Shown: one piece after another, positions 1 to 64,000 of the stretch
Layout: every line of letters begins with the position of its first letter
How positions within the stretch are numbered: position 1 is the stretch's first letter
Notes under the pieces: generated by a model
The model's input: only the letters and a program-made list of their open reading frames with translations
Told to the model about the DNA's origin: nothing
Databases searched by the model: none
Program-made: the position numbers and the translations under genes
NCBI RefSeq assembly: GCF_026241095.1
Contig: NZ_JAPFGB010000013.1
Location: forward strand, 128,556 to 192,555
DNA length: 64,000 bases
Direction: 5' to 3'
DNA from: Saccharopolyspora sp. NFXS83
Lineage (GTDB): Bacteria; Actinomycetota; Actinomycetes; Mycobacteriales; Pseudonocardiaceae

Positions 1-1
1 C

Positions 2-298
2 GCCGTCGCGGTGATGTCCGGTGGCCGGGTGATCGCCAGCGGCACCCCCGAGGACCTGCGCGGGGAGCACGCCGGGCGGGACGTCGTCGAGTACTACGGC
101 CCGCCGGGCAGGCTCGCCGAAGTCGAGGCGATCGCCCTGGAAGCGGGTCTGACGACGCGTCGCACCGGTCCGGCCGTGTCGGTGCTGCGCGCCGAGAGCA
201 TGTCCGAGGCGACGACCCGGCGGCTCGGCCCCGGCCACCGCCGGGTCAGCAACCTGGAGGACGTGTTCGTCTCGCTCACCGGGGAGGCCGTGGAATGA
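2..298 (+). CDS. ABC transporter ATP-binding protein, C-terminal part (DrrA-like)
   Basis: The gene enters from before the window; the reading frame is open from base 2, so the Walker motifs are not visible. What remains is the tail typical of DrrA/NodI-type ATPases: a D-loop-distal segment reading VAVMSGGRVIASGTPEDL, followed by the DUF4162-like C-terminal domain ending in NLEDVFVSLTGEAVE. The stop overlaps the start of the downstream permease by 4 bases, so the two form one transcription unit. By family this is the nucleotide-binding half of an ABC-2 exporter. The substrate cannot be told from the sequence. Confidence 0.85.
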   Translation, partial: AVAVMSGGRVIASGTPEDLRGEHAGRDVVEYYGPPGRLAEVEAIALEAGLTTRRTGPAVSVLRAESMSEATTRRLGPGHRRVSNLEDVFVSLTGEAVE

Positions 299-1101
299 CG
301 AACGCGCGGGTCGCGGGCCGCGCGCCCGAACGGCTGCGGCGGTTCGAACTGGCCGCGTTCGCCGGGGTGTGGCGGCGGGAGCTGACCCTGTTCCGGCGGT
401 ACTGGCTGTCGAGCACGTTCTCCTCGGTGGTGGAGCCGACGATCTACCTGCTGGCGTTCGGCTTCGGGCTCGGGTCGCTGATCGCCACCATTCGCGGGCT
501 GCCGTACATCGAGTTCCTCGGCACCGGCGTGGTGGCGACCTCGGTGCTGTTCACCAGCGCGTTCGCCGGGATGTTCACCACGTTCGTGCGGCGCAAGTTC
601 CAGCACTCCTACGACGCGATGCTCGCCGCGCCCGTGGACGTGCACGAGCTCGTCGCCGCCGAAGCGCTGTGGATCGCGACCAAGTCGGGCGTGTACGGCT
701 GCGCTCCGCTGTTCGTGGCGATGGTGTTCGGCCTGGATCCGGCGCCGGGCATGCTGCTGGTGCCGCTGATCGGGTTGATCACCGGGCTCGGGTTCGCGCT
801 GTTCGGGATCTGGTGTTCGGCGGTGGTGCCCTCGATCGACTCGTTCAACTACATCGTGAGCGCCGTGATCACGCCGTTGTTCCTGGTGGCGGGCACGTTC
901 TTCCCCGTCGACCAGCTGCCCGGCTGGGCGAGCGCGGTGGCGGCGTTCAACCCGCTCTACCACTGCGTGGAGCTCGTCCGGCACGCCGCTTTCGGCCTGC
1001 GGCCGGGCATCGACCTGCTGCACGTGGGTGCGCTGGCGCTGTTCGCCGGGCTGATGTGGCTGCTCGCCTACACGGCGATGCGCCGCCGCTTGATCGACTG
1101 A
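295..1101 (+). CDS. ABC-2 type transporter permease
   Basis: This 268-residue integral membrane protein starts with an ATGA overlap on the upstream ATPase. A cytoplasmic N-terminus of about 40 residues is followed by about six hydrophobic segments. The region near residues 190-215, with LFLVAGTFFPVDQLPGW and then NPLYHCVELVR, is characteristic of the NodJ/DrrB permease family (ABC-2 membrane). With the preceding ATPase it should form a two-component exporter for a small lipophilic molecule; drug or polyketide export is common for this family. The substrate is inference only. Confidence 0.9.
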   Translation: MTNARVAGRAPERLRRFELAAFAGVWRRELTLFRRYWLSSTFSSVVEPTIYLLAFGFGLGSLIATIRGLPYIEFLGTGVVATSVLFTSAFAGMFTTFVRRKFQHSYDAMLAAPVDVHELVAAEALWIATKSGVYGCAPLFVAMVFGLDPAPGMLLVPLIGLITGLGFALFGIWCSAVVPSIDSFNYIVSAVITPLFLVAGTFFPVDQLPGWASAVAAFNPLYHCVELVRHAAFGLRPGIDLLHVGALALFAGLMWLLAYTAMRRRLID

Positions 1102-1108
1102 GGTGCCC

Positions 1109-1954
1109 TCAGCGCTTGACGCCGACGGCGCCGATGATGCACCGCTGCACCGGGCCGGGTTCGGTGAGCAGGGGACCGTCCGGCCACCAGTCGAGCAGCG
1201 GTACCAGGCCGTCGGCCGAGTTCGGGCCGGACGGCACGAGTTCCAGGCCGGGGAACAGGCGCTCGATCTGCTCCCGCGACCGGAAGTGGTCGGCGTCGAG
1301 GCCGTGGGCCAGCATCGATTCCCGGATCCGCCGCACCGGAGCACCGGCCTCGCCGCCCGGGTCCCAGAAGTGGCTCAGCACCACGTAGGAACCGGCGGGC
1401 AGCGCGTCGACGTAGCGGCGCATGATGCCCGGCAGGTCGAGGTCGTCGGGCTGGTGGTGCATGGTCGCGCTCTGGTACAGGGCGATCGGCCGGGTGAAGT
1501 CGAGGTGTCCGAGGACGACCGGGTGGTCGAGGATCTCGTCCGGTTCGGTGAGGTCGCCCTCGACGTAGCGGGTCAGGTGGTGGTCGTCGAGCAGCACCCG
1601 GCCGTGCGCGGCGGCGGCCGGGTCGTTGTCGACGTAGACCACGTGCGCCGAGCCGTTGATCCGCCGCACCACCTCGTGGGTGTTCTCCGCCGTCGGCAGG
1701 CCCGCGCCGAGGTCGAGGTACTGGGTGATCCCGGCGTGTTCGGCGAGGAACCGGGTGGCCCGGATGTGCCAGGAGCGGTTGACCTTCGCGAGCTCGCTCG
1801 CTTCCGGGGCGACCGCGTTGGCGGCGGCCACCGCGGCGCGGTCGACGTCGAAGTTGTCCTTGCCGCCGAGCGCGAAGTCGTAGCACCTCGCCACGCTCGG
1901 CACGGTGACGTCCACCCGGGGCGGAATCCAGGACTGCTCGTCGGACATCGACAC
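1109..1954 (-). CDS. SAM-dependent methyltransferase, DUF574 (PF04672) family
   Basis: This 281-residue protein belongs to the actinobacteria-specific S-adenosylmethionine methyltransferase group DUF574. Family signatures seen are RCYDFALGGKDNFDVDR near the N-terminus, the SAM-binding glycine loop LDLGAGLPT near residue 85, and an acidic residue at the end of the next strand (VYVDNDPAA). The C-terminal part carries the usual SHFWDPG segment. It converges on the ABC exporter with only a 7-base gap. Substrates of this family are not established. A second paralogue lies at 7555-8427, on the other side of the pxp operon. Confidence 0.88.
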   Translation of the reverse strand: MSMSDEQSWIPPRVDVTVPSVARCYDFALGGKDNFDVDRAAVAAANAVAPEASELAKVNRSWHIRATRFLAEHAGITQYLDLGAGLPTAENTHEVVRRINGSAHVVYVDNDPAAAAHGRVLLDDHHLTRYVEGDLTEPDEILDHPVVLGHLDFTRPIALYQSATMHHQPDDLDLPGIMRRYVDALPAGSYVVLSHFWDPGGEAGAPVRRIRESMLAHGLDADHFRSREQIERLFPGLELVPSGPNSADGLVPLLDWWPDGPLLTEPGPVQRCIIGAVGVKR

Positions 1955-2078
1955 CTCCGGACGGGGACGGCGGTGATGATCTTACCGGAGCGGGGAGTCC
2001 GTTCGGAGCGACCGGTAGCGGACTCCGCAGGCCGGTTGCGGGGCTCGGGTGGCGACGGCGTCCCCGGTCGGAAGGGCT

Positions 2079-2801
2079 TCAGCCTCGGGCGGCGTAGGCC
2101 TCGATGAGGTGGGACTCCGCGTCGGCGAGGTAGCCCTCCAGGTCGGCGGCGGCCGATTCCAGCTCGCCCTCGGCGACCTTGTCGGCGATGGCGCGGTTGC
2201 GCTCCACGTAGGACTCGTAGAAGCCGCGGGTGCGTCGCGGGTCGAGTTCGCCCTTGTCGTCGGTGGACATCACGTGGAACGCCAGGCGCAGCTCCGCCAG
2301 CAGGCCGGCCATCGCGTCGTTGATGCGCGGGCTGTCGGCGAGTCCGACCAGCGCTTCGTGGAAGCGCATGTTCGCGGTGCCGACCTCGCCCCAGTCGCCG
2401 TCCTCGCCGGCCTGTTCGCCAGCGCGCACCGCGCGGGCCACGGCCTGCACCAGGTCGGGCTTGGTGGTGGCGGCGTTGCGCACGGCGCCCACTTCGATGA
2501 TCCGCCGCAGCCGGTAGAGGTCGGTCACGTCGGCGCTGGTGGGTTTGCGCACCGAGACGCCCTTGTGCATCTCGTGCACCAGCAGGCGCTCGTGCCCGAG
2601 CAGCCGGAACGCTTCGCGCAGGGTGTTGCGGGAGACGCCGAGCGCGTCCTTCGCGCTGACCTCGGAGAGCTGGGTCCCGGGTGGCAGCTCGCCCTGGATG
2701 ATGCGCTGCCGCAGCAGGTCGGTGACCCGCTCGACGGTGCTGGTCCGTTCGAGCAGGGACCGGTCCGCTGCCAACCGGTCGACCCACTGCGCGCTGGTCA
2801 T
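2079..2801 (-). CDS. GntR-family transcriptional regulator (FadR/FCD subfamily)
   Basis: The chosen ATG at 2801 gives 240 residues beginning MTSAQWVDRLAADRSLLE. A longer open frame upstream exists but lacks domain support. Residues about 20-90 form the winged helix-turn-helix (QRIIQGELPPGTQLSE, then LGVSRNTLREAFRLLGHE). The rest is the all-helical FCD ligand-binding domain, with conserved LRRIIEVGAVRNAA and the metal/ligand-type residues NMRFHEALV. It is transcribed divergently from the Nramp-pxpABC operon. By family and position it is the likely 5-oxoproline-responsive repressor of that operon. Two candidate operators lie in the shared promoter region. Confidence 0.88.
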   Translation of the reverse strand: MTSAQWVDRLAADRSLLERTSTVERVTDLLRQRIIQGELPPGTQLSEVSAKDALGVSRNTLREAFRLLGHERLLVHEMHKGVSVRKPTSADVTDLYRLRRIIEVGAVRNAATTKPDLVQAVARAVRAGEQAGEDGDWGEVGTANMRFHEALVGLADSPRINDAMAGLLAELRLAFHVMSTDDKGELDPRRTRGFYESYVERNRAIADKVAEGELESAAADLEGYLADAESHLIEAYAARG

Positions 2802-2864
2802 GCCTCTCCCAAGGACTGGAGTGATCGGAAACCAAAGTGTAACCAGCCCTCCGGGATTGTGGGC

Positions 2865-2942
2865 GTGTCCGACAATCGGCCGATTTTCGCAGCTGGGGAG
2901 CCTGCGAGGTGCATGGGTGGATTGTTGAACGATCGAACGCCC
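2865..2942. promoter_or_regulatory. Divergent promoter region with candidate GntR/FadR operators
   Basis: The 310-base gap 2802-3111 separates the regulator from the Nramp gene. TTGTTGAACGA at 2932-2942 matches the FadR-subfamily operator consensus TnGTnnnACnA at every fixed position. GTGTCCGACAA at 2865-2875 matches except the first base. The two are 67 bases apart. No clear -10/-35 pair was assigned. An ATG at 2961 with a good ribosome site (AAGGGGA) opens a frame that runs out of step into the transporter, and is not believed to be a gene. Confidence 0.4.
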
Positions 2943-3111
2943 TACAAGGGGATCGTTGATATGTCGGAACAGACTATTGAACCCTCGCTGAACGACCCCT
3001 ATCGTGACGACACCGCCGAGCACGGCGGGTGCGACCACTGGGAAACCCCAGCGCACGACCACGGGTGGCGAGCCGCGTCCGAGGCTCGACCCGGAGGCCG
3101 GAAGGACACGC

Positions 3112-4320
3112 ATGAGCGGCACCAGCACGAAGACCGGCGCCCACCGCGGCGCGCTGATCGGAGCCGTCTTCCTGATGGCCACCAGCGCCATCGGGCCCGG
3201 CTTCATCACCCAGACCACCGACTTCACCATGCGGCTCGGCGCGGCGTTCGCCTTCGTCATCGTGCTGTCCGTGCTGATCGACATCGCCGTGCAGCTCAAC
3301 GTGTGGCGCATCATCGGCGTCTCCGGGATGCGCGCCCAGGACCTCGGCAACAAGGTGCTGCCCGGCCTCGGCTACGCGATGGCCGCCCTCGTCGTGTTCG
3401 GCGGGCTCGTGTTCAACGTGGCCAACGTGTCCGGCACCTCGCTCGGCCTGGACGCCATGGTCGGGCTGGACGCCAAGATCGGCGGCACCCTGTCCGCGCT
3501 GCTGGCCATCGTGATCTTCCTGAGCAAGCGCGCGGGCGTGGCGATGGACCGCATCGTGGTCGTGCTGGGCGTGCTCATGATCGGGCTCACCACCTACGTC
3601 GCCATCGTGTCCGACCCGCCGGTCGGGGAGGCGATGCGGCAGGCCGTGCTGCCCGACCAGGTCGACTTCCTCGCCGTCACCACGCTCATCGGCGGCACCG
3701 TCGGCGGCTACATCACCTACGCGGGCGCGCACCGGCTGGTCGACGCCGGCGTCACCGGGCCGGAGCGGATCGTCGAAGTCAGCCGCAGCTCGGTGCTGTC
3801 GCTGCTGGTCACCGGCGTGATGCGGGCCGTGCTGTTCCTCGCGGTGCTCGGGGTGGTCGCGGCGGGCGCCACGCTCGGCTCCGCCAACCCCACCGCGGAG
3901 GCGTTCGGCCACGCCGCCGGGGACATCGGCGTCCGGCTGTTCGGGCTGATCATGTGGGCCGCGGCGATCACCTCGGTCGTCGGTGCCGCCTACACCTCGG
4001 TGTCGTTCCTGGTGACGTTCTCGGCAGGCTTGGAGCGGGCCCGGACATGGCTGGTCGTCGGGTTCATCGCGGTGTCCACCGCCGTGTTCCTCGTGCTGGA
4101 CCAGGCGCCGACGACGCTGCTGGTGATGGCGGGCGCGCTCAACGGGCTGATCCTGCCCGTCGGTTTCGGCGTGCTGCTGTGGGTGGCGGCGCGGCGCAGT
4201 GATCTGCTGGGCGGGTACCGCTACCCGCGCTGGCTGCTGGTGATCGGCGTGCTCGCCTGGCTGCTGTCGCTGTACTTCGGGGTGAACTCGCTGAGCGGCA
4301 TCGCGCAGCTGTGGCAGTGA
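3112..4320 (+). CDS. Nramp-fold membrane transporter lacking the canonical metal-binding motifs
   Basis: A start at ATG 3112, preceded by GGAAGG, gives 402 residues with about eleven hydrophobic segments. The protein belongs to the NRAMP superfamily by overall layout. TM1, which normally carries DPGN, reads GPGF at residues 28-31. The TM6 segment that normally carries A/C-x-x-MPH reads GGYITYAGAHR. The usual metal ligands Asp, Asn and Met are therefore missing. It lies 25 bases upstream of pxpA, in the same direction and apparently in the same operon. Its likely role is uptake of 5-oxoproline or a related compound rather than Mn/Fe; this is inference from context. Confidence 0.8.
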   Translation: MSGTSTKTGAHRGALIGAVFLMATSAIGPGFITQTTDFTMRLGAAFAFVIVLSVLIDIAVQLNVWRIIGVSGMRAQDLGNKVLPGLGYAMAALVVFGGLVFNVANVSGTSLGLDAMVGLDAKIGGTLSALLAIVIFLSKRAGVAMDRIVVVLGVLMIGLTTYVAIVSDPPVGEAMRQAVLPDQVDFLAVTTLIGGTVGGYITYAGAHRLVDAGVTGPERIVEVSRSSVLSLLVTGVMRAVLFLAVLGVVAAGATLGSANPTAEAFGHAAGDIGVRLFGLIMWAAAITSVVGAAYTSVSFLVTFSAGLERARTWLVVGFIAVSTAVFLVLDQAPTTLLVMAGALNGLILPVGFGVLLWVAARRSDLLGGYRYPRWLLVIGVLAWLLSLYFGVNSLSGIAQLWQ

Positions 4321-4345
4321 CCGGCGGGGCAGGAACGGAGGGGAC

Positions 4346-5116
4346 ATGCGGATCGACCTGAACTCGGATCTCGCCGAAGGCTTCGGCCGGTGGGAGCTCG
4401 GCGATGACAGCGCACTGCTGGGCGTGGTGACCAGCGCGAACGTGGCGTGCGGCTTCCACGCGGGCGACCCCGGCGTGATCCGCCGGGCCTGCACGGAGGC
4501 GGCGGCGCGGTCGGTCGCGGTGGGCGCCCAGGTCGGCTACCGGGACCTCGCCGGATTCGGCCGCAGGTTCATCGACGTGCCGCCGCGCGAACTCACCGAC
4601 GAGGTGCTGTACCAGCTGGCCGCGCTCGACGGCATCGCCCGCGTCGAGGGCACCGCGGTGACCTACGTGAAACCGCACGGCGCGCTCTACAACGCGATCG
4701 TGCGCGACGAGTCGCAGGCCGCGGCCGTGGTCGAAGCGGTGAGCTCCTACGACCCGGCGCTCGCGGTGCTCGGCCTGCCCGGCTCGACGTGGCTCGCGCA
4801 GGCGGCCGACGCGGGCCTGCGGGTGTTCCGGGAGGCGTTCGCCGACCGCGCCTACACCCCGGAGGCGACCCTGGTGTCCCGCCGCGAACCCGGCGCCGTG
4901 CTGCACGACCCGGAGCTGATCGCGCGGCGGTGCCTTCGCATCGCCCGCGGCGAGCCGATCGAGGCCGTCGACGGCACCGAGATCGCGGTGTCCGCGGAGT
5001 CGATCTGCGTGCACGGCGACAGCCCCGGAGCCGTGCGGATCGCCGAAACCGTGCGGGACCGGTTGCGGGCCGACGGCGTCGAGCTCGCCCCGTTCGCGCC
5101 GGACCGGTCGAGGTGA
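4346..5116 (+). CDS. pxpA: 5-oxoprolinase subunit PxpA (LamB/YcsF family)
   Basis: The 256 residues begin MRIDLNSDLAEGFGRWELGDD, a LamB/YcsF hallmark. They continue with SANVACGFHAGDP, VGAQVGYRDLAGFGRR, YVKPHGALYN and SICVHGDSPGAV, all conserved blocks that build the TIM-like barrel and metal/substrate pocket. The start is preceded by GGAGGGG. With PxpB and PxpC it forms the prokaryotic 5-oxoprolinase, which hydrolyses 5-oxo-L-proline to L-glutamate using ATP in the cytoplasm. The stop overlaps the pxpB start. Confidence 0.96.
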   Translation: MRIDLNSDLAEGFGRWELGDDSALLGVVTSANVACGFHAGDPGVIRRACTEAAARSVAVGAQVGYRDLAGFGRRFIDVPPRELTDEVLYQLAALDGIARVEGTAVTYVKPHGALYNAIVRDESQAAAVVEAVSSYDPALAVLGLPGSTWLAQAADAGLRVFREAFADRAYTPEATLVSRREPGAVLHDPELIARRCLRIARGEPIEAVDGTEIAVSAESICVHGDSPGAVRIAETVRDRLRADGVELAPFAPDRSR

Positions 5117-5733
5117 GCGAGGTGCGGGTGCTGCGCTGCGCCGATTCGGCGCTGCTCGTGGAGCTGGCCGACCTGCACGCGGTGCAGGCGCTGCACGGCG
5201 AGCTGCGGGAATCCACCCCGGACGGCGTGCTCGACCTGGTGCCCGCGGCCCGCACGCTGATGCTGCGGCTGGACCCGGACCGCGCGGACCCGGCGGCCGT
5301 CGAACGGGCGGTGCGCGAGGTCCGCGTCGGCGAGCGGCGCCGCGACGACGGCGGGCTGCTGCGGGTACCGGTGGTCTACGACGGCGCGGACCTCGCGGAG
5401 GTCGCGAAGCTGACGGGGCTCACCGAGCGGGAGGTCGTGCACGAGCACACCGAGCACCCGTGGACGGTCGCCTTCGGCGGGTTCGCCCCCGGCTTCGGCT
5501 ACCTCACCGGTGGCTCGCCGAAGCTGGCCGTGCCGCGGCGGGGCGAGTCGCGGACTCGCGTGCCCGCGGGTGCGGTGGGGCTGGCCGGGGAGTTCAGCGG
5601 CGTCTACCCGCGGGAGTCGCCGGGCGGCTGGCAGCTCATCGGCCGCACCGACTTGGAGATCTGGCGCACCGACCGGGAGCCGCCCGCGCTGCTGCGGCCC
5701 GGTGTGCGCGTCCGGTTCGAGGAAGTCTCATGA
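5113..5733 (+). CDS. pxpB: 5-oxoprolinase subunit PxpB (KipI / allophanate hydrolase subunit 1 family)
   Basis: This 206-residue protein has the KipI-type signatures PWTVAFGGFAPGFGYLTGG, VPRRGESRTRVPAGAVGLAG and GVYPRESPGGWQLIGRT. The GTG at 5113 overlaps the pxpA stop in a GTGA. A GTG at 5122 is an alternative with a better placed GAGG (5110-5113) and would start VRVLRCADSALL, closer to typical PxpB starts. The protein works with PxpC in ATP-dependent activation of 5-oxoproline. It overlaps pxpC by 4 bases. Confidence 0.95.
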   Translation: MSEVRVLRCADSALLVELADLHAVQALHGELRESTPDGVLDLVPAARTLMLRLDPDRADPAAVERAVREVRVGERRRDDGGLLRVPVVYDGADLAEVAKLTGLTEREVVHEHTEHPWTVAFGGFAPGFGYLTGGSPKLAVPRRGESRTRVPAGAVGLAGEFSGVYPRESPGGWQLIGRTDLEIWRTDREPPALLRPGVRVRFEEVS

Positions 5734-6605
5734 TCGAGATCGTGGAGCCCGGTCCGCTGGCGACCGTGCAGGACCTGGGCCGGACCGGGCACGCGGGCAT
5801 CGGGGTCGGTGTTTCCGGCGCCGCCGATCGGGGCTCGCTGCGGCTGGCGAACCGCCTCGTCGGCAACGCGGAGGGCGCGGCGGCGATCGAGACCACGTTC
5901 GGCGGGCTGCTGCTGCGGCCCGACCGGGACGTGGCGGTGGCGGTGACCGGTGCCGATTCCCAGCTGACCGTGGACGGCAGGGCGGAACCGGTGAACACCG
6001 TGCTGCGGGTCCGCGCCGGAGCGTCGCTGCGGATCGGCGTGCCGACGCGCGGCCTGCGCGGGTACGTGGCGGTGCGCGGCGGGATCGAGGTGGAGCCGGT
6101 GCTCGGCTCCCGCGCCACCGACGTGCTCTCCGGCCTGGGGCCGCCGCGGCTCGCCGCGGGCACCCGGCTGCCGGTCGGCCCGCCGCCCGCCGATTTCCCG
6201 GTCGTCGACCAGGCTCCGGTCCGCTCCGCGCGCGACGGCGATCTGGAGCTGTCGGTCGTGCTGGGGCCGCGCGCGGACTGGTTCACCGAGCACGCCGTCA
6301 GCACGCTGCTGGGGGAGGCGTTCGTGGCCAGCGCCGACCTCAACCGGGTGGGCATGCGCCTGGACGGGCCCGAACTGCCGCGGTCGCGCACCGAGGAACT
6401 GCCCAGCGAAGGCATGGCGCTCGGCTCCTTGCAGGTCCCGCCGTCGGGGCGGCCGACGCTGTTCCTCGCCGACCACCCCGTCACCGGCGGGTACCCGGTG
6501 ATCGCGGTGGTGGTCGCCGCCGACGTGGACCGGGCCGCCCAGGCCCGTCCCGGGCAGCGCGTGCGATTTCGTCAAGTGACAGCAGGACTTCCAACGAAGA
6601 GGTGA
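5730..6605 (+). CDS. pxpC: 5-oxoprolinase subunit PxpC (KipA / biotin-dependent carboxyltransferase-like family)
   Basis: The ATG at 5730 overlaps the pxpB stop in ATGA and gives 291 residues. Typical KipA blocks are seen: [31 protein letters not shown] at the N-terminus, [38 protein letters not shown] in the middle, and [31 protein letters not shown] near the end. It partners with PxpB in the 5-oxoprolinase complex. The downstream hydro-lyase gene begins 4 bases after the stop, so it is probably co-transcribed. Confidence 0.95.
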
Positions 6606-6609
6606 GCGG

Positions 6610-7389
6610 ATGCAGCCCGCGACGATGACACCCGAGCAGGCCAGGGCCGCGTTCCGCGCGGGGCTCCGGACGCCGACCGCGGGCTACAGCTCGGGGTGGA
6701 CGCAGGCGAACCTGCTGACGCTGCCGCGCGCGGACGCCTACGACTTCCTGCTGTTCGCGCAGCGCAACCCGCGCTCCTGCCCGGTGCTGGACGTGACCGA
6801 ACCGGGCGAGACGGCGGCGTCGATCTTCGCCGGGGATCTGCGCACCGACCTGCCCGCTTACCGGATCTACCGGGACGGCGAGCTCGTCGAGGAGTGCGGC
6901 GAGGTCACCGGCCTCTGGCGGGACGACCTGGTGTCGTTCCTCATCGGCTGCAGCTTCACCTTCGAGGCCGCGCTGCTCGAAGCGGGTGTTCCGGTGCGGC
7001 ACATCGAGCAGGGCGTCAACGTGCCCATGTACCGGACGAACCGCGAATGCCGCCCGGCGGGCGCGCTGGCCGGGCCGCTGGTCGTGTCGATGCGCCCGAT
7101 GCCCGCCGACCAAGTGGCCACCGCGGTGCGGGTGACCTCCCGCTACCCCGCGGTGCACGGCGCACCGGTGCACATCGGGTCGCCCGCCGAACTCGGGGTG
7201 CGGGACCTGGACGCACCGGATTTCGGGGAACCGGTGCCGATCCGGCCGGGGGAGGTCCCGGTGTTCTGGGCGTGCGGGGTGACCCCGCAGGCGGCGGTCA
7301 TGCGGTCCCGGCCGGCGCTCGCGATCGGGCACGCCCCCGGCCACATGGCCGTCACCGACGCGCGCGACAGCGACCACCTGGTGCCGTGA
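6610..7389 (+). CDS. Putative hydro-lyase of the YcsI / D-glutamate cyclase family (PF07286)
   Basis: A 259-residue cytoplasmic protein. Conserved family segments are [76 protein letters not shown] and the C-terminal WACGVTPQ with IGHAPGHM. Bacterial YcsI proteins commonly neighbour pxpABC. The related D-glutamate cyclase domain interconverts D-glutamate and 5-oxo-D-proline, which fits this operon as a feeder for 5-oxoprolinase; that role is inference. The start ATG has GAAGAGGTGAG just upstream. A strong hairpin begins directly after the stop, so this is the last gene of the unit. Confidence 0.88.
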
Positions 7390-7415
7390 CCCCCGCCCGA
7401 GGAGAGGGGCGGGGG
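7390..7415 (+). terminator. Hairpin terminator of the pxp operon
   Basis: CCCCCGCCC (7390-7398) pairs perfectly with GGGCGGGGG (7407-7415) around an 8-base loop, starting immediately after the hydro-lyase stop codon. There is no U-tract, as is usual for actinobacterial hairpin terminators. Confidence 0.6.
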
Positions 7416-7554
7416 AGCACCGGGCCGTGCAACGCGCCCGACCGCGCCGTCTGTTCCCGAGGTGCGGAGTGACCCGCCGCACCTGTGCCGATCACCTGTC
7501 GAGGCGGGCCCCGACGATCTAGGCTGGGGGAATTCGCGAACCTGGGGGTGTGCG

Positions 7555-8427
7555 ATGGGAACTTCGTCCGACACGGACGGGCGACGACGGCTGGCGGGCC
7601 TGGGGCAGCCGGAGCAGCCCTCGATGGCGCGCGTCTTCGACTACCTGCTGGGCGGGACGAGCCACTTCGAGCTCGACCGCAGGCTCGCCGAGGACTTGAG
7701 ACCGGTGCTGCCGAACATCGCCGAGCACATCCAGGTCATCCACGCGTTCCTGAGCCGCGCGGTGCGCTACCTCGCCGAACGCGGCATCGACCAGTTCCTC
7801 GACCTGGGAACGGGGCTGCCCACGGTCGGCGATGTGCACGGCACCGCGCAGCGGGTGGATCCGGCGGCGAAGATCGCCTACGTCGACGCCGACCCGTTCA
7901 CGGTGCGGCTGGCCGAGGCGCAGCTGCACGGGGTGCGCGGGGTGACGGTCACCGAGGCCGACCTGTGCGAACCGGCCAGCGTGCTGACCGCGCCGGGCGT
8001 GACCGGGCTGCTGGACTTCACTCGCCCGGTCGCGGTGCTGGCGATGGCGGCGCTGCCGTTCATCACCGAGGACGACGAGCTGTCCGGTGTGGTCGCGGCG
8101 TACCGGGACGCGTGCTCGGTGGGCAGCGCGCTGGTCTGCTCGCACCTGTCGACGGTCACCGCCACGGCGGAGCAGGTTTGCAGGTTCGGCGATGTGGCGG
8201 AGCGGATCGGGCGGCGGCCGATCTGGCGCTCGCCCGACGACTTCCGCAGCGTGTTCAACGGGTACGAACTGGCCGATCCGGGGCTGTTGCGGACGGCGCT
8301 GTGGCGCCCGGAACTGGGTGAGCCGCCCGTCGGAGAGCACGAGCCGCTCGAGGTGGACACCTGTTCGGCGGTGGGAATGCTGGTGTCCCGCCCTGTTCCG
8401 ACCGCATTGCGCCTCGTCTCTCGCTGA
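7555..8427 (+). CDS. SAM-dependent methyltransferase, DUF574 (PF04672) family
   Basis: The ATG at 7555 is preceded by GGGGGTG and gives 290 residues. Family signatures are MARVFDYLLGGTSHFELDR, the SAM loop LDLGTGLPTVGDVH near residue 83, the acidic IAYVDADPF, and LLDFTRPVAVLAMAAL. It is a paralogue of the protein at 1109-1954. A TAGGCT at about 7520 could be a -10 box. The substrate is unknown. It is not obviously part of the pxp operon because a terminator and about 140 bases separate them. Confidence 0.88.
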   Translation: MGTSSDTDGRRRLAGLGQPEQPSMARVFDYLLGGTSHFELDRRLAEDLRPVLPNIAEHIQVIHAFLSRAVRYLAERGIDQFLDLGTGLPTVGDVHGTAQRVDPAAKIAYVDADPFTVRLAEAQLHGVRGVTVTEADLCEPASVLTAPGVTGLLDFTRPVAVLAMAALPFITEDDELSGVVAAYRDACSVGSALVCSHLSTVTATAEQVCRFGDVAERIGRRPIWRSPDDFRSVFNGYELADPGLLRTALWRPELGEPPVGEHEPLEVDTCSAVGMLVSRPVPTALRLVSR

Positions 8428-8606
8428 GGCGGTGCCGCTCTCCGGGGGTGGCGCCTCCGAGGTGGTGAAACTACTGGTGAGGGGCCTGTTCGTCCCGCTC
8501 GGAAATGCCGGTCGAGGAATTCGGAACAATAATTTGCGGCGCGCCGAAAAAATTGTTTGGCCGAGTGGTCGGCGCGAATTCGCGTTCTCGATTCGGGGTT
8601 GACCGC

Positions 8607-8634
8607 TTGATTGTTCCGGTATGGCGGGTAATCT
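8607..8634 (+). promoter_or_regulatory. Sigma-70-type promoter of the riboswitch-GDT1 transcript
   Basis: TTGATT (8607-8612) and TAATCT (8629-8634), separated by 16 bases, give a good vegetative promoter. Transcription would start near 8641, just ahead of the first riboswitch stem. The preceding gap (8428-8606) is relatively AT-rich and also holds an imperfect inverted repeat around 8528-8562. Confidence 0.55.
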
Positions 8635-8642
8635 ATTCAGCA

Positions 8643-8763
8643 GAAGGGGAGTAGCCCTCAATTCGCGATCGACATGCTGGCGGCAATGACGCGCGCCCGG
8701 TCGCGGAGCCTCTCGATGCGCAGGCGGGCGAGACCTTCGATCCGAGACACATCGGATCGGAGG
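8643..8763 (+). promoter_or_regulatory. yybP-ykoY (Mn2+) riboswitch with a competing hairpin
   Basis: The two conserved loops of the yybP-ykoY aptamer are both present: GGGGAGTAGC (from 8646) and GCGAGACCTT (8728-8737). The closing stem pairs GAAGG (8643-8647) with CCTTC (8734-8738). Immediately downstream, 8734-8745 can instead pair with 8752-8763 over 12 positions (one G-T pair), which would break the closing stem. That gives a plausible switch between aptamer and alternative hairpin. The family senses Mn2+ and controls Mn2+ exporters; the next gene is a GDT1-family exporter. Lengths and folds were judged by eye. Confidence 0.85.
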
Positions 8764-8805
8764 CGTGACGCGCCCTGGTCCAAGCAGGGAAGAGGTGTTC
8801 GTACC

Positions 8806-9384
8806 GTGTTGACCGGTTTCGCCGTGAGCTCCGCGGCGATCTTCGTGGCCGAGCTCGGTGACAAGTCCCAATTGATGGCGATGACCTTCGCCACCCGCTA
8901 CCGCGCCTGGCAGGTGCTGCTGGGCATCACGCTCGCCACCACCGTCGTGCACGCCGCTTCGGTCGCCCTCGGATTCGGCATGGGCGCGCTGCTGCCCACC
9001 GAGTGGATCGGCCTGGTCGCCGGTATCGCCTTCCTCGGCTTCGCCGCGTGGACGCTGCGCGGTGACCACCTCACCGACGCGGAGAAGAGCAAGGCCGGTC
9101 GCACCGCCCGCTCGGCGGTGATCGCGGTGACGCTAGCGTTCTTCCTCGCCGAGCTCGGCGACAAGACGATGCTCGCGACGGTCACCCTCGCCTCGCAGCA
9201 CCACTGGCTGGGCACCTGGATCGGGTCGACCGTCGGCATGGTGCTGGCCGACGCGCTCGCCATCGGCATCGGCCTGCTGCTGGGCAAGCACCTGCCGGAG
9301 CGCTTCATCCGCTACGGCGCCGCCGCGCTGTTCGCCGTCTTCGGTGGCTGGCTGATCGTCGAATCCGCCCTCGGCCTCCTCTGA
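8806..9384 (+). CDS. GDT1/UPF0016 (TMEM165) family cation exporter
   Basis: A GTG at 8806, 10 bases after AGAGG, gives 192 residues, the usual bacterial length; upstream in-frame starts would lie inside the riboswitch. The protein has six hydrophobic segments in two halves, each opened by the family signature: ELGDKSQLMAMTFA near residue 13 and ELGDKTMLATVTLA near residue 118. These E-x-G-D-K-S/T motifs form the ion pathway. The family moves Mn2+ (and Ca2+) out of the cytoplasm, and the Mn2+ riboswitch in the leader supports Mn2+ export and homeostasis here. Confidence 0.9.
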   Translation: MLTGFAVSSAAIFVAELGDKSQLMAMTFATRYRAWQVLLGITLATTVVHAASVALGFGMGALLPTEWIGLVAGIAFLGFAAWTLRGDHLTDAEKSKAGRTARSAVIAVTLAFFLAELGDKTMLATVTLASQHHWLGTWIGSTVGMVLADALAIGIGLLLGKHLPERFIRYGAAALFAVFGGWLIVESALGLL

Positions 9385-9398
9385 CCACACCTGACGCG

Positions 9399-9440
9399 AC
9401 GGCCCGCTCCTCCGGTTCCCCCGCCGGACGAGCGGGCCGT
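9399..9440 (+). terminator. Hairpin terminator after the GDT1 gene
   Basis: ACGGCCCGCTC (9399-9409) is complementary to GAGCGGGCCGT (9430-9440), an 11-base-pair stem with a 20-base loop that can form an inner CCGG...CCGG stem. It lies 15 bases after the stop codon. Confidence 0.6.
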
Positions 9441-9463
9441 TCTCGTCGCTCCCGGCTGGACGG

Positions 9464-9599
9464 GGTGAACGGACCGTTCGTCCGATCCGAATGGACGAAC
9501 GGGCCGTTCACCCCGGACCAGCCCCGCTCACGACCGCGCCGGGCGGATGGAGTGAACGGACCGTTCGTCCAATGCGGTTGGGCGAACGGGCCGTTCACC
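9464..9599. repeat. Paired palindromic repeats, copies A and B (GAACGGnCCGTTC x2, 30-bp phase)
   Basis: Copy A has the 13-base palindromes GAACGGnCCGTTC at 9467-9479 and 9497-9509. Copy B has them at 9554-9566 and 9584-9596. In each copy the two palindromes begin exactly 30 bases apart. Flanking GT/AC bases make the whole 48-base unit an imperfect inverted repeat. The sequence reads in frame as short N-G-P-F peptides on both strands, but there is no sign it is translated. The pair sits between the GDT1 terminator and the next gene start. Confidence 0.85.
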
Positions 9600-9702
9600 G
9601 CTTCGCCGGATGGCGGGTTGCGGACAGGTCGGGCCCGGAAGGCAACCCGTGACGGCGATGGCGGGTTCTCGTTGTACGGGCAACGACGGTTCGGAGGTTC
9701 GC

Positions 9703-10764
9703 GTGACCTGGATGATCTACGGCGCTACCGGGTACACGGGGCGGCTCATCGCGGAACGCGCCCTCGACCGGGGGCAGCGACCGGTGCTCGCCGGGCGGGA
9801 CCCGGCGAAGCTCGCTCGCGTCGCCACTCCGATGGGGCTGCCGTACCGCGTGTTCGACCTGCGCACCGAGACCGCCGCCGCGGCGGCGCTGGCCGACGTC
9901 GACGTGGTGGCGCACTGCGCCGGACCGTTCTCGGCGACTTCGGCGCCGATGGTGGCGGCCTGCCTGGCGTCGGGAACGCACTACGTGGACATCACGGGTG
10001 AGATCGACGTGTTCGAGTCCGCGTTCGCCCGGCACGAGGACGCCGTCGACGCCGGGGTGGTGCTGCTGCCCGGCGCGGGGTTCGACGTGGTGCCGACCGA
10101 CTGCCTGGCCGCGCTGGTCGCCGCCGCCTTGCCGGGCGCCACGAACCTCGATCTGGCGTTCCAGTCCGGCGGCGGGATCAGCGGCGGCACGCTGAAGAGC
10201 GCGCTGGAAGGTGCCGCGCTCGGCGGGCGGGCTCGCATCGACGGTGCGCTGCGAGCGGTTCCGATGGGCTGGCGGCACCGGGAAGTGCCGTTCCCGTCCG
10301 GACACCACCGGGTGTCCTCGCTGCCGTGGGGAGATGTCAGCACGGCCTACCGCAGCACCGGCATTCCGAACATCACCACCTTCACCCGGCTGCCTGGGCT
10401 GCACCGCTTGGGGCCGCGGGCGACGGTGCTCGGCCGGGCGGTGCTGGGGCGGCCCGTCGCGCAGCGCCTCGGCAAGGCCGTGATCGGTTCGCTGGTCGGC
10501 GGGCCCGGAGCGGCGCAGCGGGCGCGGAGCTGGGTGGAGGTCTTCGCGGAGGCGACCGACGACACCGGCCGCTCGGTGACGGCGGCGCTGATCGGCCCCG
10601 ACACCTACGAGTTCACGGTGGACGCGGTGCTGCGCGCCGTCGGCGGCCTGCTGACCGGCGGAGCCCGTCCGGGCGCGCACACCCCGTCCACCGCCTTCGG
10701 TGCCGACTTCGTCCGCCGCCTGCACGGAGTCCGCGTCGTCGAACCGGGCCCGATCAGCGGTTGA
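9703..10764 (+). CDS. Saccharopine dehydrogenase-like / trans-acting enoyl reductase family oxidoreductase
   Basis: A GTG at 9703 preceded by CGGAGG gives 353 residues. The N-terminal Rossmann fold starts MIYGATGYTGRLIAERALDRG and LAGRDPAKL. The motifs VVAHCAGPFSATSAPMVAACLASGTHYVDITGE and GAGFDVVPTDCLA are typical of the saccharopine dehydrogenase NADP-binding family that includes the mycobacterial trans-acting enoyl reductase. The reaction is probably an NAD(P)H-dependent reduction, with unknown substrate. Palindromic repeat pairs flank the gene on both sides. The stop lies inside the first base of the downstream repeat. Confidence 0.85.
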   Translation: MTWMIYGATGYTGRLIAERALDRGQRPVLAGRDPAKLARVATPMGLPYRVFDLRTETAAAAALADVDVVAHCAGPFSATSAPMVAACLASGTHYVDITGEIDVFESAFARHEDAVDAGVVLLPGAGFDVVPTDCLAALVAAALPGATNLDLAFQSGGGISGGTLKSALEGAALGGRARIDGALRAVPMGWRHREVPFPSGHHRVSSLPWGDVSTAYRSTGIPNITTFTRLPGLHRLGPRATVLGRAVLGRPVAQRLGKAVIGSLVGGPGAAQRARSWVEVFAEATDDTGRSVTAALIGPDTYEFTVDAVLRAVGGLLTGGARPGAHTPSTAFGADFVRRLHGVRVVEPGPISG

Positions 10765-10903
10765 GTGAACGGCCCGTTCGCCCAATCCCCGTGGGCAAAC
10801 GGGCCGTTCACTCACGACAGCCCCTGTCTCGGGGCGGTGTGGTGCCTGGGAGCGGGTGAACGGACCGTTCGTCCGATGCGGTTGGGCGAACGGGCCGTTC
10901 ACT
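10764..10903. repeat. Paired palindromic repeats, copies C and D
   Basis: Copy C has palindromes at 10767-10779 and 10797-10809; the second begins AAAC instead of GAAC. Copy D has them at 10858-10870 and 10888-10900. The internal phase is again exactly 30 bases and the two copies are 91 bases apart. Copy C begins at the stop codon of the reductase gene, suggesting a role in transcript ending or in regulation of the flanking gene. Confidence 0.85.
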
Positions 10904-10927
10904 CCGACCCTGCGCGAAGCGGCATCG

Positions 10928-11497
10928 TCACGGCCGGGGAAGGACGCGGAGGGTGGTGCCGGGGCCGGTGGCGCTGAGGAATTCCAGGTACGGCCCGCTG
11001 CGGTCCGGGGAGTGCAGTGCCACCAGGTGCGGTTCGCGGTGCACGACGATCAGCGACGTGGTTTCGGTCCACCGCCGCGCGTCGCGCGCCGGGTCCGCGG
11101 AGTCGACCACGACCGAATGCACCGCCCCGGTGTCCACATCGGACTTCCGGGGTTCCAGCAGGCAGAGCTCGTTGCCGTCCGGGTCGGTCATGACGACCCA
11201 CGGCACGTCCTCGCCCTGCCCGATGTCGGCGAAGCGCGCGCCCGCGTTGAACAGTCGCAGCAGCATGGTCCGCTCGTGGTCGTGCGACTCGCTGCGCAGG
11301 TCGAGGTGGACGCCGTTCTTCCCGGACTTCTCCTGAGCAGCACCGGTGAACAGCAGCGGAACTCCGGGACCGGCGGCTCGCACCACCGGGTCGGCGGCGC
11401 TGGTGTCGACGGCCCAGTCGAGCACCTGCGCCCACCACCGCGCCAACTGCACGGGTCGTGCGGTGGCGAATTCGACGGTGAACCCCGTACCGGTCAT
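10928..11497 (-). CDS. VOC (glyoxalase/bleomycin-resistance) superfamily protein
   Basis: Starting at ATG 11497 (MTGTGFTVEFATARPVQLARW) gives 189 residues. Two betaalphabetabetabeta-type modules are visible. The first ends in VVMTDPDGNELCLLEPR (residues about 100-116), the standard VOC strand with a potential metal-binding glutamate. The second ends SGPYLEFLSATG. This resembles the Glyoxalase_6 type of actinobacterial VOC proteins. A longer upstream reading frame exists but overlaps a real gene on the same strand in another frame. The function is unknown; resistance or small-molecule binding is common for the family. Confidence 0.78.
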   Translation of the reverse strand: MTGTGFTVEFATARPVQLARWWAQVLDWAVDTSAADPVVRAAGPGVPLLFTGAAQEKSGKNGVHLDLRSESHDHERTMLLRLFNAGARFADIGQGEDVPWVVMTDPDGNELCLLEPRKSDVDTGAVHSVVVDSADPARDARRWTETTSLIVVHREPHLVALHSPDRSGPYLEFLSATGPGTTLRVLPRP

Positions 11498-11601
11498 GAG
11501 CCCGGAGGTTAGGCCGCCGCCGAACGGGCCGCATCCGCATCCGCGCACCTCGCGCCGCGAGATCCGGAGCCGCCCTGCGGCGCCCCGGTGAACCGGACGG
11601 C

Positions 11602-12795
11602 TCAAGGGCGAGCGGTCAGCATCCGCGCGCCGGTCGCCTCGGTGCGTTCGTGCTCCCCGGCGACGTGCCGGGGCCCGGTGACGGTCTCGCCCAGCGAGGC
11701 GCGCAGCGCGCGGGAGATCAGCTGGCGGCGGACGGACCTGGGGGAGAGCTCCGCGAGCAGCCAACCGATCGCGGGCGGCAGCACGCGCGGCAGCCGTTCC
11801 TGCCCGCAGTGCCCGGTGCCCGGCACCAGCCACACCTCGGCCGCCGGCCGGTCGGCCAGCGCGATGGTGTCCCGCAGCGGCACGTACGGGTCGCCGGTGC
11901 CGTTGATCGCCAGCAGCGGTGAAGCCGAGGTCGAGCTCAGCAGTCCTTGCCTGCGCAGCGAGAACTCCAACGAGAACCGGTCCGCGTCGGCCCGGTCCGG
12001 CAGCGCGGGCAGGTCGAGCGCGTTGCCGATGACCCCGGCCATCCCGTTCGGCAGTCCGAGCACGTCGACCGCGGTGCCGTTCGCCCCGATGGGTCCGCCG
12101 AAGTCGACCGCGGCGTCGACCCGGCCGGTGAGCGCGAGCTTCGCCGCCCAGTGCCCGCCGAAGCTCAGGCCCAGCAACGCGGTCTTCGAGCACCGGGTCC
12201 GGTCGGCGAGCTGCCGGGCGGTCGCGGCCAGCAGCAGGTCCGAGTCCGCGGCCAGCGGGACGCGTGATTCGCCGGTTCCGGGCATGTCGACGGCGGCGAC
12301 GGTGAGGCCGCTGATCAGGGAGATCAGCAGCGCCATCCGGTGCAGCTCCACCTTCCAAGTGTCGACTCCGCCGCACAGCAGCAGCAACTGGTCGCTGACC
12401 GCCCGGGGGCGGCGGTAGACGTGCGCGGTGACGCGGGTGCTGCGCTGCCGGTACGGGACGTCGAGGGCGTAGCGGCGGAAGGTGACGGGCAGGCCCGTCG
12501 AGGCGTGGCCGAAGCATTCCAGCTGGCGGGCGTAGGCCTCCCGGCGATCCGCGGTGGCCAGGCACGGGAACCGGGCGGCGCCCCAGCACGCGGCGGCGTG
12601 CGCCCAGTCCTGTTCGGACTCCGCGCGCCGGGCCTCTTCAGCCCACACCGGGACCCAGCCGGTGCGGCCGTGCCCCCACATGTCGTCGATCCGGTCGCGG
12701 ACGCGGGAGATCACGCTCGGTGACACACCCCAGCTCTGGAACTGCCGGGCACGCTCGGTGAACAGTTCCGCGGGATGCACGGGAAAGGTGAACAT
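11602..12795 (-). CDS. Alpha/beta hydrolase (FrsA-like esterase family)
   Basis: ATG 12795 (MFTFPVHPAELFTERARQFQSWG) gives 397 residues. A helical N-terminal region of about 150 residues precedes the hydrolase core, as in FrsA/DUF1100 proteins. The nucleophile elbow is GLSFGG, with Ser in GxSxG. The acid is probably the Asp of NGTGDPYVPL, and the His lies in PGTGHCGQERLP. The catalytic triad therefore looks complete. It is a cytoplasmic hydrolase or acyltransferase of unknown substrate, close to C-C/ester hydrolases found in polyketide clusters. It is transcribed alone. Confidence 0.82.
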   Translation of the reverse strand: MFTFPVHPAELFTERARQFQSWGVSPSVISRVRDRIDDMWGHGRTGWVPVWAEEARRAESEQDWAHAAACWGAARFPCLATADRREAYARQLECFGHASTGLPVTFRRYALDVPYRQRSTRVTAHVYRRPRAVSDQLLLLCGGVDTWKVELHRMALLISLISGLTVAAVDMPGTGESRVPLAADSDLLLAATARQLADRTRCSKTALLGLSFGGHWAAKLALTGRVDAAVDFGGPIGANGTAVDVLGLPNGMAGVIGNALDLPALPDRADADRFSLEFSLRRQGLLSSTSASPLLAINGTGDPYVPLRDTIALADRPAAEVWLVPGTGHCGQERLPRVLPPAIGWLLAELSPRSVRRQLISRALRASLGETVTGPRHVAGEHERTEATGARMLTARP

Positions 12796-13026
12796 GGCCG
12801 CCTCCGTCGACTCAGGGTCTTTTTCCGGTCTGCCAGGGAGAACCCGGTGTCCTGAGCCTGTGTTCCGATGGTCTCGCACCAGGTGAGATGGACCAAGCAA
12901 CACGCCCGCACACTACCCGAATATACGTGCGGAAACGTGCGTTGATCTTGATAAAGCCCCAATTCGAGCGACAGAAAACTACTTAGAGTAGTTTCCCTGG
13001 GGTGTGACCTTTGACCGCCCCCGCCT
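12796..13026. other. Upstream region of the hydrolase with an AT-rich inverted repeat
   Basis: No gene is supported here. AAACTACT (12976-12983) and AGTAGTTT (12987-12994) form a perfect 8-base inverted repeat with a 3-base spacer. It is unusually AT-rich for this window and lies about 180 bases upstream of the hydrolase start. It could be an operator for a promoter firing leftward, or the end of a transcript from the right. No clear promoter boxes were assigned. Confidence 0.3.
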
Positions 13027-13270
13027 CCCTCGTGTCGAAGGCCGTGCCTGGCGGCGAAGCCGCGCGGTGGGCGAGCGAAGCGAAGCCTGCCTTGCGGCCG
13101 AAGGCCGTGCCTGTAAAGCGCGAAGCGCTTTAGCCCACGTCGAAAAGCCGCTCACCGGCGGGTTCTCAGCGGCTTCCTCGCCAGGACGGTTTTTCCCTCG
13201 TGGCGGAGCCACTCGGGAAAAAGATCCCGCAGCGAGGAAGCCGCCGAGGTTCCGCCACCCCACCACCAGA
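13027..13270 (+). repeat. Structured intergenic repeat, copy 1
   Basis: A small hairpin AAAGCGC-GAA-GCGCTTT (13115-13131) is followed by a long nested structure. The outer stem is AGCGGCTTCCTCGC (13168-13181) with GCGAGGAAGCCGC (13232-13244). The second stem is TTTTTCCC (13190-13197) with GGGAAAAA (13215-13222). The apical stem-loop is GTGGCGGAGCCAC (13200-13212). Related copies are at 27.6, 37.6 and 53.2 kb. It sits just downstream of the HTH-deformylase gene, where its fold could also end that transcript. Confidence 0.85.
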
Positions 13271-13283
13271 GCAGAAGACCGGC

Positions 13284-14807
13284 TCAGGAATCCGAAGGAT
13301 AATGCCAGTTCGATCCGGTGCCTCGGTACTGCTCCACTGGTATCGGCGAGACGTCCGGCGCCAGGTGATCGCGGCACAGCACGCCGTAGAGGTGGTCCAC
13401 CTCGTGCGCCACGAGCCGCGCGACACCGCGTTCGAAGATGGTGATGCGCCGTTCCCCGGTGATGTCCTGGTGTTCCACGTGCACCACCACCGGCCGCGGC
13501 ACCAGGCAGCGCACGTCGAAGAAGCTCAGGCATCCTTCGTACTGCTCGTCGCCCTGTTCGCCGGCTTCGATGATCCGCGGGTTCAGCAGCGTGATCAGGT
13601 CGTCGCTGCCGGGCGGGCGCACGATCGCCGCGGCCCGCTCGATGCCGATCTGCGGTGCGGCGATGCCCATGCCCTTGCCGAAGGTGTGCGCTTTCGAGAT
13701 GCGTTGCGTCGCCGAGTGCAACTCGTTGATCACGCGCCGGGCGTCCTCGGCTTCGTCGGGCAGCGTGAACGGGCGGGCCGAACGCCGCAGCATCGGATCG
13801 CCGTCCTGCACGATGCCCAGCGCCGTCATGGTCTCGCTCGGTTTCGGCGGCCCGGACACGGCGGCGGGCGAGTCGTTGCGGAAGTGCCATTCCAGCCGGT
13901 ACCGGGCGTGCAGCGGCGGATCCTCGGTCGACCACGCGTAGACCGTGCGGTCCTGTTCGTGTCGGGTCTCGATGGCGGTGTGGAACGGCATGGACTCGGC
14001 GGTCATCGAGGTGTGCAGCCCCCACACCGCCGGGTCCAGTTCCGTCGGGAAGTTCAACGTCACCGATAACCGCTGCGTGGGCAGCCGCACCGCGCGGCGG
14101 AACCAGTGCCCCCACTTGTCGTCGCTGACGGTGTAGGTGTACTCGATCCACGCGCTTTCGCCCGGGTACAGCGGAAATCGGCCGGAGTCGTTGGCGAACA
14201 GCAGCCACACCTCTTTGAAGGCGTCCCGGTCGTGCTGCACGCTCCAGCGCATCGGTTCTTCGCGCTTCTCCCCGTGCCACGCTTGGAGGTCGATCTCCTC
14301 CCAGGTCAACGGGTTGTCCCGGTAGAGCCGGTTGGAACGTTCGGGGTCGCCGGGGAAGCGGTCCACCGAGACGCGGATCAGGTAGCGGGTGATCGGCTCG
14401 GTGCCGTTGTTGACCAGATGCCGCCGCATGGTGGCGCGGTAGGAACCGTTGACGTAGAACAGTTCCGCGTGATCGTGCTCGACGACCAGCCCGCCCGCGG
14501 GTTCGATGGCCGGTGCGGCGTGCTGCGGTGGGCTGGGTTTGCGCGGCGCGGGAACCGTGTTCTGCTCCCGCCAGGCCCGGCGCAGTGATCCGCCGGCGTT
14601 GAGGGCGCTGTCGGCCGCTTGGGCGAACTCGCGCGACGCGTGCTCACCACCGCTTTCGACCTTCGACACGTACGACCGGCTGTACCCCATCCCCCGAGCC
14701 AGCGCCGATCTGGACAGGCCGCGAACGTCGCGCCACCGCCGGAATTCAGCGACGAACACGTCTTGTTCCGGTGTCGCGTCCAGGTCGGCCTTCGCCTGGC
14801 CGGTCAT
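13284..14807 (-). CDS. XRE-type HTH regulator fused to a peptide deformylase domain
   Basis: The chosen ATG at 14807 (MTGQAKADLDATPEQ, with GGGGATGG upstream) gives 507 residues; ATG 14822 and GTG 14858 are alternatives. Residues about 17-60 form an XRE helix-turn-helix (SRSALARGMGYSRSYVSKVESG). Residues about 100-340 are an uncharacterised beta-rich middle region found in HTH proteins of actinomycetes. Residues about 345-490 are a peptide deformylase with all three motifs: GKGMGIAAPQIG with Gln386, EGCLS with Cys426, and HEVDH at 468-472. The metal ligands Cys426, His468 and His472 and the catalytic Glu469 are all present. It is divergent from a DegT aminotransferase gene. Confidence 0.85.
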   Translation of the reverse strand: MTGQAKADLDATPEQDVFVAEFRRWRDVRGLSRSALARGMGYSRSYVSKVESGGEHASREFAQAADSALNAGGSLRRAWREQNTVPAPRKPSPPQHAAPAIEPAGGLVVEHDHAELFYVNGSYRATMRRHLVNNGTEPITRYLIRVSVDRFPGDPERSNRLYRDNPLTWEEIDLQAWHGEKREEPMRWSVQHDRDAFKEVWLLFANDSGRFPLYPGESAWIEYTYTVSDDKWGHWFRRAVRLPTQRLSVTLNFPTELDPAVWGLHTSMTAESMPFHTAIETRHEQDRTVYAWSTEDPPLHARYRLEWHFRNDSPAAVSGPPKPSETMTALGIVQDGDPMLRRSARPFTLPDEAEDARRVINELHSATQRISKAHTFGKGMGIAAPQIGIERAAAIVRPPGSDDLITLLNPRIIEAGEQGDEQYEGCLSFFDVRCLVPRPVVVHVEHQDITGERRITIFERGVARLVAHEVDHLYGVLCRDHLAPDVSPIPVEQYRGTGSNWHYPSDS

Positions 14808-15054
14808 GGCCACCATCCCCATCGCGTCCGGCGTGCGTGTGCGTGTGCGTGAGCTCACCGTGAGCAGGCGCTCAGCCTACGCACACACCCCTTCGTCGCG
14901 GTCCCCTTGAACCGAGGTTCCCGGACGCCGACAACACGTTTCACACAGATGGCGGGTAGCTGAGCGAAAAATGTCCTCCGAAGTCTTCGCGCGCACAACA
15001 ATCTCACGTCCTCCGGCCGCGTTCGCGCGGTGCGGAACCGAAGGATCTGATCAC

Positions 15055-16314
15055 GTGAGCAGCCCCTTGGCGATTCACGGCGGCCCGCCCGTGGTGCGCT
15101 CCGCCGCCCCGCAGGTCCCCTGGCCGCCCGTCGACATCAACACCGCGGTCGCGGTCACCGCCCAGCTCTACAGCGCTGTCTCGCTGCCGGGGCGCACCGG
15201 CATCGTCGCGGAGCTGGAGAGCCGGCTCGCGGAGTTCTTCGGCGTGCGCCGAGCGGTGGTCACGTCCTCGGGCACGGCCGCGCTGCACTCGGCGTATTCC
15301 GCGCTCGGGCTCACCGACGGGGACGAGGTGATCGTGCCCGCCTACACCGCGCATCCGACCGCGACGCCGCTGTTCCACCTGCGGGCGAAACCGGTGCTGG
15401 TGGACTGCGACGAGCTCGGCAACATCGATCCGCTCCAGGTGGAGGCGGCGATCACGCCGTTCACCAAGGCCATCGTGGTCACGCACCTGTGGGGAGTGCC
15501 CGCGCGGGTGGAGGCGCTGGCCGACATCGCCGAGCGGCACGGGATTCGCCTGGTGGAGGACGGTTCGCACGCGCACGGCGCGGCGGTGGGCGGGCGCCGG
15601 GTCGGCACGTTCGGGCACATCGCCGCGTTCAGCACGGGCGGGGCGAAGCCGTTGTCGGCGGGCGAGGGCGGGTTCGTGCTCACCGATGACGACGACCTGT
15701 ACTACCGGGTGCTGCTGCACAGCCAGGACGGCGGCCGGTGCCGCAGCGAGATCCCGATCGACCACCCGCTGCGGCGCTACGTCGTCACCGGTACCGGGCT
15801 CGCGCACCGGATGCATCCGCTGGCGGCGGCGCTGGCGCTGGGCCAGCTCAACGAGCTGGACCGGCGGTTGGGTGGACGTCGGCAGCTCGCCGCGCACATG
15901 ATCTCGGAGCTGCGCGGGCTGCCCGGCATCAGCGTCCCGGAGGTGCCCGCGCGTTCGGCGCCCGCCTGGTACGCGCTGGCGTTGCTGCACCGGCCGGAGG
16001 ACCTGGGCGGGCTGCCGGTGGACGCGCTGATCGCGGCGCTGCGCGCGGAGGGGTGCCTGGAGGTCGACCACCCGCGGGCGCCCCGCCCGCTCAACGAGCA
16101 CCCGCTGTTCGACGCGCCGAACCGGCTGTTCCCGAACCTGCCGGAGGGGTGGCCGCGCTATCGCGCCGGCCAGTACCCGAGGGCGGAGCGCAGGCACCGC
16201 AACACCCTCACCATCACCGTCCCGCACGATGACCCGGATCTGGCGGAGGGCTACGTCCGAGCGTTCCGCAAGGTCATCGCCCACCACCGCGCCCTCATCG
16301 GGCCCGACCCGTGA
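15055..16314 (+). CDS. DegT/DnrJ/EryC1/StrS-family aminotransferase
   Basis: A GTG at 15055, 9 bases after AAGGA, gives 419 residues; an ATG at 14971 is in frame but has no domain support. PLP-fold landmarks are TSSGTAALHSAYSALGLTDGDEVIVPAYT, the Asp-containing LVEDGSHAHGA, and FSTGGAKPLSAGEGG, where Lys198 should form the Schiff base. The family uses glutamate or glutamine to aminate keto-sugars or cyclitols. No sugar-nucleotide genes are nearby, so the substrate is unknown. It is divergent from the HTH-deformylase fusion, about 250 bases away, which could regulate it. Confidence 0.88.
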   Translation: MSSPLAIHGGPPVVRSAAPQVPWPPVDINTAVAVTAQLYSAVSLPGRTGIVAELESRLAEFFGVRRAVVTSSGTAALHSAYSALGLTDGDEVIVPAYTAHPTATPLFHLRAKPVLVDCDELGNIDPLQVEAAITPFTKAIVVTHLWGVPARVEALADIAERHGIRLVEDGSHAHGAAVGGRRVGTFGHIAAFSTGGAKPLSAGEGGFVLTDDDDLYYRVLLHSQDGGRCRSEIPIDHPLRRYVVTGTGLAHRMHPLAAALALGQLNELDRRLGGRRQLAAHMISELRGLPGISVPEVPARSAPAWYALALLHRPEDLGGLPVDALIAALRAEGCLEVDHPRAPRPLNEHPLFDAPNRLFPNLPEGWPRYRAGQYPRAERRHRNTLTITVPHDDPDLAEGYVRAFRKVIAHHRALIGPDP

Positions 16315-16540
16315 CCCGACCACCCCAACCGCGGATGATTTCCCCCCGCAGGCAACTTCCGGACTTCGGCGAGAAATCGTGGCGACCGGAGTTCGTCCGA
16401 CGGGGAACACCTCGCCCGACGAGCAGACCTGCTCCGCCGCCCGTCGTCGACCGGGTACGTAGCGCTCGAACCGGCCACGGCGATCACCTCAGGTAGAAAG
16501 GTGATTACCGGAAGCACGGTCGGCGCGGGAGGTGCGCAGC

Positions 16541-19114
16541 GTGAGTCCCGACGAACCCGGTGCGAAACCCCGAGACGCCGAGCCGTGCCCCGGTGACCAC
16601 ACCGTCGTGAACGAATTCCACGGCGTCGCCGACGTTGTGGTGCAAGCGGGCTCCGTCGAGCGGCTGGTCGTGAACCACCACGCGCCGTCCGCGCCCCGGT
16701 GGCCGCATCGCGTGGGCGCGGTCCCCGCGCGGGCGGGCTGCTTCCAGCACCGCGAACTGGCCGCGCGGCTCGACGAACGCATCGCGCACGACCACGCCGT
16801 GGTGCTGACCGGCTCCCGGCCCGCGGCGGCCGAGGTGCTCTCCGGCGCGGGGGGAGTGGGGAAGACGCAGCTCGCGGCCGATTGCGCCGAACGCATGTGG
16901 GAGCGCGGCGAGGCGGAGCTGCTGATGTGGGTGCACGCCGGTTCGCGCGCCGCGATCATGAACGCCTACGCCGCCGCTGCCGCCGAACTCGGCTGGGACG
17001 GGGGCGGCGAATCGGGCCGCGGTGCGGAACGGTTCTTGGCGGGACTTGCCGCCCTGCCGAAGCGGTGGCTGGTCGTGCTCGACGATCTGCGCAGCCCGGG
17101 CGACGTCAAAGGCCTGTGGCCGCCGGAGACCGAACGCGGCAGGACGCTGGTCACCACGCGGCGCCGCGACGGGGCGCTCACGAACGACCGGCGCGGCCTG
17201 CTGCCGGTGGGCGAGTTCGTCCCGGCGGAGTCGCTCGCCTACCTCACCGCGCGGCTGGCCGAAGATCCGCGGCAGGCCGCGGGGGCGGAGCTGCTGGCCG
17301 CGGACCTGGGTCACCTGCCGCTGGCTTTGTCCCAGGCCGCGGCGTACATCATCGACGAGGACCTGGACTGCCACCGCTACCGCGAACTGCTGGCCGACCG
17401 GCATCGCAGGCTCGCCGACGTGCTGCCCGAACCCGAAGCGCTGCCCGATGATCACCACGAAACCGTGTCGGCCACCTGGTCGCTGTCGATCGAGCTGGCG
17501 GGCAGGCTGCACCCTGCGGGCCTGGCGCCGAGGGTGCTGGAGATCGCCGCGCTGCTCGACGCCGGCGGCATCCCGATCGAAGTCCTGAGCAGTTCGGCGG
17601 TGTGCGAGCACCTCGCCGAGGCCACGGGCACGGCGGTCGACGAGCGGGCGGTGCACAGCGCGGTGCGCTGCCTGCACCGGCTGAACCTGGCCACCGACGA
17701 CGCGCGCACCGACGAGCGGACGGTGCGGGTGCACGCGCTGGTGCAGCGCGCCACGCGGGAAGAACTGCACGGGGCTGACCTGGACCGGGCGATCCACGCC
17801 GCGGCCGACGGCCTGGTCGAGGTGTGGCAACCGGATGAGCACGTCGTCGGCCCGGATCGGGCGCTGCGCGCGAACGCCGAAGCGCTGCACTCCCGCGAAC
17901 CCCGCCACCTCTACGAGCACGGCGGGCACCCGGTGGTGCACCGGATCGCGGAGAGCCTCAGCGGCAGCGGACTGGACGCGTCCGCCGCGCACTACTACGA
18001 GCGGATGCACGTAGCCACGGCGAACCATCTCGGCCCCGACCATCCTCGAACGCTGTACCTGCGCAAATGCCTGATCACGTGCGAAGCGGACGCGGGCGAC
18101 GTGGTCGCGGCGGTCCCCGCCTTCGAGCGGCTGCTGACCGACCAGCTGCGGATCTCGGACGCCGACGACCCGAGCGTGCTCACCACCCGGGAAGTGTTGG
18201 CGATGTCCCGGATCCGATCGGGCGACGTCGCCCGAGGAGTCTCCGAGTTGCGGAGCCTCGTTCCTGAAGTGGTGCGGGTGCTGGGCGCCGACCATCGGGC
18301 GAGCCGGCGCATCAAGCTCTCGGCCGCCAGCTACCGGGCTGAGGTGGGCGATGTCGCGGGCGCCGTGGCCGAGCTGGAGGAAGTGCTCGCGGAACACCTG
18401 CGCATGCCGGGGCCCGACCATCCGGACACGTTGACGATCCGGCACAACTTGGCCCTCCGCCAAGGGGAAGCCGGTGACGCGGACACCGCGGTGCGCTCGT
18501 TCGAGAAGTTGCTCGAAGACCGCCTCCGGGTGATGGGTGCGGACCACCCCAACACGTTGCAGGCCCGGAGCGTCCTGGCCTCGAACCGGGCCGACGCCGG
18601 GGACGTCGAGGGTGCGATGGCGGAGCTGGCGACGTTGCTCGCCGACCGGCAGCGCCTGCTGGGCGCGGACCACCCGGACACGCTGGCGACCCGGCGAACC
18701 AGCGCGAAGCTGCGCGGCGAAGCCGGAGACGACCACGGGGCGTTGCGGGACTTGACGGAGCTGCTGCCGGACGTGCTCCGGGTGATGGGGCCTCGGCATC
18801 CGGACACCTTCACCTTGCGGCACACCATCGCCGTCCGCCGTGGATACGCGGGCGACGCCGCGACCGCGCTGGCGGAACTGGAGGCGTTGTTGTCCGACGA
18901 GTCGCAGGTGCTCGGGCGCGACGATCCGGACCTGCTGGTCACGCGGCACAACGTCGCGTTCTGGCGGGCGCGAGCGGACGATCCCCGGGCGGCCTTGGCC
19001 GAGTTGGAGAAGCTGCTGTCCGACATGCTGCGCGTGCTCGGCCCCGACCACGTCCACACCCGCGCCACCCGGACCAACATCGAGAACTTGGGCGGAGACC
19101 CCGATTCGGCGTGA
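16541..19114 (+). CDS. NB-ARC STAND ATPase with C-terminal tetratricopeptide repeats
   Basis: A GTG at 16541 is placed 8 bases after GGGAGG and gives 857 residues. A short N-terminal segment (VADVVVQAGSVERLVV) resembles tags seen on actinobacterial STAND proteins. The P-loop GAGGVGKT spans residues 102-109, the Walker B is RWLVVLDDL, and GHLPLALSQAAAYI is the NB-ARC GLPLA motif. From about residue 497 to the end run nine units of about 42 residues built on A/P-D-H-P-x-T-L and EAGDxxxAxxELExLL, i.e. TPR_10/12-type repeats. Such proteins are signal-sensing switches, regulatory or anti-phage. It converges on a Wadjet operon. Confidence 0.85.
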   Translation: MSPDEPGAKPRDAEPCPGDHTVVNEFHGVADVVVQAGSVERLVVNHHAPSAPRWPHRVGAVPARAGCFQHRELAARLDERIAHDHAVVLTGSRPAAAEVLSGAGGVGKTQLAADCAERMWERGEAELLMWVHAGSRAAIMNAYAAAAAELGWDGGGESGRGAERFLAGLAALPKRWLVVLDDLRSPGDVKGLWPPETERGRTLVTTRRRDGALTNDRRGLLPVGEFVPAESLAYLTARLAEDPRQAAGAELLAADLGHLPLALSQAAAYIIDEDLDCHRYRELLADRHRRLADVLPEPEALPDDHHETVSATWSLSIELAGRLHPAGLAPRVLEIAALLDAGGIPIEVLSSSAVCEHLAEATGTAVDERAVHSAVRCLHRLNLATDDARTDERTVRVHALVQRATREELHGADLDRAIHAAADGLVEVWQPDEHVVGPDRALRANAEALHSREPRHLYEHGGHPVVHRIAESLSGSGLDASAAHYYERMHVATANHLGPDHPRTLYLRKCLITCEADAGDVVAAVPAFERLLTDQLRISDADDPSVLTTREVLAMSRIRSGDVARGVSELRSLVPEVVRVLGADHRASRRIKLSAASYRAEVGDVAGAVAELEEVLAEHLRMPGPDHPDTLTIRHNLALRQGEAGDADTAVRSFEKLLEDRLRVMGADHPNTLQARSVLASNRADAGDVEGAMAELATLLADRQRLLGADHPDTLATRRTSAKLRGEAGDDHGALRDLTELLPDVLRVMGPRHPDTFTLRHTIAVRRGYAGDAATALAELEALLSDESQVLGRDDPDLLVTRHNVAFWRARADDPRAALAELEKLLSDMLRVLGPDHVHTRATRTNIENLGGDPDSA

Positions 19115-19153
19115 GCGGAGTGCCCGTGCTCGAACGACGTCGGGAGCGCGCGG

Positions 19154-20440
19154 TCAGCTCAGCGCGGCGTCGCGGAGGTCGGTCAGCAGGGTCGGCAGCA
19201 CCGTTTCCTCCTCCACCGCACGGGAAGCCGTGGACATCAGCTCCGCCAGACGCGGATCCCACGGGGTCTCGACGGGGGCGCCCACCAGGTTCGGCAGGTC
19301 CGAGCGGTCCCGTGCGGCGTGGTCGACGGCCTCCCGGTAGTCGGCGGCCGACATGCGCCACAGCCCCACCTCGTGCTCCGACCACAGCGAGCGGGCGATC
19401 GTGACGCCCGCCCAGTCGAAGTCGCCGTGGTAGCGCAGCCGGGCGCCATCCGCGCGCAACCGGTCCAGCAGCGACGACGCCACCGGCGACGGGTGCCCGC
19501 CGAGGCACACCAGCGGATGCCGGATGTCGGCGCGGGCGGCTGCTTCGAGCACCCGGGCGTTCTCGCACACCGCGATCACCGCGCCGGCCTCGACGAGCCG
19601 TTGCGGAGCCGCGGCCAGGTCCCTGAGGGTGAGGTGCGTCGGCAGGCCCAGGCCGGTGCGGGCCCCGACCGAAAGGGACCACGAGTCGTCGCCGGTGAGC
19701 GGCAGCGCCCAGCTCAGCACCGTGCCCGCCACGTCGTCCTGGGCGACCCCGCAGCGCTCCCACAGCGCGCGCCGGTCCCGTTCGCCGCTCGGCGGTTCGA
19801 TGTCGTGCGCCAGCGCCGCCGCGCGCAGCACGATCCTGCTCAGCGCGCCGCCGCTGTCGAGCTCGTGCGGGTCGTCGGCCGCGGTGAGCTCGGCGCGCGA
19901 CACCCACACCGCCGGAGTCGCCGCCGGGTCCAGCGTCAGCGCCGCGAGCACCGTCGCCGCACGTCCGGTGACGTGCGCGAACTCGGCTTCGGCAATGCGG
20001 CCGTACTGGTGCAGCCAGCGCACCCACGGCTCCGCCCACGCCGCCGCGCCCAAGCCGTGCGCGGCCAGCGCGTCCCGCGCCGGGTCGGACTCCTCCGCCC
20101 GCGCCGGGGCGGCCTCGGGGGAGGCGATGGGCCTGCCGTGCAGGATCTCCAGCACCTGCGGCAGGGGCAGCCCGAAGCGGGGATCGGCGCGCAGCACCTT
20201 GTCCAGCTTCACCAGCATGATCCGGGAATGCCCCAGGTACAGCTCGCGGCCGTACACCGCGCTGACCGCGGCGCGCGTCGGTTCGTCAGGCAGCGCGACG
20301 CTGAACCGGTCCGGCCGCTTCGGCGATTCCAGCGCCTCGCGTGCCTGCTCCCAGAACCCGCGCAGCGCCTCACCGCCCCACGCCTCGTGGACGTCCGCGC
20401 GGACCTGGCCGGACACGTGGGCGAGGTCGCCGTCAGCCAT
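19154..20440 (-). CDS. jetD: Wadjet type II nuclease JetD (DUF2399/DUF3323, TIGR02679)
   Basis: This is a 428-residue protein whose ATG lies inside the end of jetC (8-base overlap). The N-terminal DUF3323-like part is followed by a C-terminal DUF2399 TOPRIM-like domain. TOPRIM residues are visible: Glu293 in AVCENARVLE and the DxD pair Asp340/Asp342 in YHGDFDWAG. In Wadjet systems JetD is the endonuclease that cuts circular DNA gripped by the JetABC SMC complex. It is the last gene of the operon. It ends 40 bases from the convergent NB-ARC gene. Confidence 0.92.
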   Translation of the reverse strand: MADGDLAHVSGQVRADVHEAWGGEALRGFWEQAREALESPKRPDRFSVALPDEPTRAAVSAVYGRELYLGHSRIMLVKLDKVLRADPRFGLPLPQVLEILHGRPIASPEAAPARAEESDPARDALAAHGLGAAAWAEPWVRWLHQYGRIAEAEFAHVTGRAATVLAALTLDPAATPAVWVSRAELTAADDPHELDSGGALSRIVLRAAALAHDIEPPSGERDRRALWERCGVAQDDVAGTVLSWALPLTGDDSWSLSVGARTGLGLPTHLTLRDLAAAPQRLVEAGAVIAVCENARVLEAAARADIRHPLVCLGGHPSPVASSLLDRLRADGARLRYHGDFDWAGVTIARSLWSEHEVGLWRMSAADYREAVDHAARDRSDLPNLVGAPVETPWDPRLAELMSTASRAVEEETVLPTLLTDLRDAALS

Positions 20441-23400
20441 CGGTGCGCTCCATGTCCTGACCGTCCCACGTGGTGTGCGTGCAGGCGATGCCGTGGCCGC
20501 TGCGCGGGCGCAGCACGTCGTAGATGTGCATCTTCGGGATCTTCGGCGACACGCCCCAGCCGCTGGGCCAGGTGATCAGCCAGTCCATGTCCAGGTCCAC
20601 CAGCAGCCCCAGCATCCGCGCGATCGTCGGATCGTCGAGCCGCTCGAACGCCTCGTCCAGCAGCACCAGCCGCAGCGGCCCGCGCCCGCCGGAGGACACG
20701 CTCACCGCGTCGTAGAACGCCGCCGCAGCAGCGAACAACGTCACGTAGGAGATCAGCCGCGTCTCGCCGGACGAGAGCTGCCGCAGCCGCCGCACGCGGG
20801 GCTTGCCCTCCGGTCCGGTGTCGCGCACGCGCACGGTGAACGCGAACCACGAGCGGTAGTCCAGCGCCCGCGACAGGATCTCCGCGTAACCGCCGGAGGC
20901 GCTGTCGCGTTCGGCCTCGATGAGGTCGGTGAACACCTTGCGCAGCAACGAGTCCTGGTCGTCGCTGCGATCGGCGAACGGGGTGCGCACCAGGTCGATG
21001 GCCTGCTTGATGTCGTCGCCGAGCGACGGCGAGGGCTCCCACTCCAGCTGCACGTGCACGCCCTGGCTGGAACGGGCGCCGTCGAGCACCTCGTTCATCC
21101 GCTTGCACAGGTTCTCCGCCACCGTCACCTGCCCGCGCAGCCGCTCGGCGAGGTCGCGGATCAGGTAGTCGGCGAAGATCGACCGGTACCGCTCGTTGAG
21201 GAATCCGCGCTGTTCGGCGAGGCGTTCGGCGACCCGGCGGGCCGCGTCCGCCACCGGCTGCGGCCCTTCCTCGCCGGTCACCGTGACGGTCAGCAGGCCC
21301 TGCTGGTCGCCCGCGGTGATGTCGTAGCCGCCGCTGAGCGACTGCTGCAACGCCTGGAACCGGTTGAGCACCGCGGTCTCGCCCGCCGTCTTGCGGTCCG
21401 CGGCGGCGGCCAGCAGCTCCGCGGCCTCCGCCGGGCCGGGTGGTTCCACGGCGCGCGGACCGGGTTCGGCGCCGTCCTCGGCGGCCGGGAGCACGTCGGC
21501 CGCGGCCCACACCCCCGGCACCCGCAGCGCGGCGGTGAACGCGGACGCCGCGGTCTCGGCGTCGGATTCCCGCCCGGCGAGCTGGGAGTGCTTGGTCTCC
21601 CACTGGGTTTCCAGCCGCACCACCTGTTCGCGCGCGGTGCTGATCCGCTCCCGCGCGGTCGGCAGGTCCTTGCGCAGCCGGGCCCGTTCGCGTTCCAGCT
21701 CGCCGACCTTGCCGGAGATCTCCTGCGCGGCGCCGCCCACGGCGTCGCTGAGCTCGGCGAGGCCGGTGGCCTGCTCGGTGTGCTCGGCGCAGCGCTGCTC
21801 GGCCTGCGACTCGGCCTCCATCCGGTCGGCCACCGCGGCGTCGTGGTGCAGCGCGATGTCGCGCAGGTCGGCCAGCGTGGCCAGGCATCGGGATTCCACG
21901 ACCTCGTGCAGCGCGTCGATCGCCGAGCGGGCTTCGGTCGCGGCCCGGTTCGCGTGCTCCAGCGCCTGCGTCTCCGGTGGCAGCTCCGCTTCCCCCGCGG
22001 CGCGCACCAGCTCGGAGCGGGTGGCCTGCCAGCGCTGATCTGTCTGGTCGAGCTCGCCGCGGGCTTGCTTGGCGTGCCGGTCGGCGTCCTCGGCCGCGTC
22101 GGTGGCCGTGGCGACCTGGGCGTGCGCGGTGACCAGGTCGGAGTCGTCGGGGAACGATTCCAGGTGCCGTTCCAGGGATTCGCCGTGCTCGGCGGCGTCG
22201 CGGTGGCGCCGTTCGACCTCGCCGATCCGCACGCGCAGCGCGGCGAGCTCCTCCTCCAGTTCCGCGATGCGCCGGGCTCGGGAGGCTTCGCGGGCGCCCG
22301 CGCCGACGTACTCGGCGGATTCCTTCTGCCACGCTCCGGAGAGCACCCCGGCCTGCCAGTGGCCGTCGGTGCCCACCACCAGGCCCGGACCGTCCACGAT
22401 GGACACGGAGGCGAGCAGGGAGCCGATGTGCTCGGCGGGAACGGGACCGTCCGGCTCCGGTGCGGGCACCAGCAGGTCAGCGAGCGTGCCCGCCGAGCCC
22501 TCCACGCCCGGAACGGCCAGCACGTCCGCTAGTTCGGCGACGGTGCCCTTCTCCGAGACCCACGCGTTGAGCAGCCCGCTCGCCTGCAGCGCCGCCTCCA
22601 GCCCGGCCCGCTGCGCCTCGTCGAGCGACGGCCGGAAATCCACCAGCCGGTAGAACGCGCGGCCCGTCTCCTCGGGCCGGTCCGCCGCCGCCCACTCCGG
22701 GCGCTGCGGGGTGCGCTCCACCCCGGCGCGCAGCTGCGCGAGCTCCTGCTCGCCCGTGCGCACCCGGTCGCGGAACTCGCCGAGTTCCCGCTCCACCGCC
22801 GAAATCCGCTGCCGGGCCTCCTGCAACCGCGGCCGTGCCCAGCGCCGCGCCTGCTCCAGCGCTTCCCGCGCCACGGCCCGCTCTGCCAGCAGCCGGTCCA
22901 CCGCGGGCACCTCCGGCACCGGATCGTCCACAGCGGACTCCGGGTGCTCCGAACCCCAGCGCTGCGCCCGCTGCCGCCACTCGTCGGCGGCCTCCGAGAG
23001 GCGCTGCTGCGCTACGTTGCGCCGGCCCACGGCCTCCGTCGAGATCAGCTGGGCTTGGCGCGCTTGCTGCTGGAGCTTCGTGACCTGCTCCCGCTGCCGG
23101 TCCAGCTCCACGGCCTGCTGGTGCAGCGTCAACGTCAGCGCGCCGCGGCGCTGCGCCACCGTGCTCGCCTGCGCGGCCCGGTCCGCCGCCGCGCGGAAGC
23201 GCTGCGCCAGCTCGTCGGTGTCGACTTCGGGGGCGCTGAGCCGGTCCACGTCCACCGGACCGGCGTCGGGCTCCGGGACGGTCCGCACCCGGTCCGGGGT
23301 GCTGATCGCCTCCGCCTTCGGCACCTCCGGCGGGCGCGGCACCAGATCGCCGTCCAAGCCCGCCGCCGCCAGCTGCCGGTTCGCCCGCTGCGCCGCCTGC

Positions 23401-24626
23401 TCCGCGGACTCCGCGTCGCCCACCAGCCTGCGCAGCGTGCCCAGCACCGACTCCGCCGAACGCTCCTCCTGCGCGCGGTGCCGCGCCGCGGTCTCCAGCG
23501 CCGACACCGCGGCCGAACGCGAGCCCTCCACGACCCGTTCCCGGTCCCGCAGGTTCTGCAGCTCCGCGTACGCCGGGTGCGAGCGCAGCGACTCGATGCT
23601 CGACTCCAGCGTGCCCTCGCGCTGCTCCAGCTCGGCGACGGTGCGCTGCGCCGAATCCCGCTCCTCGCGGTGCCCGGTGACCTGCTTGTCCAGCTTCGCC
23701 AGTTCCTTGCGCAACGCCGCGAGCCGGTCCTGGGCCGAACGCGTCGACTCCGCGCGCTCCCGCAACGCTCCCAGCGCGTAACCGGAGTACGTCGACAGGA
23801 ACGCGCTCAGCGCCTTGTCCGCGCCGGTGAGCCGGACGATGTTCTCCCGGATCGACTCCAGGTCGTCGAAGGAGCTGGCCAGCCGTTCGATCAGCGCGGG
23901 CTCCAGCGGCGGCAGCGCGTCCGAGAGGATCTGCTCCAGCTGCCCCTCCAGCACCTTCAACCCGACGTCCGGGTTGCGCAGCGTCCGCTGCAGGTGCAGC
24001 AGGTCCCCGTAGCGGGCCGCGGGCACGCCGTAGACCTGCGCGGCGATCTTCGCGCGGAAGCCCTGGTCGTCGAGCACGCAGTCCGCACCCAGCAGCTCCC
24101 GCAGCTGAGCCGGGCCCAGCGGAACCCGCTCCGGGCCCACCAGGTGCAGGTTGTGGCCCACCCGGCGACCCGTGATGAACCGCCACGAGTCGCTGATCGC
24201 CTGCGAAGTCTTCGACGCCTTCACGCCGACACCGCAGGTCAGGAATTCCTCGCCGCCGTCCGGGGTTTCGCGGCGCAGCTCCACCCAGGCGTAGCCGATG
24301 CGGTTCGGGCCGCCGGGGTACTCGTCCAGCATCAGGCGCCGGATGCTGACCGTGTCGAAGCCCTTCGAGCCCAGCTGGCGCAGATCGCCGTCCAGGCACA
24401 GCGGCAGCAGCAGCTCCAACGTCCGGGACTTGCCGGAACCGTTGGTGCCCTGGAAGATCGCGCGCCCGCCGGAGAGGTCGAAGGTGTTCTCCGCGTACTG
24501 CCAGATGTTCACGATCCCGCCGCGGTGCAGCCGCCAGCGGTGCACCGGTCCCGCGGACAGCGTCGCGTCGCCCGGCTGCTCCGGGGAGGCGGGCTGCACC
24601 GCTGCGTTCGCGTCGTCGGGGCTCAC
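20433..24626 (-). CDS. jetC: Wadjet type II SMC-like ATPase JetC (TIGR02680)
   Basis: A GTG at 24626 overlaps the jetB stop (GTGA) and gives 1397 residues, as expected for the family. The Walker A GTNGSGKS lies at residues 60-67. Long heptad-rich coiled-coil arms occupy most of the middle (repeated E/R/A-rich stretches), interrupted by a hinge-like region around residues 640-750. The C-terminal head carries the ABC signature LSSGETRLISYV and Walker B LRLVLLDEAFERLDD. It is the MukB/SMC-type motor that extrudes and recognises plasmid DNA. It is complete, with no frameshift seen. Confidence 0.94.
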   Translation of the reverse strand: MSPDDANAAVQPASPEQPGDATLSAGPVHRWRLHRGGIVNIWQYAENTFDLSGGRAIFQGTNGSGKSRTLELLLPLCLDGDLRQLGSKGFDTVSIRRLMLDEYPGGPNRIGYAWVELRRETPDGGEEFLTCGVGVKASKTSQAISDSWRFITGRRVGHNLHLVGPERVPLGPAQLRELLGADCVLDDQGFRAKIAAQVYGVPAARYGDLLHLQRTLRNPDVGLKVLEGQLEQILSDALPPLEPALIERLASSFDDLESIRENIVRLTGADKALSAFLSTYSGYALGALRERAESTRSAQDRLAALRKELAKLDKQVTGHREERDSAQRTVAELEQREGTLESSIESLRSHPAYAELQNLRDRERVVEGSRSAAVSALETAARHRAQEERSAESVLGTLRRLVGDAESAEQAAQRANRQLAAAGLDGDLVPRPPEVPKAEAISTPDRVRTVPEPDAGPVDVDRLSAPEVDTDELAQRFRAAADRAAQASTVAQRRGALTLTLHQQAVELDRQREQVTKLQQQARQAQLISTEAVGRRNVAQQRLSEAADEWRQRAQRWGSEHPESAVDDPVPEVPAVDRLLAERAVAREALEQARRWARPRLQEARQRISAVERELGEFRDRVRTGEQELAQLRAGVERTPQRPEWAAADRPEETGRAFYRLVDFRPSLDEAQRAGLEAALQASGLLNAWVSEKGTVAELADVLAVPGVEGSAGTLADLLVPAPEPDGPVPAEHIGSLLASVSIVDGPGLVVGTDGHWQAGVLSGAWQKESAEYVGAGAREASRARRIAELEEELAALRVRIGEVERRHRDAAEHGESLERHLESFPDDSDLVTAHAQVATATDAAEDADRHAKQARGELDQTDQRWQATRSELVRAAGEAELPPETQALEHANRAATEARSAIDALHEVVESRCLATLADLRDIALHHDAAVADRMEAESQAEQRCAEHTEQATGLAELSDAVGGAAQEISGKVGELERERARLRKDLPTARERISTAREQVVRLETQWETKHSQLAGRESDAETAASAFTAALRVPGVWAAADVLPAAEDGAEPGPRAVEPPGPAEAAELLAAAADRKTAGETAVLNRFQALQQSLSGGYDITAGDQQGLLTVTVTGEEGPQPVADAARRVAERLAEQRGFLNERYRSIFADYLIRDLAERLRGQVTVAENLCKRMNEVLDGARSSQGVHVQLEWEPSPSLGDDIKQAIDLVRTPFADRSDDQDSLLRKVFTDLIEAERDSASGGYAEILSRALDYRSWFAFTVRVRDTGPEGKPRVRRLRQLSSGETRLISYVTLFAAAAAFYDAVSVSSGGRGPLRLVLLDEAFERLDDPTIARMLGLLVDLDMDWLITWPSGWGVSPKIPKMHIYDVLRPRSGHGIACTHTTWDGQDMERTDG

Positions 24627-25876
24627 CGTGAACCGTCCTCTTCCAGATCGTCGAACAGGGACAGGCCCGGCGGCTCCGGTGCCGGCGCGGGTTCGGGCTC
24701 CCGCCCGGGCACGGGCGTGGCGTCCGGTTCCGGCAGCCACCGGTGCGCGGCCGGGCTCAACCACCAGGTGAGCTCGCCATGATCCTCCCCGGTGGTGGCG
24801 GTGCCGTCGGCGGCCTCGCCGCGCAGCACGCCGAGCCGCCGCAACAGGTCCGCGACGGACCGCACCAGTTCCGCCGGTTCCTCGGTGGCCTGCCGCGACC
24901 ACGCCGCCGGGTACGACTCGATCAGCTCACCGCACACCTCGGTGAGATCGTCCCAGGTCACGGGGTGCCTGCCGTCGGGCTCCCTGGGGTCACCGCATTC
25001 CAGCAGCCGCGGCAGCGCCAGCAGCGCGACGCGCGCGACCGTGCCGGTGCCGGGGAACAACGTGTCCGTCAGGTAGTCCTCCGGGTCGCTGACCACGACG
25101 CCCTCGGAGCGGACCTCGGTGACCAGGCCGAAGAACCGCTCCAGCAGGCGGGATTCCACGCCGAAGTTCTTCAGCAGCCACTCCCGCTGCTCGGCGGGCA
25201 GGTCCGCGTAGAGCACCACCGGGTCCTCCACCAGCCGCCGCCGCACCACGTGCTCCACGCTGCGGGGACCGGCCTGCGCGGCGGACGCCACCAGTTCGGC
25301 GGGCCCGGCCGAGGCGCCGATCGGCCCGGCGGGCAACTGGCCGAGCAGGTCGGTGTCGATGGTGATCAGCGCCTCCGCGGTGGAATCAGTCGCGGTCACG
25401 GTGCCCTCGGTCTCGCTGATCACCCCGAGCGCGACCAGGTGCCGCAGCGCGGCGGTCAGCGCGCGCCGATCCGCCGGATCGTCCACCACCGGCACGCCCG
25501 CCTCCACGGCCGCGGCGCGGACATCGATCACCAGGCGGGACAGCAGCACCTGCCTGCCGATGCCGGTCAGCGTCGCCAGCGTCAACGCCACGTACGCGTA
25601 GCCGCGCGGCGTCAGGCCGGGCTCGCCGCGCGTGGCGTCCGCGCCCGGACCGGCCTTGTAGAGCCGGGCGAACCGGCGTTCCACCACGAGCCGGTAGCCC
25701 AGCAGCGAGGAGAACACCTCGTGCAAGGCCGCCCGCTGCCGGTAGATCATCGGCAGCAGGTCCCCGTCCGGAGCGCCCTCCCGCAGCAGCGGGCGGCGCA
25801 GCAGCGCCCGCGCGCACCGCACCACGTTCGAGGCGTCGATCGAGGACAGCTCGTCGAAGGCCTTGGTCGCGCTCAT
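24623..25876 (-). CDS. jetB: Wadjet type II KITE-like subunit JetB (DUF2398, TIGR02678)
   Basis: ATG 25876 (MSATKAFDELSSIDASNVVRCARALLRRP) overlaps the jetA stop by 4 bases and gives 417 residues. The family's N-terminal winged-helix block (LLPMIYRQRAALHEVFSSLLGYRL) and the central RRLVEDPVVLYADLPAEQREWL are clear, matching TIGR02678. The C-terminus is a low-complexity Pro/Glu tail followed by LSLFDDLEEDGSR, probably a peptide that docks on a partner. It corresponds to the MukE-like component of the JetABC complex. Confidence 0.92.
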   Translation of the reverse strand: MSATKAFDELSSIDASNVVRCARALLRRPLLREGAPDGDLLPMIYRQRAALHEVFSSLLGYRLVVERRFARLYKAGPGADATRGEPGLTPRGYAYVALTLATLTGIGRQVLLSRLVIDVRAAAVEAGVPVVDDPADRRALTAALRHLVALGVISETEGTVTATDSTAEALITIDTDLLGQLPAGPIGASAGPAELVASAAQAGPRSVEHVVRRRLVEDPVVLYADLPAEQREWLLKNFGVESRLLERFFGLVTEVRSEGVVVSDPEDYLTDTLFPGTGTVARVALLALPRLLECGDPREPDGRHPVTWDDLTEVCGELIESYPAAWSRQATEEPAELVRSVADLLRRLGVLRGEAADGTATTGEDHGELTWWLSPAAHRWLPEPDATPVPGREPEPAPAPEPPGLSLFDDLEEDGSR

Positions 25877-27507
25877 CGGGTCGCCTCCGCGGGGATCGCG
25901 CCGTCGCCGTGCACGTCGAGCACCGCATCGGTCAGCGTGAGGGTGCCCGCGCTGCTGCTGATGCGGGTGTGCGTGCCCGCCTCCGGGCGGATCGTCACCC
26001 GCAGCCGGTGCACCGGGTCCAGCGCCGAACCCGGATCGTCGGAGCTGTCGCGCTGCGCCATCGCCAGGGTCAGGAGCTCGCACAGCACGCTCAGCGCCTC
26101 CCCGGACAGCCGGGTGTCGGCCAGCCGGTCGCCCGCCGAGGCGAGCTCCGCCACGGCCGCCCCGCGCCGGGCGTCCTCCTCGCGCGCCTCGGCCAGCAGC
26201 GACTCCTCGGTCATCGGGTCGTCGAGCACCCGCGAGGTGCGCCCGCGCGCCCCGCGGTCACCGCGGCTGCGCACGCTCACCGTCACGTCCTGCACCGGGC
26301 CGTCGCGCCACGGCACGTCGTGGTTGTCGCTGTCGTAGTCCGGCGCGGGCAGCAGGTGCCGCGCCGAGTACAGCCCGAAAGCGGCGGCGTAGATCCGGTG
26401 CGCCTCGGGCGGCTCCGCTTCGTCGAACCAGCGCGCCAGCTTCAGCAGCTCGCCCCGGCGGCCCGGCAGCAGACCGCCACCGGAGGTCGCGCGCTTCACG
26501 CTCGCCAGCAGCGAACCGATGGCCCGCGCGGTGGCCTCCCGCAGCGCCGCCACCTGGCTCGGGCGCCCCGGGGCGTCCACGAACCAGTCGGTGAGCTCCT
26601 GCCAGTCCGCTGCGGTCCGCCCGCGCGCCCGCTCCACCTCGGTGCCCAGCTGGTCCGCGGGACCCAGCAGCCGGATCAGCTCGCCGCGCACCCCGGCCAG
26701 GCCCGCCAGCGAGCCCGCGATCGTCTCGGTGTGCCGCAGCACGTCCTCCACGACCATCTGGATGTACTCGACCAGCAGGTTCCGGAACCCGGAGATCTCG
26801 TCCGGCGCCAAGTGGTGCCGGGTGACGACCTCGCCCAGGTAGGCGTAGAAGTCCCGCACCGTCGCGGCGAGTTCGGCGTGCTGCAGGAACACCGTCGTGA
26901 CGTGCTCGGCCAACCGCTCCCGCGTGCGCCGTGCCCGCTTCGAGCCGGGTTCGGCGCTCTCCGCGGCGACCGCGGCCGACAGCGCCGACCCGATCTCGCC
27001 GAGCCCGCGTTCGATCGCGGGCAGCAGTTCGCGGGACACCTCGCGGGCGCCCTCCGGGACCCGCAGCAGCGCGTCCACGTCGCGCTGCACCCGGACGGCG
27101 AGCTTGCTGACCTGGTAGCGCACGCTGCCGTGCTGGAACTCGGCGATGCTGGCGGCGATCGTCTCGCGGCGGCCCAGCACCAGGTTCCCCCAGAGCCGCA
27201 GCTGCTTGAGCCGCTCCACCACGGTGTCCAGCTCGGACTCGCCGGGATCGATGCGGCCTTCCCGCTCGGCGGCGGCCAGCGCCGCGGTCACCTCGCCGAT
27301 CGACAGGTCCGCGAGCAGCGTCGAGGTGAACAACCGCATGACCGCCAAGTAGGTGCGGTGCTCGCGCGCGCTCAAGTAGGCGAACAGCCGCAACCGCTGC
27401 TGGTCCGTCTGAACGTCATCAGGTGCCTGCGCGGAGGAGGCGGACTCGGCTTCGGTGCCCGCCACCCCCGCGCGCAGCACGTCAGCTTCGTGATCCGGGG
27501 CCGTCAC
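25873..27507 (-). CDS. jetA: Wadjet type II kleisin-like subunit JetA (DUF2397, TIGR02677)
   Basis: A GTG at 27507 (VTAPDHEADVLRAGV) gives 544 residues; a longer frame to 27594 would run into an intergenic repeat. Characteristic TIGR02677 blocks are RLFAYLSAREHRTYLAVMRLF, FYAYLGEVVTRHHLAPDEISGFRNLLVEY and LARWFDEAEPPEAHRIYAAAFGLYSARHL. It is the MukF-like kleisin, first gene of a four-gene operon whose members all overlap. The region just upstream holds a structured repeat, so the promoter must lie in or next to it. Confidence 0.92.
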   Translation of the reverse strand: MTAPDHEADVLRAGVAGTEAESASSAQAPDDVQTDQQRLRLFAYLSAREHRTYLAVMRLFTSTLLADLSIGEVTAALAAAEREGRIDPGESELDTVVERLKQLRLWGNLVLGRRETIAASIAEFQHGSVRYQVSKLAVRVQRDVDALLRVPEGAREVSRELLPAIERGLGEIGSALSAAVAAESAEPGSKRARRTRERLAEHVTTVFLQHAELAATVRDFYAYLGEVVTRHHLAPDEISGFRNLLVEYIQMVVEDVLRHTETIAGSLAGLAGVRGELIRLLGPADQLGTEVERARGRTAADWQELTDWFVDAPGRPSQVAALREATARAIGSLLASVKRATSGGGLLPGRRGELLKLARWFDEAEPPEAHRIYAAAFGLYSARHLLPAPDYDSDNHDVPWRDGPVQDVTVSVRSRGDRGARGRTSRVLDDPMTEESLLAEAREEDARRGAAVAELASAGDRLADTRLSGEALSVLCELLTLAMAQRDSSDDPGSALDPVHRLRVTIRPEAGTHTRISSSAGTLTLTDAVLDVHGDGAIPAEATR

Positions 27508-27599
27508 GGTCGGCCACGATAACCCGAGCCGCCGACACTCCCTGTCAAGAGCCCGGCTAAGGGTTCCTGCTGAGTGACCTGCGTGGTGGGTCACTCAGC

Positions 27600-27695
27600 G
27601 GAACCTCAGCGGCTCCCTCGCTGCGGGATCCATTTCTCAAGTAGCTCCCTACTCAGCGAAATGGCTGTCCTCGCGAGGGAGCCGCTGCGAACCCG
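27600..27695 (-). repeat. Structured intergenic repeat, copy 4 (minus orientation)
   Basis: The outer stem pairs CAGCGGCTCCCTCGC (27607-27621) with GCGAGGGAGCCGCTG (27673-27687). The second stem pairs CCATTTC (27630-27636) with GAAATGG (27658-27664). The apical part read on the minus strand is GTAG-GGAG-CTAC. The order and the conserved inner bases (GAGGACAG on one side, GATCCCGCAG on the other) match copies 1-3, but most stem bases differ and both partners have changed together. It lies about 90 bases upstream of jetA. Confidence 0.85.
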
Positions 27696-27709
27696 CCGGT
27701 GGTCGGCTT

Positions 27710-27770
27710 GCTCGAGCTGGTCGCTGCTCATCGGCTTCGCCGCTGACAGGACAAGGATCAAAGAGCGTTC
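27710..27770 (+). repeat. Short intergenic repeat, second family (CGGCTTCGCCG core)
   Basis: The string GGTCGCTGCTCATCGGCTTCGCCGCTGAC recurs with small changes at 29150-29175, 35548-35580, 44618-44655 and 49030-49060. Its core folds as a small hairpin. Here it directly follows the structured repeat and precedes cobD. No coding potential was recognised in the 360-base gap 27508-27867. Confidence 0.6.
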
Positions 27771-27867
27771 GCGGACTCATCGCCTGGCAGCCGCTCGTGG
27801 TGCGTCGTTGTGTCGGCGGTAGCGTTCTGTGCTGCCTGGTCGGGGGAACGAAGGGGGAGAATCACCG

Positions 27868-28812
27868 GTGAGAGCGGGACGAGCGGTCGGATTGATACTC
27901 GGAGTGGCGGCCGATGCCGCACTCGGTGACCCACGACGGGGGCATCCCGTCGCTGCCTTCGGCCGCGTCGCGCAGACCGCCGAACGCGTGCTGCACCGCG
28001 ACAGCCGGAGCGCCGGGGTGCTCTACACCGGGTTGCTCGTCGGCGGCACCGCGACGCTGGGCGTGGTCGCCGAACGCGTCGCCCGCCGCAGCCCCGTGCT
28101 GGAAGCCGTCACCACGGCGCTGACCACCTGGGTCGTGCTCGGTGGCGCCTCGCTGGCCGACGAGGGCACCGCGATGGGCCGGTTGCTCGACGCGGGAGAC
28201 CTCGACGCGGCCCGCGGCAGGCTCGCCCACCTCTGCGGCCGGGAGGCCGCGCACCTCGACGAGCAGGGCCTCGCGCGGGCCACCGTCGAATCCATCGCGG
28301 AGAACACCTCCGACGCCGTGGTCGCCCCGCTGGTGTGGGGTGCGATCGCGGGCGTACCGGGCCTGCTCGGCTACCGGGCGGCGAACACCCTGGACGCGAT
28401 GGTCGGGCACCGCAGCCCGCACTACCTGCGGTTCGGCTGGGCGGCGGCTCGGCTCGACGACGCGCTGAACCTGGCTCCGGCCCGGTTGTCGGCGATGCTC
28501 ACCGCCGCGTGCGCGCCGGTCGTCGGCGGCTCCGCGGGCGGGGCCTGGCGGACCTGGCGGCGCGATGCCGCCGCCCACCCGAGCCCGAACGCGGGGCAGA
28601 TCGAGGCCGCGTTCGCCGGGGCGCTGCAGATCCGCCTCGGCGGTCGCACCGTCTACGGCCACACCACCGAGCAGCGGCCGATCATGGGGGAGGGCCGCAC
28701 CGCCGACGCGGGCGACGTGACGCGCGGAGTGGAGCTGTCGCGGGTCGTCGGTTCGGTCACCGGCGTGCTCGCCGCGGCGGCGGTCGTGGCGTTGAGCGCG
28801 CGCGGCCGGTGA
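27868..28812 (+). CDS. cobD: Adenosylcobinamide-phosphate synthase (CobD/CbiB)
   Basis: A GTG at 27868 with AAGGGGGAG upstream gives 314 residues. CbiB family motifs are visible: VAADAALGDPRRGHPVAAFG at the N-terminus, ATVESIAENTSDAVVAPLVWGAIAGVPGLLGYRAANTLDAMVGH in the centre, and HPSPNAGQIEAAFAGALQIRLGG near the end. Several hydrophobic helices make it a membrane enzyme. It joins aminopropanol phosphate to cobyric acid late in cobalamin synthesis. The M. tuberculosis equivalent is Rv2236c; gene order downstream follows that block. Confidence 0.95.
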   Translation: MRAGRAVGLILGVAADAALGDPRRGHPVAAFGRVAQTAERVLHRDSRSAGVLYTGLLVGGTATLGVVAERVARRSPVLEAVTTALTTWVVLGGASLADEGTAMGRLLDAGDLDAARGRLAHLCGREAAHLDEQGLARATVESIAENTSDAVVAPLVWGAIAGVPGLLGYRAANTLDAMVGHRSPHYLRFGWAAARLDDALNLAPARLSAMLTAACAPVVGGSAGGAWRTWRRDAAAHPSPNAGQIEAAFAGALQIRLGGRTVYGHTTEQRPIMGEGRTADAGDVTRGVELSRVVGSVTGVLAAAAVVALSARGR

Positions 28813-28974
28813 ACCGCTCGTTCGTGCGCCGGGTTTCGCCAGGTCGGTGCCCAGGACCAGCCGCCGTGCTGACGGTGCGTGTCCGGTACGTCGTCCAATC
28901 GTGGGGTGCAAGGCTCCTGAGCAGGTGATCTGGGGCCCGCTCAGGTAGTGGTGGAGGGGACCGGAGGAGGTCAC

Positions 28975-29088
28975 ATGCTCGATCTTGCCACCGCGCTGCC
29001 GGGGCTGCTGCTGCCGCTCGCCATCATCGCCGTCGTCGGCGTGATCACGTTCGCGTACCGCCGACCTCCCGGCGGCAAGCACCGCTGA
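28975..29088 (+). CDS. Small single-pass membrane protein (37 residues)
   Basis: An ATG at 28975 is preceded by a near-perfect ribosome site (GGAGGAGG, 28963-28970). The product begins MLDLATALPGLLLPLAIIAV, continues with a hydrophobic stretch to about residue 28, and ends in a basic tail RRPPGGKHR. Layout and length suit a one-helix membrane peptide with a cytoplasmic positive tail, like KdpF-class accessory proteins. No family was recognised. It is downstream of cobD and convergent with the SURF1 gene. The strength of the ribosome site is the main argument that it is real. Confidence 0.6.
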   Translation: MLDLATALPGLLLPLAIIAVVGVITFAYRRPPGGKHR

Positions 29089-29239
29089 GGTGCGCGCATT
29101 CGACTCGGTCGGCTTCGGTGCCCGGTAGCGGGACCTCGACCGGTGGGGCGGTGTCACCGCTCATCGGCTTCGCCGCCGGGCGGACGGCGCCTCAAGTTCC
29201 CCTGCCCCGACCCACTGCGCGGGCGCCGGGAGGGACGGC

Positions 29240-30070
29240 TCACTCGCGGCGGGAGGACGCTTCCTCGCGCTCTCGGCGCTCGTCTTCGGCGACGGCCTCC
29301 GCGACGGACATCTTCCGCGGTTTCTGCACCGTGCCCGAGGTCTGCTCCGGAGGCCGCAGCTCCGCGTAGATCAGGTATCCGATCGCCGCGATCGCCATCA
29401 CACCGAACGCGATCCACTGCAGCGCGTACGAGAAGTACGGGCCGGCGGACAGCTGCGGCAGCGGCAGCGCGGCGAGGCCGCCCGGCTGCCCGTCGACCAG
29501 CGCGAAGTAGCCGGGCCGCAGCGGGACGCCGGTGCCGTCGGTGACGACCCGCGAATCCACCGAGTACGTCCAGCTGTGCCCCTGTCGCTCGAACACGGGG
29601 CGCTTCTCCTGGTCCTTCTCGTCCATCCGCACCCGCGCGGTGATCGTGACCTGACCGGTGGGCGCGGCGGCGAACTCGGGTGCGTCGGTGCCCACCGGCC
29701 GCACGAAGCCCCGGTCGACCAGCAGCGTCTCGCCGGTGGTGGCGCGGAAGGGGGTGAGCACCTCGATCGCCGGCTCGCCCTGCACGGAGCGAAGCCAGGC
29801 CAGCGTCTCGTGCTCCGGCAGGTACTCGCCGGTGACGGCGACCTTGGTCCACTCGGTGGACGCGTCGGGCGCCCGGTTCGCGGGCAGCACCTCGCCGAGG
29901 GGTTTCGGGGTCGCCGTGAAGGACCGCGTGATGGCGTCGTTGCGGGCCTGCGTCTCGTCGTCGCGGCCGAACTGCCACGGAGCGAGCAGCGTGAAGCACA
30001 TCGTGGCGAACAGCACGACCAGCAGGATCAGTCCGATCCACCCCGGTCGAAGCAGGAACTTCAGGCGCAC
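29240..30070 (-). CDS. SURF1-family cytochrome oxidase biogenesis protein
   Basis: A 276-residue protein with the SURF1 layout. It has an N-terminal membrane helix (residues about 10-30, followed by WQFGRDDETQARN), an extracytoplasmic domain with VAVTGEYLPEHETLAWLR and LLVDRGFVRPVGT, and a second helix at about 215-240 (FSYALQWIAFGVMAIAAIGYLIYAE). A charged tail follows. SURF1 proteins help insert heme into aa3-type oxidase. The counterpart in M. tuberculosis is Rv2235, also next to cobD and ptpA. Confidence 0.92.
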   Translation of the reverse strand: MRLKFLLRPGWIGLILLVVLFATMCFTLLAPWQFGRDDETQARNDAITRSFTATPKPLGEVLPANRAPDASTEWTKVAVTGEYLPEHETLAWLRSVQGEPAIEVLTPFRATTGETLLVDRGFVRPVGTDAPEFAAAPTGQVTITARVRMDEKDQEKRPVFERQGHSWTYSVDSRVVTDGTGVPLRPGYFALVDGQPGGLAALPLPQLSAGPYFSYALQWIAFGVMAIAAIGYLIYAELRPPEQTSGTVQKPRKMSVAEAVAEDERREREEASSRRE

Positions 30071-30175
30071 GCCTCCACGGTAGGCGGCCCCGCGGCAGCG
30101 GTCCCGCCCGCCCCCGGCGCACTGCGGCCCCGCACACGCCGGGACGTGTCGTCCGAAGGCGAGCGACGACCGGGG

Positions 30176-31042
30176 TCAGACGGGTGCGGTGCGGGCGGCG
30201 GCGACGGCTTGGCGGGCGTAGCCGCCGCCGAACAGCACGGTGTGCACCAGCAGCGGGAACAGCTGGTGCACACCGACGCGGCCCCGCCAACCGTCGGCGA
30301 GCGGGCGCACCTCCTCGTAGGCGGCCAGCACCCGGTCCAGGTGGGGGCAGCCGAACAGCGCGAGCATCGCCAGGTCCGTCTCCCGGTGCCCGCCGTGCCC
30401 GGCTGGGTCGATCAGCCACGCGGCCCCGCCGCTCCAGTGCACGTTGCCGGTCCACAGGTCGCCGTGCAGCCGGGCGGCGGGTTCGTCGGAGCCGGTCAGC
30501 GCGGGCAACCGGTCGCAGACCCGTTCGACGAGCGCGGAGTCCTCGGCGCCGAGCAGCCCGGTGTCCACCGCGCGGCGCAGGTAGGGCCGCACCCGGTGCT
30601 CCGCGTAGAAGGACGGCCAGTCCGGGGTGGGCTCGTTGCGCATCGGAGCCAGTCCGATCCACGCGTCGGCGGGCCCGTCCGGTGGTGGGCTCCCGTGCGC
30701 GGGCGCCCCCGCGGCGTGCAACCGGGCCAGGCCGCGCCCGAACTCCTCGGCCGCCGCCGGGGTGGGCGAACCGGGGGCGAGGTGTTCGGTCACGAGGTGC
30801 CGGTCGCCGTCGCCGAGCACGTCGGGCACCGGCAGCGCGCCGGGCTCCGCGAGCCACCGCAGCGAGGCGGCCTCGGCGGCGACGGCACCGGGCATGTCGG
30901 GCGGGTTCGTCTTCACGAACACCTGCCTGCCGTCCGCCAGCAGCACCGATCGGGACGTTCCCGCGTCCCCGCCGCCGAGCTCCCGGACCCGCACCGCCAC
31001 CGAGCCGGTGCACCGCAGCACCACATCGTCGATCTCGCCCAT
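30176..31042 (-). CDS. Fructosamine kinase-family protein
   Basis: This 288-residue protein has the aminoglycoside-phosphotransferase-like fold. A nucleotide-binding lobe contains VFVKTNPPDMPGAVAAEAASLRWL, followed by HLVTEHLAPG. The catalytic loop LHGDLWTGNVHW and the metal-binding segment IDPAGHGGHRETDLAML follow. Fructosamine kinases phosphorylate glycated amines for repair. In M. tuberculosis this position holds the kinase PtkA (Rv2232, a HAD-type protein), so this is a different protein in an otherwise conserved block. Whether it acts on glycated proteins or small molecules cannot be told. Confidence 0.88.
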   Translation of the reverse strand: MGEIDDVVLRCTGSVAVRVRELGGGDAGTSRSVLLADGRQVFVKTNPPDMPGAVAAEAASLRWLAEPGALPVPDVLGDGDRHLVTEHLAPGSPTPAAAEEFGRGLARLHAAGAPAHGSPPPDGPADAWIGLAPMRNEPTPDWPSFYAEHRVRPYLRRAVDTGLLGAEDSALVERVCDRLPALTGSDEPAARLHGDLWTGNVHWSGGAAWLIDPAGHGGHRETDLAMLALFGCPHLDRVLAAYEEVRPLADGWRGRVGVHQLFPLLVHTVLFGGGYARQAVAAARTAPV

Positions 31043-31129
31043 CGCACGCCCTCCGATCGCCGAGCGGTTCGCGGCCGAGTGTCTCCGATGCGACGCCGAT
31101 CGGCCGCTGCGCGGCGTCGCCGTGGCAGG

Positions 31130-31588
31130 TCAGAGCCGTTCGCGGGTCCACTCCAGCAGTCCCGGCACCGCGGCCTCGATCATCGCCAGCACGTCCTCGA
31201 AGCCGCGGTCCCCGCCGAAGTACGGGTCGGGCACCTCGGCGCCGTCGGCGGCGTCCGGGTCGAAGGAGCGCAGCAGCCGGACCCGCTCCGGTTCGCCGAG
31301 GGCGTCGCGCACCACCCGCAGGTGCCCGGCGTCCATCGCCAGCAGCAGGTCGGCGTCCAGGTGCTCGTCGCCGAGCTGCGCGGCCACGTGCTCGGTGGGG
31401 TAGCCGTGATCGGCGAGCACCTTCAGCGTCCGGGGGTCGGCGCCTTCGCCGATGTGCCACGGACCGGTGCCCGCGCTGCTGACCTCCACCTGGTCCTCGA
31501 GCCCCGCGCGGCGGACGTGCTCCCGGAACACCACCGCCGCCATCGGCGAGCGGCAGATGTTCCCAGTGCAGATGAACGAAACGTGCAT
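31130..31588 (-). CDS. ptpA: Low-molecular-weight protein tyrosine phosphatase
   Basis: A start at ATG 31588 gives 152 residues (MHVSFICTGNICRSPMAAVV). The active-site loop C-x5-R-S is Cys7 to Arg13-Ser14. The general acid Asp is in PDPYFGGDRGFEDV near residue 121. The length and motifs are complete. It is the equivalent of M. tuberculosis PtpA (Rv2234), and dephosphorylates phosphotyrosine proteins. It is divergent from the cobC-like gene. Confidence 0.93.
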   Translation of the reverse strand: MHVSFICTGNICRSPMAAVVFREHVRRAGLEDQVEVSSAGTGPWHIGEGADPRTLKVLADHGYPTEHVAAQLGDEHLDADLLLAMDAGHLRVVRDALGEPERVRLLRSFDPDAADGAEVPDPYFGGDRGFEDVLAMIEAAVPGLLEWTRERL

Positions 31589-31722
31589 GGTGCGGTGTTC
31601 CTTCGCTTGCTCGGGGCCGGCGCCAGGTCTCCGGGGCTGCGGTCGGGTGTCGACGGTACGGGCTGCGGGGGTGCGTTCCGGCGGGGGCGCTCCGGGCCCG
31701 CCGAAGATCGTCTTCCGGTGGT

Positions 31723-31728
31723 TAGACT
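31723..31728 (+). promoter_or_regulatory. -10 box implying a leaderless transcript of the CobC-like gene
   Basis: TAGACT at 31723-31728 is a strong actinobacterial -10 element (TAnnnT) only 7 bases before the ATG at 31736. Transcription would start at or next to the start codon. No ribosome site is present upstream of this ATG, which agrees with leaderless translation. Confidence 0.5.
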
Positions 31729-31735
31729 GCCCGGG

Positions 31736-32770
31736 ATGACGAGCGGAAACGAGCACGAGCTGTTGCGCCACCACGGCGACGTGGATGCCGCGCCGGGCCT
31801 GCTCGACTTCGCCGTGAACGTCCGGCTGGAGCGACCGCCGCGGTGGTTGCGCGATCACCTCGCCGCCGCGCTGGACGACCTGGGCCGCTACCCCTCCGCC
31901 GCGGACGACCTCGCCGCCCGCGCCGCCGTCGCCGAGCGGCACGGCCGGGACCCGGCGGACGTGCTGCTGCTGGCGGGCGCCGCGGAGTGCTTCTCGCTGC
32001 TGCCCGCGCTGCGCCCGGAGCTGGCCGCGGTGGTGCACCCGTCGTTCACCGAACCGGAGTTCGCGCTGCGCGCCGCGGACGTGCCGGTGACCCGCGTGCT
32101 GCTCGACGACCACCGGCTGGATCCCGCGCTCGTCCCGGACGACGCGGACCTCGTGGTGCTGGGCAACCCGACGAACCCGAGTTCGGTGCTGCACCCGGCC
32201 GAGGCGATCCGCTCCCTGGCCCGGCCGGGCCGGGTGGTCGTGGTGGACGAGGCGTTCGCCGACACCGTGCCGGGCGAACCGGAATCGCTGGCGGCGCAAC
32301 GGATTCCGGGTGTGCTCGTGGTGCGCAGCCTCACCAAGACCTGGGCGTTGCCGGGGCTGCGCGCCGGGTACGCGCTCGGCGAACCCGGCCTGCTGAGCCG
32401 GTTGAGCGCGCCCCGCCCGCACTGGCCGCTGGGCACCCTCGCGCTGGCAGCGATCACCGCCTGCTGCGCGCCGCAAGCCGTCGCGGAGGCCGAACGCGCC
32501 GCCGTGGAGATCTCCGCGGAGCGGGACCGGTTCGCTGCGGAACTGGCCGCAATACCTGGGATCTCCGTGGCAGGGCCCGCCCGCGCGTCCTTCCTGCTGC
32601 TCGGCGTCCACAATGGTGCGAAGGTGCGCCACGCCTTGCGGGAGCGCGGCATCGCGGTCCGGCGCGGCGACACCTTCCCCGGTCTCGGGCCGGACCACCT
32701 GCGGGTGGCGGTGCGGGACGCGGCACGCAACGCGACTCTGGTCCGGGCGTTGCGCGAGCTTCTCGGATAG
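31736..32770 (+). CDS. Pyridoxal-phosphate aminotransferase of the CobC/Rv2231c family
   Basis: An ATG at 31736 gives 344 residues of fold-type I PLP enzyme, similar to histidinol-phosphate aminotransferase and threonine-phosphate decarboxylase. Features are [14 protein letters not shown] near the N-terminus, [43 protein letters not shown], and the Schiff-base segment [19 protein letters not shown]. The family is annotated as CobC-like and may make aminopropanol phosphate for CobD, which fits cobD nearby; this is inference. M. tuberculosis Rv2231c occupies the same place. Confidence 0.9.
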
Positions 32771-32801
32771 TGCGAAGACCGAACCAAGGGGTGCGATTCG
32801 G

Positions 32802-33650
32802 ATGACCGTGCGGATTCAGGACGTCGTGGAGTCGCTGGAGGCGGCCTACCCGCCGGAGCTGGCCGAGAGCTGGGACGCGGTCGGGCTCGTCTGCGGGGAT
32901 CCGCGGGCCGTCGTGCAGCGGGTGCTGTTCTGCGTGGATCCCGTCGAGGCCACTGTGGACGAAGCGGTGGGGTTCGGCGCCCAGCTGCTGGTCTCGCACC
33001 ACCCGCTGCTGCTGCGCGGCGTGCACGGGGTGCCCGCCGATGATCCGAAGGGGCGGCTGATCCACCGGCTGATCCGCTCCGGCATCGGCCTGTACTGCAC
33101 GCACACCAACGCCGACACCGCCGCGGTCGGCGTGTCCGACGCGTTGGCCGAGGCGATCGGCCTCACCGTCACCGGGCCGCTCGCCCCGCACTCGCCGGGC
33201 TCGGCCACCGGGCTGGGCCGCATCGGTTCGCTGCCGGAGCCGGAACCGTTCGGCCGGTTCGTGCAGCGGGTCGCGGAGAACCTGCCGACCACCGCCTGGG
33301 GCGTGCGCGGCGCGGGTGATCTCGACCGGGAGATCAGGACCGTCGCGGTGTGCGGCGGCGCGGGCGACTCCCAGCTGAGCACCGCGCAGGCCGCCGGCGT
33401 CGACGCCTACGTGACCGCCGACCTGCGGCATCACCCGGCGAGTGAGCACCTCGCCCGCGGCGCTCAGGTGCCCGCGCTGGTGGACGTGGCGCACTGGGCG
33501 AGCGAGTGGCCGTGGTGCCAGCAGGCTGCCGACGTCGTCGGCGCGGCGCTACCGGATACTGTCGAGGTTCTCGTCTCCACCTGCCGCACCGACCCGTGGA
33601 CCGCTCACGCCGCCGGTACGGCCCCCGACTCTGGGAGGACTCCCGCGTGA
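32802..33650 (+). CDS. Nif3-like dinuclear metal-centre protein
   Basis: A 282-residue protein starting [34 protein letters not shown]. The NIF3 metal ligands are visible in [13 protein letters not shown] and [10 protein letters not shown] at the N-terminal half, and in [13 protein letters not shown] and [11 protein letters not shown] in the C-terminal half. The family forms hexameric rings with a di-metal site. Its reaction is not settled, although it has been named a GTP cyclohydrolase I type 2 homologue. Counterpart: Rv2230c. Its stop overlaps the next gene by 4 bases. Confidence 0.93.
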
Positions 33651-34375
33651 AAGCCGACCCCGCCGTGCAGCGCCGGTTGCTCGATCTGGCGGAGGTGGAC
33701 GCCGAGCTCAACCGCGTCAACCACCGCCGCCGCACGCTGCCCGAACTGGAGGAGATCGGCCACCGCGAGCGTGAGCTGCAGGCACAGCGGGATTCGCTGG
33801 TGGCCGCGCAGACCTCGTTCGGTGACATCGACCGGGACGCGAAGCGGCTCGAAGGCGAGGTCGACCAGGTCCGCAAGCGCGAGGACCGCGACCGCAAGCT
33901 GATGGAGTCCGGCGGTTCCGCCAAGCAGCTGGAGGACCTGCAGCACGAGCTGCAGACCCTCGCCCGCCGCCAGGGCAACCTGGAGGACGAGCTGCTGGAG
34001 GTCATGGAGCAGCGGGAGGCGCTGGAGTCCGACGTCGAACGCGCCCGCGCCGGTGTCGCCGAGGCGGAGCAGCGGCTCGCCGACGTGCAGCACAGCCGGG
34101 ACGAGGCGATGGCCGACCTGGACACCGCCGAGGCCAAGCGCACGGTGGAGCGCCAGTCGGCGGCCAACGCGCTGCCGGAGCCGCTGCTGGCCCTCTACGA
34201 CCGGATCCGCGCCTCCAAGGGCGTCGGGGTGGGGCCGCTGCAGGGCAACCGCTGCGGTGCCTGCCGCATCGAGCTGGACCGCTCGAAGCTCGCCGAGCTG
34301 CGGGACACCGCCGCCGACGACGTGGTCCGCTGCGAGGAGTGCGGCGCGATCCTGGTTCGCACCAAGGATTCCTGA
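33647..34375 (+). CDS. Coiled-coil C4 zinc-ribbon protein (Rv2229c-like)
   Basis: A GTG at 33647, with GGGAGGAC upstream and overlapping the nif3 stop, gives 242 residues. Residues about 10-180 are a long antiparallel coiled coil rich in E, R, L and Q. Residues about 198-236 form a zinc ribbon with Cys pairs CGAC and CEEC. The layout matches the Rv2229c/CT398-type family. Its exact role is not known. Translational coupling joins it to Nif3 upstream and RNase H downstream. Confidence 0.92.
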
Positions 34376-35490
34376 TGCGCGTCGTCGTCGAAGCCGATGG
34401 CGGTTCCCGCGGCAATCCGGGACCCGCCGGGTGCGGCGCGGTGGTGCGCGGCGCGGACGGCGCGGTGCTCGCGGAGCGCTCGCGCTGGCTCGGTGTCGCG
34501 ACGAACAACGTCGCTGAGTACGAGGGCCTGCTGTGCGGGTTGCGCGCGGCGGCGGAGCTCGGCGCCACCGAGGTCGACGCCCGGATGGATTCCAAGCTCG
34601 TCGTCGAGCAGCTCTCCGGCCGGTGGAAGATCAAGCACGAGGCGCTGCGATCCCTCGCGGAGCAGGCGAAGGAGCTCGTCGCCGGTTTCTCGGGGGTGAC
34701 CTTCGAGTGGATCCCGCGGGCGAGCAACGCGCACGCGGACCGGTTGGCGAACGAGGCGATGGACACCCGCGACGACGCCGAGCGCACCGGGCAGGCCGAC
34801 GCCGCGCCCGCGACGACCTCGGACCGGGTGCGCCCCACCGGCTGGAACGGTGCCCTCGGTGCGCCGACGAAGTTGCTGCTGGTGCGGCACGGGCAGACCG
34901 CGATGTCGGTGGACCGCCGCTACTCGGGTCGCGGCGACGTGCCGCTGACCGACCTGGGCGAGCGCCAGGCTCGGGCGGCGGCGGCGCGGCTCGCCGAGAT
35001 GGATGGCGTCGTCACCGCCGACGGAGCGGCTCCGGTGCTCGCCTCCCCGCTGGGGCGCACCCGGCAGACCGCTGAGGCCGTCGCCGCCGCCGCCGGCAGC
35101 GAGCTCACGTTCCACGACGGCCTGCTGGAGACGGATTTCGGCTCTTGGGAGGGCCTGACCTTCCTGGAGGCGGCGGAGAAGTACCCCGAGCTGCACGGGT
35201 CCTGGCTCGGCGACTCCACCGTCGAACCGCCCGGCGGCGAGAGCCTGGAGGCCGTGTTCCACCGGGTCGCTGCCGTTCGCGACGAGATCTTGGCGCGGCA
35301 CGAGGGGCGCACGGTGATCGTCGTCAGCCACGTCACGCCGATCAAGGCGCTGCTGCGGCTCGGCCTCGACGTGGGGCCGTCGCTGTACTACCGCCTGCAC
35401 CTGGACCTGGCGTCGCTGTCGATCGTCGAGTTCTACCCGGACGGCAACGCCTCCGTCCGCCTGGTCAACGACATCTCCCACCTCGCTTGA
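34375..35490 (+). CDS. Bifunctional RNase HI / acid phosphatase (Rv2228c-like)
   Basis: The ATG at 34375 shares one base with the previous stop and gives 371 residues. Residues 1-130 are an RNase HI domain (VVVEADGGSRGNPGPAGCGA with Asp8, NNVAEYEGLLCGL, and the metal Asp of MDSKLVVEQLSG). Residues 165-371 are a histidine phosphatase with LLLVRHGQTAMS (Arg171-His172-Gly173) and VVSHVTPIKALLRL. The M. tuberculosis protein removes RNA from hybrids and has an alpha-ribazole-phosphatase-like second domain, fitting the cobalamin genes here. No truncation is seen. Confidence 0.95.
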   Translation: MRVVVEADGGSRGNPGPAGCGAVVRGADGAVLAERSRWLGVATNNVAEYEGLLCGLRAAAELGATEVDARMDSKLVVEQLSGRWKIKHEALRSLAEQAKELVAGFSGVTFEWIPRASNAHADRLANEAMDTRDDAERTGQADAAPATTSDRVRPTGWNGALGAPTKLLLVRHGQTAMSVDRRYSGRGDVPLTDLGERQARAAAARLAEMDGVVTADGAAPVLASPLGRTRQTAEAVAAAAGSELTFHDGLLETDFGSWEGLTFLEAAEKYPELHGSWLGDSTVEPPGGESLEAVFHRVAAVRDEILARHEGRTVIVVSHVTPIKALLRLGLDVGPSLYYRLHLDLASLSIVEFYPDGNASVRLVNDISHLA

Positions 35491-35539
35491 CCACCTGTTT
35501 TTGATCTTGTCGTGCGTGGTGGAACCTCAGCGGTGCCGA

Positions 35540-35632
35540 TCGCGAGGGTGGTCGCTGCTCAGCGGCTTCGCCGCTGTCGAGGTGACGACACCGAGCGCAC
35601 AACGGGAGATCGAAGACCGGCTCTGAGGACGG
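35540..35632 (+). repeat. Second-family intergenic repeat
   Basis: GGTCGCTGCTCAGCGGCTTCGCCGCTG is followed by a stretch ending in GGGAGATCGAAGACCGGCTCTGAGG. The same arrangement recurs at 49020-49115 and in part at 44612-44680. CAGCGGC-TTC-GCCGCTG is a perfect hairpin. It lies in the 221-base gap after the RNase H gene and could serve as its terminator. Confidence 0.65.
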
Positions 35633-35711
35633 GTCGCCCGGCTGGCCGGTTTGCGCCGGAGCGTTGACCGGGGCGGGTGGCGGGTATCTGCTCATCGCGA
35701 GGTGATCGCGG

Positions 35712-36539
35712 ATGAGTGCACGGACGCGCCGATCGCGGCGCAGCAGTGGGATTCTCGGGCTCGTGCTGGCCGGGGTGGTGGCGTTGCCCGCCACGGCCGG
35801 GGCGGCGCCGCAACCGTGGACCGGTGATTTCGGGGACTTCCCCGGCGGGTCCTGGGAGCAGCGGTGGGGCGTGCTCGACGACGGGCGGTTCGGCTTCGAC
35901 CGGATGTCCGGCCAGGACGGCTCGCTGGAGGTGTTCTACGGCCAGGGCTCGTCCGCGCCGTCGTGCGAGGACTGCCCGAGCGAGGGCGGCGGCCAGTTCT
36001 ACACCGACTTCGACGACCTCGGGCGCGAGGACCTGTCCCAGGCCCGCGAGCTGAAGCTGAGCTACCAGGTGCGGTTCCCGGCCGACTACGACTTCGGCAA
36101 GGGCGGCAAGCTGCCCGGCCTCTACGGCGGCCCGCCGGGCGAGGCCGGTGGCGGCAACCACGGGCAGGCGTGGTCGACGCGGTTCATGTGGCGCAACGAC
36201 GAGGGCCACGATGCCCGAGCGGGCGACGGCGAGGTGTACGTCTACGACCCGTCGCTGGGCGACGGTTACGGCGAGGACGTGGGCCGCGGCGCGTGGCAGT
36301 GGCAGGCCGACGACCAGTGGCACGCGGTGGAGCAGTCCGTGGACCGCGACACCGGGCGGATCGTGGTGCGCTACGACGATCAGGAGGTGCTCGACGTCGT
36401 GGGCATCGAGCAGATCGGTGACGTGCCGTTCGCCGGGATCTTCTTCTCCACCTTCTTCGGCGGCCACGCCACCGAATGGGGCCCGGACCACGACGTGCGC
36501 GCGCAGTTCCGGGACTTCCAGGTGGGCGCGCCGGAGTAG
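35712..36539 (+). CDS. Secreted polysaccharide lyase (family 14/20-like)
   Basis: An ATG at 35712 with GAGGTGATC upstream gives 275 residues. A signal peptide (basic start RTRRSRRSSG, hydrophobic core GILGLVLAGVVALPAT, likely cleavage after AGA near residue 31) points to export. The mature part is a beta-jelly-roll with YQVRFPADYDFGKGGKLPGLYGG, WSTRFMWRNDEG and FAGIFFSTFFGGH, blocks typical of alginate/glucuronan lyases. It has a Cys pair (CEDC). It should depolymerise a uronic-acid polymer outside the cell; the substrate is not certain. Confidence 0.8.
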   Translation: MSARTRRSRRSSGILGLVLAGVVALPATAGAAPQPWTGDFGDFPGGSWEQRWGVLDDGRFGFDRMSGQDGSLEVFYGQGSSAPSCEDCPSEGGGQFYTDFDDLGREDLSQARELKLSYQVRFPADYDFGKGGKLPGLYGGPPGEAGGGNHGQAWSTRFMWRNDEGHDARAGDGEVYVYDPSLGDGYGEDVGRGAWQWQADDQWHAVEQSVDRDTGRIVVRYDDQEVLDVVGIEQIGDVPFAGIFFSTFFGGHATEWGPDHDVRAQFRDFQVGAPE

Positions 36540-36548
36540 CCGCGCGGC

Positions 36549-37088
36549 TCAGGCGGCGGCGGGCAGGCCCGGGTTCAGCTCTCGGCTGAACGCGGCCAGC
36601 CCGTCGGCCAGCCGCCGGGCGGCGCGCGAGTCCCAGTCCCAGCCCTCGGCGGTGGAGGTGAGCCACTTGTCGAACAGGAAGCTGGTGGGTGCCACCCGGT
36701 GGGCGCCGTGGTCGGTGAGCAGGCGACGCACCGCGTAGTCCGCGGTGCTCGACTGGGCCTGCGTCGACCCGAGGCACACCGCGTGCACCGGGCGCCGCGC
36801 GGGCGAGGGCATCAGGTCCAGCCAGGCCCGCAGCAGCCTGCTCCCGGAGACCTCGTAGGACGGCGTGATCAGCACGATCCCGTCGGCGCCGTCCAGCAGC
36901 CTGCGCGCCCAGCGCAGCGACGGGGCGTCGGCTCGGCCGGTCAGCAGCGCGGACTCGGGCAGCAGGTTCAGCGGCAGCCCGCGCACCCGGAACCCGTCGG
37001 CGCGCAGCGCGTCGCCGGTGGCGCGGTGCAGTTCTTCCAGGCGGGACAGGGAATGCGGGCTGCTGGAGACCGTGATGACGGTGGACAT
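36549..37088 (-). CDS. NADPH-dependent FMN reductase (SsuE/MsuE-like)
   Basis: A start at ATG 37088 (MSTVITVSSSPHSLSRLEELH) gives 179 residues with the flavodoxin-like fold. The FMN phosphate loop SSSPHSLSR is at residues 8-16, followed by GIVLITPSYEVSGSRLLRAWLDLM and VHAVCLGSTQ. The family reduces FMN with NADPH, often to feed sulfonate monooxygenases. A cysteine-rich leader peptide lies 59 bases upstream on the same strand, which fits control by cysteine and a role in sulfur supply. Confidence 0.88.
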   Translation of the reverse strand: MSTVITVSSSPHSLSRLEELHRATGDALRADGFRVRGLPLNLLPESALLTGRADAPSLRWARRLLDGADGIVLITPSYEVSGSRLLRAWLDLMPSPARRPVHAVCLGSTQAQSSTADYAVRRLLTDHGAHRVAPTSFLFDKWLTSTAEGWDWDSRAARRLADGLAAFSRELNPGLPAAA

Positions 37089-37147
37089 GAGCGCGTTCTT
37101 CCTGCGATCGGCCCGAAATCGGCCGCGAATGAGCGTGACGGGCGCGT

Positions 37148-37225
37148 TCAGCAGGACGAACAGCAGGCACCGTTGACGCGCGCGTAGTCCACGTAGCGGC
37201 AGCGGGTCAGCGGTGCGGTGGTCAC
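37148..37225 (-). CDS. Cysteine-rich putative leader peptide (25 residues)
   Basis: A GTG at 37225 opens a 25-residue frame: VTTAPLTRCRYVDYARVNGA followed by CCSSC and stop. The R-x-Y/H-V-D-x-x-R motif and a terminal cysteine run are the marks of actinobacterial cysteine-responsive leader peptides that precede sulfur-assimilation genes. Ribosome stalling at the cysteine codons when cysteine is scarce would raise expression of the FMN reductase downstream. The mechanism is inferred from the family; only the peptide and its position are seen. Confidence 0.7.
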   Translation of the reverse strand: MTTAPLTRCRYVDYARVNGACCSSC

Positions 37226-37317
37226 CGGCGCAGTACACCAAGCCCCGGAAAACCGGTCAATCCACTCCCACCCGGCGAGATCCGTCCCGAAGCCCCGCCC
37301 GCCGAAACCAAATCCTC

Positions 37318-37680
37318 GCGGCGAAGCCGTGCAGTAGGCGGCGAAGCCCGCGAAGGGCAAGCGAAGCGAAGCCGTGCCTGGCGGCCGAAGGCCCGTGCCT
37401 GGCGGCGAAGCCGTGCAGTGGGCGAGCGAAGCGATGCTTGCCTTGCGGCCGAAGGCCGTGCCTTTGCGGCGAAGCCGTGCAGTGGGCGAGCGAAGCGAAG
37501 CCTGCCTTGCGGCCGAAGGCCGTGCCTGTAAAGCGCGAAGCGCTTTAGCCCACGTTGAAAAGCCGCTCACCGGCGGGTTCTCAGCGGCTTCCTCGCGAGG
37601 ACAGCTTTTTCCCTCGTGGCGGAGCCACTCGGGAAAAAGATCCCGCAGCGAGGAAGCCGCTGAGAACCCGCCACCCAACC
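37318..37680 (+). repeat. Structured intergenic repeat, copy 2, with a 64-bp tandem array
   Basis: From 37402 a unit starting GCGGCGAAGCCGTGCAGTGG repeats with a 64-base period (37402, 37466), with shorter, worn units before it. Then come the small hairpin AAAGCGC-GAA-GCGCTTT (37530-37546), the outer stem CAGCGGCTTCCTCGC (37582-37596) with GCGAGGAAGCCGCTG (37648-37662), the second stem CTTTTTCCC (37605-37613) with GGGAAAAAG (37631-37639), and the apical GTGGCGGAGCCAC. Open frames on the minus strand here are by-products of the repeat. Confidence 0.88.
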
Positions 37681-37831
37681 ACCAAAGCAACACGAGCCGT
37701 GGAAGCAATCACTAAAGAAGACCTTCCACCGCACCACAGCAACCACACACCCAAACCGGGGAAGGCCTCAAAGCCGCCCACACGGCAAGCCGGGGAGACT
37801 GCGAAGCCCCCACCACGAGGCGGGGAAAGGT

Positions 37832-38235
37832 GGAGGAGTCGGCCTGTAAGCCGGATCCTGTTCCCGGGCGTCTCGCGACGTCCCGATCGGCGACCATCCA
37901 TCTCGGCCTGCCGTCGCCGGCAGGCTCCAGCGGCCTACCCGCAGGCTCGGGCGGGCAGCCCTCGAACACCTGCGCAGACGCTGATCGGCGTCCTCTTGGC
38001 CTTGCTCCGGGCGGGGTTTACCTAGCCGCCCCGGTCGCCCGGGGCGCTGGTGGTCTCTTACACCACCGTTTCACCCTTACCCGGTCGGCGAACCGTCCGG
38101 GCGGTCTGTTCTCTGTGGCACTGTCCCGCGGGTCTCCCCGGGTTGCCGTTAGCAACCACCCTGCCCTGTGGAGTCCGGACTTTCCTCGACGCGGACGGTG
38201 CCCGCGACGCGGCCGCCCGGCCGACTCATCCACCA
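37832..38235 (-). ncRNA. rnpB: RNase P RNA (bacterial type A)
   Basis: Read on the minus strand, the conserved core blocks are all present: GAGGAAAGTCCGGACTCCAC near the 5' end, the CACAGAGAACAGACCGCC region, GTAAGGGTGAAACGGTGG, AAACCCC, and the 3' GGGAACAGGATCCGGCTTAC. The terminal stem pairs GAGTCGGCC (minus, about 38227-38219) with GGCCGACTC (about 37844-37836). The catalytic RNA processes pre-tRNA 5' ends. A TAGACT -10 box at 38247-38242 on the minus strand places the transcript start near 38235. Confidence 0.96.
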
Positions 38236-38795
38236 GTCCCCAGTCTAGCGACCGCGGCTCCGCGCTCGGTGCCGCCTGTCTCGTCGCCGCTGAGGATCCG
38301 GGCATTTCAGACGGTGACGAAGTCGGTCGCTGGTCACTGCCCGTGGAGCGACCTGGACGCGGCGGTGACCGGTGGAGCCGCTACGCTGGATGCAGTCAAG
38401 ATCACGTCCGGGTGGCGGTCGATGACGCGGTGACACGATCGCCGGTCGACGTCCGTTGAACGGGTTTCGGTGCGCCGTCGAGAGGTGTGCCGAATTCCAC
38501 TGACCGGCCGATTCATGCACTGTGCGTGAGGAAGGGGCTCGCATCAGAGTGAACGATCAGGGGTTCCCGATCCAGCGCATGTCCGCCCCTCGCTCCTCCG
38601 CGTTCATTGCTCCATCCGAGTCAAGCCCGAACGGCCTATTCGGCGAGTGAGCCGGCCTGCCGACGTCTCCGGTGGTGCTGGATCAACCACTACTGCTGGT
38701 GACCATGTCATGTTCTACTCGTATCGTCGCGTCGGGAAGATCCTGTCGGCCGACGTACCTGCCCGACGACCCTTCACGCACTCAGGGGTAACAAG
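38236..38795. other. Gap between rnpB and the secretion cluster
   Basis: The 560 bases contain the rnpB promoter at the left edge and otherwise little recognisable structure. The only short frame worth noting is GTG 38549 to stop 38650 (33 residues, MNDQGFPIQRMSAPRSSAF then a Ser/Pro-rich end), with AGGAAGGGG 11 bases upstream. No family was recognised and it may be chance. Codon use drifts here and the region looks non-coding. Confidence 0.3.
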
Positions 38796-39104
38796 ATGAC
38801 CGCCATGCCGCTGGAAACGTTGGCGCACGTGCACGTGCTGGCCGCGCTCGACCCGTTGGCGCAGCAGACAGGTCTCGGGACGGAAGGCATCCGCGGCTGG
38901 ATCCTCAACAACCTGCTGCCGCTGCTGCTGCTGGCGGTGGCGCTGCTGCTGCTGTGGCTCGGTGGCGGCAAGGGCGACAACGCGGGCGTGATGCGCCGCG
39001 TGATGGGCGTCTTCGTGGCGCTGGCCCTGATCGGGTTCGCGGTCACCGGCGCGGGCGTGGACATCGGCACGTTCATCGCCGGCCTGTTCAGCACCAGCGG
39101 GTGA
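38796..39104 (+). CDS. Small two-helix membrane protein, first gene of the type IV secretion-like cluster (VirB2-like position)
   Basis: A 102-residue protein with hydrophobic segments at about 37-56 (NNLLPLLLLAVALLLLWLGG) and 70-90 (MGVFVALALIGFAVTGAG), separated by a short polar loop. Size and layout match VirB2/TrbC-type pilin-like subunits, although sequence similarity is not obvious. The stop overlaps no gene, but the next start is 6 bases on, so the two are co-transcribed. Assignment rests on position ahead of VirB3-, VirB4- and VirB6-like genes. Confidence 0.6.
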   Translation: MTAMPLETLAHVHVLAALDPLAQQTGLGTEGIRGWILNNLLPLLLLAVALLLLWLGGGKGDNAGVMRRVMGVFVALALIGFAVTGAGVDIGTFIAGLFSTSG

Positions 39105-39110
39105 TCGCCA

Positions 39111-39701
39111 GTGCGGATCCGCACCGATGACGAGGTCTACCGGGTCGACGCCGTGTGGCTCGGCCCGCCCAAGGCGACGTTCCCGTGGCGGGCGCGCTAC
39201 GTCGCCTGGGGCGTGGGCACCATCGTGTTCCTGGCGGTGCTCGCCATCGAACGTCGGATGAACATCGGCTTCGGCCTGTTCTCCACCGGTTGGGCGGTCG
39301 TCATCACGATCCTCGTTACGCGGATCGTGTGTTCCCGGATCACCCACGAACGGCCGCTGGGAGCCGTGATGGTGATGTGGTTGCGTGAACTGACCGCACC
39401 TCGTGAACGTTCCGCCGGACGCGGCGGGGCGGCGGGCGCGGCCCGGATCAAGGTGCGCACCCAGCGACCCCGGCCGAAGCAGAAGCAGCCCAGACAAGCA
39501 AAGCAGCCCACTCGGCGAAGCCGGGGCGGGCAGGCCCCGCAGGCCCGGCGAACCGGCCGGCCCCCCTACGGAGGCCAGCCCACCGGCGGTTCGACCAGGC
39601 AAGTCCGCCGCACCAGGAAGTCCGCGGGACGCACCAAGTCCGCGGGCGGGCGTGCGCGTAGCAAGGAGGTTCGCGGTGTTCGGTCGCCGTCGAGGCGGTG
39701 A
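39111..39701 (+). CDS. VirB3/PrgI-like membrane protein with a basic tail
   Basis: A GTG at 39111 gives 196 residues. Two adjoining hydrophobic helices lie at about 31-48 and 53-70, preceded by a short cytoplasmic N-terminus, as in PrgI/VirB3 proteins that anchor the VirB4 ATPase. From residue 95 on, the chain is extremely basic and rich in R, K, Q, G and P, and is probably disordered. It may bind nucleic acid or the membrane face. The last 26 bases overlap the VirB4-like gene. Function is inferred from position and layout. Confidence 0.6.
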   Translation: MRIRTDDEVYRVDAVWLGPPKATFPWRARYVAWGVGTIVFLAVLAIERRMNIGFGLFSTGWAVVITILVTRIVCSRITHERPLGAVMVMWLRELTAPRERSAGRGGAAGAARIKVRTQRPRPKQKQPRQAKQPTRRSRGGQAPQARRTGRPPYGGQPTGGSTRQVRRTRKSAGRTKSAGGRARSKEVRGVRSPSRR

Positions 39702-42579
39702 GCGCCAGCCCCAGGGCCCCGGCGCGCCCCAGCGTGCCCCGCAAGGCAGGGGCAAGGCGCGGGGCAAGGCGAAACGGCAGGACCGCAGGCTTCCTGACGA
39801 ACAGTCGTTGCCGAGCTACACGCCTTCCATCGCCGCCAGGTCGATCGACGGTCACCTGCTGCGCACCGGCCAGGACGTGTTCGCCTGGTACCGGCTGTCG
39901 CCGCAGCGCTGGTCCTTCCGCTCCGATTCGCAGCGCCAGGACCTGATCGCCGCCATCGCCGGGCAGTACGCGGAGCTCCAGGGCCGCTGGATGCACCTGC
40001 GGGTCACCAGCCGCCCGTACCCGATCCGGATGTGGGCGGAGGCGCACGTGCACAACGCGCGCGGCGCGCTGCCCGACGCCCCCGGCGCGCTGAGCTTCGA
40101 CGACTACATGGTCGGCGAGCAGCAGCAGCTGATGGGCCGCTCCATGGCGGAGAAGGAGGTCTACCTCGGCGTCCAGGTGCAGACCCGCAACGTGGTGGAC
40201 CGCGCCGTGGAACGCGCCGCGCCGCTGCTGCGCCGGGTGTTCCCGGAGGCCGTGGACGCCGAGCTCGTCGCGCTGGACAGCGAGATCGAGCACCTGGACC
40301 AGGTGATCGGCTCCGCCGGGCTGGACGGGCGTCCGGTGACGGCCGAGGAGATCTCCTGGCTGATGCACCGGTCCTGCTCGCTGGGCCTGCCCGCGCCGCG
40401 CAACCTGCCCGCCGTGCCGGGCGCGGAGTGGGAACCCGAGGACCTGGCGTCGTTCACCGACGCCGCCGACATGTACCAGGAGCCGTACTCGCCGACCGCC
40501 ACGGTCCGCGGGCGCACCGGCTCCAACGCGGGCATCACCCGGCACGTCGCCGTGCTGACCGTCGGCCAGACCCACGGCCTGCAGATCCCGGAGATCGACG
40601 ACCCGTGGATCCAGCACTCCGACCGGCTGCCCGCTCCCGTCGAGTGGTCCGCGCGGATCTACGTGCGCCGCCCCGAGGACGTCGGCGGCGAGTTGCAGCG
40701 CCAGATGAACAAGGTGCGCTCGCAGGTCCGGCACTACACCGAGGAGCACGGCCTGGAGCCGCCGACCTCGCTGGCCCGCCAAGCGGGCCGGGTGCTGGAG
40801 ATCGACGACGAGATGACCACCGGGTTCACCGCGCTGGCCACCCGCGTCCGCTCGTGGTGGCGGCTGGCGGTGTCCGGGCCGACCGAGCGCGACGCGCTGC
40901 GCCTCGCGCAGCAGATCCTGGACCTGTACAAGCCGAAGGTCGCCATCGAGCACCCCGAGGCGCAGTACGCGATGGCCCGCGAGTTCATCCCCGGTGAGCA
41001 GCTGGCCTCCGGCGCGTACATGCGGCGGGGTTCGGTGCTGTGGGCCGCGGCCTCGGTTCCGCAGGCCACCGCGGAGGTGGGCGACCGGCGCGGCATCCTG
41101 CTCGGCGAGACGTGCACCGCGACCCGGCGCCCGGTGGCCTGGGACCCGTGGATGGCGCAGGAGGTCCGCGACGCCTCGGGCCTGACGGCGATGGTCGCCG
41201 GTCTGGGCGGTGGCAAGTCCTTCCTCGGCGGCGGCACCGTCTACAAGACCTTGCGGGCCGGCGCGCACTGGACGCTGCTGGACCCGTCGGGGCCGCTGGC
41301 GGAGCTGTGCAAGCTCCCCGAGCTGCGGCCGTACGCGCGGCCGATCAACCTGCTCAACGCCCAGCCCGGCATCCTCAACCCGTACCGGGTGGTGGCGGAG
41401 CCGCAGCTGGAGCACTTCGTCGACGAGGACGACCCGGAGCGCAGCTGGCGCCGGGAACGCGCGCTGTCGGCCGCGACCCGGCGGCGGCTGGTGCTGGACG
41501 TGCTCACCGGCCTGCTGCCCTACGAGGTCGCGCGGCTGCCGCAGACCCGGATCGTGCTGCTGCGCGCGGTGCGGGCCGTGGGCGGCCGGCCGGACGCGCA
41601 TCCGGGCATGGTCTTCGAAGCGCTGCGCCGGGACGCTTCCGAGCACCACGAGCACGCGGTGGTGGTCGCCGACTTCCTCGACGAGATCCGCGAGCGCATG
41701 TCGCTGCTCATCCCGGAGGCCGACGCCGACCCGTACTCGGAGACCCGCGAGGACCGGCTGACGGTGCTCACGATGGCGGGGCTGGCGCTGCCGAAGGACG
41801 GCGTCGGGCGCGAGCACTGGACCGACGCGGAAGCCCTCGGCGTGGAGATGCTGAACCTGGCGGCGTGGCTGACCCAGCGCTCCGTCTACGAGCGGCCGAA
41901 GGACGAGCGCAAGGGCGTCTGGATCGACGAGGCGTTCTTCCTGTCCGAGGTCCCGACGGGCCGGGTGCTGATGAACCGGTTCGCCCGCGACTCGCGGAAG
42001 TGGAACGTGCGGGTGCTGCTGTCGAGCCAGATCCCGGCGGACTTCCTGCGCATCCAGGGCTTCGTGTCGCTGCTGGACTCGGTGTTCGTCGGCAGGCTCG
42101 ACGACGAGCAGGCCCAGGCGGACGCGTTGCGGTTGCTGAAGGTTCCGGTCGGCGCGGGCTATGAGCAGGTCGTCTCCGCGCTGGGGCGCAGGCCCGGACC
42201 GGCGCGCAACAGCACCGAGCGGGACCGGGCGCCGCGGCAGTTCATCTTCGGCGACGGCGCCGGCGGTGTGGAACGCATCCGCATCGACTTCGGCGGCCCG
42301 CACTTGGAGCACCTGCGCGACGCGCTGGACACCACTCCCGGCAGCCGCGAAGCCGATCTGGACCAGCGCGCGCTGCCCGGATCCGGTGGCGCGGCGAACT
42401 CCGACACCCCGCCGCGGCCGTCGCCGCCGCCGGTGCCGGAGGACGACTACTCGGACGACATCGACGGCTTCGACGAGTTCGAACTCGAAACCGTCGGCAT
42501 CGGGCCGGGCGAGGAACGCGGCAACGGAACCGACCGCTCGCAGCAGCGGCCCGGTCAAGGCGGAGACGAAGTGCGGTGA
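39676..42579 (+). CDS. VirB4/TraC-like ATPase of a type IV secretion system
   Basis: GTG 39676, 6 bases after AAGGAGG, gives 967 residues; the frame stays open upstream, but that part overlaps the previous gene. After a basic, low-complexity first 40 residues come an N-terminal partner-binding domain and a C-terminal RecA-like motor. Walker A is GLGGGKS with Lys514, and Walker B is GVWIDEAFF with Asp751/Glu752. VLLSSQIPADFLRIQGF is the usual motif after Walker B. The C-terminus is acidic and Pro-rich. It should power assembly or substrate transfer at the membrane. It couples by GTGA to the next gene. Confidence 0.85.
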   Translation: MFGRRRGGERQPQGPGAPQRAPQGRGKARGKAKRQDRRLPDEQSLPSYTPSIAARSIDGHLLRTGQDVFAWYRLSPQRWSFRSDSQRQDLIAAIAGQYAELQGRWMHLRVTSRPYPIRMWAEAHVHNARGALPDAPGALSFDDYMVGEQQQLMGRSMAEKEVYLGVQVQTRNVVDRAVERAAPLLRRVFPEAVDAELVALDSEIEHLDQVIGSAGLDGRPVTAEEISWLMHRSCSLGLPAPRNLPAVPGAEWEPEDLASFTDAADMYQEPYSPTATVRGRTGSNAGITRHVAVLTVGQTHGLQIPEIDDPWIQHSDRLPAPVEWSARIYVRRPEDVGGELQRQMNKVRSQVRHYTEEHGLEPPTSLARQAGRVLEIDDEMTTGFTALATRVRSWWRLAVSGPTERDALRLAQQILDLYKPKVAIEHPEAQYAMAREFIPGEQLASGAYMRRGSVLWAAASVPQATAEVGDRRGILLGETCTATRRPVAWDPWMAQEVRDASGLTAMVAGLGGGKSFLGGGTVYKTLRAGAHWTLLDPSGPLAELCKLPELRPYARPINLLNAQPGILNPYRVVAEPQLEHFVDEDDPERSWRRERALSAATRRRLVLDVLTGLLPYEVARLPQTRIVLLRAVRAVGGRPDAHPGMVFEALRRDASEHHEHAVVVADFLDEIRERMSLLIPEADADPYSETREDRLTVLTMAGLALPKDGVGREHWTDAEALGVEMLNLAAWLTQRSVYERPKDERKGVWIDEAFFLSEVPTGRVLMNRFARDSRKWNVRVLLSSQIPADFLRIQGFVSLLDSVFVGRLDDEQAQADALRLLKVPVGAGYEQVVSALGRRPGPARNSTERDRAPRQFIFGDGAGGVERIRIDFGGPHLEHLRDALDTTPGSREADLDQRALPGSGGAANSDTPPRPSPPPVPEDDYSDDIDGFDEFELETVGIGPGEERGNGTDRSQQRPGQGGDEVR

Positions 42580-44552
42580 GCGTGCTGCTCGCATCCACGA
42601 TCATGGCGGCGGTGATCGTGGCGGTGATCTGGGCCGCGAAGCGGGCGGCGACCCGGCGGATGAGCACCGCGCGCCGCAGGGGCCGTCGTCCGGCGGTGCT
42701 GCTGGTCGGTGCGCTGGTCGCGATCCAGGCGCTGATCGGGGCACCGGTCTCGGCGCAGGGCTTGGACTGCAAGGAACCGCCGAGCCCGGAGCGCCCGCAG
42801 TCCGGCATGGTCGGCGCGATCGACCGCGCGCCCTTGGGCACGGGTGTGCCGGGCAGCCCCTACGACGAGTTCGGCTACGCCGGCCACGTCTGGCACAACT
42901 ACGACCTGGGCTGCGGGCCGCAGGGCATGATGAACCCGAACGCGCTGGTCGACACGTGGCTGGGCAACGAGCTGTTCAACGTGTCCAAGAACCTCGTCGG
43001 CGCCACGAACGGGCTGCACTACGCGCTGATCAACGGCAACCTCATGGGGCCGCTGGACGACCTGATCGCCACCGGCACCGTGGCGCTCTACGACAGCGTG
43101 TTCACCCCGTGGTTCGGGGTCGCGGCGCTCGTCCTGGCGGTGCTGCTGTTCCGCTACATCTGGCAGGGCGATCTGGCCACGATCGGCAAGCGCACCATGT
43201 GGGCGTTGGCCGGGTTGTGGTTCGCCTCCGCCACCTACCTCACTCCGATGATCTACACGCACGCCTTGGACGAGGTCGTGATCACCGGGACTTCCGTGGT
43301 GCAGTCCGGGTTCCTGCAACAGGTCGGTGTGGGCGACGCGACCAACTCGTTGCCGACGGAGCTGCACAAGCAGGTGGTCTACAACAACTGGCTGCGCGGT
43401 GAGTTCGGGGCGCCGGACGCGCCGGAGGCCGAGCGGTTCGGCCCGCAGCTGCTGCGCGCCCAGGCGTGGACGAAGCAGGAGGTCGAGGCGAACGCCGACA
43501 AGGGCCCGGCGACGCCGAAGACCGACGCGTTCACCGACGTCGCGAGCCAGTTGCAGAGCACCAGCGCCTACGGCTACTTCCAGGGCAAGGACGGCAGCCG
43601 GGTCGGGGCCGCGATGCTGTCGCTGGTGCAGGGCCTCGCGTTCGCCTCGTTCCAGCTGATGGCGAAGGCCGCGATCCTGCTGGCGCAGGTGTTGCTGCGG
43701 GTGCTGATCCTCGCGGGGCCGCTGATCGGCTTGGTGGCGTTGCTGAACCACCAGATCCTGCGCGCGGTCGGGCGGATCGCCGGTGCGGCGATGCTGAACG
43801 TGCTGGTGATCGCCGCGATGGCCGGGCTGCACACCTGGGTGCTGATGTGGATCTTCAACGGACCGACGCCGTTCGACGTGCTCCTCCAGATCCTGCTGGC
43901 GGGGCTGGTGACGGTCGTGTTCATCATGATCGGCAAGCCGGTGCGCCGGATGGGCCAGATGGTGCAGCTCTCGGTCGGCGGCACCGGTGGCGTGGCGCAG
44001 GCTTCGCGCGGCGTGTTCGGCCGGTTCCGCGGGAGCAGGCCCGCCGACGACCCGAGCGGTGACTTCTGGGAGCAGGTGCGTGAGTCCGATCCGGACGCCC
44101 CGCCGCCGGACCCCGCTGGTCAGCGCGGCCGGTGGCAGACCCGCCCGGAGGCCGATCACCAGGCGATGTCGGCCACGGCGCAGCGGCTCGACCGGCAAGG
44201 GGGGCCGTGGGCGGCGTTGCCCGGCAGCGGCGCACCCACCGGCGGCGGCATGGGTTCGCCCGCGCTGCCCGCGTCCGGCCCCGCGGGGGAGCGGCGACCG
44301 GGCGGTCCGGCCGCGGCGTTGCCGGAGGGCAGGGCCAGCCGCGTGGTGGACACGGCTCCGGTCTCCGACACCCAGTGGGATCGGCGGGAGGAGGAGCCGG
44401 TGCTGGTGCCGTCCCTGTCGGACCACGCGCCGATGCCCGCCCCGGCCGAAGCGACCGCGCCGCGCCGCGCCGACATGGAAGTAGTCGCGGGCAAGCCGGT
44501 GTACGTCGTGTACCGGCCGTCGCGCGGACTGGAGGTGGCCGATGAGGACTGA
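42576..44552 (+). CDS. VirB6/TrbL-like polytopic membrane protein
   Basis: GTG 42576 overlaps the VirB4-like stop. The 658-residue product has an N-terminal membrane anchor and a signal-like helix (PAVLLVGALVAIQALIGAPVSAQG), an extracytoplasmic section with two Cys (LDCKEPP and LGCGPQG), then six or so membrane helices between about 170 and 460 in the TrbL/VirB6 pattern. A long cytoplasmic tail rich in P, G, A, D and E follows. The family forms the inner-membrane channel of type IV secretion systems. No enzymatic motif is seen. Confidence 0.75.
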   Translation: MSVLLASTIMAAVIVAVIWAAKRAATRRMSTARRRGRRPAVLLVGALVAIQALIGAPVSAQGLDCKEPPSPERPQSGMVGAIDRAPLGTGVPGSPYDEFGYAGHVWHNYDLGCGPQGMMNPNALVDTWLGNELFNVSKNLVGATNGLHYALINGNLMGPLDDLIATGTVALYDSVFTPWFGVAALVLAVLLFRYIWQGDLATIGKRTMWALAGLWFASATYLTPMIYTHALDEVVITGTSVVQSGFLQQVGVGDATNSLPTELHKQVVYNNWLRGEFGAPDAPEAERFGPQLLRAQAWTKQEVEANADKGPATPKTDAFTDVASQLQSTSAYGYFQGKDGSRVGAAMLSLVQGLAFASFQLMAKAAILLAQVLLRVLILAGPLIGLVALLNHQILRAVGRIAGAAMLNVLVIAAMAGLHTWVLMWIFNGPTPFDVLLQILLAGLVTVVFIMIGKPVRRMGQMVQLSVGGTGGVAQASRGVFGRFRGSRPADDPSGDFWEQVRESDPDAPPPDPAGQRGRWQTRPEADHQAMSATAQRLDRQGGPWAALPGSGAPTGGGMGSPALPASGPAGERRPGGPAAALPEGRASRVVDTAPVSDTQWDRREEEPVLVPSLSDHAPMPAPAEATAPRRADMEVVAGKPVYVVYRPSRGLEVADED

Positions 44553-44604
44553 CCGGCCGCAGTGGACTGAGACGTCCGTGCGGGATGGCTTGCGCAGCGG
44601 GCCG

Positions 44605-44690
44605 GGTACCGGTTGCTCGAGCCGGTCGCTGCTCAGCGGCTCCGCCGCCGGCGAGACGCCGGTCGAAGACCATTCCGCAAGGACCACGCA
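44605..44690 (+). repeat. Second-family intergenic repeat inside the secretion cluster
   Basis: GGTTGCTCGAGCCGGTCGCTGCTCAGCGGCTCCGCCGC, followed by CCGGTCGAAGACC, matches the repeat at 27710 and 35540. It lies in the 197-base gap between the VirB6-like and VirB8-like genes, showing that the repeat can enter an operon. Confidence 0.6.
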
Positions 44691-44749
44691 ACGGCGAGAG
44701 CGGGCCGGACGGGTGCGAACCCGGCCGGCGGGGTGAAGGAGAACGGGCC

Positions 44750-45331
44750 ATGCCGATCCGGACGCATCGGGGGCGCGCCGCGGTCTACCGGAGGCTGTGG
44801 GGCTGGCCGCTGCGGTCGCCGAAGCACTTGGTGACCGCGGTGATCGTGCTCGCGGCAGCCGCGACGATCATCGGGCTCATGCTGCCCGAGCCCCTGCCTG
44901 CGCGGAACTACCGCGACCAGTCGCAGGGAACCGAGCAGTACGAGGCGGCCCCCGCGTCGCCGACTCGCACGCCCGCGCCTCCGACGTTCTCGGTGCCCGA
45001 CACCCCGCCGCCGCCCGCGCCCGCCGACCCCGCCGGGCTGAAGGTCGTCGAGGCCTGGGGCAAGAAGTGGGCGACGCACCCGCCGGGCACCGCCTCGGCG
45101 CAGTGGGTCGAGGGCCTGCGCCCGTACACCACCGACGAGTTCATCACCGAGATGGCCTCGGTGGACCCCGCGAACGTGCCGTCGACGGCGATCACCGGAC
45201 CGCCGCAGCCGTTGCGTTCCACCACCAACGCGATGAGCGCCCGGTTGTCGACCGATGCCGGCGACATCGAAGTAGATCTGATGAGAACCCCGCAGGGATG
45301 GCGCGTCTCCGGCTACAACAAGGTGAGCTGA
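44750..45331 (+). CDS. VirB8-like single-pass membrane protein of the secretion cluster
   Basis: An ATG at 44750 with GAAGGAG upstream gives 193 residues. There is one membrane helix at about 25-45 (LVTAVIVLAAAATIIGLML), then a Pro-rich linker and a small extracytoplasmic domain (residues about 90-193) with VVEAWGKKWATH and EVDLMRTPQGWRVSGY. The NTF2-like layout and position suggest a VirB8/TcpC-type bridge between channel and cell wall. Direct similarity is weak, so the name is by context. Confidence 0.65.
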   Translation: MPIRTHRGRAAVYRRLWGWPLRSPKHLVTAVIVLAAAATIIGLMLPEPLPARNYRDQSQGTEQYEAAPASPTRTPAPPTFSVPDTPPPPAPADPAGLKVVEAWGKKWATHPPGTASAQWVEGLRPYTTDEFITEMASVDPANVPSTAITGPPQPLRSTTNAMSARLSTDAGDIEVDLMRTPQGWRVSGYNKVS

Positions 45332-45332
45332 C

Positions 45333-46442
45333 ATGCGAAAACTCTTGGTGGCGGTCGTGGTGTTGTCCGGCTTCGCCGGACTGGTCGGACTGGGCGCGTT
45401 CGTGATCGTGCTCTCCGGCATGCAGGGCGCGCAGAGCTGGTCGGGGTGCAGCGCGGGCCTGGGCCCGTCGGGCGACGGGAGGGGCCGCGGCGAGAGCGAC
45501 GCGAGCAGCCTCGACCAGGAGTCCGTGGCCATCGCCAAGGAGATCATCAAGATCGGCAAGGAGCGCAACCTGCCGCCGCGCGCGTGGCAGGTCGCGATCC
45601 AGGCGGGCAAGACCGAGTCGAACCTGGCGAACCTGACCCACGGCGACCGCGACTCGCTGGGCATCTTCCAGATGCGGCCCTCCATGGGCTGGGGCAGCGT
45701 CGCGCAGGTCACCGACGTGCAGTACCAGATCAACAAGTTCTACGACGTGCTGCTGGAAGTCCCCGACTGGGAAGGGCTGCAGCCGGGCACCGCCGCGCAG
45801 CGCGTGGAGCGCTCCGCCTACCCGCTGCGCTACCACGAGTGGGAGCCGATGGCCGCGCACCTGGTCAGCGTCGAAGGCCAGGTCTCCGGGTTCAGCGGCT
45901 GCGAGGACCTGCCCTCGGCGGGCGTGCTCGCCACCAAGGCGATCTCCTTCGCCGACCAGCAGATCGGCAAGCCCTACGTGTGGGGCGCGGCCGGACCGAG
46001 TTCGTTCGACTGCTCCGGGCTCACCCAGATGGCCTGGAAGGAGTCCGGAGTGCACATCCCGAAGTACTCGCGGTCCCAGTACACCGACGGCGGGGCGCAC
46101 ATCCCGCTGGCGCAGGCCCAGCCCGGCGACCTCGTGTTCTGGGGCGCGGGCCGGGAACCTGGGGCGATCCACCACGTCGCGCTGTACTTGGGCGACAACC
46201 AGATCCTGCACGCGCCGCAGCCCGGTGAATCGGTGGAGCGCACCGAGATGTGGGACGGCGGTGAGCTGCTGCCGACGGTGGTCCGGCCCGGCGGTGACGC
46301 CCCGGCGCCGCCGCAGGTCGCTCCGCAGCAGCCCTCGATCCAGCCGGTTCCGCCGAGCACCGGGGAACCCGTCGGCGTGCTGCCCGCGCCCGGCCCGGCC
46401 GGGTCGCAGCCGGCCGGTCACCCGGTGCGACAGCCGGTGTAG
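45333..46442 (+). CDS. Bifunctional peptidoglycan hydrolase: lysozyme-like plus NlpC/P60 (VirB1/CwlT-like)
   Basis: A 369-residue protein with an N-terminal membrane anchor (residues 5-28). A lysozyme/transglycosylase-like domain follows (IQAGKTESNLANLTHGDRDSLGIFQMRPSMGWG, catalytic Glu95), then an NlpC/P60 domain with Cys227 in FDCSGL and His281 in IHHVALYLG. A Pro/Gln-rich C-terminal tail ends it. Paired wall hydrolases of this kind open the peptidoglycan for Gram-positive type IV secretion, and this gene is in the right place. It starts 1 base after the previous stop. Confidence 0.9.
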   Translation: MRKLLVAVVVLSGFAGLVGLGAFVIVLSGMQGAQSWSGCSAGLGPSGDGRGRGESDASSLDQESVAIAKEIIKIGKERNLPPRAWQVAIQAGKTESNLANLTHGDRDSLGIFQMRPSMGWGSVAQVTDVQYQINKFYDVLLEVPDWEGLQPGTAAQRVERSAYPLRYHEWEPMAAHLVSVEGQVSGFSGCEDLPSAGVLATKAISFADQQIGKPYVWGAAGPSSFDCSGLTQMAWKESGVHIPKYSRSQYTDGGAHIPLAQAQPGDLVFWGAGREPGAIHHVALYLGDNQILHAPQPGESVERTEMWDGGELLPTVVRPGGDAPAPPQVAPQQPSIQPVPPSTGEPVGVLPAPGPAGSQPAGHPVRQPV

Positions 46443-46666
46443 CCGGTACCGGGCAACCGGATCAGCACCGTCCGGCGCGGTGCGACACGGGCAGCGCGGA
46501 AGGTTCGGACCGCTGATCGAGGCGGTTCGCTGTGGCAATCTTGGGCGGGGCCGTCCGATGGCCCGACCTGGCGGCGCAGCGGGTCCGCGGCCCGTTCCGC
46601 CGCGTGCGCAGGACGAGCACCGCCGTGGCGGTGCGGATCCCGCGGCGCCCTACACCGGGAGGAAGC

Positions 46667-47125
46667 ATGTTCACCCCAGACCCCATTCCGAGGCGTTCCG
46701 CACCTCCGGCGTCGAGCACGCCCCTGGGTGACTATCTGTCCCGCGCCGGGCACGGGGTCGACTCCGGGTACGCGGTGCTGCCCCGTTCGCTGGCGGAGTC
46801 GATGCCGCTGCCGTGGCAGCAGCACATGCGCCACTTGCTCGCCGAGTTCCACCAGGCCTTCGGACACCTGCAGTGGCCGGTGTACCGGGTGGTGCCGTCC
46901 CGGTACGAGCGGTTGGTGGACCTCGACGACGACCAGCTCGCCGAGGTGGGCTGCACCGTGGAGGTCGGCGACAACGGTGAGCTGGAGTACCGGATGCGCG
47001 ACGGCCGCCGCATCGAGAACCCGGAGAGCCAGCAGGTCCTCGTGTCCTGCCTGGACCCCATTCCCCGCAGGCAGCCGGACGGCCGCCCGCCCGCGCCGGG
47101 AGCACCGCCGCCGCCCGCGTGGTGA
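46667..47125 (+). CDS. Uncharacterised protein at the end of the secretion cluster
   Basis: An ATG at 46667 with GGGAGGAAGC upstream gives 152 residues; a longer frame upstream has no ribosome site. Pro-rich ends flank a compact centre (residues about 20-130) with MPLPWQQHMRHLLAEFHQAFGHLQWPVYRVVPSRYERLVDLDDDQLAEVG and an acidic beta-like stretch. No family was recognised. It has no signal peptide or membrane helix. It follows the hydrolase by 224 bases and could be an effector, chaperone or regulator of the system; none of these can be shown. Confidence 0.7.
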   Translation: MFTPDPIPRRSAPPASSTPLGDYLSRAGHGVDSGYAVLPRSLAESMPLPWQQHMRHLLAEFHQAFGHLQWPVYRVVPSRYERLVDLDDDQLAEVGCTVEVGDNGELEYRMRDGRRIENPESQQVLVSCLDPIPRRQPDGRPPAPGAPPPPAW

Positions 47126-47206
47126 GCGGCGGTCGCCGCGGGTGATCACCGGTGTGAACCGTCCGGCGGCGTGACATGAGGCGGTCTCCCGTGCGAGGCT
47201 CGGAGC

Positions 47207-47392
47207 ATGGCCCGCGAAGGTTGGTACTTCTGCTTGAAGCACCAGCAGGTCGAGCCCGCTGCGGGATGCCGCGCCGCCGACCGGCTGGGGCCCTACCCTG
47301 ATCGCGCCACGGCCGAGCACGCTCTGGAACTCGCCAAGGAGCGCACCGACGCGGCCGACGAGGCCGATCGGCGCTGGGCCGAGGAGGACTGA
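47207..47392 (+). CDS. Small conserved-type hypothetical protein (61 residues)
   Basis: An ATG at 47207 starts MAREGWYFCLKHQQVEPAAG and continues with LGPYPDRATAEHALELAKERTDAADEADRRW. The WYFCLKH...RLGPYP pattern is typical of small actinobacterial proteins of unknown function, often placed before an RNase II-family gene as here (next start 7 bases after the stop). Translational coupling with the ribonuclease is likely. Confidence 0.75.
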   Translation: MAREGWYFCLKHQQVEPAAGCRAADRLGPYPDRATAEHALELAKERTDAADEADRRWAEED

Positions 47393-47398
47393 GCTCCG

Positions 47399-48880
47399 AT
47401 GGCGACGGCACAGGTACCACGAGGTGGCACCGATGCCGTCGCAGCAACCCGGCTGGGTGCCGGGCCGCCGCCACACCCCCGCCGCCCCGCGGACGGACTG
47501 TGCGATTTCGCCGCCGTGCGCAAGGATTTCAGCCTTCCCGCCGAGTTCCCCACCGCCGCGCTGACGGAGGTGGAGCAGACCGTCGCGCAACCCGTGTTCG
47601 AGGCGGCCAGGGTGGACGCGACGGAGTTGCCGCTGGTCACGGTCGACCCGGTGGGCGCGAAGGACCTCGATCAAGCGGTGCTGCTGACCCGTCGGGGCAC
47701 CGGGTTCCGCGTCGAGTACGCGATCGCGGACGTGGCCGCGTACGTGCGCCCTGGCGGCCCGTTGGACGCGGAGGTGCGGCGCCGCGGCCAGACCTTGTAC
47801 CTGCCTGACGGGAACGTGCCGCTGCACCCGACGCTGTTATCGGAGGGCGCGGCGAGTCTGCTGCCCGATCAGGTGCGGCCCGCGGTGCTGTGGACGATCG
47901 ACCTGGACTCGGACGGGCTGGCGGTGCGCACACGGGTGCGGCGGGCGCTGGTGCGCTCGGTCGCGCAGCTCGACTACGAGGGCGTGCAGCGCGCGCTGCG
48001 GGCGGGCCTCGCGCACCCGTCGATCGCGCTGCTGCCGGTGATCGGGAGGTTGCGCCGGGCGCAGGCGTTGCGGCGCGGCGCGATCGAACTGGGCCTGCCG
48101 GAGCAGCAGGTGGAGGCCGACGAGTCCGGCGGCTGGCGGGTCGCGCTGCGGCCACGGCTGGTCGTGGAGGAGTGGAACGCGGAGATCTCCCTGCTCACCG
48201 GCATGTGCGCGGCCGAGATGATGCTGGAGGCCGGCATCGGGATCTTGCGCACCGTGCCTGATCCGGAGCCGCCGACGGTGGCGGCGCTGCGGCGCTCCGC
48301 GGCCCGGCTGGGCGTGGAGTGGCCGGAGGACCTGCCGCCGGCGGAGGCGCTGGCGGGGCTCGACCCGGTTCGGCCGGAGGCGCTGGCGGTGCACGTCGCG
48401 GCGACGCGGCTGCTGCGCGGAGCGGGCTACACCTCGTTCGAGTCGACCGCCCCGTCGAAACCGCGCCACGCCGGGATCGGCGCCCCGTACGCGCACGTGA
48501 CGGCTCCGCTGCGGCGGTTGGTGGATCGGTACGGCGCCGAGGTGTGCCTGGCGGTGGGCGAGGGCCGCGAAGTACCGGCATGGGTCCGGGAGGCGCTGCC
48601 CGCGCTGCCCTCCGCGATGGGCTCCTCGGACCGGGTGGCGACCCAGGTGGAGCGGGCGTGCCTCGCGCAGGCCCAGGCGTGGTCGCTGGCGAACCGGGTG
48701 GGTTCGGTGTTCCCCGCGACGGTGCTGCGGACGGGTTCCGGCGACGGCGAGGTCTTCATCCCGGAGCCGCCCGTGATCGCGCGGTGCGCCGGCGACGACC
48801 TCACCGAGGGCCAGCGCATCCAGGTCCGCCTCACCCGCGCGGACCCGCACCGCCGCGAAGTCGACTTCACGAAGGCGTGA
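47399..48880 (+). CDS. RNB-domain ribonuclease (RNase II family)
   Basis: A 493-residue protein made almost wholly of an RNB domain. The metal motif reads VTVDPVGAKDLDQAV: three of the four conserved Asp are present, and the fourth (Asp210 of E. coli RNase II) is Gln. Downstream landmarks are YAIADVAAYVRPGGPLDAE, RGQTLYLPDGNVPLHPTLL, and HAGIGAPYAHVTAPLRRLVDRYG. No N-terminal cold-shock or C-terminal S1 domain is obvious. It degrades single-stranded RNA 3'-5' by family. The Gln is probably a subfamily trait. Confidence 0.92.
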   Translation: MATAQVPRGGTDAVAATRLGAGPPPHPRRPADGLCDFAAVRKDFSLPAEFPTAALTEVEQTVAQPVFEAARVDATELPLVTVDPVGAKDLDQAVLLTRRGTGFRVEYAIADVAAYVRPGGPLDAEVRRRGQTLYLPDGNVPLHPTLLSEGAASLLPDQVRPAVLWTIDLDSDGLAVRTRVRRALVRSVAQLDYEGVQRALRAGLAHPSIALLPVIGRLRRAQALRRGAIELGLPEQQVEADESGGWRVALRPRLVVEEWNAEISLLTGMCAAEMMLEAGIGILRTVPDPEPPTVAALRRSAARLGVEWPEDLPPAEALAGLDPVRPEALAVHVAATRLLRGAGYTSFESTAPSKPRHAGIGAPYAHVTAPLRRLVDRYGAEVCLAVGEGREVPAWVREALPALPSAMGSSDRVATQVERACLAQAQAWSLANRVGSVFPATVLRTGSGDGEVFIPEPPVIARCAGDDLTEGQRIQVRLTRADPHRREVDFTKA

Positions 48881-48929
48881 CCTCCGCCGGAACCTGCCTT
48901 CGGTCTTGTGCCGCGTGGCGGGCGGGTGG

Positions 48930-49125
48930 CGGAACCGCAGCGGCCTGCTCGCCGCGACGCGCCGTCCCGTGCGCGGCGAAATCGCCGTCCTCGCGAGGAA
49001 CCCGCGGCGGTGCCCGTTGCTCGCGTGGTCGCCGCTCCGCGGCTTCGCCGCTGACGGGACGACGACCACGCGCACGCCGGAACGGGAGGTCGAAGACGGG
49101 CTCTGAGGTTCCGCTCCCCGCACCG
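48930..49125. repeat. Decayed structured repeat (copy 5) with a second-family repeat
   Basis: On the minus strand, CCTCGCGAGGACGGCGATTTCGCCG (48985-49010) keeps the hallmark GCGAGGAC and an inner stem GGCGA/TCGCC, while the outer stem is eroded. From 49020 the second-family repeat GGTCGCCGCTCCGCGGCTTCGCCGCTGAC runs to GAGGTCGAAGACGGGCTCTGAGG, and part is repeated at 49135-49160. The 384-base gap 48881-49264 contains no recognisable gene. Confidence 0.65.
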
Positions 49126-49264
49126 CTACGCGGAACGAGTTCGAAGACGGGTTCTGAGAGGCTTGTTCAGTGGGGGGAAGCACAGGGGGCTCGTCTAGCG
49201 CGGGCTCCGGTGGATGCGGATCGTGGAAGGGCAGCGTCGCAACGTGACAACGAGGAGGCCCAGC

Positions 49265-49930
49265 GTGGCTGAGGTGCGCGAGATGACCGTCGGTGTGCTC
49301 GGAGGCACCGGCGCACAGGGCAAGGGCCTGGCGATCAGGTGGGCGGCGGCCGGGCTGCGCGTGGTGGTCGGCTCGCGCAAGGCCGAACGCGCCCAGGCCG
49401 CGGCGCGGGAGATCGCCGAGACCGCCGACGGGCAGGTCACCGGGGAGGACAACGCGGGTTGCGCCGCCGCGGCCGACGTCGTCCTGGCCGCGTTGCCGTG
49501 GGACGCGCACGCGGACACCTTGGGAGCGTTGCGCGAGCAGCTGGCGGGCAAGATCGTCATCGATTGCGTGAACCCGCTCGGGTTCGACAAGCAGGGCCCG
49601 TTCGCGCTGGCCGTGCCGGAGGGCAGCGCAGCTCAGCAGGCCGCCGCGCTGCTGCCGGACTCGCGGGTGACCGCGGCGTTCCACCACGTCTCGGCGGTGA
49701 CCTTGGCGGACCTGTCCGTCGAGCACGTCGACTTGGACGTGCTGGTGCTCGGCGATGACCGCGAGGCCACCGACGTGGTGCGCGAACTCGCCGGCGCGAT
49801 CCCCGGTGTGCGCGGCATCTTCGGTGGCCGGTTGCGCAACGCGCACCAGGTGGAGGCGCTCACGGCGAACCTCATCGCGATCAACCGCCGCTACAAGGCG
49901 CACGCCGGCGTGCGGGTCACCGACGTGTGA
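49265..49930 (+). CDS. npdG: F420-dependent NADP reductase (NpdG-like)
   Basis: A GTG at 49265, with GAGGAGG 6 bases upstream, gives 221 residues. The N-terminal Rossmann fold MTVGVLGGTGAQGKGLAIRWAAAG and VVVGSRKAERA (NADP-phosphate-binding Arg/Lys) is followed by the F420 family blocks VVLAALPWDAH, VIDCVNPLGFDKQGPF, AFHHVSAVTL and GGRLRNAHQVEALTANLIAIN. It moves hydride between NADPH and coenzyme F420 in the cytoplasm. This implies the organism makes F420, which is typical for actinomycetes. Confidence 0.93.
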   Translation: MAEVREMTVGVLGGTGAQGKGLAIRWAAAGLRVVVGSRKAERAQAAAREIAETADGQVTGEDNAGCAAAADVVLAALPWDAHADTLGALREQLAGKIVIDCVNPLGFDKQGPFALAVPEGSAAQQAAALLPDSRVTAAFHHVSAVTLADLSVEHVDLDVLVLGDDREATDVVRELAGAIPGVRGIFGGRLRNAHQVEALTANLIAINRRYKAHAGVRVTDV

Positions 49931-49989
49931 GCTCGCGTTCCCGCGGGGCACCCTCGCGGGAGGAGCCGCGGCCTGGAGGAGGGACTCGC

Positions 49990-50394
49990 ATGGTGCGGCA
50001 GCAGACCCAGTTGCCGTCGGAGGCGACGAGCTGGACCGACGACGAGCGGGAACGCGCCAGCCAGCTGCTCGACGGCCACGCCACCGTGGTCAACGTGCGC
50101 AAGCAGGGGCCGCACCGGCATCTGGTGCCGTGGCTGCAGCGGCAGGGGCTGCTGACCTACGTCGGCCACTCCGGTCCGCGGCACTCGTGGGCGGCCTCCG
50201 AGTTCGCGAGTCCGTTCGTGCGGGAGGCGAAGGCGGACCGGGAGGCGATGGTCCGCCACTACGAGCAGTGGCTGGACCAGCAGCCCGACCTCGTGCGCAG
50301 GCTGCGCGAGGGCGAGCTGAGCGGCCGGGCCCTCGGCTGCTGGTGCGCCCCGGAGATCTGCCACGCCGACGTCCTCGCCCACCGCGCCGATTGA
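49990..50394 (+). CDS. DUF4326 domain protein
   Basis: An ATG at 49990 with GGAGGAGGG upstream gives 134 residues. The DUF4326 core is plain: TVVNVRKQGPHRHLVPWLQR, YVGHSGPRHSWAASEFASPF, MVRHYEQWLDQQPDL, and GRALGCWCAPEICHADVLA with clustered Cys and His. No function is known for the family; the Cys/His set hints at metal binding. It stands alone between the F420 reductase and a pair of palindromic repeats. Confidence 0.88.
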   Translation: MVRQQTQLPSEATSWTDDERERASQLLDGHATVVNVRKQGPHRHLVPWLQRQGLLTYVGHSGPRHSWAASEFASPFVREAKADREAMVRHYEQWLDQQPDLVRRLREGELSGRALGCWCAPEICHADVLAHRAD

Positions 50395-50403
50395 CGGCAC
50401 AGG

Positions 50404-50567
50404 GGTGAACGGACCGTTCGTCCGATGCGATGGGACGAACGGTCCGTTCACTCCCCACCGGAGCGCGAGACCGACGCCGTGAGACCGACGCCGTGAGACC
50501 GGCTCCGCCGGGGATCGGGTGAACGGACCGTTCGCCCAACGAGAGGGGACGAACGGTCCGTTCACTC
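50404..50567. repeat. Paired palindromic repeats, copies E and F
   Basis: Copy E has palindromes at 50407-50419 and 50437-50449; copy F at 50521-50533 and 50551-50563. Both keep the exact 30-base phase. Copy starts are 114 bases apart. Between them, GAGACCGACGCCGT is repeated in tandem (50467, 50481, then a changed third unit). The block fills the gap between two convergent genes and ends 8 bases from the panB stop. Confidence 0.85.
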
Positions 50568-50574
50568 CCCACCG

Positions 50575-51441
50575 TCAGTTGAAGGAGTGTTCGGCGGCGG
50601 GGAAGGAGCCGCCGCGGACTTCGTCGGCGAAGCGGCCCGCGGCGTCGGCGAGGACGCCGCCCAGGTCGGCGTAGCGCTTCACGAAGCGGGCGGTGCGCCC
50701 GGTGTTCATGCCCGCCATGTCCGTCCACACCAGCACTTGCCCGTCGGTGTCCGGCCCGGCCCCGATGCCGACGGTGGGGATCCGCAGTTCGGCGGTGACG
50801 TGCTTGGCCGCCTCGGCCGGAACCATCTCCAGCACGACCGCGAACGCACCGGCCTCCTGCAGCGCCTGCGCGTCGGCGAGCAGTTCCGCGGCCTGGTCGC
50901 CCCGGCCCTGCACCCGGTAGCCGCCGAGCCCGTGCTCGCTCTGCGGCGTGAACCCGATGTGCCCCATCACCGGGATCCCGGCGGACACGAGCGCTTCGAC
51001 CTGCGCGGCGTAGCGCCGTCCGCCTTCGAGCTTCACCGCGTGCGCGCGGCCTTCCTTCATGAAGCGGGCAGCGGTCGCCAGCGCCTGCTCCGGGGAGCCC
51101 TGGTAGGAGCCGAATGGCAGGTCGGCGACGACCAGGGCGTGTTCGGCGGCGCCGGTGACGGCGCGGACCAGCGGCAGCAGTTCGTCCACGGTCACCGGTA
51201 GCGAGGACTCGTAGCCGTAGACGTTGTTGGCCGCCGAGTCGCCGACCAGCAGCACCGGGATCCCGGCCTGGTCGAAGATCCGCGCGGTGTACATGTCGTA
51301 GGAGGTGAGCATCGGCCAGTTCTCGCCGCGCTCCTTGAGCTGTTGCAGGTGGGGGATGCGAACGCGGCGCCGGGCGGGAGTGCTCCCGTACGGGGCGGCG
51401 GTCTCGCTCTGGGCAGGCTGCGAAGAGTGTGCAGCAGTCAT
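50575..51441 (-). CDS. panB: 3-methyl-2-oxobutanoate hydroxymethyltransferase (PanB)
   Basis: A 288-residue protein. Motifs are [35 protein letters not shown] at residues about 43-77, [54 protein letters not shown] and [23 protein letters not shown]. The Mg2+-binding Asp and catalytic Glu positions are all present. It makes ketopantoate from 2-oxoisovalerate and methylene-tetrahydrofolate, the first step to pantothenate and coenzyme A. It is transcribed alone; panC/panD are not in the window. Confidence 0.96.
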
Positions 51442-51792
51442 CTTTGACCGTCCCTTTCCTCAAGGCCCGCACTGCGGGTCCCTGGGCGTTATGCGACGTC
51501 TTGCGCTTGCCAGGGTCGCACGCCCCGGCGCCGCCCAGGAGCCCTCGACGACACACGTCACAGCTCGGCGGAGGCCGCCGGGGCGGCTGCGAGACCGGTG
51601 TTGCATCGATGCATCGGCGTTGCGCCCAGTGGAGCCAGGTGGTGGCAACCGAACGCAGCAGGCAGCGGCGTCCGTACGCACCTTCAGCCCAGCGCGTTGG
51701 GCCCTCCGGGTCAAGTCAAGATCATCTACTGGACCTGGTTCGGGCATTTTGCCTAGCCTGATCGCGTTGCAACGCACCAAAGAGGGAGCAGC
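51442..51792. other. Divergent promoter region between panB and a P450 gene
   Basis: No gene is supported in these 351 bases. A perfect palindrome TGCATCGATGCA lies at 51602-51613, with a related GTTGC...GCAAC arrangement nearby. A TAGCCT about 40 bases before the P450 start could be a -10 element. Open frames here are shadows. Confidence 0.3.
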
Positions 51793-53007
51793 ATGACCGC
51801 GGCCAAAGAAGCTCCAGACATCTTGTCCCCGGAATTCGCCATCGATCCGAACCCGTCCTACCAAGTGCTGCGAGATGATTTCCCCCTGCTCTGGCACGAA
51901 GCGACCCAGAGCTACATCGTGTCGCGCTACGCGGACGTGAAGCGGGCGTTCCGCGAACCGGTCTTCACCACTCAGAACTACGACTGGCAGCTCGAACCCG
52001 TGCACGGCCGCACCATCCTGCAGCTGGACGGCAGGGAGCACGCCGTCCGCCGCGCGCTGGTCGCTCCGGCGTTCCGCGGCAGCGAACTGCACGAGAAGTT
52101 CCTGCCGGTGATCGAGCGGAACTCCCGGGCGTTGATCGACCGGTTCCGCGGCACCGGGAGCGTGGACCTCGTCGCCGACTACGCGACCAAGTTCCCGATC
52201 AACGTGATCGCCGACATGCTGGGGCTGCGGGAGGAGGATCGCGGCCGGTTCCAGGGCTGGTACACGGCGATCATCGCGTTCCTCGGCAACCTGAGCCAGG
52301 ACCCGGACGTCGTCGAGGCGGGCGTGCGGACCCGCACCGAGTTCGCCGAGTACATGATCCCGGTGATCCAGGACCGCCGCGCGAACCTGGGCGACGACCT
52401 GCTCTCCACGTTGTGCACCGCGGAGATCGACGGCACCCAGATGAGCGACGAGGACATCAAGGCGTTCTGCAGCCTGCTGCTCGCCGCGGGCGGGGAGACC
52501 ACGGACAAGGCCATCGCAGCCCTGTTCCTGAACCTGCTGCAGCACCCGGACCAGTTCGCCGCGGTGCAGGCCGACCGCGATCTGATCCCGCAGGCCTTCG
52601 CCGAGACGCTGCGCTTCTCCCCGCCGGTGCACATGATCATGCGCCAGCCCGCGGAGGACGTTGAGCTCAGCGGTGGCGTGGTGCCCAAGGGCAGCACGGT
52701 GACCTGCCTGATCGGGGCGGCGAACCGGGACGACGGGCACTACTCGCACCCGGACCGCTTCGACGTGTTCCGGGAGGACCTGCCCGCGCGCACGGCGTTC
52801 ACGGCCGCCGCAGACCACCTCTCGTTCGCCCTGGGCAGGCATTTCTGCGTCGGCGCCCTGCTGGCGAAGTCCGAGATCGAGGTCGGCATCAACGACCTGC
52901 TCGACGCGATGCCGGACGCCGAGTTGGCCCCCGGCTTCGACCCCGTCGAACAGGGCGTGTTCACCCGAGGCCCGCAATCGGTCCCGGTCCGCTTCACCCC
53001 CAACTGA
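51793..53007 (+). CDS. Cytochrome P450 (canonical motifs)
   Basis: A 404-residue soluble bacterial P450 starting after GAGGGAGCAGC. The I-helix carries AAGGETTDK, with the acid-alcohol pair. The K-helix carries the ETLR of EXXR, followed by FSPPVHMIMR. The heme loop is FALGRHFCVG, with Cys352 as axial ligand. All catalytic elements are intact, unlike the two P450s of the neighbouring conservon. No ferredoxin gene is adjacent. Substrate and CYP family are unknown. The first gene of its own unit, it ends ahead of a structured repeat. Confidence 0.93.
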   Translation: MTAAKEAPDILSPEFAIDPNPSYQVLRDDFPLLWHEATQSYIVSRYADVKRAFREPVFTTQNYDWQLEPVHGRTILQLDGREHAVRRALVAPAFRGSELHEKFLPVIERNSRALIDRFRGTGSVDLVADYATKFPINVIADMLGLREEDRGRFQGWYTAIIAFLGNLSQDPDVVEAGVRTRTEFAEYMIPVIQDRRANLGDDLLSTLCTAEIDGTQMSDEDIKAFCSLLLAAGGETTDKAIAALFLNLLQHPDQFAAVQADRDLIPQAFAETLRFSPPVHMIMRQPAEDVELSGGVVPKGSTVTCLIGAANRDDGHYSHPDRFDVFREDLPARTAFTAAADHLSFALGRHFCVGALLAKSEIEVGINDLLDAMPDAELAPGFDPVEQGVFTRGPQSVPVRFTPN

Positions 53008-53029
53008 CCGAAGCCCCAACACCGGCGAA

Positions 53030-53240
53030 GCCTGCCTCGAAGCGAAGCCGTGCAGTAGGGCGGGCGGAGCCACGCCTGCCTTGCGGCCGTAGGCCGTGCT
53101 TGTATGCGCGAAGCGCATGGCCCACGTCGAAAAGCCGGTCACCGGCGGGTTCTGAGCGGTCTTCTCGCGAGGACAGCAATTTTGCGTGTGGGGAGCCACT
53201 CGGAAAATTGATCCCGCAGCGAGAAGACCGCTCAGGTTCC
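53030..53240 (+). repeat. Structured intergenic repeat, copy 3
   Basis: A small hairpin ATGCGC-GAA-GCGCAT (53104-53118) is followed by the outer stem GAGCGGTCTTCTCGC (53154-53168) with GCGAGAAGACCGCTC (53219-53233), the second stem CAATTTT (53177-53183) with AAAATTG (53204-53210), and an apical GTGG-GGAG-CCAC. Compared with copies 1 and 2, many stem positions are changed on both strands so that pairing is kept. It lies between convergent P450 genes. Confidence 0.88.
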
Positions 53241-53270
53241 GCTACCCGCCCCCTACGCAGAACGACCGGC

Positions 53271-54533
53271 TCAAGACCCGACCGTGTAACTAGGGCTGAA
53301 CTGCACCGGTAGTGCGGCGAGCCCGCGCATCCACACCGAGGGCAGCCACACCAGCGCGTCCGGGTTGGCGGCGAGCGCCACGTCCGGCAGCCGGTCCAGC
53401 AGCACTTCGATGGCGATGCGGGAGATCACCGCGCCGATCTCGGGGCCGGGGTGCGGGCAGCCGTGCTCGCCGTGCCCGAAGGACATGTGCGCGTTGTTGC
53501 CGATGGAGTCGGAGTACGCGTCCGGCCGCACCTGCGGGTCGGTGTTGGCGGCGGCGAAACCGAGCACCAGCATGTCGCCGGTGTGGATGCGCTGACCGCC
53601 GAGCTCCGTCTCGCGGGAGGCGAACCGGCCGATGAAGTTCTGCGTCGGCGTGTCCTCCCAGAGCACCTCGTTGAGCGCCTGGCCGATGGAGCGGCGACCG
53701 CCGGCGAGCGTGACCGCGAAGCGCTCGTCGGTGAGCATCAGCCGGATCGCGTTGCCGATCCAGTACGCCACCGGCTGCTGCGCCGCGGTGAGCACCACCA
53801 GGAGGTCCTGCAGGATCTCTTCCTCGGTCATGCCCGCCGGGTGCACCAGCAGCCGCGAGGGCAGGTCCGCCCCGGGGTTCTCCTTCTTGCGCTGCACCAG
53901 CCGCTGCATCCGCTCCTGGATGCGCTGGTAGGCGCCGACCCCGTCGTCGCTGGCGACGGTGTCGGTGAGGTCCTGGCCCAGCTGCGCGGCCTCGTCGTCA
54001 CCGAGCCCGTACAGCCGCGCCATCACGCGCAGCGGCATCGGGTGCGCGAACTGCGCCATCAGGTCGGCTTCGCCGGTGCCCGCGAACGAGTCGATCAGCT
54101 CGTCGGCGATCTGCTCGCAGATGCCGCGCAGCTCGAACTGGTCGACTTCGTCGAGGGAGTCGCCGATGGCTCCGGTGCGACGCTGGTGCTCGGCGCCCTC
54201 GGTGAACATCAGCGAGGGCTGGTAGCCGACGAACGCCATCAGGCCCCAGTTCTCCGGTACGCGGTCCCACGCGTTCCAGCGCCGGGTGTCGCGCGCGAAC
54301 AGCTCCGGGTTGCTCTCCACCTGGTGGATCTCCCGGTAGCCGAGCACGAGCCAGGCGGGCACGTCGCCTTCGAGCCGCACCGGTGCGACCGGGCCGTACT
54401 CGTTGCGCATCTGCCGGTACAGCTGCGCCGGGTTCTGCTGGAACCGCGGGCCGTGCATGGCGATGGGTTCCTTGCCCATCGGGCAGCCCTGGGTGGTGGG
54501 ATCGGTGGTCGGCCAGATGTCTGGATTGGTCAT
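53271..54533 (-). CDS. Conservon cytochrome P450 lacking EXXR (CYP157-like, CvnF position)
   Basis: ATG 54533 (MTNPDIWPTTDPTTQGCPMG) gives 420 residues. The overall fold is P450, and the heme Cys359 is present in SFGHGEHGCPHPG, but other hallmarks are missing. The K-helix reads NEVLWEDTP, with Trp in place of the Arg of EXXR. The I-helix reads LTAAQQPVAYW, without the acid-Thr pair. Loss of EXXR is known for CYP157 enzymes of Streptomyces conservons. The gene is a close paralogue of the next P450, with which it shares the NEVLWEDTPTQN segment. It lies at the 3' end of the conservon. Confidence 0.88.
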   Translation of the reverse strand: MTNPDIWPTTDPTTQGCPMGKEPIAMHGPRFQQNPAQLYRQMRNEYGPVAPVRLEGDVPAWLVLGYREIHQVESNPELFARDTRRWNAWDRVPENWGLMAFVGYQPSLMFTEGAEHQRRTGAIGDSLDEVDQFELRGICEQIADELIDSFAGTGEADLMAQFAHPMPLRVMARLYGLGDDEAAQLGQDLTDTVASDDGVGAYQRIQERMQRLVQRKKENPGADLPSRLLVHPAGMTEEEILQDLLVVLTAAQQPVAYWIGNAIRLMLTDERFAVTLAGGRRSIGQALNEVLWEDTPTQNFIGRFASRETELGGQRIHTGDMLVLGFAAANTDPQVRPDAYSDSIGNNAHMSFGHGEHGCPHPGPEIGAVISRIAIEVLLDRLPDVALAANPDALVWLPSVWMRGLAALPVQFSPSYTVGS

Positions 54534-54720
54534 AGGGAATGAAGCTCCCGAGTTTCCGTTCGGACAGGGAGTAACGACCTGGCGACCGATGCACATCCGG
54601 ACGCGGTGTCGGCCGGGTCCGGCTGCGGTCGGATCACCGGATGTCGCCAGGTGACGTCGGCACGCCCGGCCGCTGGCGGCGCGGAATCGTTGCCGACGAC
54701 GGATGACGGCATCCCGGCGG

Positions 54721-54768
54721 GTCACCAGGAAGCAGGCGGGCGACCGGGGAGGCCGCCCGCCTGGTGAC
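54721..54768 (-). terminator. Strong hairpin between the two conservon P450 genes
   Basis: GTCACCA (54721-54727) pairs with TGGTGAC at the far end, and inside it GGCGGGCG pairs with CGCCCGCC, giving about 15 base pairs broken by one bulge. It sits in the 264-base gap downstream of the first P450 on the minus strand. It may end or attenuate the operon before the second P450. Confidence 0.5.
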
Positions 54769-54797
54769 GGCGGGCGGGCCCGTCGTCGCATGTCTCT

Positions 54798-56066
54798 CTA
54801 GTCGCCGATGATGTAGCTGGGGCTGAATTCGACGGGCAGGGCCAGCAGCCCGCGCATCCACACCGAGGGCACCCACTCCAACTGGTTCGGCGGTACCGAC
54901 AGCCCGACGTCGGGCAGCCGGTCCAGCAGCACCTCGATGGCGGCGCGGGCCATCGTCTCGGCCAGCTGCGGTGCCGGGTAGGGGCAGCCGCGGTCACCGG
55001 TGCCGAAGGACAGGAACGCGTTGTTGCCGATGGAGTCCGCGTAGGACTCCGGTCGTATCCGCGGGTCGGTGTTGCCCGCCGCGAGTCCCAGCACGAGCAT
55101 GTCCCCGGCTCGGATCTGCCGGTCGCCGAGTTCGGTGTCCCGGGTGGCGAACCGGCCGATGTAGTTCTGGGTGGGGGTGTCCTCCCAGAGCACTTCGTTG
55201 AGCGCGTGCCCGACCGAACGCCGCCCCCCGGTGAGGGTGACGGCGAAGCGCTCGTCGGTGAGCATCAGCCGGAGCGCGTTGCCGATCCAATGAGCCACCG
55301 TCTGCTGCCCCGCGGTCAGGGCCGTGACGAGGTCCTGGGTGAGCGCTTCCTCGGGCAGCTCCGGGCCGCCCTCCAGCCACCGGCTGGTGAGGTCCGGTCC
55401 CGGCAGTTCCCGCTTGCGCCGGATCAACCGCCGGATCCGGTTCACGATGCGCTGGTGCGCAGCCGAGCTGTCGCCGTCTCCCACCGAAGCGACCAAGTCC
55501 TCGAGCAGGATCGGGGAGTCGTCCCGCGGCACTCCGCACACCCACGCCAGCACGAACAGCGGGAGTTGGTATGCGAACTGCGAGATGAGGTCCGCCGAAC
55601 CGGTGGTCGCGAACCCGTCGATCAACCGATCGGCGGTGGTCTCGCAGTACCTCTGCAGCTCGAACTGGTCGATGACGCCGAGCGCGTCTCCGAAGATCCC
55701 GATCCGGTGCCGGTACTCGTCGCCTTCCGCGAACGCCATCGTCGGCTGGTACCGCACGAAGGGGTTCAGCGACCAGTCCTGCGGGACCTGGTCCCACGCG
55801 TTCCAGCGCCTGGAGTCGCGGGCGAACAGGTCCGGATTGCCGCAGACCTGGTTGATCTCGCGGTAATCACCGACGAACCAGGCGTGCACGCCGCCTTCGA
55901 GCACGATCGGGGCGACCGGGCCGTACTGCGCCCGAATCGCCCGGTACAGCTCGGCCGGGTCCTGGTGGAACCGGGGCCCGAACAGTTCGATCGCGTCGGT
56001 CCGGATCCGGCGGGCCTCCTGGTCGCTCTGCGGCCAGGCTTCGGTGATGGGATCGGGCGAACTCAC
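54798..56066 (-). CDS. Conservon cytochrome P450 lacking EXXR (CYP157-like, CvnE position)
   Basis: A GTG at 56066 overlaps the cvnD stop (GTGA) and gives 422 residues (VSSPDPITEAWPQSDQEARR). Heme ligand Cys361 lies in SFGTGDRGCPYPAP. As in its paralogue, the K-helix is NEVLWEDTP (no EXXR) and the I-helix is LTAGQQTVAHW, lacking the usual acid-Thr pair. The two proteins align along their whole length, indicating a tandem duplication. Coupling to cvnD links it to the conservon's G-protein-like signalling set. Its substrate or partner is unknown. Confidence 0.9.
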   Translation of the reverse strand: MSSPDPITEAWPQSDQEARRIRTDAIELFGPRFHQDPAELYRAIRAQYGPVAPIVLEGGVHAWFVGDYREINQVCGNPDLFARDSRRWNAWDQVPQDWSLNPFVRYQPTMAFAEGDEYRHRIGIFGDALGVIDQFELQRYCETTADRLIDGFATTGSADLISQFAYQLPLFVLAWVCGVPRDDSPILLEDLVASVGDGDSSAAHQRIVNRIRRLIRRKRELPGPDLTSRWLEGGPELPEEALTQDLVTALTAGQQTVAHWIGNALRLMLTDERFAVTLTGGRRSVGHALNEVLWEDTPTQNYIGRFATRDTELGDRQIRAGDMLVLGLAAGNTDPRIRPESYADSIGNNAFLSFGTGDRGCPYPAPQLAETMARAAIEVLLDRLPDVGLSVPPNQLEWVPSVWMRGLLALPVEFSPSYIIGD

Positions 56067-56671
56067 GATCTGGCCCCCTGCGGGGCCGTGGCCAGCGCGT
56101 AGAGGTGGTTCACCAGGGTGATCAGCACGTGCTTGCTGGACGCGCGGTCCCGCGCGTCGCAGTCGATCAGCGGGATGTCCTCCGGCAGCGACAACGCGTT
56201 GCGCACGTCCTCGAGGGGGTGGTCCTGGGCGTCGAAGTTGTTGCGCGCGACGATGAACGGCATCCCGTGGTGTTCGAGCCGGTCGATGGCGTACCAGGAG
56301 TCCTCCAGCCGCCGGGTGTCGACGAGCACGACGGCGCCCAGCGTTCCGGAGAACAACCGGTCCCACAGGAACCAGAACCGCTGCTGACCGGGCGCGCCGA
56401 ACAGGTACAGCACCCGCTCGGCGTCGAGGCTGATGCGGCCGAAGTCGAACGCGACCGTCGTCGTGGTCTTCTCCCGGACCGCGCTGGCGTCGTCGACGCC
56501 GAGGCTCGCCTGGGTCATGGTCTCTTCGGTGCTCAGCGGACGGATCTCGCTGACCGACCGGACCATGGTGGTCTTGCCCACCCCGAAGCCGCCCACGATG
56601 ACGATCTTGAGCCCGTCGCTGGCGGTGCTGCGCAGCGGTGCGCTCGTGGGGTCAGAGGTTGTGGAGTCCAA
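56063..56671 (-). CDS. cvnD: Conservon GTPase-like ATP/GTP-binding protein (CvnD)
   Basis: A 202-residue protein overlapping cvnC by 20 bases. The P-loop GGFGVGKTT lies at residues 27-35. The switch-II position reads LFGAPGQQRFWFLWD, and the base-recognition motif, normally NKxD, reads NNFD in IVARNNFDAQD. The tail is C-DARDRASSKHVLITLVNHLYALA. This is the small G-protein-like member of conservons, acting with the CvnA kinase-like sensor and the roadblock protein CvnB at the membrane. Confidence 0.94.
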   Translation of the reverse strand: MDSTTSDPTSAPLRSTASDGLKIVIVGGFGVGKTTMVRSVSEIRPLSTEETMTQASLGVDDASAVREKTTTTVAFDFGRISLDAERVLYLFGAPGQQRFWFLWDRLFSGTLGAVVLVDTRRLEDSWYAIDRLEHHGMPFIVARNNFDAQDHPLEDVRNALSLPEDIPLIDCDARDRASSKHVLITLVNHLYALATAPQGARS

Positions 56672-57017
56672 CGAGAACCTGCTTCAAGATGTCGGGATCG
56701 GGCAGTTGCGCCTTCTTGCTCGCCGGCGCGGAAGTGGGGTGTCGTGCGGTGATCCGGTTCGTGTCGAGCAGGTCGCAGAGCAGGATCTTCACCACTCCGA
56801 CGGGCATGCCCAGGTGCGAGGAGATCTCCACGACCGCCATCGGTTGCCTGCACAGCTGCAGGATCCGGATGTGCTCGGACTGCATGCCCGGCGCCGGGTC
56901 GCACTCGCTGACGATGAGCGTGACCAGGTCCAGGGATTCTTCGTCCGTGCTGCTGCGTCCCCCGGTGACGGTGTAGAGCCGGTCCGGATCTTCGTTGTCG
57001 AGGGGCCGCCAGATCAT
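56652..57017 (-). CDS. cvnC: Conservon DUF742 protein (CvnC)
   Basis: A 121-residue DUF742 protein, start overlapping the cvnB stop in ATGA. Conserved stretches are RLYTVTGGRS, HIRILQLCRQPMAVVEISSHLGMPVGVVKILLCDLLDTNRI and PDPDILKQVLVGLHNL. The middle stretch is a helix-turn-helix-like motif, and the C-terminal one is the usual family ending. It links the sensor and the GTPase in conservons; its biochemical task is not defined. Confidence 0.94.
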   Translation of the reverse strand: MIWRPLDNEDPDRLYTVTGGRSSTDEESLDLVTLIVSECDPAPGMQSEHIRILQLCRQPMAVVEISSHLGMPVGVVKILLCDLLDTNRITARHPTSAPASKKAQLPDPDILKQVLVGLHNL

Positions 57018-57427
57018 GACAACCCGCTCGGCTGGGCTTGGCGGGGCGGAGCGCTGAGGTACTCGCCGATCTGCTCGACGAGCTCGTTCATGTTGTGCCC
57101 GATGACGCCGACGTCGGAGTCCTCGTCGGCGAGCACGGCCAGGTGCGCGCCTTCACCGGCTTCGACGATGAACAGCAGGCCGCCGTGGAACTCGGTCATG
57201 GACTGCCGGACACCGCCGCTGCCGTCGCCGAATTCGACGGACGCCCCGTAGGAGAGGCTCTGGATGCCGGAGGCGATCGCGGCGAGCTGGTCGGCCTGGT
57301 CGATGGTCAGCCCCGGGGAGTGGCAGACCTTCAGCCCGTCCTTGGACAGCACGACGGCGTGCTTGGCGCCAGGAGTGCGTCCCAGCAGGTTCTCCAGCAA
57401 CCAGTCGAGATTGTGGTCGTTGGTCAT
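57014..57427 (-). CDS. cvnB: Conservon roadblock/LC7 protein (CvnB)
   Basis: ATG 57427 (MTNDHNLDWLLENLLGRTPGAKHAVVLSKDGLKV) gives 137 residues; a longer frame to 57472 lacks family support. It is a typical single roadblock/LC7 domain, ending with FIVEAGEGAHLAVLADEDSDVGVIGHNMNELVEQIGEYL. These proteins act as regulators of small GTPases, and CvnB pairs with CvnD. It lies 66 bases after cvnA in the same direction. Confidence 0.94.
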   Translation of the reverse strand: MTNDHNLDWLLENLLGRTPGAKHAVVLSKDGLKVCHSPGLTIDQADQLAAIASGIQSLSYGASVEFGDGSGGVRQSMTEFHGGLLFIVEAGEGAHLAVLADEDSDVGVIGHNMNELVEQIGEYLSAPPRQAQPSGLS

Positions 57428-57493
57428 CAGGGTTTCGGGGTACCCGCGTGGCCGGGTGGCCCCTGCCTCCATTCTTTCTCGTCGGCAGACTTG

Positions 57494-58945
57494 TCAGCGC
57501 GCGTCGTCGGACTGCGAGCCGTCGCTGGGTCGGCTCGCCTGCCGGAACGCGCCGAATCGGGCGCCCGCGTTCGGTCGGGGCCGTGCGGGTGCGGGTGGTT
57601 GCTGCTGGGTGTTGTCGTCGTCGGAGCCGGACACCAACGACGGGGACGCCGCGGCCAGCGTTTCGCCGCGGCGGCGCTTCGGGAGGTTCTGCAAGGTCGC
57701 CTCCGAGTTCTCGGCGGGTGCCGCGGGCTTCTCGTTGAGGTCCTGCCGGGTGAGCGTGCCGGTCGCGGTGGCGGTACCCGCCGACGTCACCGAGCTGAGC
57801 TGCGCGGGCTGCGCCGCGCCCACGGTGCGGCTCGGGAGGGTGAACTCCTCCTGCTTGCGCGGCTGGGTGATCAGCTTGCGCGGGATCATCACGACGACTC
57901 CGGTGCCGCCGCGCGAGGACGGCCGGAACGACACGGTCAGCCCGTGCTTCCTGGCGAGGCAGCCGACGACGGCGAGGCCGAGCCGGGTGCCGTTGAGCGT
58001 GGTGAGGTCCAGGGGTTCGGTGCCGACGGCGTGCACGGCGCGCTTCATCGCCGCTTCGCTCATGACCAGGCCGCCGTCTTCGATCGTGACGATGACGCCG
58101 GAGTGGACTTCCTCCACGTAGACGTGCGCGAGTTCGGACGGCGGGGAGAAGCTGGTGGCGTTGTCCATCAGCTCGGCCAGCGCGTGCATGACGCCTTCGG
58201 CGGCGTAGCCGACGATGGCGACGGTGCTGGTGGAGTGCAGCCGGACCCGCTTGTAGGCGGCGATGCGGCCGACGGAGCCGCGCAGGATGCTCTCCATCTT
58301 GATCGGCTTGGTCCAGCGGCGGCCGGACCGGGCGCCGGTGAGCACCGCGATGCTGTCCGCGAGGCGACCGGCCTGCGCGGTGGTGTGGTCGAGTTCGAGC
58401 AGGTCGCCCAGCACCGATTCGTCGTGGCGCTCCTCCATTTCGCGGAGGCTGGCGAGCATGTTCGTCGACAGCGCCTGCATCCGGCCCGCGGCGTTGGCGC
58501 AGGCGAGCATGGCGGCGGCGCGGGCGCGTTCACCCTGGCCGATCTCCTGGCCGAGGGCGCGCAGGATGCGCTGGTGCGTGGGATTGCGCGGGTGGTCGAT
58601 CTCGCCGAGCGCGGTGTCCACGGAGGATCCGGCGCGCAGCCGGGTGACCAGTGCGGGGAGGGTTTCGTCGGCGAGCTTCGCCGTGGCACCGTCGGCCTTC
58701 TCGGCGCGGGTGCGGTAGAAGGTGGCGTTCTGCAGGCCCCAGCTGGCTAACGCGAACGCGATGCTGATCAGGGCTGCGGCGATGCCGGTGCTCCAGGCGA
58801 CGAGCACGGTGGCCGAGTCGGGGCTCGCGACGGCGGCCCAGGTGCTCAGCGCCGCGGTCACGACCCCGGAGATCAGCAATACCAGCAGGGCTCGGGCCAG
58901 GTGGCGGCGTTTGGCCGCGGATTGGGTGTGGGTGGGTGCTGACAT
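57494..58945 (-). CDS. cvnA: Conservon sensor histidine kinase-like protein (CvnA)
   Basis: ATG 58945 gives 483 residues. Two membrane helices lie near the N-terminus (about 18-40 and 47-70). A dimerisation region with MEERHDESVLGDLLELDHTTAQAGRLADSI, holding the candidate His near the kinase H-box, precedes the HATPase domain (N-box ELMDNATSFSPP, then VTIEDGGLVMS and GTRLGLAVVGCLARKHG). A long low-complexity tail, rich in A, P, Q and S, follows. It heads the cvnABCD-P450-P450 operon, and probably senses an envelope signal. Confidence 0.93.
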   Translation of the reverse strand: MSAPTHTQSAAKRRHLARALLVLLISGVVTAALSTWAAVASPDSATVLVAWSTGIAAALISIAFALASWGLQNATFYRTRAEKADGATAKLADETLPALVTRLRAGSSVDTALGEIDHPRNPTHQRILRALGQEIGQGERARAAAMLACANAAGRMQALSTNMLASLREMEERHDESVLGDLLELDHTTAQAGRLADSIAVLTGARSGRRWTKPIKMESILRGSVGRIAAYKRVRLHSTSTVAIVGYAAEGVMHALAELMDNATSFSPPSELAHVYVEEVHSGVIVTIEDGGLVMSEAAMKRAVHAVGTEPLDLTTLNGTRLGLAVVGCLARKHGLTVSFRPSSRGGTGVVVMIPRKLITQPRKQEEFTLPSRTVGAAQPAQLSSVTSAGTATATGTLTRQDLNEKPAAPAENSEATLQNLPKRRRGETLAAASPSLVSGSDDDNTQQQPPAPARPRPNAGARFGAFRQASRPSDGSQSDDAR

Positions 58946-59267
58946 CAATCAGGTCCTCGTCGCGGTCGGTGGCACTGGCCTGCGCACCGCGGGCCCTCGG
59001 CGGTGCGGCGGGGGAGTCGGGCGGGGAGGTTTTCGGACGGGCCGACACCCGGCCACCCCTGATTCGACTTGCTCGGTGAAATCCCGCTGATCTCCCCTGG
59101 GCTCGCGATGCTACTCACTCTCCGGGGGCTGAAAACACCGGTAGGTGATCTCGGCTGGTGGAGTGCGTGTCCCGGTTGTGGGCGCGGTGCATTGCGGGCA
59201 GCGATCGTCATTCCACCGGGTATCGGGATGCGCGACTTCCGGGTGATTTCGGTTCCGCATCCGGTGC
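58946..59267. other. Upstream region of the conservon operon
   Basis: The 322 bases between cvnA and the convergently placed end of the lipoprotein gene hold the conservon promoter, but no clear promoter boxes, repeats or genes were recognised. Confidence 0.3.
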
Positions 59268-60116
59268 TCAGCCGATCCATGGCCGCGCGATCCGGTCGTA
59301 AGTGCCGTCGTGCTTGCGCAGGTGCAGCCACTCGTTCACGAACTGCTGGAAGACGACGTCACCGCGCGGCAGCAGATATGCCTTCTCGGAGAACGTGAAC
59401 GGTTGGTCCGGGTGCACCGCGCAGAGTTCGGGGTGTTGCCGCGCCTGCCATTTGGTCTCCGCGCCGTCAGTGATCATGAGATCGGCTCGGCCGCTGCGGA
59501 TCTCCTCGAAAATCGTGTTGTTGTCGGGATGCGGAACGATCTCCGCGCGGTGCAACTTCTCGCGTGCGAACTTTTCGTTGGTGCCGCCGGGGTTGACCAC
59601 GGCGCGCACGCCGGGGCGGTCGATCTGCTCCAGCGTCAGGAATCGCGCGGCGTTCTCGCACCGGGTGATCGGCGTCTTGCCGTCGACGACGTACGCGTCG
59701 CTGAAGAACGCCTCCTTCGCGCGTTTCAACGTCACCGACACGCCGCCAGCCGCGATGTCGCACCGCTGCGCGAAATCCTCGCTCAGCGACTCCCACGTGG
59801 TCGCGACGATGGTGGCGCGCACGCCGAGTTCGGCGGCCAGGTCGCGCGCCATGTCGATGTCGATGCCGCTCCAGGCGCCGTTCGCGTCGCGATAGGTGAA
59901 AGGCCGGTAGTCCCCGGTGCTGCACACCCGCAGTTCGCCGCGCTCGGCAATGGCGTCCATCGTGGACCGAAGTCCCTGCCCGGTGGTGCTTTCCTTCGCG
60001 GCGTCACCGGATTCCGGGGCGGCGCCGGATTCGGTGCTCGAATCCGCGCATCCGGTGGCGAATGACGCGGTCAGCGCGGCGAGCACGACACCCGACGCCG
60101 TGGTTCTCCACCCCAT
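59268..60116 (-). CDS. Substrate-binding-type lipoprotein resembling cyclohexadienyl dehydratase (PheC)
   Basis: A 282-residue protein with a lipoprotein signal (lipobox TGC, Cys23) and a Ser/Glu-rich linker. The body is a periplasmic-binding-protein fold whose sequence closely follows PheC-type cyclohexadienyl dehydratases: STGDYRPFTYRD, GIDIDMARDLAAELGV, DGKTPITRCENAARFLTL, VVNPGGTNEKFAREKL, DNNTIFEEIRSGRADLMITDGAETKWQ. No transporter permease or ATPase is adjacent, so it may be an enzyme (prephenate/arogenate dehydration outside the cell) or an orphan receptor. Confidence 0.85.
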   Translation of the reverse strand: MGWRTTASGVVLAALTASFATGCADSSTESGAAPESGDAAKESTTGQGLRSTMDAIAERGELRVCSTGDYRPFTYRDANGAWSGIDIDMARDLAAELGVRATIVATTWESLSEDFAQRCDIAAGGVSVTLKRAKEAFFSDAYVVDGKTPITRCENAARFLTLEQIDRPGVRAVVNPGGTNEKFAREKLHRAEIVPHPDNNTIFEEIRSGRADLMITDGAETKWQARQHPELCAVHPDQPFTFSEKAYLLPRGDVVFQQFVNEWLHLRKHDGTYDRIARPWIG

Positions 60117-60305
60117 GTGTTCCCTCCCGGCAACGCCGAAACGATCCGGCGTGCGGCGAGACTATCCGAAGCGCTGGCCCATTCGTCCACCAAGATCGGT
60201 CCAGTGGGTGATTCACGTACTGCTCCACTTCCCGCAACTCCTGCGCCCGGCGGGATTTCCGGCATCCGAGATGCGCGGCCGAGCGCGGTCACCGCCCGAG
60301 CGGGT

Positions 60306-60475
60306 TCAGGAACCCCTGCCACACCCGAAGTTGAAGCTGAGATGACCACCGCCCGGATCCTCGGAGTCCCGGACGTCGATGCCGCGCCCGGTGATCCGCG
60401 CTTCGAGGTAGCTGTTGTTCCGCGGTCCGCTGCAGCCGCTCTTGAACCAGGTGGTCCGCGTTCGTCGTCAACCAC
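60306..60475 (-). pseudogene. Frameshifted DUF397 gene
   Basis: On the minus strand, a GTG at 60475 overlaps the end of the DUF5753 remnant, as start and stop do in intact pairs (VVDDERG). The reading frame then shifts. A clear DUF397 domain follows in another frame: TWFKSGCSGPRNNSYLEARI and then GRGIDVRDSEDPGGGHLSF up to a stop at 60306. That frame has a stop just ahead and no start codon of its own, so the gene is broken unless the assembly has an error here. DUF397 proteins are small partners of Scr1-type regulators. Confidence 0.65.
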
Positions 60476-60992
60476 GTTCTGCGATGAGCGCGCGAGTTTC
60501 GTCGGGCCCGAGGGCGACCGCGCGAAGTCGGTGGGACAGGCGCGCGCACTCACGGGCATCGCGATCTTCGGTCAGGTGGACGTCGCCACCGATGAAGGCC
60601 GGCTGGCGGAGATGTCGACGGGGAGGCCGCCGAACCGAAGGATTTCCGGATCGGCGCCGAATAGCGGGTGATCGGCTGCTGCCAACGGTGCAACTCGGAC
60701 GGTCGGGCGGGGGATTTCGCTCGATCATGTCGACGAGATGCGGAAGTTGCTGGTGCAGCACGTCTCTCCCACCGAGGGGACCGCGGATTGCCGCTTCGCC
60801 GATCACGAACCACATCCAGGGCGGGTTCTGCCTCGTCAGCAGTTCCCGCCGTTGCAGGCGGAACTCGACGCGAGCATCCACCTCGCCGAATTCGCCGCCC
60901 ACGCGGACGAGCGCGACGTCCAGCTCGGCTTCCTCCGCGGGCTCCCGATAATCGGGGACGGCTCCGAGGTCATCGCCGTGCACCTCGAGCAC
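60468..60992 (-). pseudogene. Decayed Scr1/DUF5753 regulator lacking its HTH domain
   Basis: DUF5753 sequence is recognisable on the minus strand: VDARVEFRLQRRELLTRQNPP, then GEAAIRGPLGGRDVLHQQLPHLVDMIE in one frame. The next family block, PTVRVAPLAAADHPLFGADPEILRFGGLP, is in the neighbouring frame, and the end RLRAVALGPDETRALIAERG is back in the first frame. Two frameshifts are therefore implied between about 60620 and 60730. No HTH domain precedes it before the NadE stop at 61059. It is a truncated and frameshifted remnant. Confidence 0.7.
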
Positions 60993-61058
60993 CGCCCCAC
61001 CCCGCTCAGAACGCTCCGCGAAGCCCTCGCGTGAGCCGAAGCGGGGCAGCGGACCTCC

Positions 61059-62813
61059 TCAGGGGCGGCTCTCGCGCCAGCGGTTGGTGATCGGCAGGCG
61101 CCGGTCGCGGCCGAAGGCCTTCAGCGTGATCTTCGTGCCCGGCGGGTACTGGCGGCGCTTGTACTCCGCCCCGTCGACCATCCGGATCACCCGCTCCACC
61201 AGTTCCGCGTCGAAGCCGTCGGCGACCAGGTCGGAATAGTCCCGGTCACCCTCGACGTAGCCGTCGAGCACCGCGTCCAGCACCTCGTAGGGCGGCAGCG
61301 AATCCTGGTCCGTCTGATCCGGCCGCAGCTCCGCCGACGGCACCTTCTCGATCGAGTTCTCCGGGATCGGCGGCACCTCGCCGAGCTTCTCCGCTTCCGC
61401 GTTGCGCCACTTCGCCAGTTCCCACACCAGTGTCTTCGGCACGTCCTTGATCGGGGCGAACCCGCCGACCGCGTCGCCGTAGATCGTGGAGTAGCCGACC
61501 GCCAGCTCCGTCTTGTTCCCCGGCGCCAGCACCAGGTGGCCGTGCTGGTTCGACATCGCCATCAACGTGATGCCCCGGCAGCGGGCCTGCACGTTCTCCT
61601 CCGCGAGCCCCGTCAAGCCCAGCGGCCCCACGAACGCCGCGACCATGTCCGCCACTGGCCGCTCCTCGAAGTGGCAGCCCAACCGGCGGGCCAGCTCGGC
61701 CGCGTCCGACCGGGAGTGCTCCGAGGAGTAGTGCGACGGCATCGACACCCCGTGCAGCGCATCCGGCCCGAGCGCGTCCGCGGCCAGGGCCGCGCACACC
61801 GCCGAGTCGATGCCACCGGAGAACCCGAACGTCACCGACCGGAAACCGTTCTTGTGCACGTAATCCCGCAAGCCCGTCACCAGCGCCGCCCAGGTCTCGG
61901 CGAGCTCCGGCAGCGGCTCCACGCCGGGCGGAGCGGGCAGCGGTTCGTAGGCGGGCAGCGGCTCGGGCTGCAGCACCGTGCGGGTGACGTCGAACGCGGG
62001 CATCCGGATGCGGCCCGGCTGCTCCGGCACCGTCGTCGCCGTGTGCCCGCCCGCGGGCACGTCCACGTCCAGCACCAGCAGGTGCTCGGTGAACTGGGGA
62101 GCCCGCGCCAGCACCTCGCCGTCGGCGCCCACCACGATCGAATCGCCGTCGAAGACCAGGTCGTCCTGCGCCCCGACCATGTTCACGTAGGCGATCGGCG
62201 CACCGGCCTCCGCGGCCCGCCGCGCCACCAGCGGCACCCGCACGTCGTCCTTGGACCGCTCGTAGGGCGAGGAGTTCACGCACACCACGAGGTCCACGCC
62301 GACTTGGCCCAGCGCGGCCACCGGGCCGCCGTTCTGCCAGATGTCCTCGCAGATCACCACGCCGATGTCGAGGCCGTGCAGCTTCACGATCGGCAGGTCG
62401 AAGCCCGGCGCGAAGTACCGGGCCTCGTCGAACACGCCGTAGTTCGGCAGGTGGTACTTGTCGTAGGTCGCGACGACCTCGCCGCCGAACAGCAGCGACG
62501 CCGAGTTGCGCACCCCTTCGTCGTCGCGGTCGAGGTGACCCACCATGACCAGCGCGTCCCCGCAGCCCGCTTCGCGCAGGTTCACCGCCAGCGCGTCGAT
62601 CGCGGCGCGGTTCGCCGCGGCGAAGGATTTGCGCAGTGCCAAGTCCTCCACCGGGTATCCGGCGAGCACCGTTTCCGGGAAGGCGACGACGTGGGCGCCT
62701 TCCTGCACGGCCTTGCGGGTCCAATCCAGGACCATCGCCTTGTTCCCGGCGATGTCCCCGACGGTCGCGTTGACCTGGGCTAGAGCGAGGCGCAGCTGCG
62801 GCATGGACGTCAT
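61059..62813 (-). CDS. nadE: Glutamine-dependent NAD+ synthetase
   Basis: A 584-residue two-domain enzyme. The N-terminal nitrilase-like glutaminase holds Glu in VVAFPETVLAGYPVEDL, Lys in VATYDKYHLPNYGVFDE and Cys in IGVVICEDIWQNGGP. The C-terminal synthetase has the pyrophosphate loop FGFSGGIDSAVCAALA, NKTELAVGYSTIYGDAVGGFAPI and the tail YKRRQYPPGTKITLKAFGRDRRLPITNRW. It makes NAD from deamido-NAD, ATP and glutamine. Length and motifs are complete. ATG at 62813 is used; the second Met (position 4) is a possible start. Confidence 0.96.
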   Translation of the reverse strand: MTSMPQLRLALAQVNATVGDIAGNKAMVLDWTRKAVQEGAHVVAFPETVLAGYPVEDLALRKSFAAANRAAIDALAVNLREAGCGDALVMVGHLDRDDEGVRNSASLLFGGEVVATYDKYHLPNYGVFDEARYFAPGFDLPIVKLHGLDIGVVICEDIWQNGGPVAALGQVGVDLVVCVNSSPYERSKDDVRVPLVARRAAEAGAPIAYVNMVGAQDDLVFDGDSIVVGADGEVLARAPQFTEHLLVLDVDVPAGGHTATTVPEQPGRIRMPAFDVTRTVLQPEPLPAYEPLPAPPGVEPLPELAETWAALVTGLRDYVHKNGFRSVTFGFSGGIDSAVCAALAADALGPDALHGVSMPSHYSSEHSRSDAAELARRLGCHFEERPVADMVAAFVGPLGLTGLAEENVQARCRGITLMAMSNQHGHLVLAPGNKTELAVGYSTIYGDAVGGFAPIKDVPKTLVWELAKWRNAEAEKLGEVPPIPENSIEKVPSAELRPDQTDQDSLPPYEVLDAVLDGYVEGDRDYSDLVADGFDAELVERVIRMVDGAEYKRRQYPPGTKITLKAFGRDRRLPITNRWRESRP

Positions 62814-62887
62814 CTTCGCGCACGCGGCGAACGAAGTCCCACCGCCCGTGACGAAGCCGACTCCGAACGCGTGACACCATCCCCCGA

Positions 62888-64000
62888 ATGAGTCGCTTGC
62901 TGACCGCCGGGTGCGCGCTGTTGCTGCTCAGCGGTGCCGCTGCCTGCGCCCCCTCGCCGTCGAGCGGACCGCTGCTGCAACCGCGCACCGAGCGCAGCGG
63001 GCCCGCCGGCGCGGTCCCGGCCGGGTTGGGCGAGTTCTACGGCCAAGAGCTCGCCTGGGGTCCGTGCGCCGACTACGCGGTCACCAGCACCGACCAGGGC
63101 GTCTACCAGGACCGGGCCCTGGAATGCGCGCGGTTGCGCGTGCCGCTGGACTACGCGCAACCGCAAGGGCGCCAGATCAGCATCGGCGTGCTGCGCAAAC
63201 CCGCGACCGACCCGGACAGCCGCATCGGCTCGCTGCTGATGAACCCCGGAGGCCCCGGGGCCTCCGGCATGAGCGCCGCCGCGAGCCTCGCCCCCACCTT
63301 GGAACCCACCGACCTCGGTGAGCGCTTCGACCAGATCGGATTCGACCCGCGCGGCATCGGCGCCAGCGAACCCGAAGTCCGCTGCCTCACCGACGAGGAG
63401 TGGGACGCCGACCGCCTCGACTCCGACGCCGACACCTCGCCGGAGGGAACCGCCCAGACCGAGCGGGAAGTGCGCGACTACACCGGCAAGTGCGTGCAGC
63501 GGACCGGCGAGGACGTGCTCGCCCACGTCGGCACCCGCGACGTCGTGCAGGACATGGACGTGCTGCGGTCCGCGCTCGGCGACCCGGAGCTGACCTACCT
63601 CGGCTACTCCTACGGCACCCGCATCGGCTCCGAATACGCCGAGCGGTTCCCCGGCAACGTGCGGGCGATGATCCTCGACGGCGCCATCGACCCGGGTCAG
63701 GACGCCATCGAGCAGCAGGTCATGCAGGGCGCCGGATTCCAGCGCGCCTTCGAATCATTCGCGCGGTGGTGCGCCGGGCAGAACCACTGCGCCCTCGGCG
63801 ACGACCCGGCGCGGGCGGTCCCGGCGTTCCAGCGACTCACCCGGCCGCTGCTGGAACACCCCGCGCCCGCGGGCGACCGGGAGCTCTCGTACACCGACGC
63901 CACCACCGCGGCCGTCCAGGCGCTCTACGCGCAGAGCATGTGGCCCGCGCTCAACACCGGGCTCGGCGAGCTCGCCCAGGGACGCGGCACCGTGCTGCTG
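62888..64000 (+). CDS. Secreted alpha/beta hydrolase (tripeptidyl aminopeptidase-like), truncated by the window end
   Basis: The first 371 codons are present; the gene runs off the window. The N-terminus is a lipoprotein signal (LTAGCALLLLSGAAAC, lipobox ending at Cys20). Family blocks of the TAP/SlpD group follow: CARLRVPLDYAQPQGRQISI, LLMNPGGPGASGM (oxyanion loop), FDQIGFDPRGIGASEP, and the nucleophile elbow YLGYSYGTRIGSEYAERFP, where Ser of GYSYG is catalytic. It should be an exported exopeptidase or esterase. It is divergent from nadE; the Asp and His of the triad lie past the end. Confidence 0.92.
   Translation, partial: MSRLLTAGCALLLLSGAAACAPSPSSGPLLQPRTERSGPAGAVPAGLGEFYGQELAWGPCADYAVTSTDQGVYQDRALECARLRVPLDYAQPQGRQISIGVLRKPATDPDSRIGSLLMNPGGPGASGMSAAASLAPTLEPTDLGERFDQIGFDPRGIGASEPEVRCLTDEEWDADRLDSDADTSPEGTAQTEREVRDYTGKCVQRTGEDVLAHVGTRDVVQDMDVLRSALGDPELTYLGYSYGTRIGSEYAERFPGNVRAMILDGAIDPGQDAIEQQVMQGAGFQRAFESFARWCAGQNHCALGDDPARAVPAFQRLTRPLLEHPAPAGDRELSYTDATTAAVQALYAQSMWPALNTGLGELAQGRGTVLL

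Follow-up and report, generated by a model that had tools for sequence, protein, structure and literature searches.

What kind of element is the structured intergenic repeat that recurs in a 64,000-nucleotide stretch of Saccharopolyspora sp. NFXS83 (the window, contig NZ_JAPFGB010000013.1), and why do its stems change on both sides from copy to copy? A sequence-only reading had suggested selection on the structure of RNA or single-stranded DNA (ssDNA), and offered a terminator, a protein-binding RNA or the terminal structure of a mobile element as candidates.

Architecture and distribution of the repeat

We found four structured copies in the window, all where they had first been noticed and all of one layout; matches to a covariance model (CM) are given below. 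All four fold far better than dinucleotide shuffles (n=200 each, none of which folded as well); chance hairpins were rejected on these z-scores, which range from -7.1 to -11.1. The element is longer than first described: a long palindrome (H2) of ~110 bases is preceded, across a linker, by a small hairpin (H1). In copy 1, H1 (AAAGCGCGAAGCGCTTT, GAA loop, read from the sequence) lies at 13115..13131 (+) and H2, with inner loop CAGGACGG / GATCCCGCAG, at 13152..13264 (+; 113.9 bits with CM R1, z -7.1); gene 13284-14822(-) has its stop codon 19 bases from the 3' end of this H2. Copy 2, on the minus strand, has its H2 at 27589..27702 (124 bits with CM R1, z -8.0), with the divergent genes 25873-27507(-) and 27988-28812(+) on either side, and an H1 variant, TCAGCGGCGAAGCCGATGA, read at 27728..27746. 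The H1 of copy 3 (GAA loop; 37530..37546, +) precedes an H2 with an outer stem of 25 unbroken pairs (37567..37680, +; 130.1 bits with CM R1, z -11.1). On its 5' side is an array of small GNA-loop hairpins of the GCGAAGCC type (37314..37529, +), a component of a composite repeat found in genomes G000-G002; repeat matches begin there (position 3315 of query 34000-42000), and several stop at position 3793 of the same query, at the end of the 3' tail of this long repeat (37681..37792, +). Copy 4 comprises an H1 with a GAA loop (ATGCGCGAAGCGCAT; 53104..53118, +) and an H2 at 53139..53251 (+; 124.1 bits with CM R1, z -10.0), its 3' end again 19 bases from a stop, that of gene 53271-54533(-). A decayed H2 was also detected at 48920..49023 (-; 31.5 bits with CM R1, E 0.0013). 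Gene models were called here by codon usage, and names such as GatB, DnaA and those of several neighboring genes are presumptive assignments by eye.

The finer claims about the layout held in part. Inner-loop motifs had been called conserved, and GAGGACAGC / GATCCC is indeed kept between genera, a constancy that is partly built in, since the pattern used to collect the majority of copies fixes inner-loop letters and also under-counts degenerate copies; within the window, GAGGACAG is exact only in copies 2-4, copy 1 having CAGGACGG. The outer stem, put at 13-15 pairs, is present but runs on through a G.T/T.T/T.G stretch, and the GGAG apical loop occurs in copies 2 and 4, copies 1 and 3 having a GGA triloop on a closing C-G pair. 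The small upstream hairpin that varies on both sides (AAAGCGC-GAA-GCGCTTT in copies 1 and 3, ATGCGC-GAA-GCGCAT in copy 4) turned out to be H1, a regular part of the element: a hairpin of at least 6 pairs was present in 132/172 copies and none was detected in the other 40.

Among these 132 copies, counted after four foreign loci had been removed from one search that gave at least 94 loci (80 of them named), the H1 loop was GNA in 96, GNNA in 28 (together 124/132) and another type in 8. One study describes GNA and GNNA as loops of ultra-stable DNA mini-hairpins (PMC4686876); only 2 of the 28 GNNA loops fit the RNA GNRA rule. Judged by their letters, the H1 loops thus obey the DNA mini-hairpin rule and not the GNRA rule, and they do so on the strand opposite that of the neighboring gene.

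The pattern GATCCCGCAGCGAG, with up to two mismatches, occurred 494 times in the genome versus 64 times for the reversed control pattern, and the family numbers hundreds of copies there. A survey of related actinomycetes, a check that had been called for, gave family matches in 79 of 297 sampled genomes and 15 of 46 genera of Pseudonocardiaceae (strict filters), whereas a class-wide sample of 296 genomes gave a match only in the window's own genome; at most 12 candidates were scored per genome in both surveys. The family is apparently undescribed, as the first reading held: Rfam returned no match at the gathering score (three microRNA-family matches far below it were taken as chance), the phage and plasmid collections none, and a literature search, with most subscription papers outside its reach, no description. 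A phage or plasmid element was rejected (of 11 pattern matches in viral contigs, none had the element's arms on inspection), as was a protein-coding repeat (only 2 of 172 copies within predicted genes). The genes beside copies are diverse, according to Pfam for eight window genes and to inspection for the others.

Covariation of the stems

We then analyzed stem pairing in an alignment of 66 diverse copies (A4), from which five atypical of 71 representatives were left out, an omission that tends to raise the pairing figure; 89.8% of cells were paired versus 75.3% after shuffling. Double changes were found in 361 cells versus 127 in shuffled and 70 to 112 in slid versions, and neither observed value was reached in any of 500 shuffles. 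An earlier alignment (A1) had two of 35 rows left out, and copy counts pool orthologous and paralogous copies. The covariation first noticed is real, but selection on structure, on RNA or otherwise, does not follow from it, because template-switch correction of the arms yields the same pattern. Hairpin stems can both arise and be preserved through template switching, and correction of palindrome arms leaves a covariation-like signature (PMC8794818).

This brings up an alternative to which we give a substantial, if minority, probability: template switching between the arms homogenizes the palindrome, and only the inner loop and the tags are constrained. Copy 3 and locus L045 each have a right arm that complements the left exactly (AGAACCCGC for AGGTTCCGC), and copy 3 has the look of such a correction. 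At a Prauserella-clade locus, the stems were altered in step, in situ and in blocks, with unaltered loops, so mobility alone is insufficient as an explanation. Arm correction would, however, erase both the asymmetric inner loop, which persists between genera (in part fixed by the search pattern), and the GTT/GTT mismatch, which is retained in most rows (its two G.T columns in 52/66 and 50/66). Part of the covariation may nevertheless come from this process. An excess of G.T over A.C, which would mark the folded strand, was weak: 98:68 with three conserved G.T columns set aside, 73:67 (p 0.67) without one further column, and 46:20 in the 49 best-paired rows. The orthologous, low-copy palindromes of the Prauserella clade offer clean material to separate selection from template-switch repair as the source of hairpin covariation, and a template-switch origin would call for caution wherever RNAs are discovered by covariation.

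Placement behind stop codons and differences between species

The placement of the element is non-random, at a near-fixed distance behind stop codons and with H2 toward the gene. With H1 counted within the element footprint, 124 of 179 stop-facing copies were 49 to 69 bases from the core end (2000 runs of random placement gave 26.6 on average and never more than 43), and the same 21-base span held 15/22 copies in G000 (mean 2.6) and 33/47 in G001 (mean 4.0). In tandem regions, 96 copies face a stop versus 32 facing a start (in G001 alone the bias, 19 versus 12, was not significant, p 0.28), and in convergent regions the H2 side was nearer its stop in 73 of 83 cases. The foot of H2 reads GTRG on the gene strand in 169/226 copies (GTGG 106, GTAG 63), with 7 of 233 copies outside the search frame.

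Sister species differ in whether the element is present. At one site, G001 has 241 extra bases directly 3' of a TGA stop where G000 is uninterrupted, a pair with no outgroup, the flanks being absent from the stretches of G002, G003 and G005 compared. Six filled/empty pairs were found in all; L281, L283 and L284 are filled in G001 and empty in both G000 and G002, and G002 lacks the element at L276 and L322. In G003, the sites of window copies 2 and 3 have no element, while copy 4 has counterparts at its site in G001, G002 and G003. Loss also occurs, as G001 has a full element at the site where the window retains a remnant made of H1 and the H2 foot without the H2 core (about 35490..35580, read from the sequence). 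Since two of three species are empty at three sites, we infer that the differences are mostly gains. No target-site duplication was evident at the clean TGA site or in the five further pairs, whose flanks have diverged, and no sharp common ends were seen among the copies compared; several copies carry outer inverted repeats, which differ between copies and are of at least two sequence types. A CTAG/TAG target, an idea taken from a few Amycolatopsis copies, was rejected, the flanking stops being mostly TGA and near background. An inverted duplication of the gene end, suggested by high-scoring copies, is unproven as an origin: several such pairs share sequence with each other, and mean scores for own versus cross comparisons differed modestly, at 9.84 versus 8.18 without arrays and 8.01 versus 7.92 with arrays. 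We regard it as highly probable that the element is a mobile structured repeat.

The tight spacing and orientation behind stops would also suit a host 3'-UTR element, in which H2, as part of the upstream gene's mRNA, serves as a terminator, an exonuclease block or a regulator of translation termination and is maintained there by selection. The stems at one orthologous 3' end show compensatory changes in G114, G087 and G134 (one model match per genome each), which fits this reading, as does the report that REPs of E. coli lying within 15 nt of a stop stall ribosomes (PMC12306157). We nonetheless consider it unlikely: sister species differ in presence behind otherwise similar genes, 218 of the 297 family genomes have no match (strict filters), only 44 of 233 copies have, on the gene strand, a TTTT in the 12 bases after H2, the neighboring genes are diverse, one of four copies compared at the orthologous site is decaying, and the H1 loops are of the DNA type, on the opposite strand. 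The DNA-type loops and the differences between sister species weaken the RNA and terminator readings offered at first, and ssDNA structure and a mobile element fare better. A small RNA transcribed independently from each copy, in antisense to the upstream gene, has the strong fold on that strand and its slight G.T excess in best-paired rows in its favor, but is very improbable given the hundreds of copies, the lack by eye of a shared promoter-like stretch 5' of H1 among the sequences listed, H1 tetraloops that avoid GNRA, and the lack of an Rfam match.

Proposed mode of movement and relation to known systems

We propose, with somewhat better than even confidence, that the repeats are a non-autonomous chromosomal mobile family of Pseudonocardiaceae, of the general REP/MITE kind but of a new lineage, moved by an enzyme as ssDNA hairpins. 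In this proposal, the working form would be ssDNA folded into H1 and H2, the folded strand most likely being antisense to the neighboring gene; a putative enzyme, which in the best-sampled species is of neither the Y1 transposase nor the reverse transcriptase type, would recognize the hairpins and the inner loop and attach the element to the bases immediately 3' of a stop codon. That ssDNA is the recognized form is, taken separately, about an even call. More speculatively, the family may represent a new class of mobile DNA, namely a two-hairpin ssDNA element with c(GNA)g / c(GNNA)g mini-hairpins and a conserved asymmetric loop, whose enzyme belongs to neither the known HUH-Y1 nor the known RT mobilizers and delivers it in one orientation to the few bases after a stop; we consider this possible but doubtful.

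A Y1 transposase domain (Y1_Tnp, PF01797) had no match in G000-G003, four repeat-rich species of which three are single-contig assemblies. RVT_1 had no match in G001-G005, which counts against a retroelement moved by reverse transcriptase; one match above the cut-off was found in G000 (E 1e-12), and the carriers G072 and G180 have some. Within the collected loci (2.4 Mb with overlaps), we found neither a parent transposon with the same ends nor an element split around a gene, that is, an unpaired left half with a right half 0.3 to 5 kb on.

A REP/BIME of the classical kind, mobilized by a RAYT (Y1 tyrosine) transposase that was missed or recently lost, would share the high copy number, extragenic location, GTRG head and nearness to stops, and Y1_Tnp was matched in 14 of 32 carrier genomes searched versus 2 of 19 genomes without element matches. 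Yet G001, without Y1_Tnp, holds elements missing from G000 and G002, and ten Y1_Tnp loci (~3.4 kb each, from 10 of the 16 genomes with matches) contained no adjoining 3' core, right arm or H1; seven of the ten had an isolated 9-base 5'-core match, one of which also matches the left arm. The palindrome is also about three times the 20 to 40 bases given for REPs and GTAG-tagged palindromes with RAYT transposases (PMC2817692, PMC3733652), and one survey reports only TnpA subclass 1.1 in Actinobacteridae (PMC6006769). We judge this origin highly doubtful.

Best matches on the two replichores were distributed between strands as 12+/17- and 18+/19- in G001, 14/16 and 12/20 in G002, 2/9 and 8/7 in G003, and 2/11 and 8/2 in G018. 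In these lists of best matches, a bias was not seen in G001 and G002, was partial in G003 and was clear only in G018; the terminus was set at half length, and a first gene that is dnaA-like by eye was present only in G002, G003 and G018. IS200-type ssDNA transposons are expected to show a replication-strand bias, and insertion at replication-fork ssDNA is thus weakened, though not decisively.

The family would be a REP-like one that spread in genomes without a detectable RAYT and with a built-in preference for gene 3' ends. Identification of its enzyme would bring to light either a new ssDNA recombinase or a novel principle of target choice, with possible use as a tool for inserting DNA safely after coding regions.

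Intrinsic terminators consist of a GC hairpin behind a stop codon followed by a T-run, and their stems co-vary. The element resembles them in its position and co-varying stems, but the T-run after H2 is mostly missing, the long stem is interrupted by a conserved loop, and the element is mobile. Integron attC sites are imperfect ssDNA hairpins in fixed orientation just 3' of a gene; the repeat shares these traits but has no attC core motif in its consensus (by eye), no cassette arrays were seen, and its flanking genes look like ordinary chromosomal ones. RAYT transposases are described as obligate REP associates (PMC2817692). Compared with REPs (PMC2817692, PMC3733652), the family is alike in its many extragenic palindromes, the non-complementary middle, stems that vary with pairing kept, the GT(A/G)G foot on one strand and the position of some copies against stop codons; it differs in the ~110-base H2 with its conserved two-sided inner loop, the second DNA-type hairpin H1, four repeat-rich species without a Y1 transposase and its occurrence here only in Pseudonocardiaceae. 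With MITE/ERIC-like repeats (PMC2759123) it has in common non-coding units of ~200-250 bases, presence/absence polymorphism and inverted ends in several copies; in contrast to them, no shared terminal repeat or target duplication was found here, the internal architecture is conserved instead of the ends, and the orientation is tied to the stop codon.

Fold and covariation of the repeat

The four copies that the sequence-only reading had placed in the window are real: they were read in the sequence at 13152 to 13264 (+), 27589 to 27702 (-), 37567 to 37680 (+), and 53139 to 53251 (+), the extents of a long interrupted palindrome (H2), and they folded far more stably than shuffled sequences (z, -7.1 to -11.1). 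Its description was altered in detail: the outer stem, put at 13 to 15 pairs, reaches 25 pairs in copy 3; the apical loop is GGAG as described, but GGA too; and the inner-loop letters, held to be shared, show a small departure in copy 1, which reads CAGGACGG in place of GAGGACAG.

In an alignment of 66 copies, the two sides of the inner loop read GAGGACRGC and GATCCCRCAG, flanked by variable stems. As these copies were chosen by a pattern fixing most inner-loop letters, loop constancy was assessed on copies recovered by other routes. BLAST yielded nine such copies, from nine relatives (L040 to L048), and all of them keep GAGGACAGC and GATCCC. A low-copy set of ten, missed by the pattern and found by the covariance model (L130, L131, L133, L140, L142, L143, L145, L146, L148, and L149), keeps GAGGACAGC in nine and GATCCC in seven, the latter usually followed by GGAG, not GCAG. 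The inner loop is thus well conserved, though not absolutely fixed.

Pair counts over the 66 copies gave strong support to the claim that the stems covary: 89.8% of 2549 cells are paired versus 75.3% in shuffles, and double changes occupy 361 cells versus 127 in shuffles and 70 to 112 in slid controls. Both sides change at 26 of 39 stem pairs, with three or four pair types at many single pairs. Read on the gene strand, H2 has GTRG at its foot in 169/226 copies. In some copies from Saccharopolyspora and Amycolatopsis, the outer arms have been exchanged around a kept inner loop. Copies with one or both outer arms replaced by other sequence and the inner loop intact (L163, L172, L186, L199, L220, and L224 from Saccharopolyspora, and L240), one of which ends GGGGGCCGC, suggest modular exchange.

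The sequence-only reading took the paired changes as a sign of selection. At an orthologous site in genus g50, behind one gene that we take by eye to be GatB-like, the outer stems of G114, G087, and G134 (three genomes with one model match each) differ by blocks of paired changes, with loops and spacing kept; over its final 900 bases, the gene itself is 91 to 93% identical among the three. In a fourth species, G165 (two model matches; its gene lies outside the identity alignment), the stem is being lost. Block-wise paired changes in situ are what selection on structure would predict, but arm-to-arm template switching, which can create and maintain hairpin stems (PMC8794818), predicts them too. 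Window copy 3 resembles a corrected arm. Template switching does not account for the survival of an unpaired inner loop and of a GTT/GTT mismatch.

Placement and folding strand

By our own gene calls, 227 copies are flanked by a gene on either side. H2 faces a stop codon in 179 of them, and 124 of these 179 lie 49 to 69 bases from the core end (random placement, 2000 runs with room left for the upstream hairpin: mean 26.6, maximum 43). Most of the flanking stops are TGA, at close to the background level. H2 points toward the stop in 96 tandem regions versus toward the start in 32 (P = 1.3e-8, with copies treated as independent), and in 73/83 convergent regions the H2 side is the one closer to its stop. 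Within single genomes, the 49- to 69-base spacing was found in 15/22 copies in G000, the window's own genome (expected 2.6), and in 33/47 in its relative G001 (expected 4.0); tandem orientation, stop versus start, was 13 versus 4 in G000 and 19 versus 12 in G001, not significant.

Of the four window copies, 1 and 4 follow the stop-codon rule, both at a distance of 19 bases, and copies 2 (between divergent genes) and 3 (behind the 3' end of RNase P RNA) do not. The RNase P RNA (bacterial class A, 37831 to 38228, -, 280.6 bits) is the window's only Rfam match at gathering score. Copy 2 lies ∼80 bases upstream of the first gene of a four-gene Wadjet type II operon (19154 to 27507, -), in which PADLOC gave strong matches to JetA2, JetB2, JetC2, and JetD2. 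At 13284 to 14822 (-), a predicted protein joins a helix-turn-helix at its N terminus to a peptide deformylase domain at its C terminus, a combination that is not known to be common.

The element consists of a small upstream hairpin (H1), a linker, and then H2; because arrays of further small hairpins precede H1 in the window's clade, the composite repeat reaches up to ∼480 bases. Searching for at least 6 pairs and any loop of 3 to 6 bases, we detected H1 in 132 of 172 copies and not in 40. Its loop is GNA in 96 (GAA 45, GCA 34, GGA 13, GTA 4), GNNA in 28 (GTCA 11, GCCA 8, GGTA 5, GCGA 2, GATA 1, GCTA 1), and of another type in 8; the copies are related and the counts therefore not independent, yet the set includes each of the four N bases and several different stems. 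The RNA GNRA rule fits just 2/28 GNNA tetraloops, and PMC4686876 describes GNA and GNNA loops on G-C stems as extraordinarily stable DNA mini-hairpins. H1 loops of this type favor single-stranded DNA as the working form, from the top strand, which is antisense to the neighboring gene. The top strand of H2 was the more stable in 40/49 well-paired rows with DNA parameters and in 30/49 with RNA parameters; that of H1 was so in just 11/42, where the parameters may omit a special GNA bonus. A G.T versus A.C strand test was weak and row dependent (98:68, 73:67, or 46:20 by the rows taken).

Spread and mobility

The sequence-only reading knew of no matching family, and Rfam holds none for the element at gathering score; below it, microRNA models alone matched, which we take as chance. 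In the G000 assembly (6.9 Mb, 70 contigs), GATCCCGCAGCGAG with up to 2 mismatches occurs 494 times versus 64 for its reversed control. A first sample gave matches in 10/41 genomes, G000 included, covering 5/5 other genus members and four further genera. The proposed covariance-model search, with a model built from 27 copies, matched 79/297 genomes of the family, presumably Pseudonocardiaceae, in 15/46 genera, from one copy per genome upward, and G000 only among 296 genomes spanning the class; filters were strict and at most 12 candidates per genome were scored, so that weak relatives can be missed. Carriers among the matches listed in a pattern scan were Saccharopolyspora, Amycolatopsis, Saccharomonospora, Prauserella, Actinopolyspora, and Halopolyspora; a further four loci, from other organisms, were excluded because their sequences pointed to chance matches. 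Several G000 draft contigs start within a copy (e.g., C13:18, C14:39, C20:20, C32:9, and C36:18, as contig:position), and the repeat therefore probably breaks short-read assemblies.

Comparison of the window by synteny with the relatives G001, G002, G003, and G005 revealed the element at some sites and not at others. At the cleanest, 241 bases lie directly behind a TGA in G001 and the junction is uninterrupted in G000; the flanks were not found in the compared stretches from G002, G003, and G005, so gain and loss are both possible. Joined gene-end flanks of 20 G001 loci, used as queries, yielded ten aligned loci with 5 filled/empty pairs. L281, L283, and L284 are filled in G001 and empty in both G000 and G002, a distribution that argues for gain in G001; the sites of L276 and L322 are empty in G002. 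The other five (L286, L321, L266, L267, and L273) are filled, altered, or re-oriented: at L267 the G001 element is opposite in orientation to those in the same intergenic region of G000 and G002 (L341 and L332), through either inversion or independent insertion. Core loss was also seen, at 35490 to 35580 in the window and at L321 in G000. No target duplication was evident at the 241-base site or in the filled/empty pairs, the flanks having diverged. Several copies have inverted outer ends, of at least two sequence types. A flank, GTGAAGGGCACCT, recurs as an inverted repeat on both sides of the element at L177 and L192 (Saccharopolyspora) and L234, and is possibly a further repeat family.

Candidate movers and comparison with known repeats

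The Y1_Tnp domain, found in IS200 and REP transposases, had no match in G000 to G003. Against our reading of a non-Y1 mover, Y1_Tnp is commoner in carriers (14/32 versus 2/19 genomes without an element match), in favor of a REP-type Y1 transposase. In one survey, the Actinobacteridae have no TnpA subclass other than 1.1 (PMC6006769). RVT_1 had no match in G001 to G005, one above cutoff in G000, and some in the carriers G072 and G180. Neither G001 nor G002 shows replichore bias; G003 shows it in part, and in G018, where it is visible, it may follow gene orientation alone. No phage or plasmid record matched the element, and 11 pattern matches in viral contigs, which lacked its arms, were rejected.

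The element is a real, widespread structured repeat, apparently new to description. Its ordinary side is that of an interspersed palindromic mobile repeat. Unusual are its size, its conserved loop, its DNA-type H1 loops, a placement linked to stop codons and to orientation, and the fact that no REP transposase was detected in copy-rich species.
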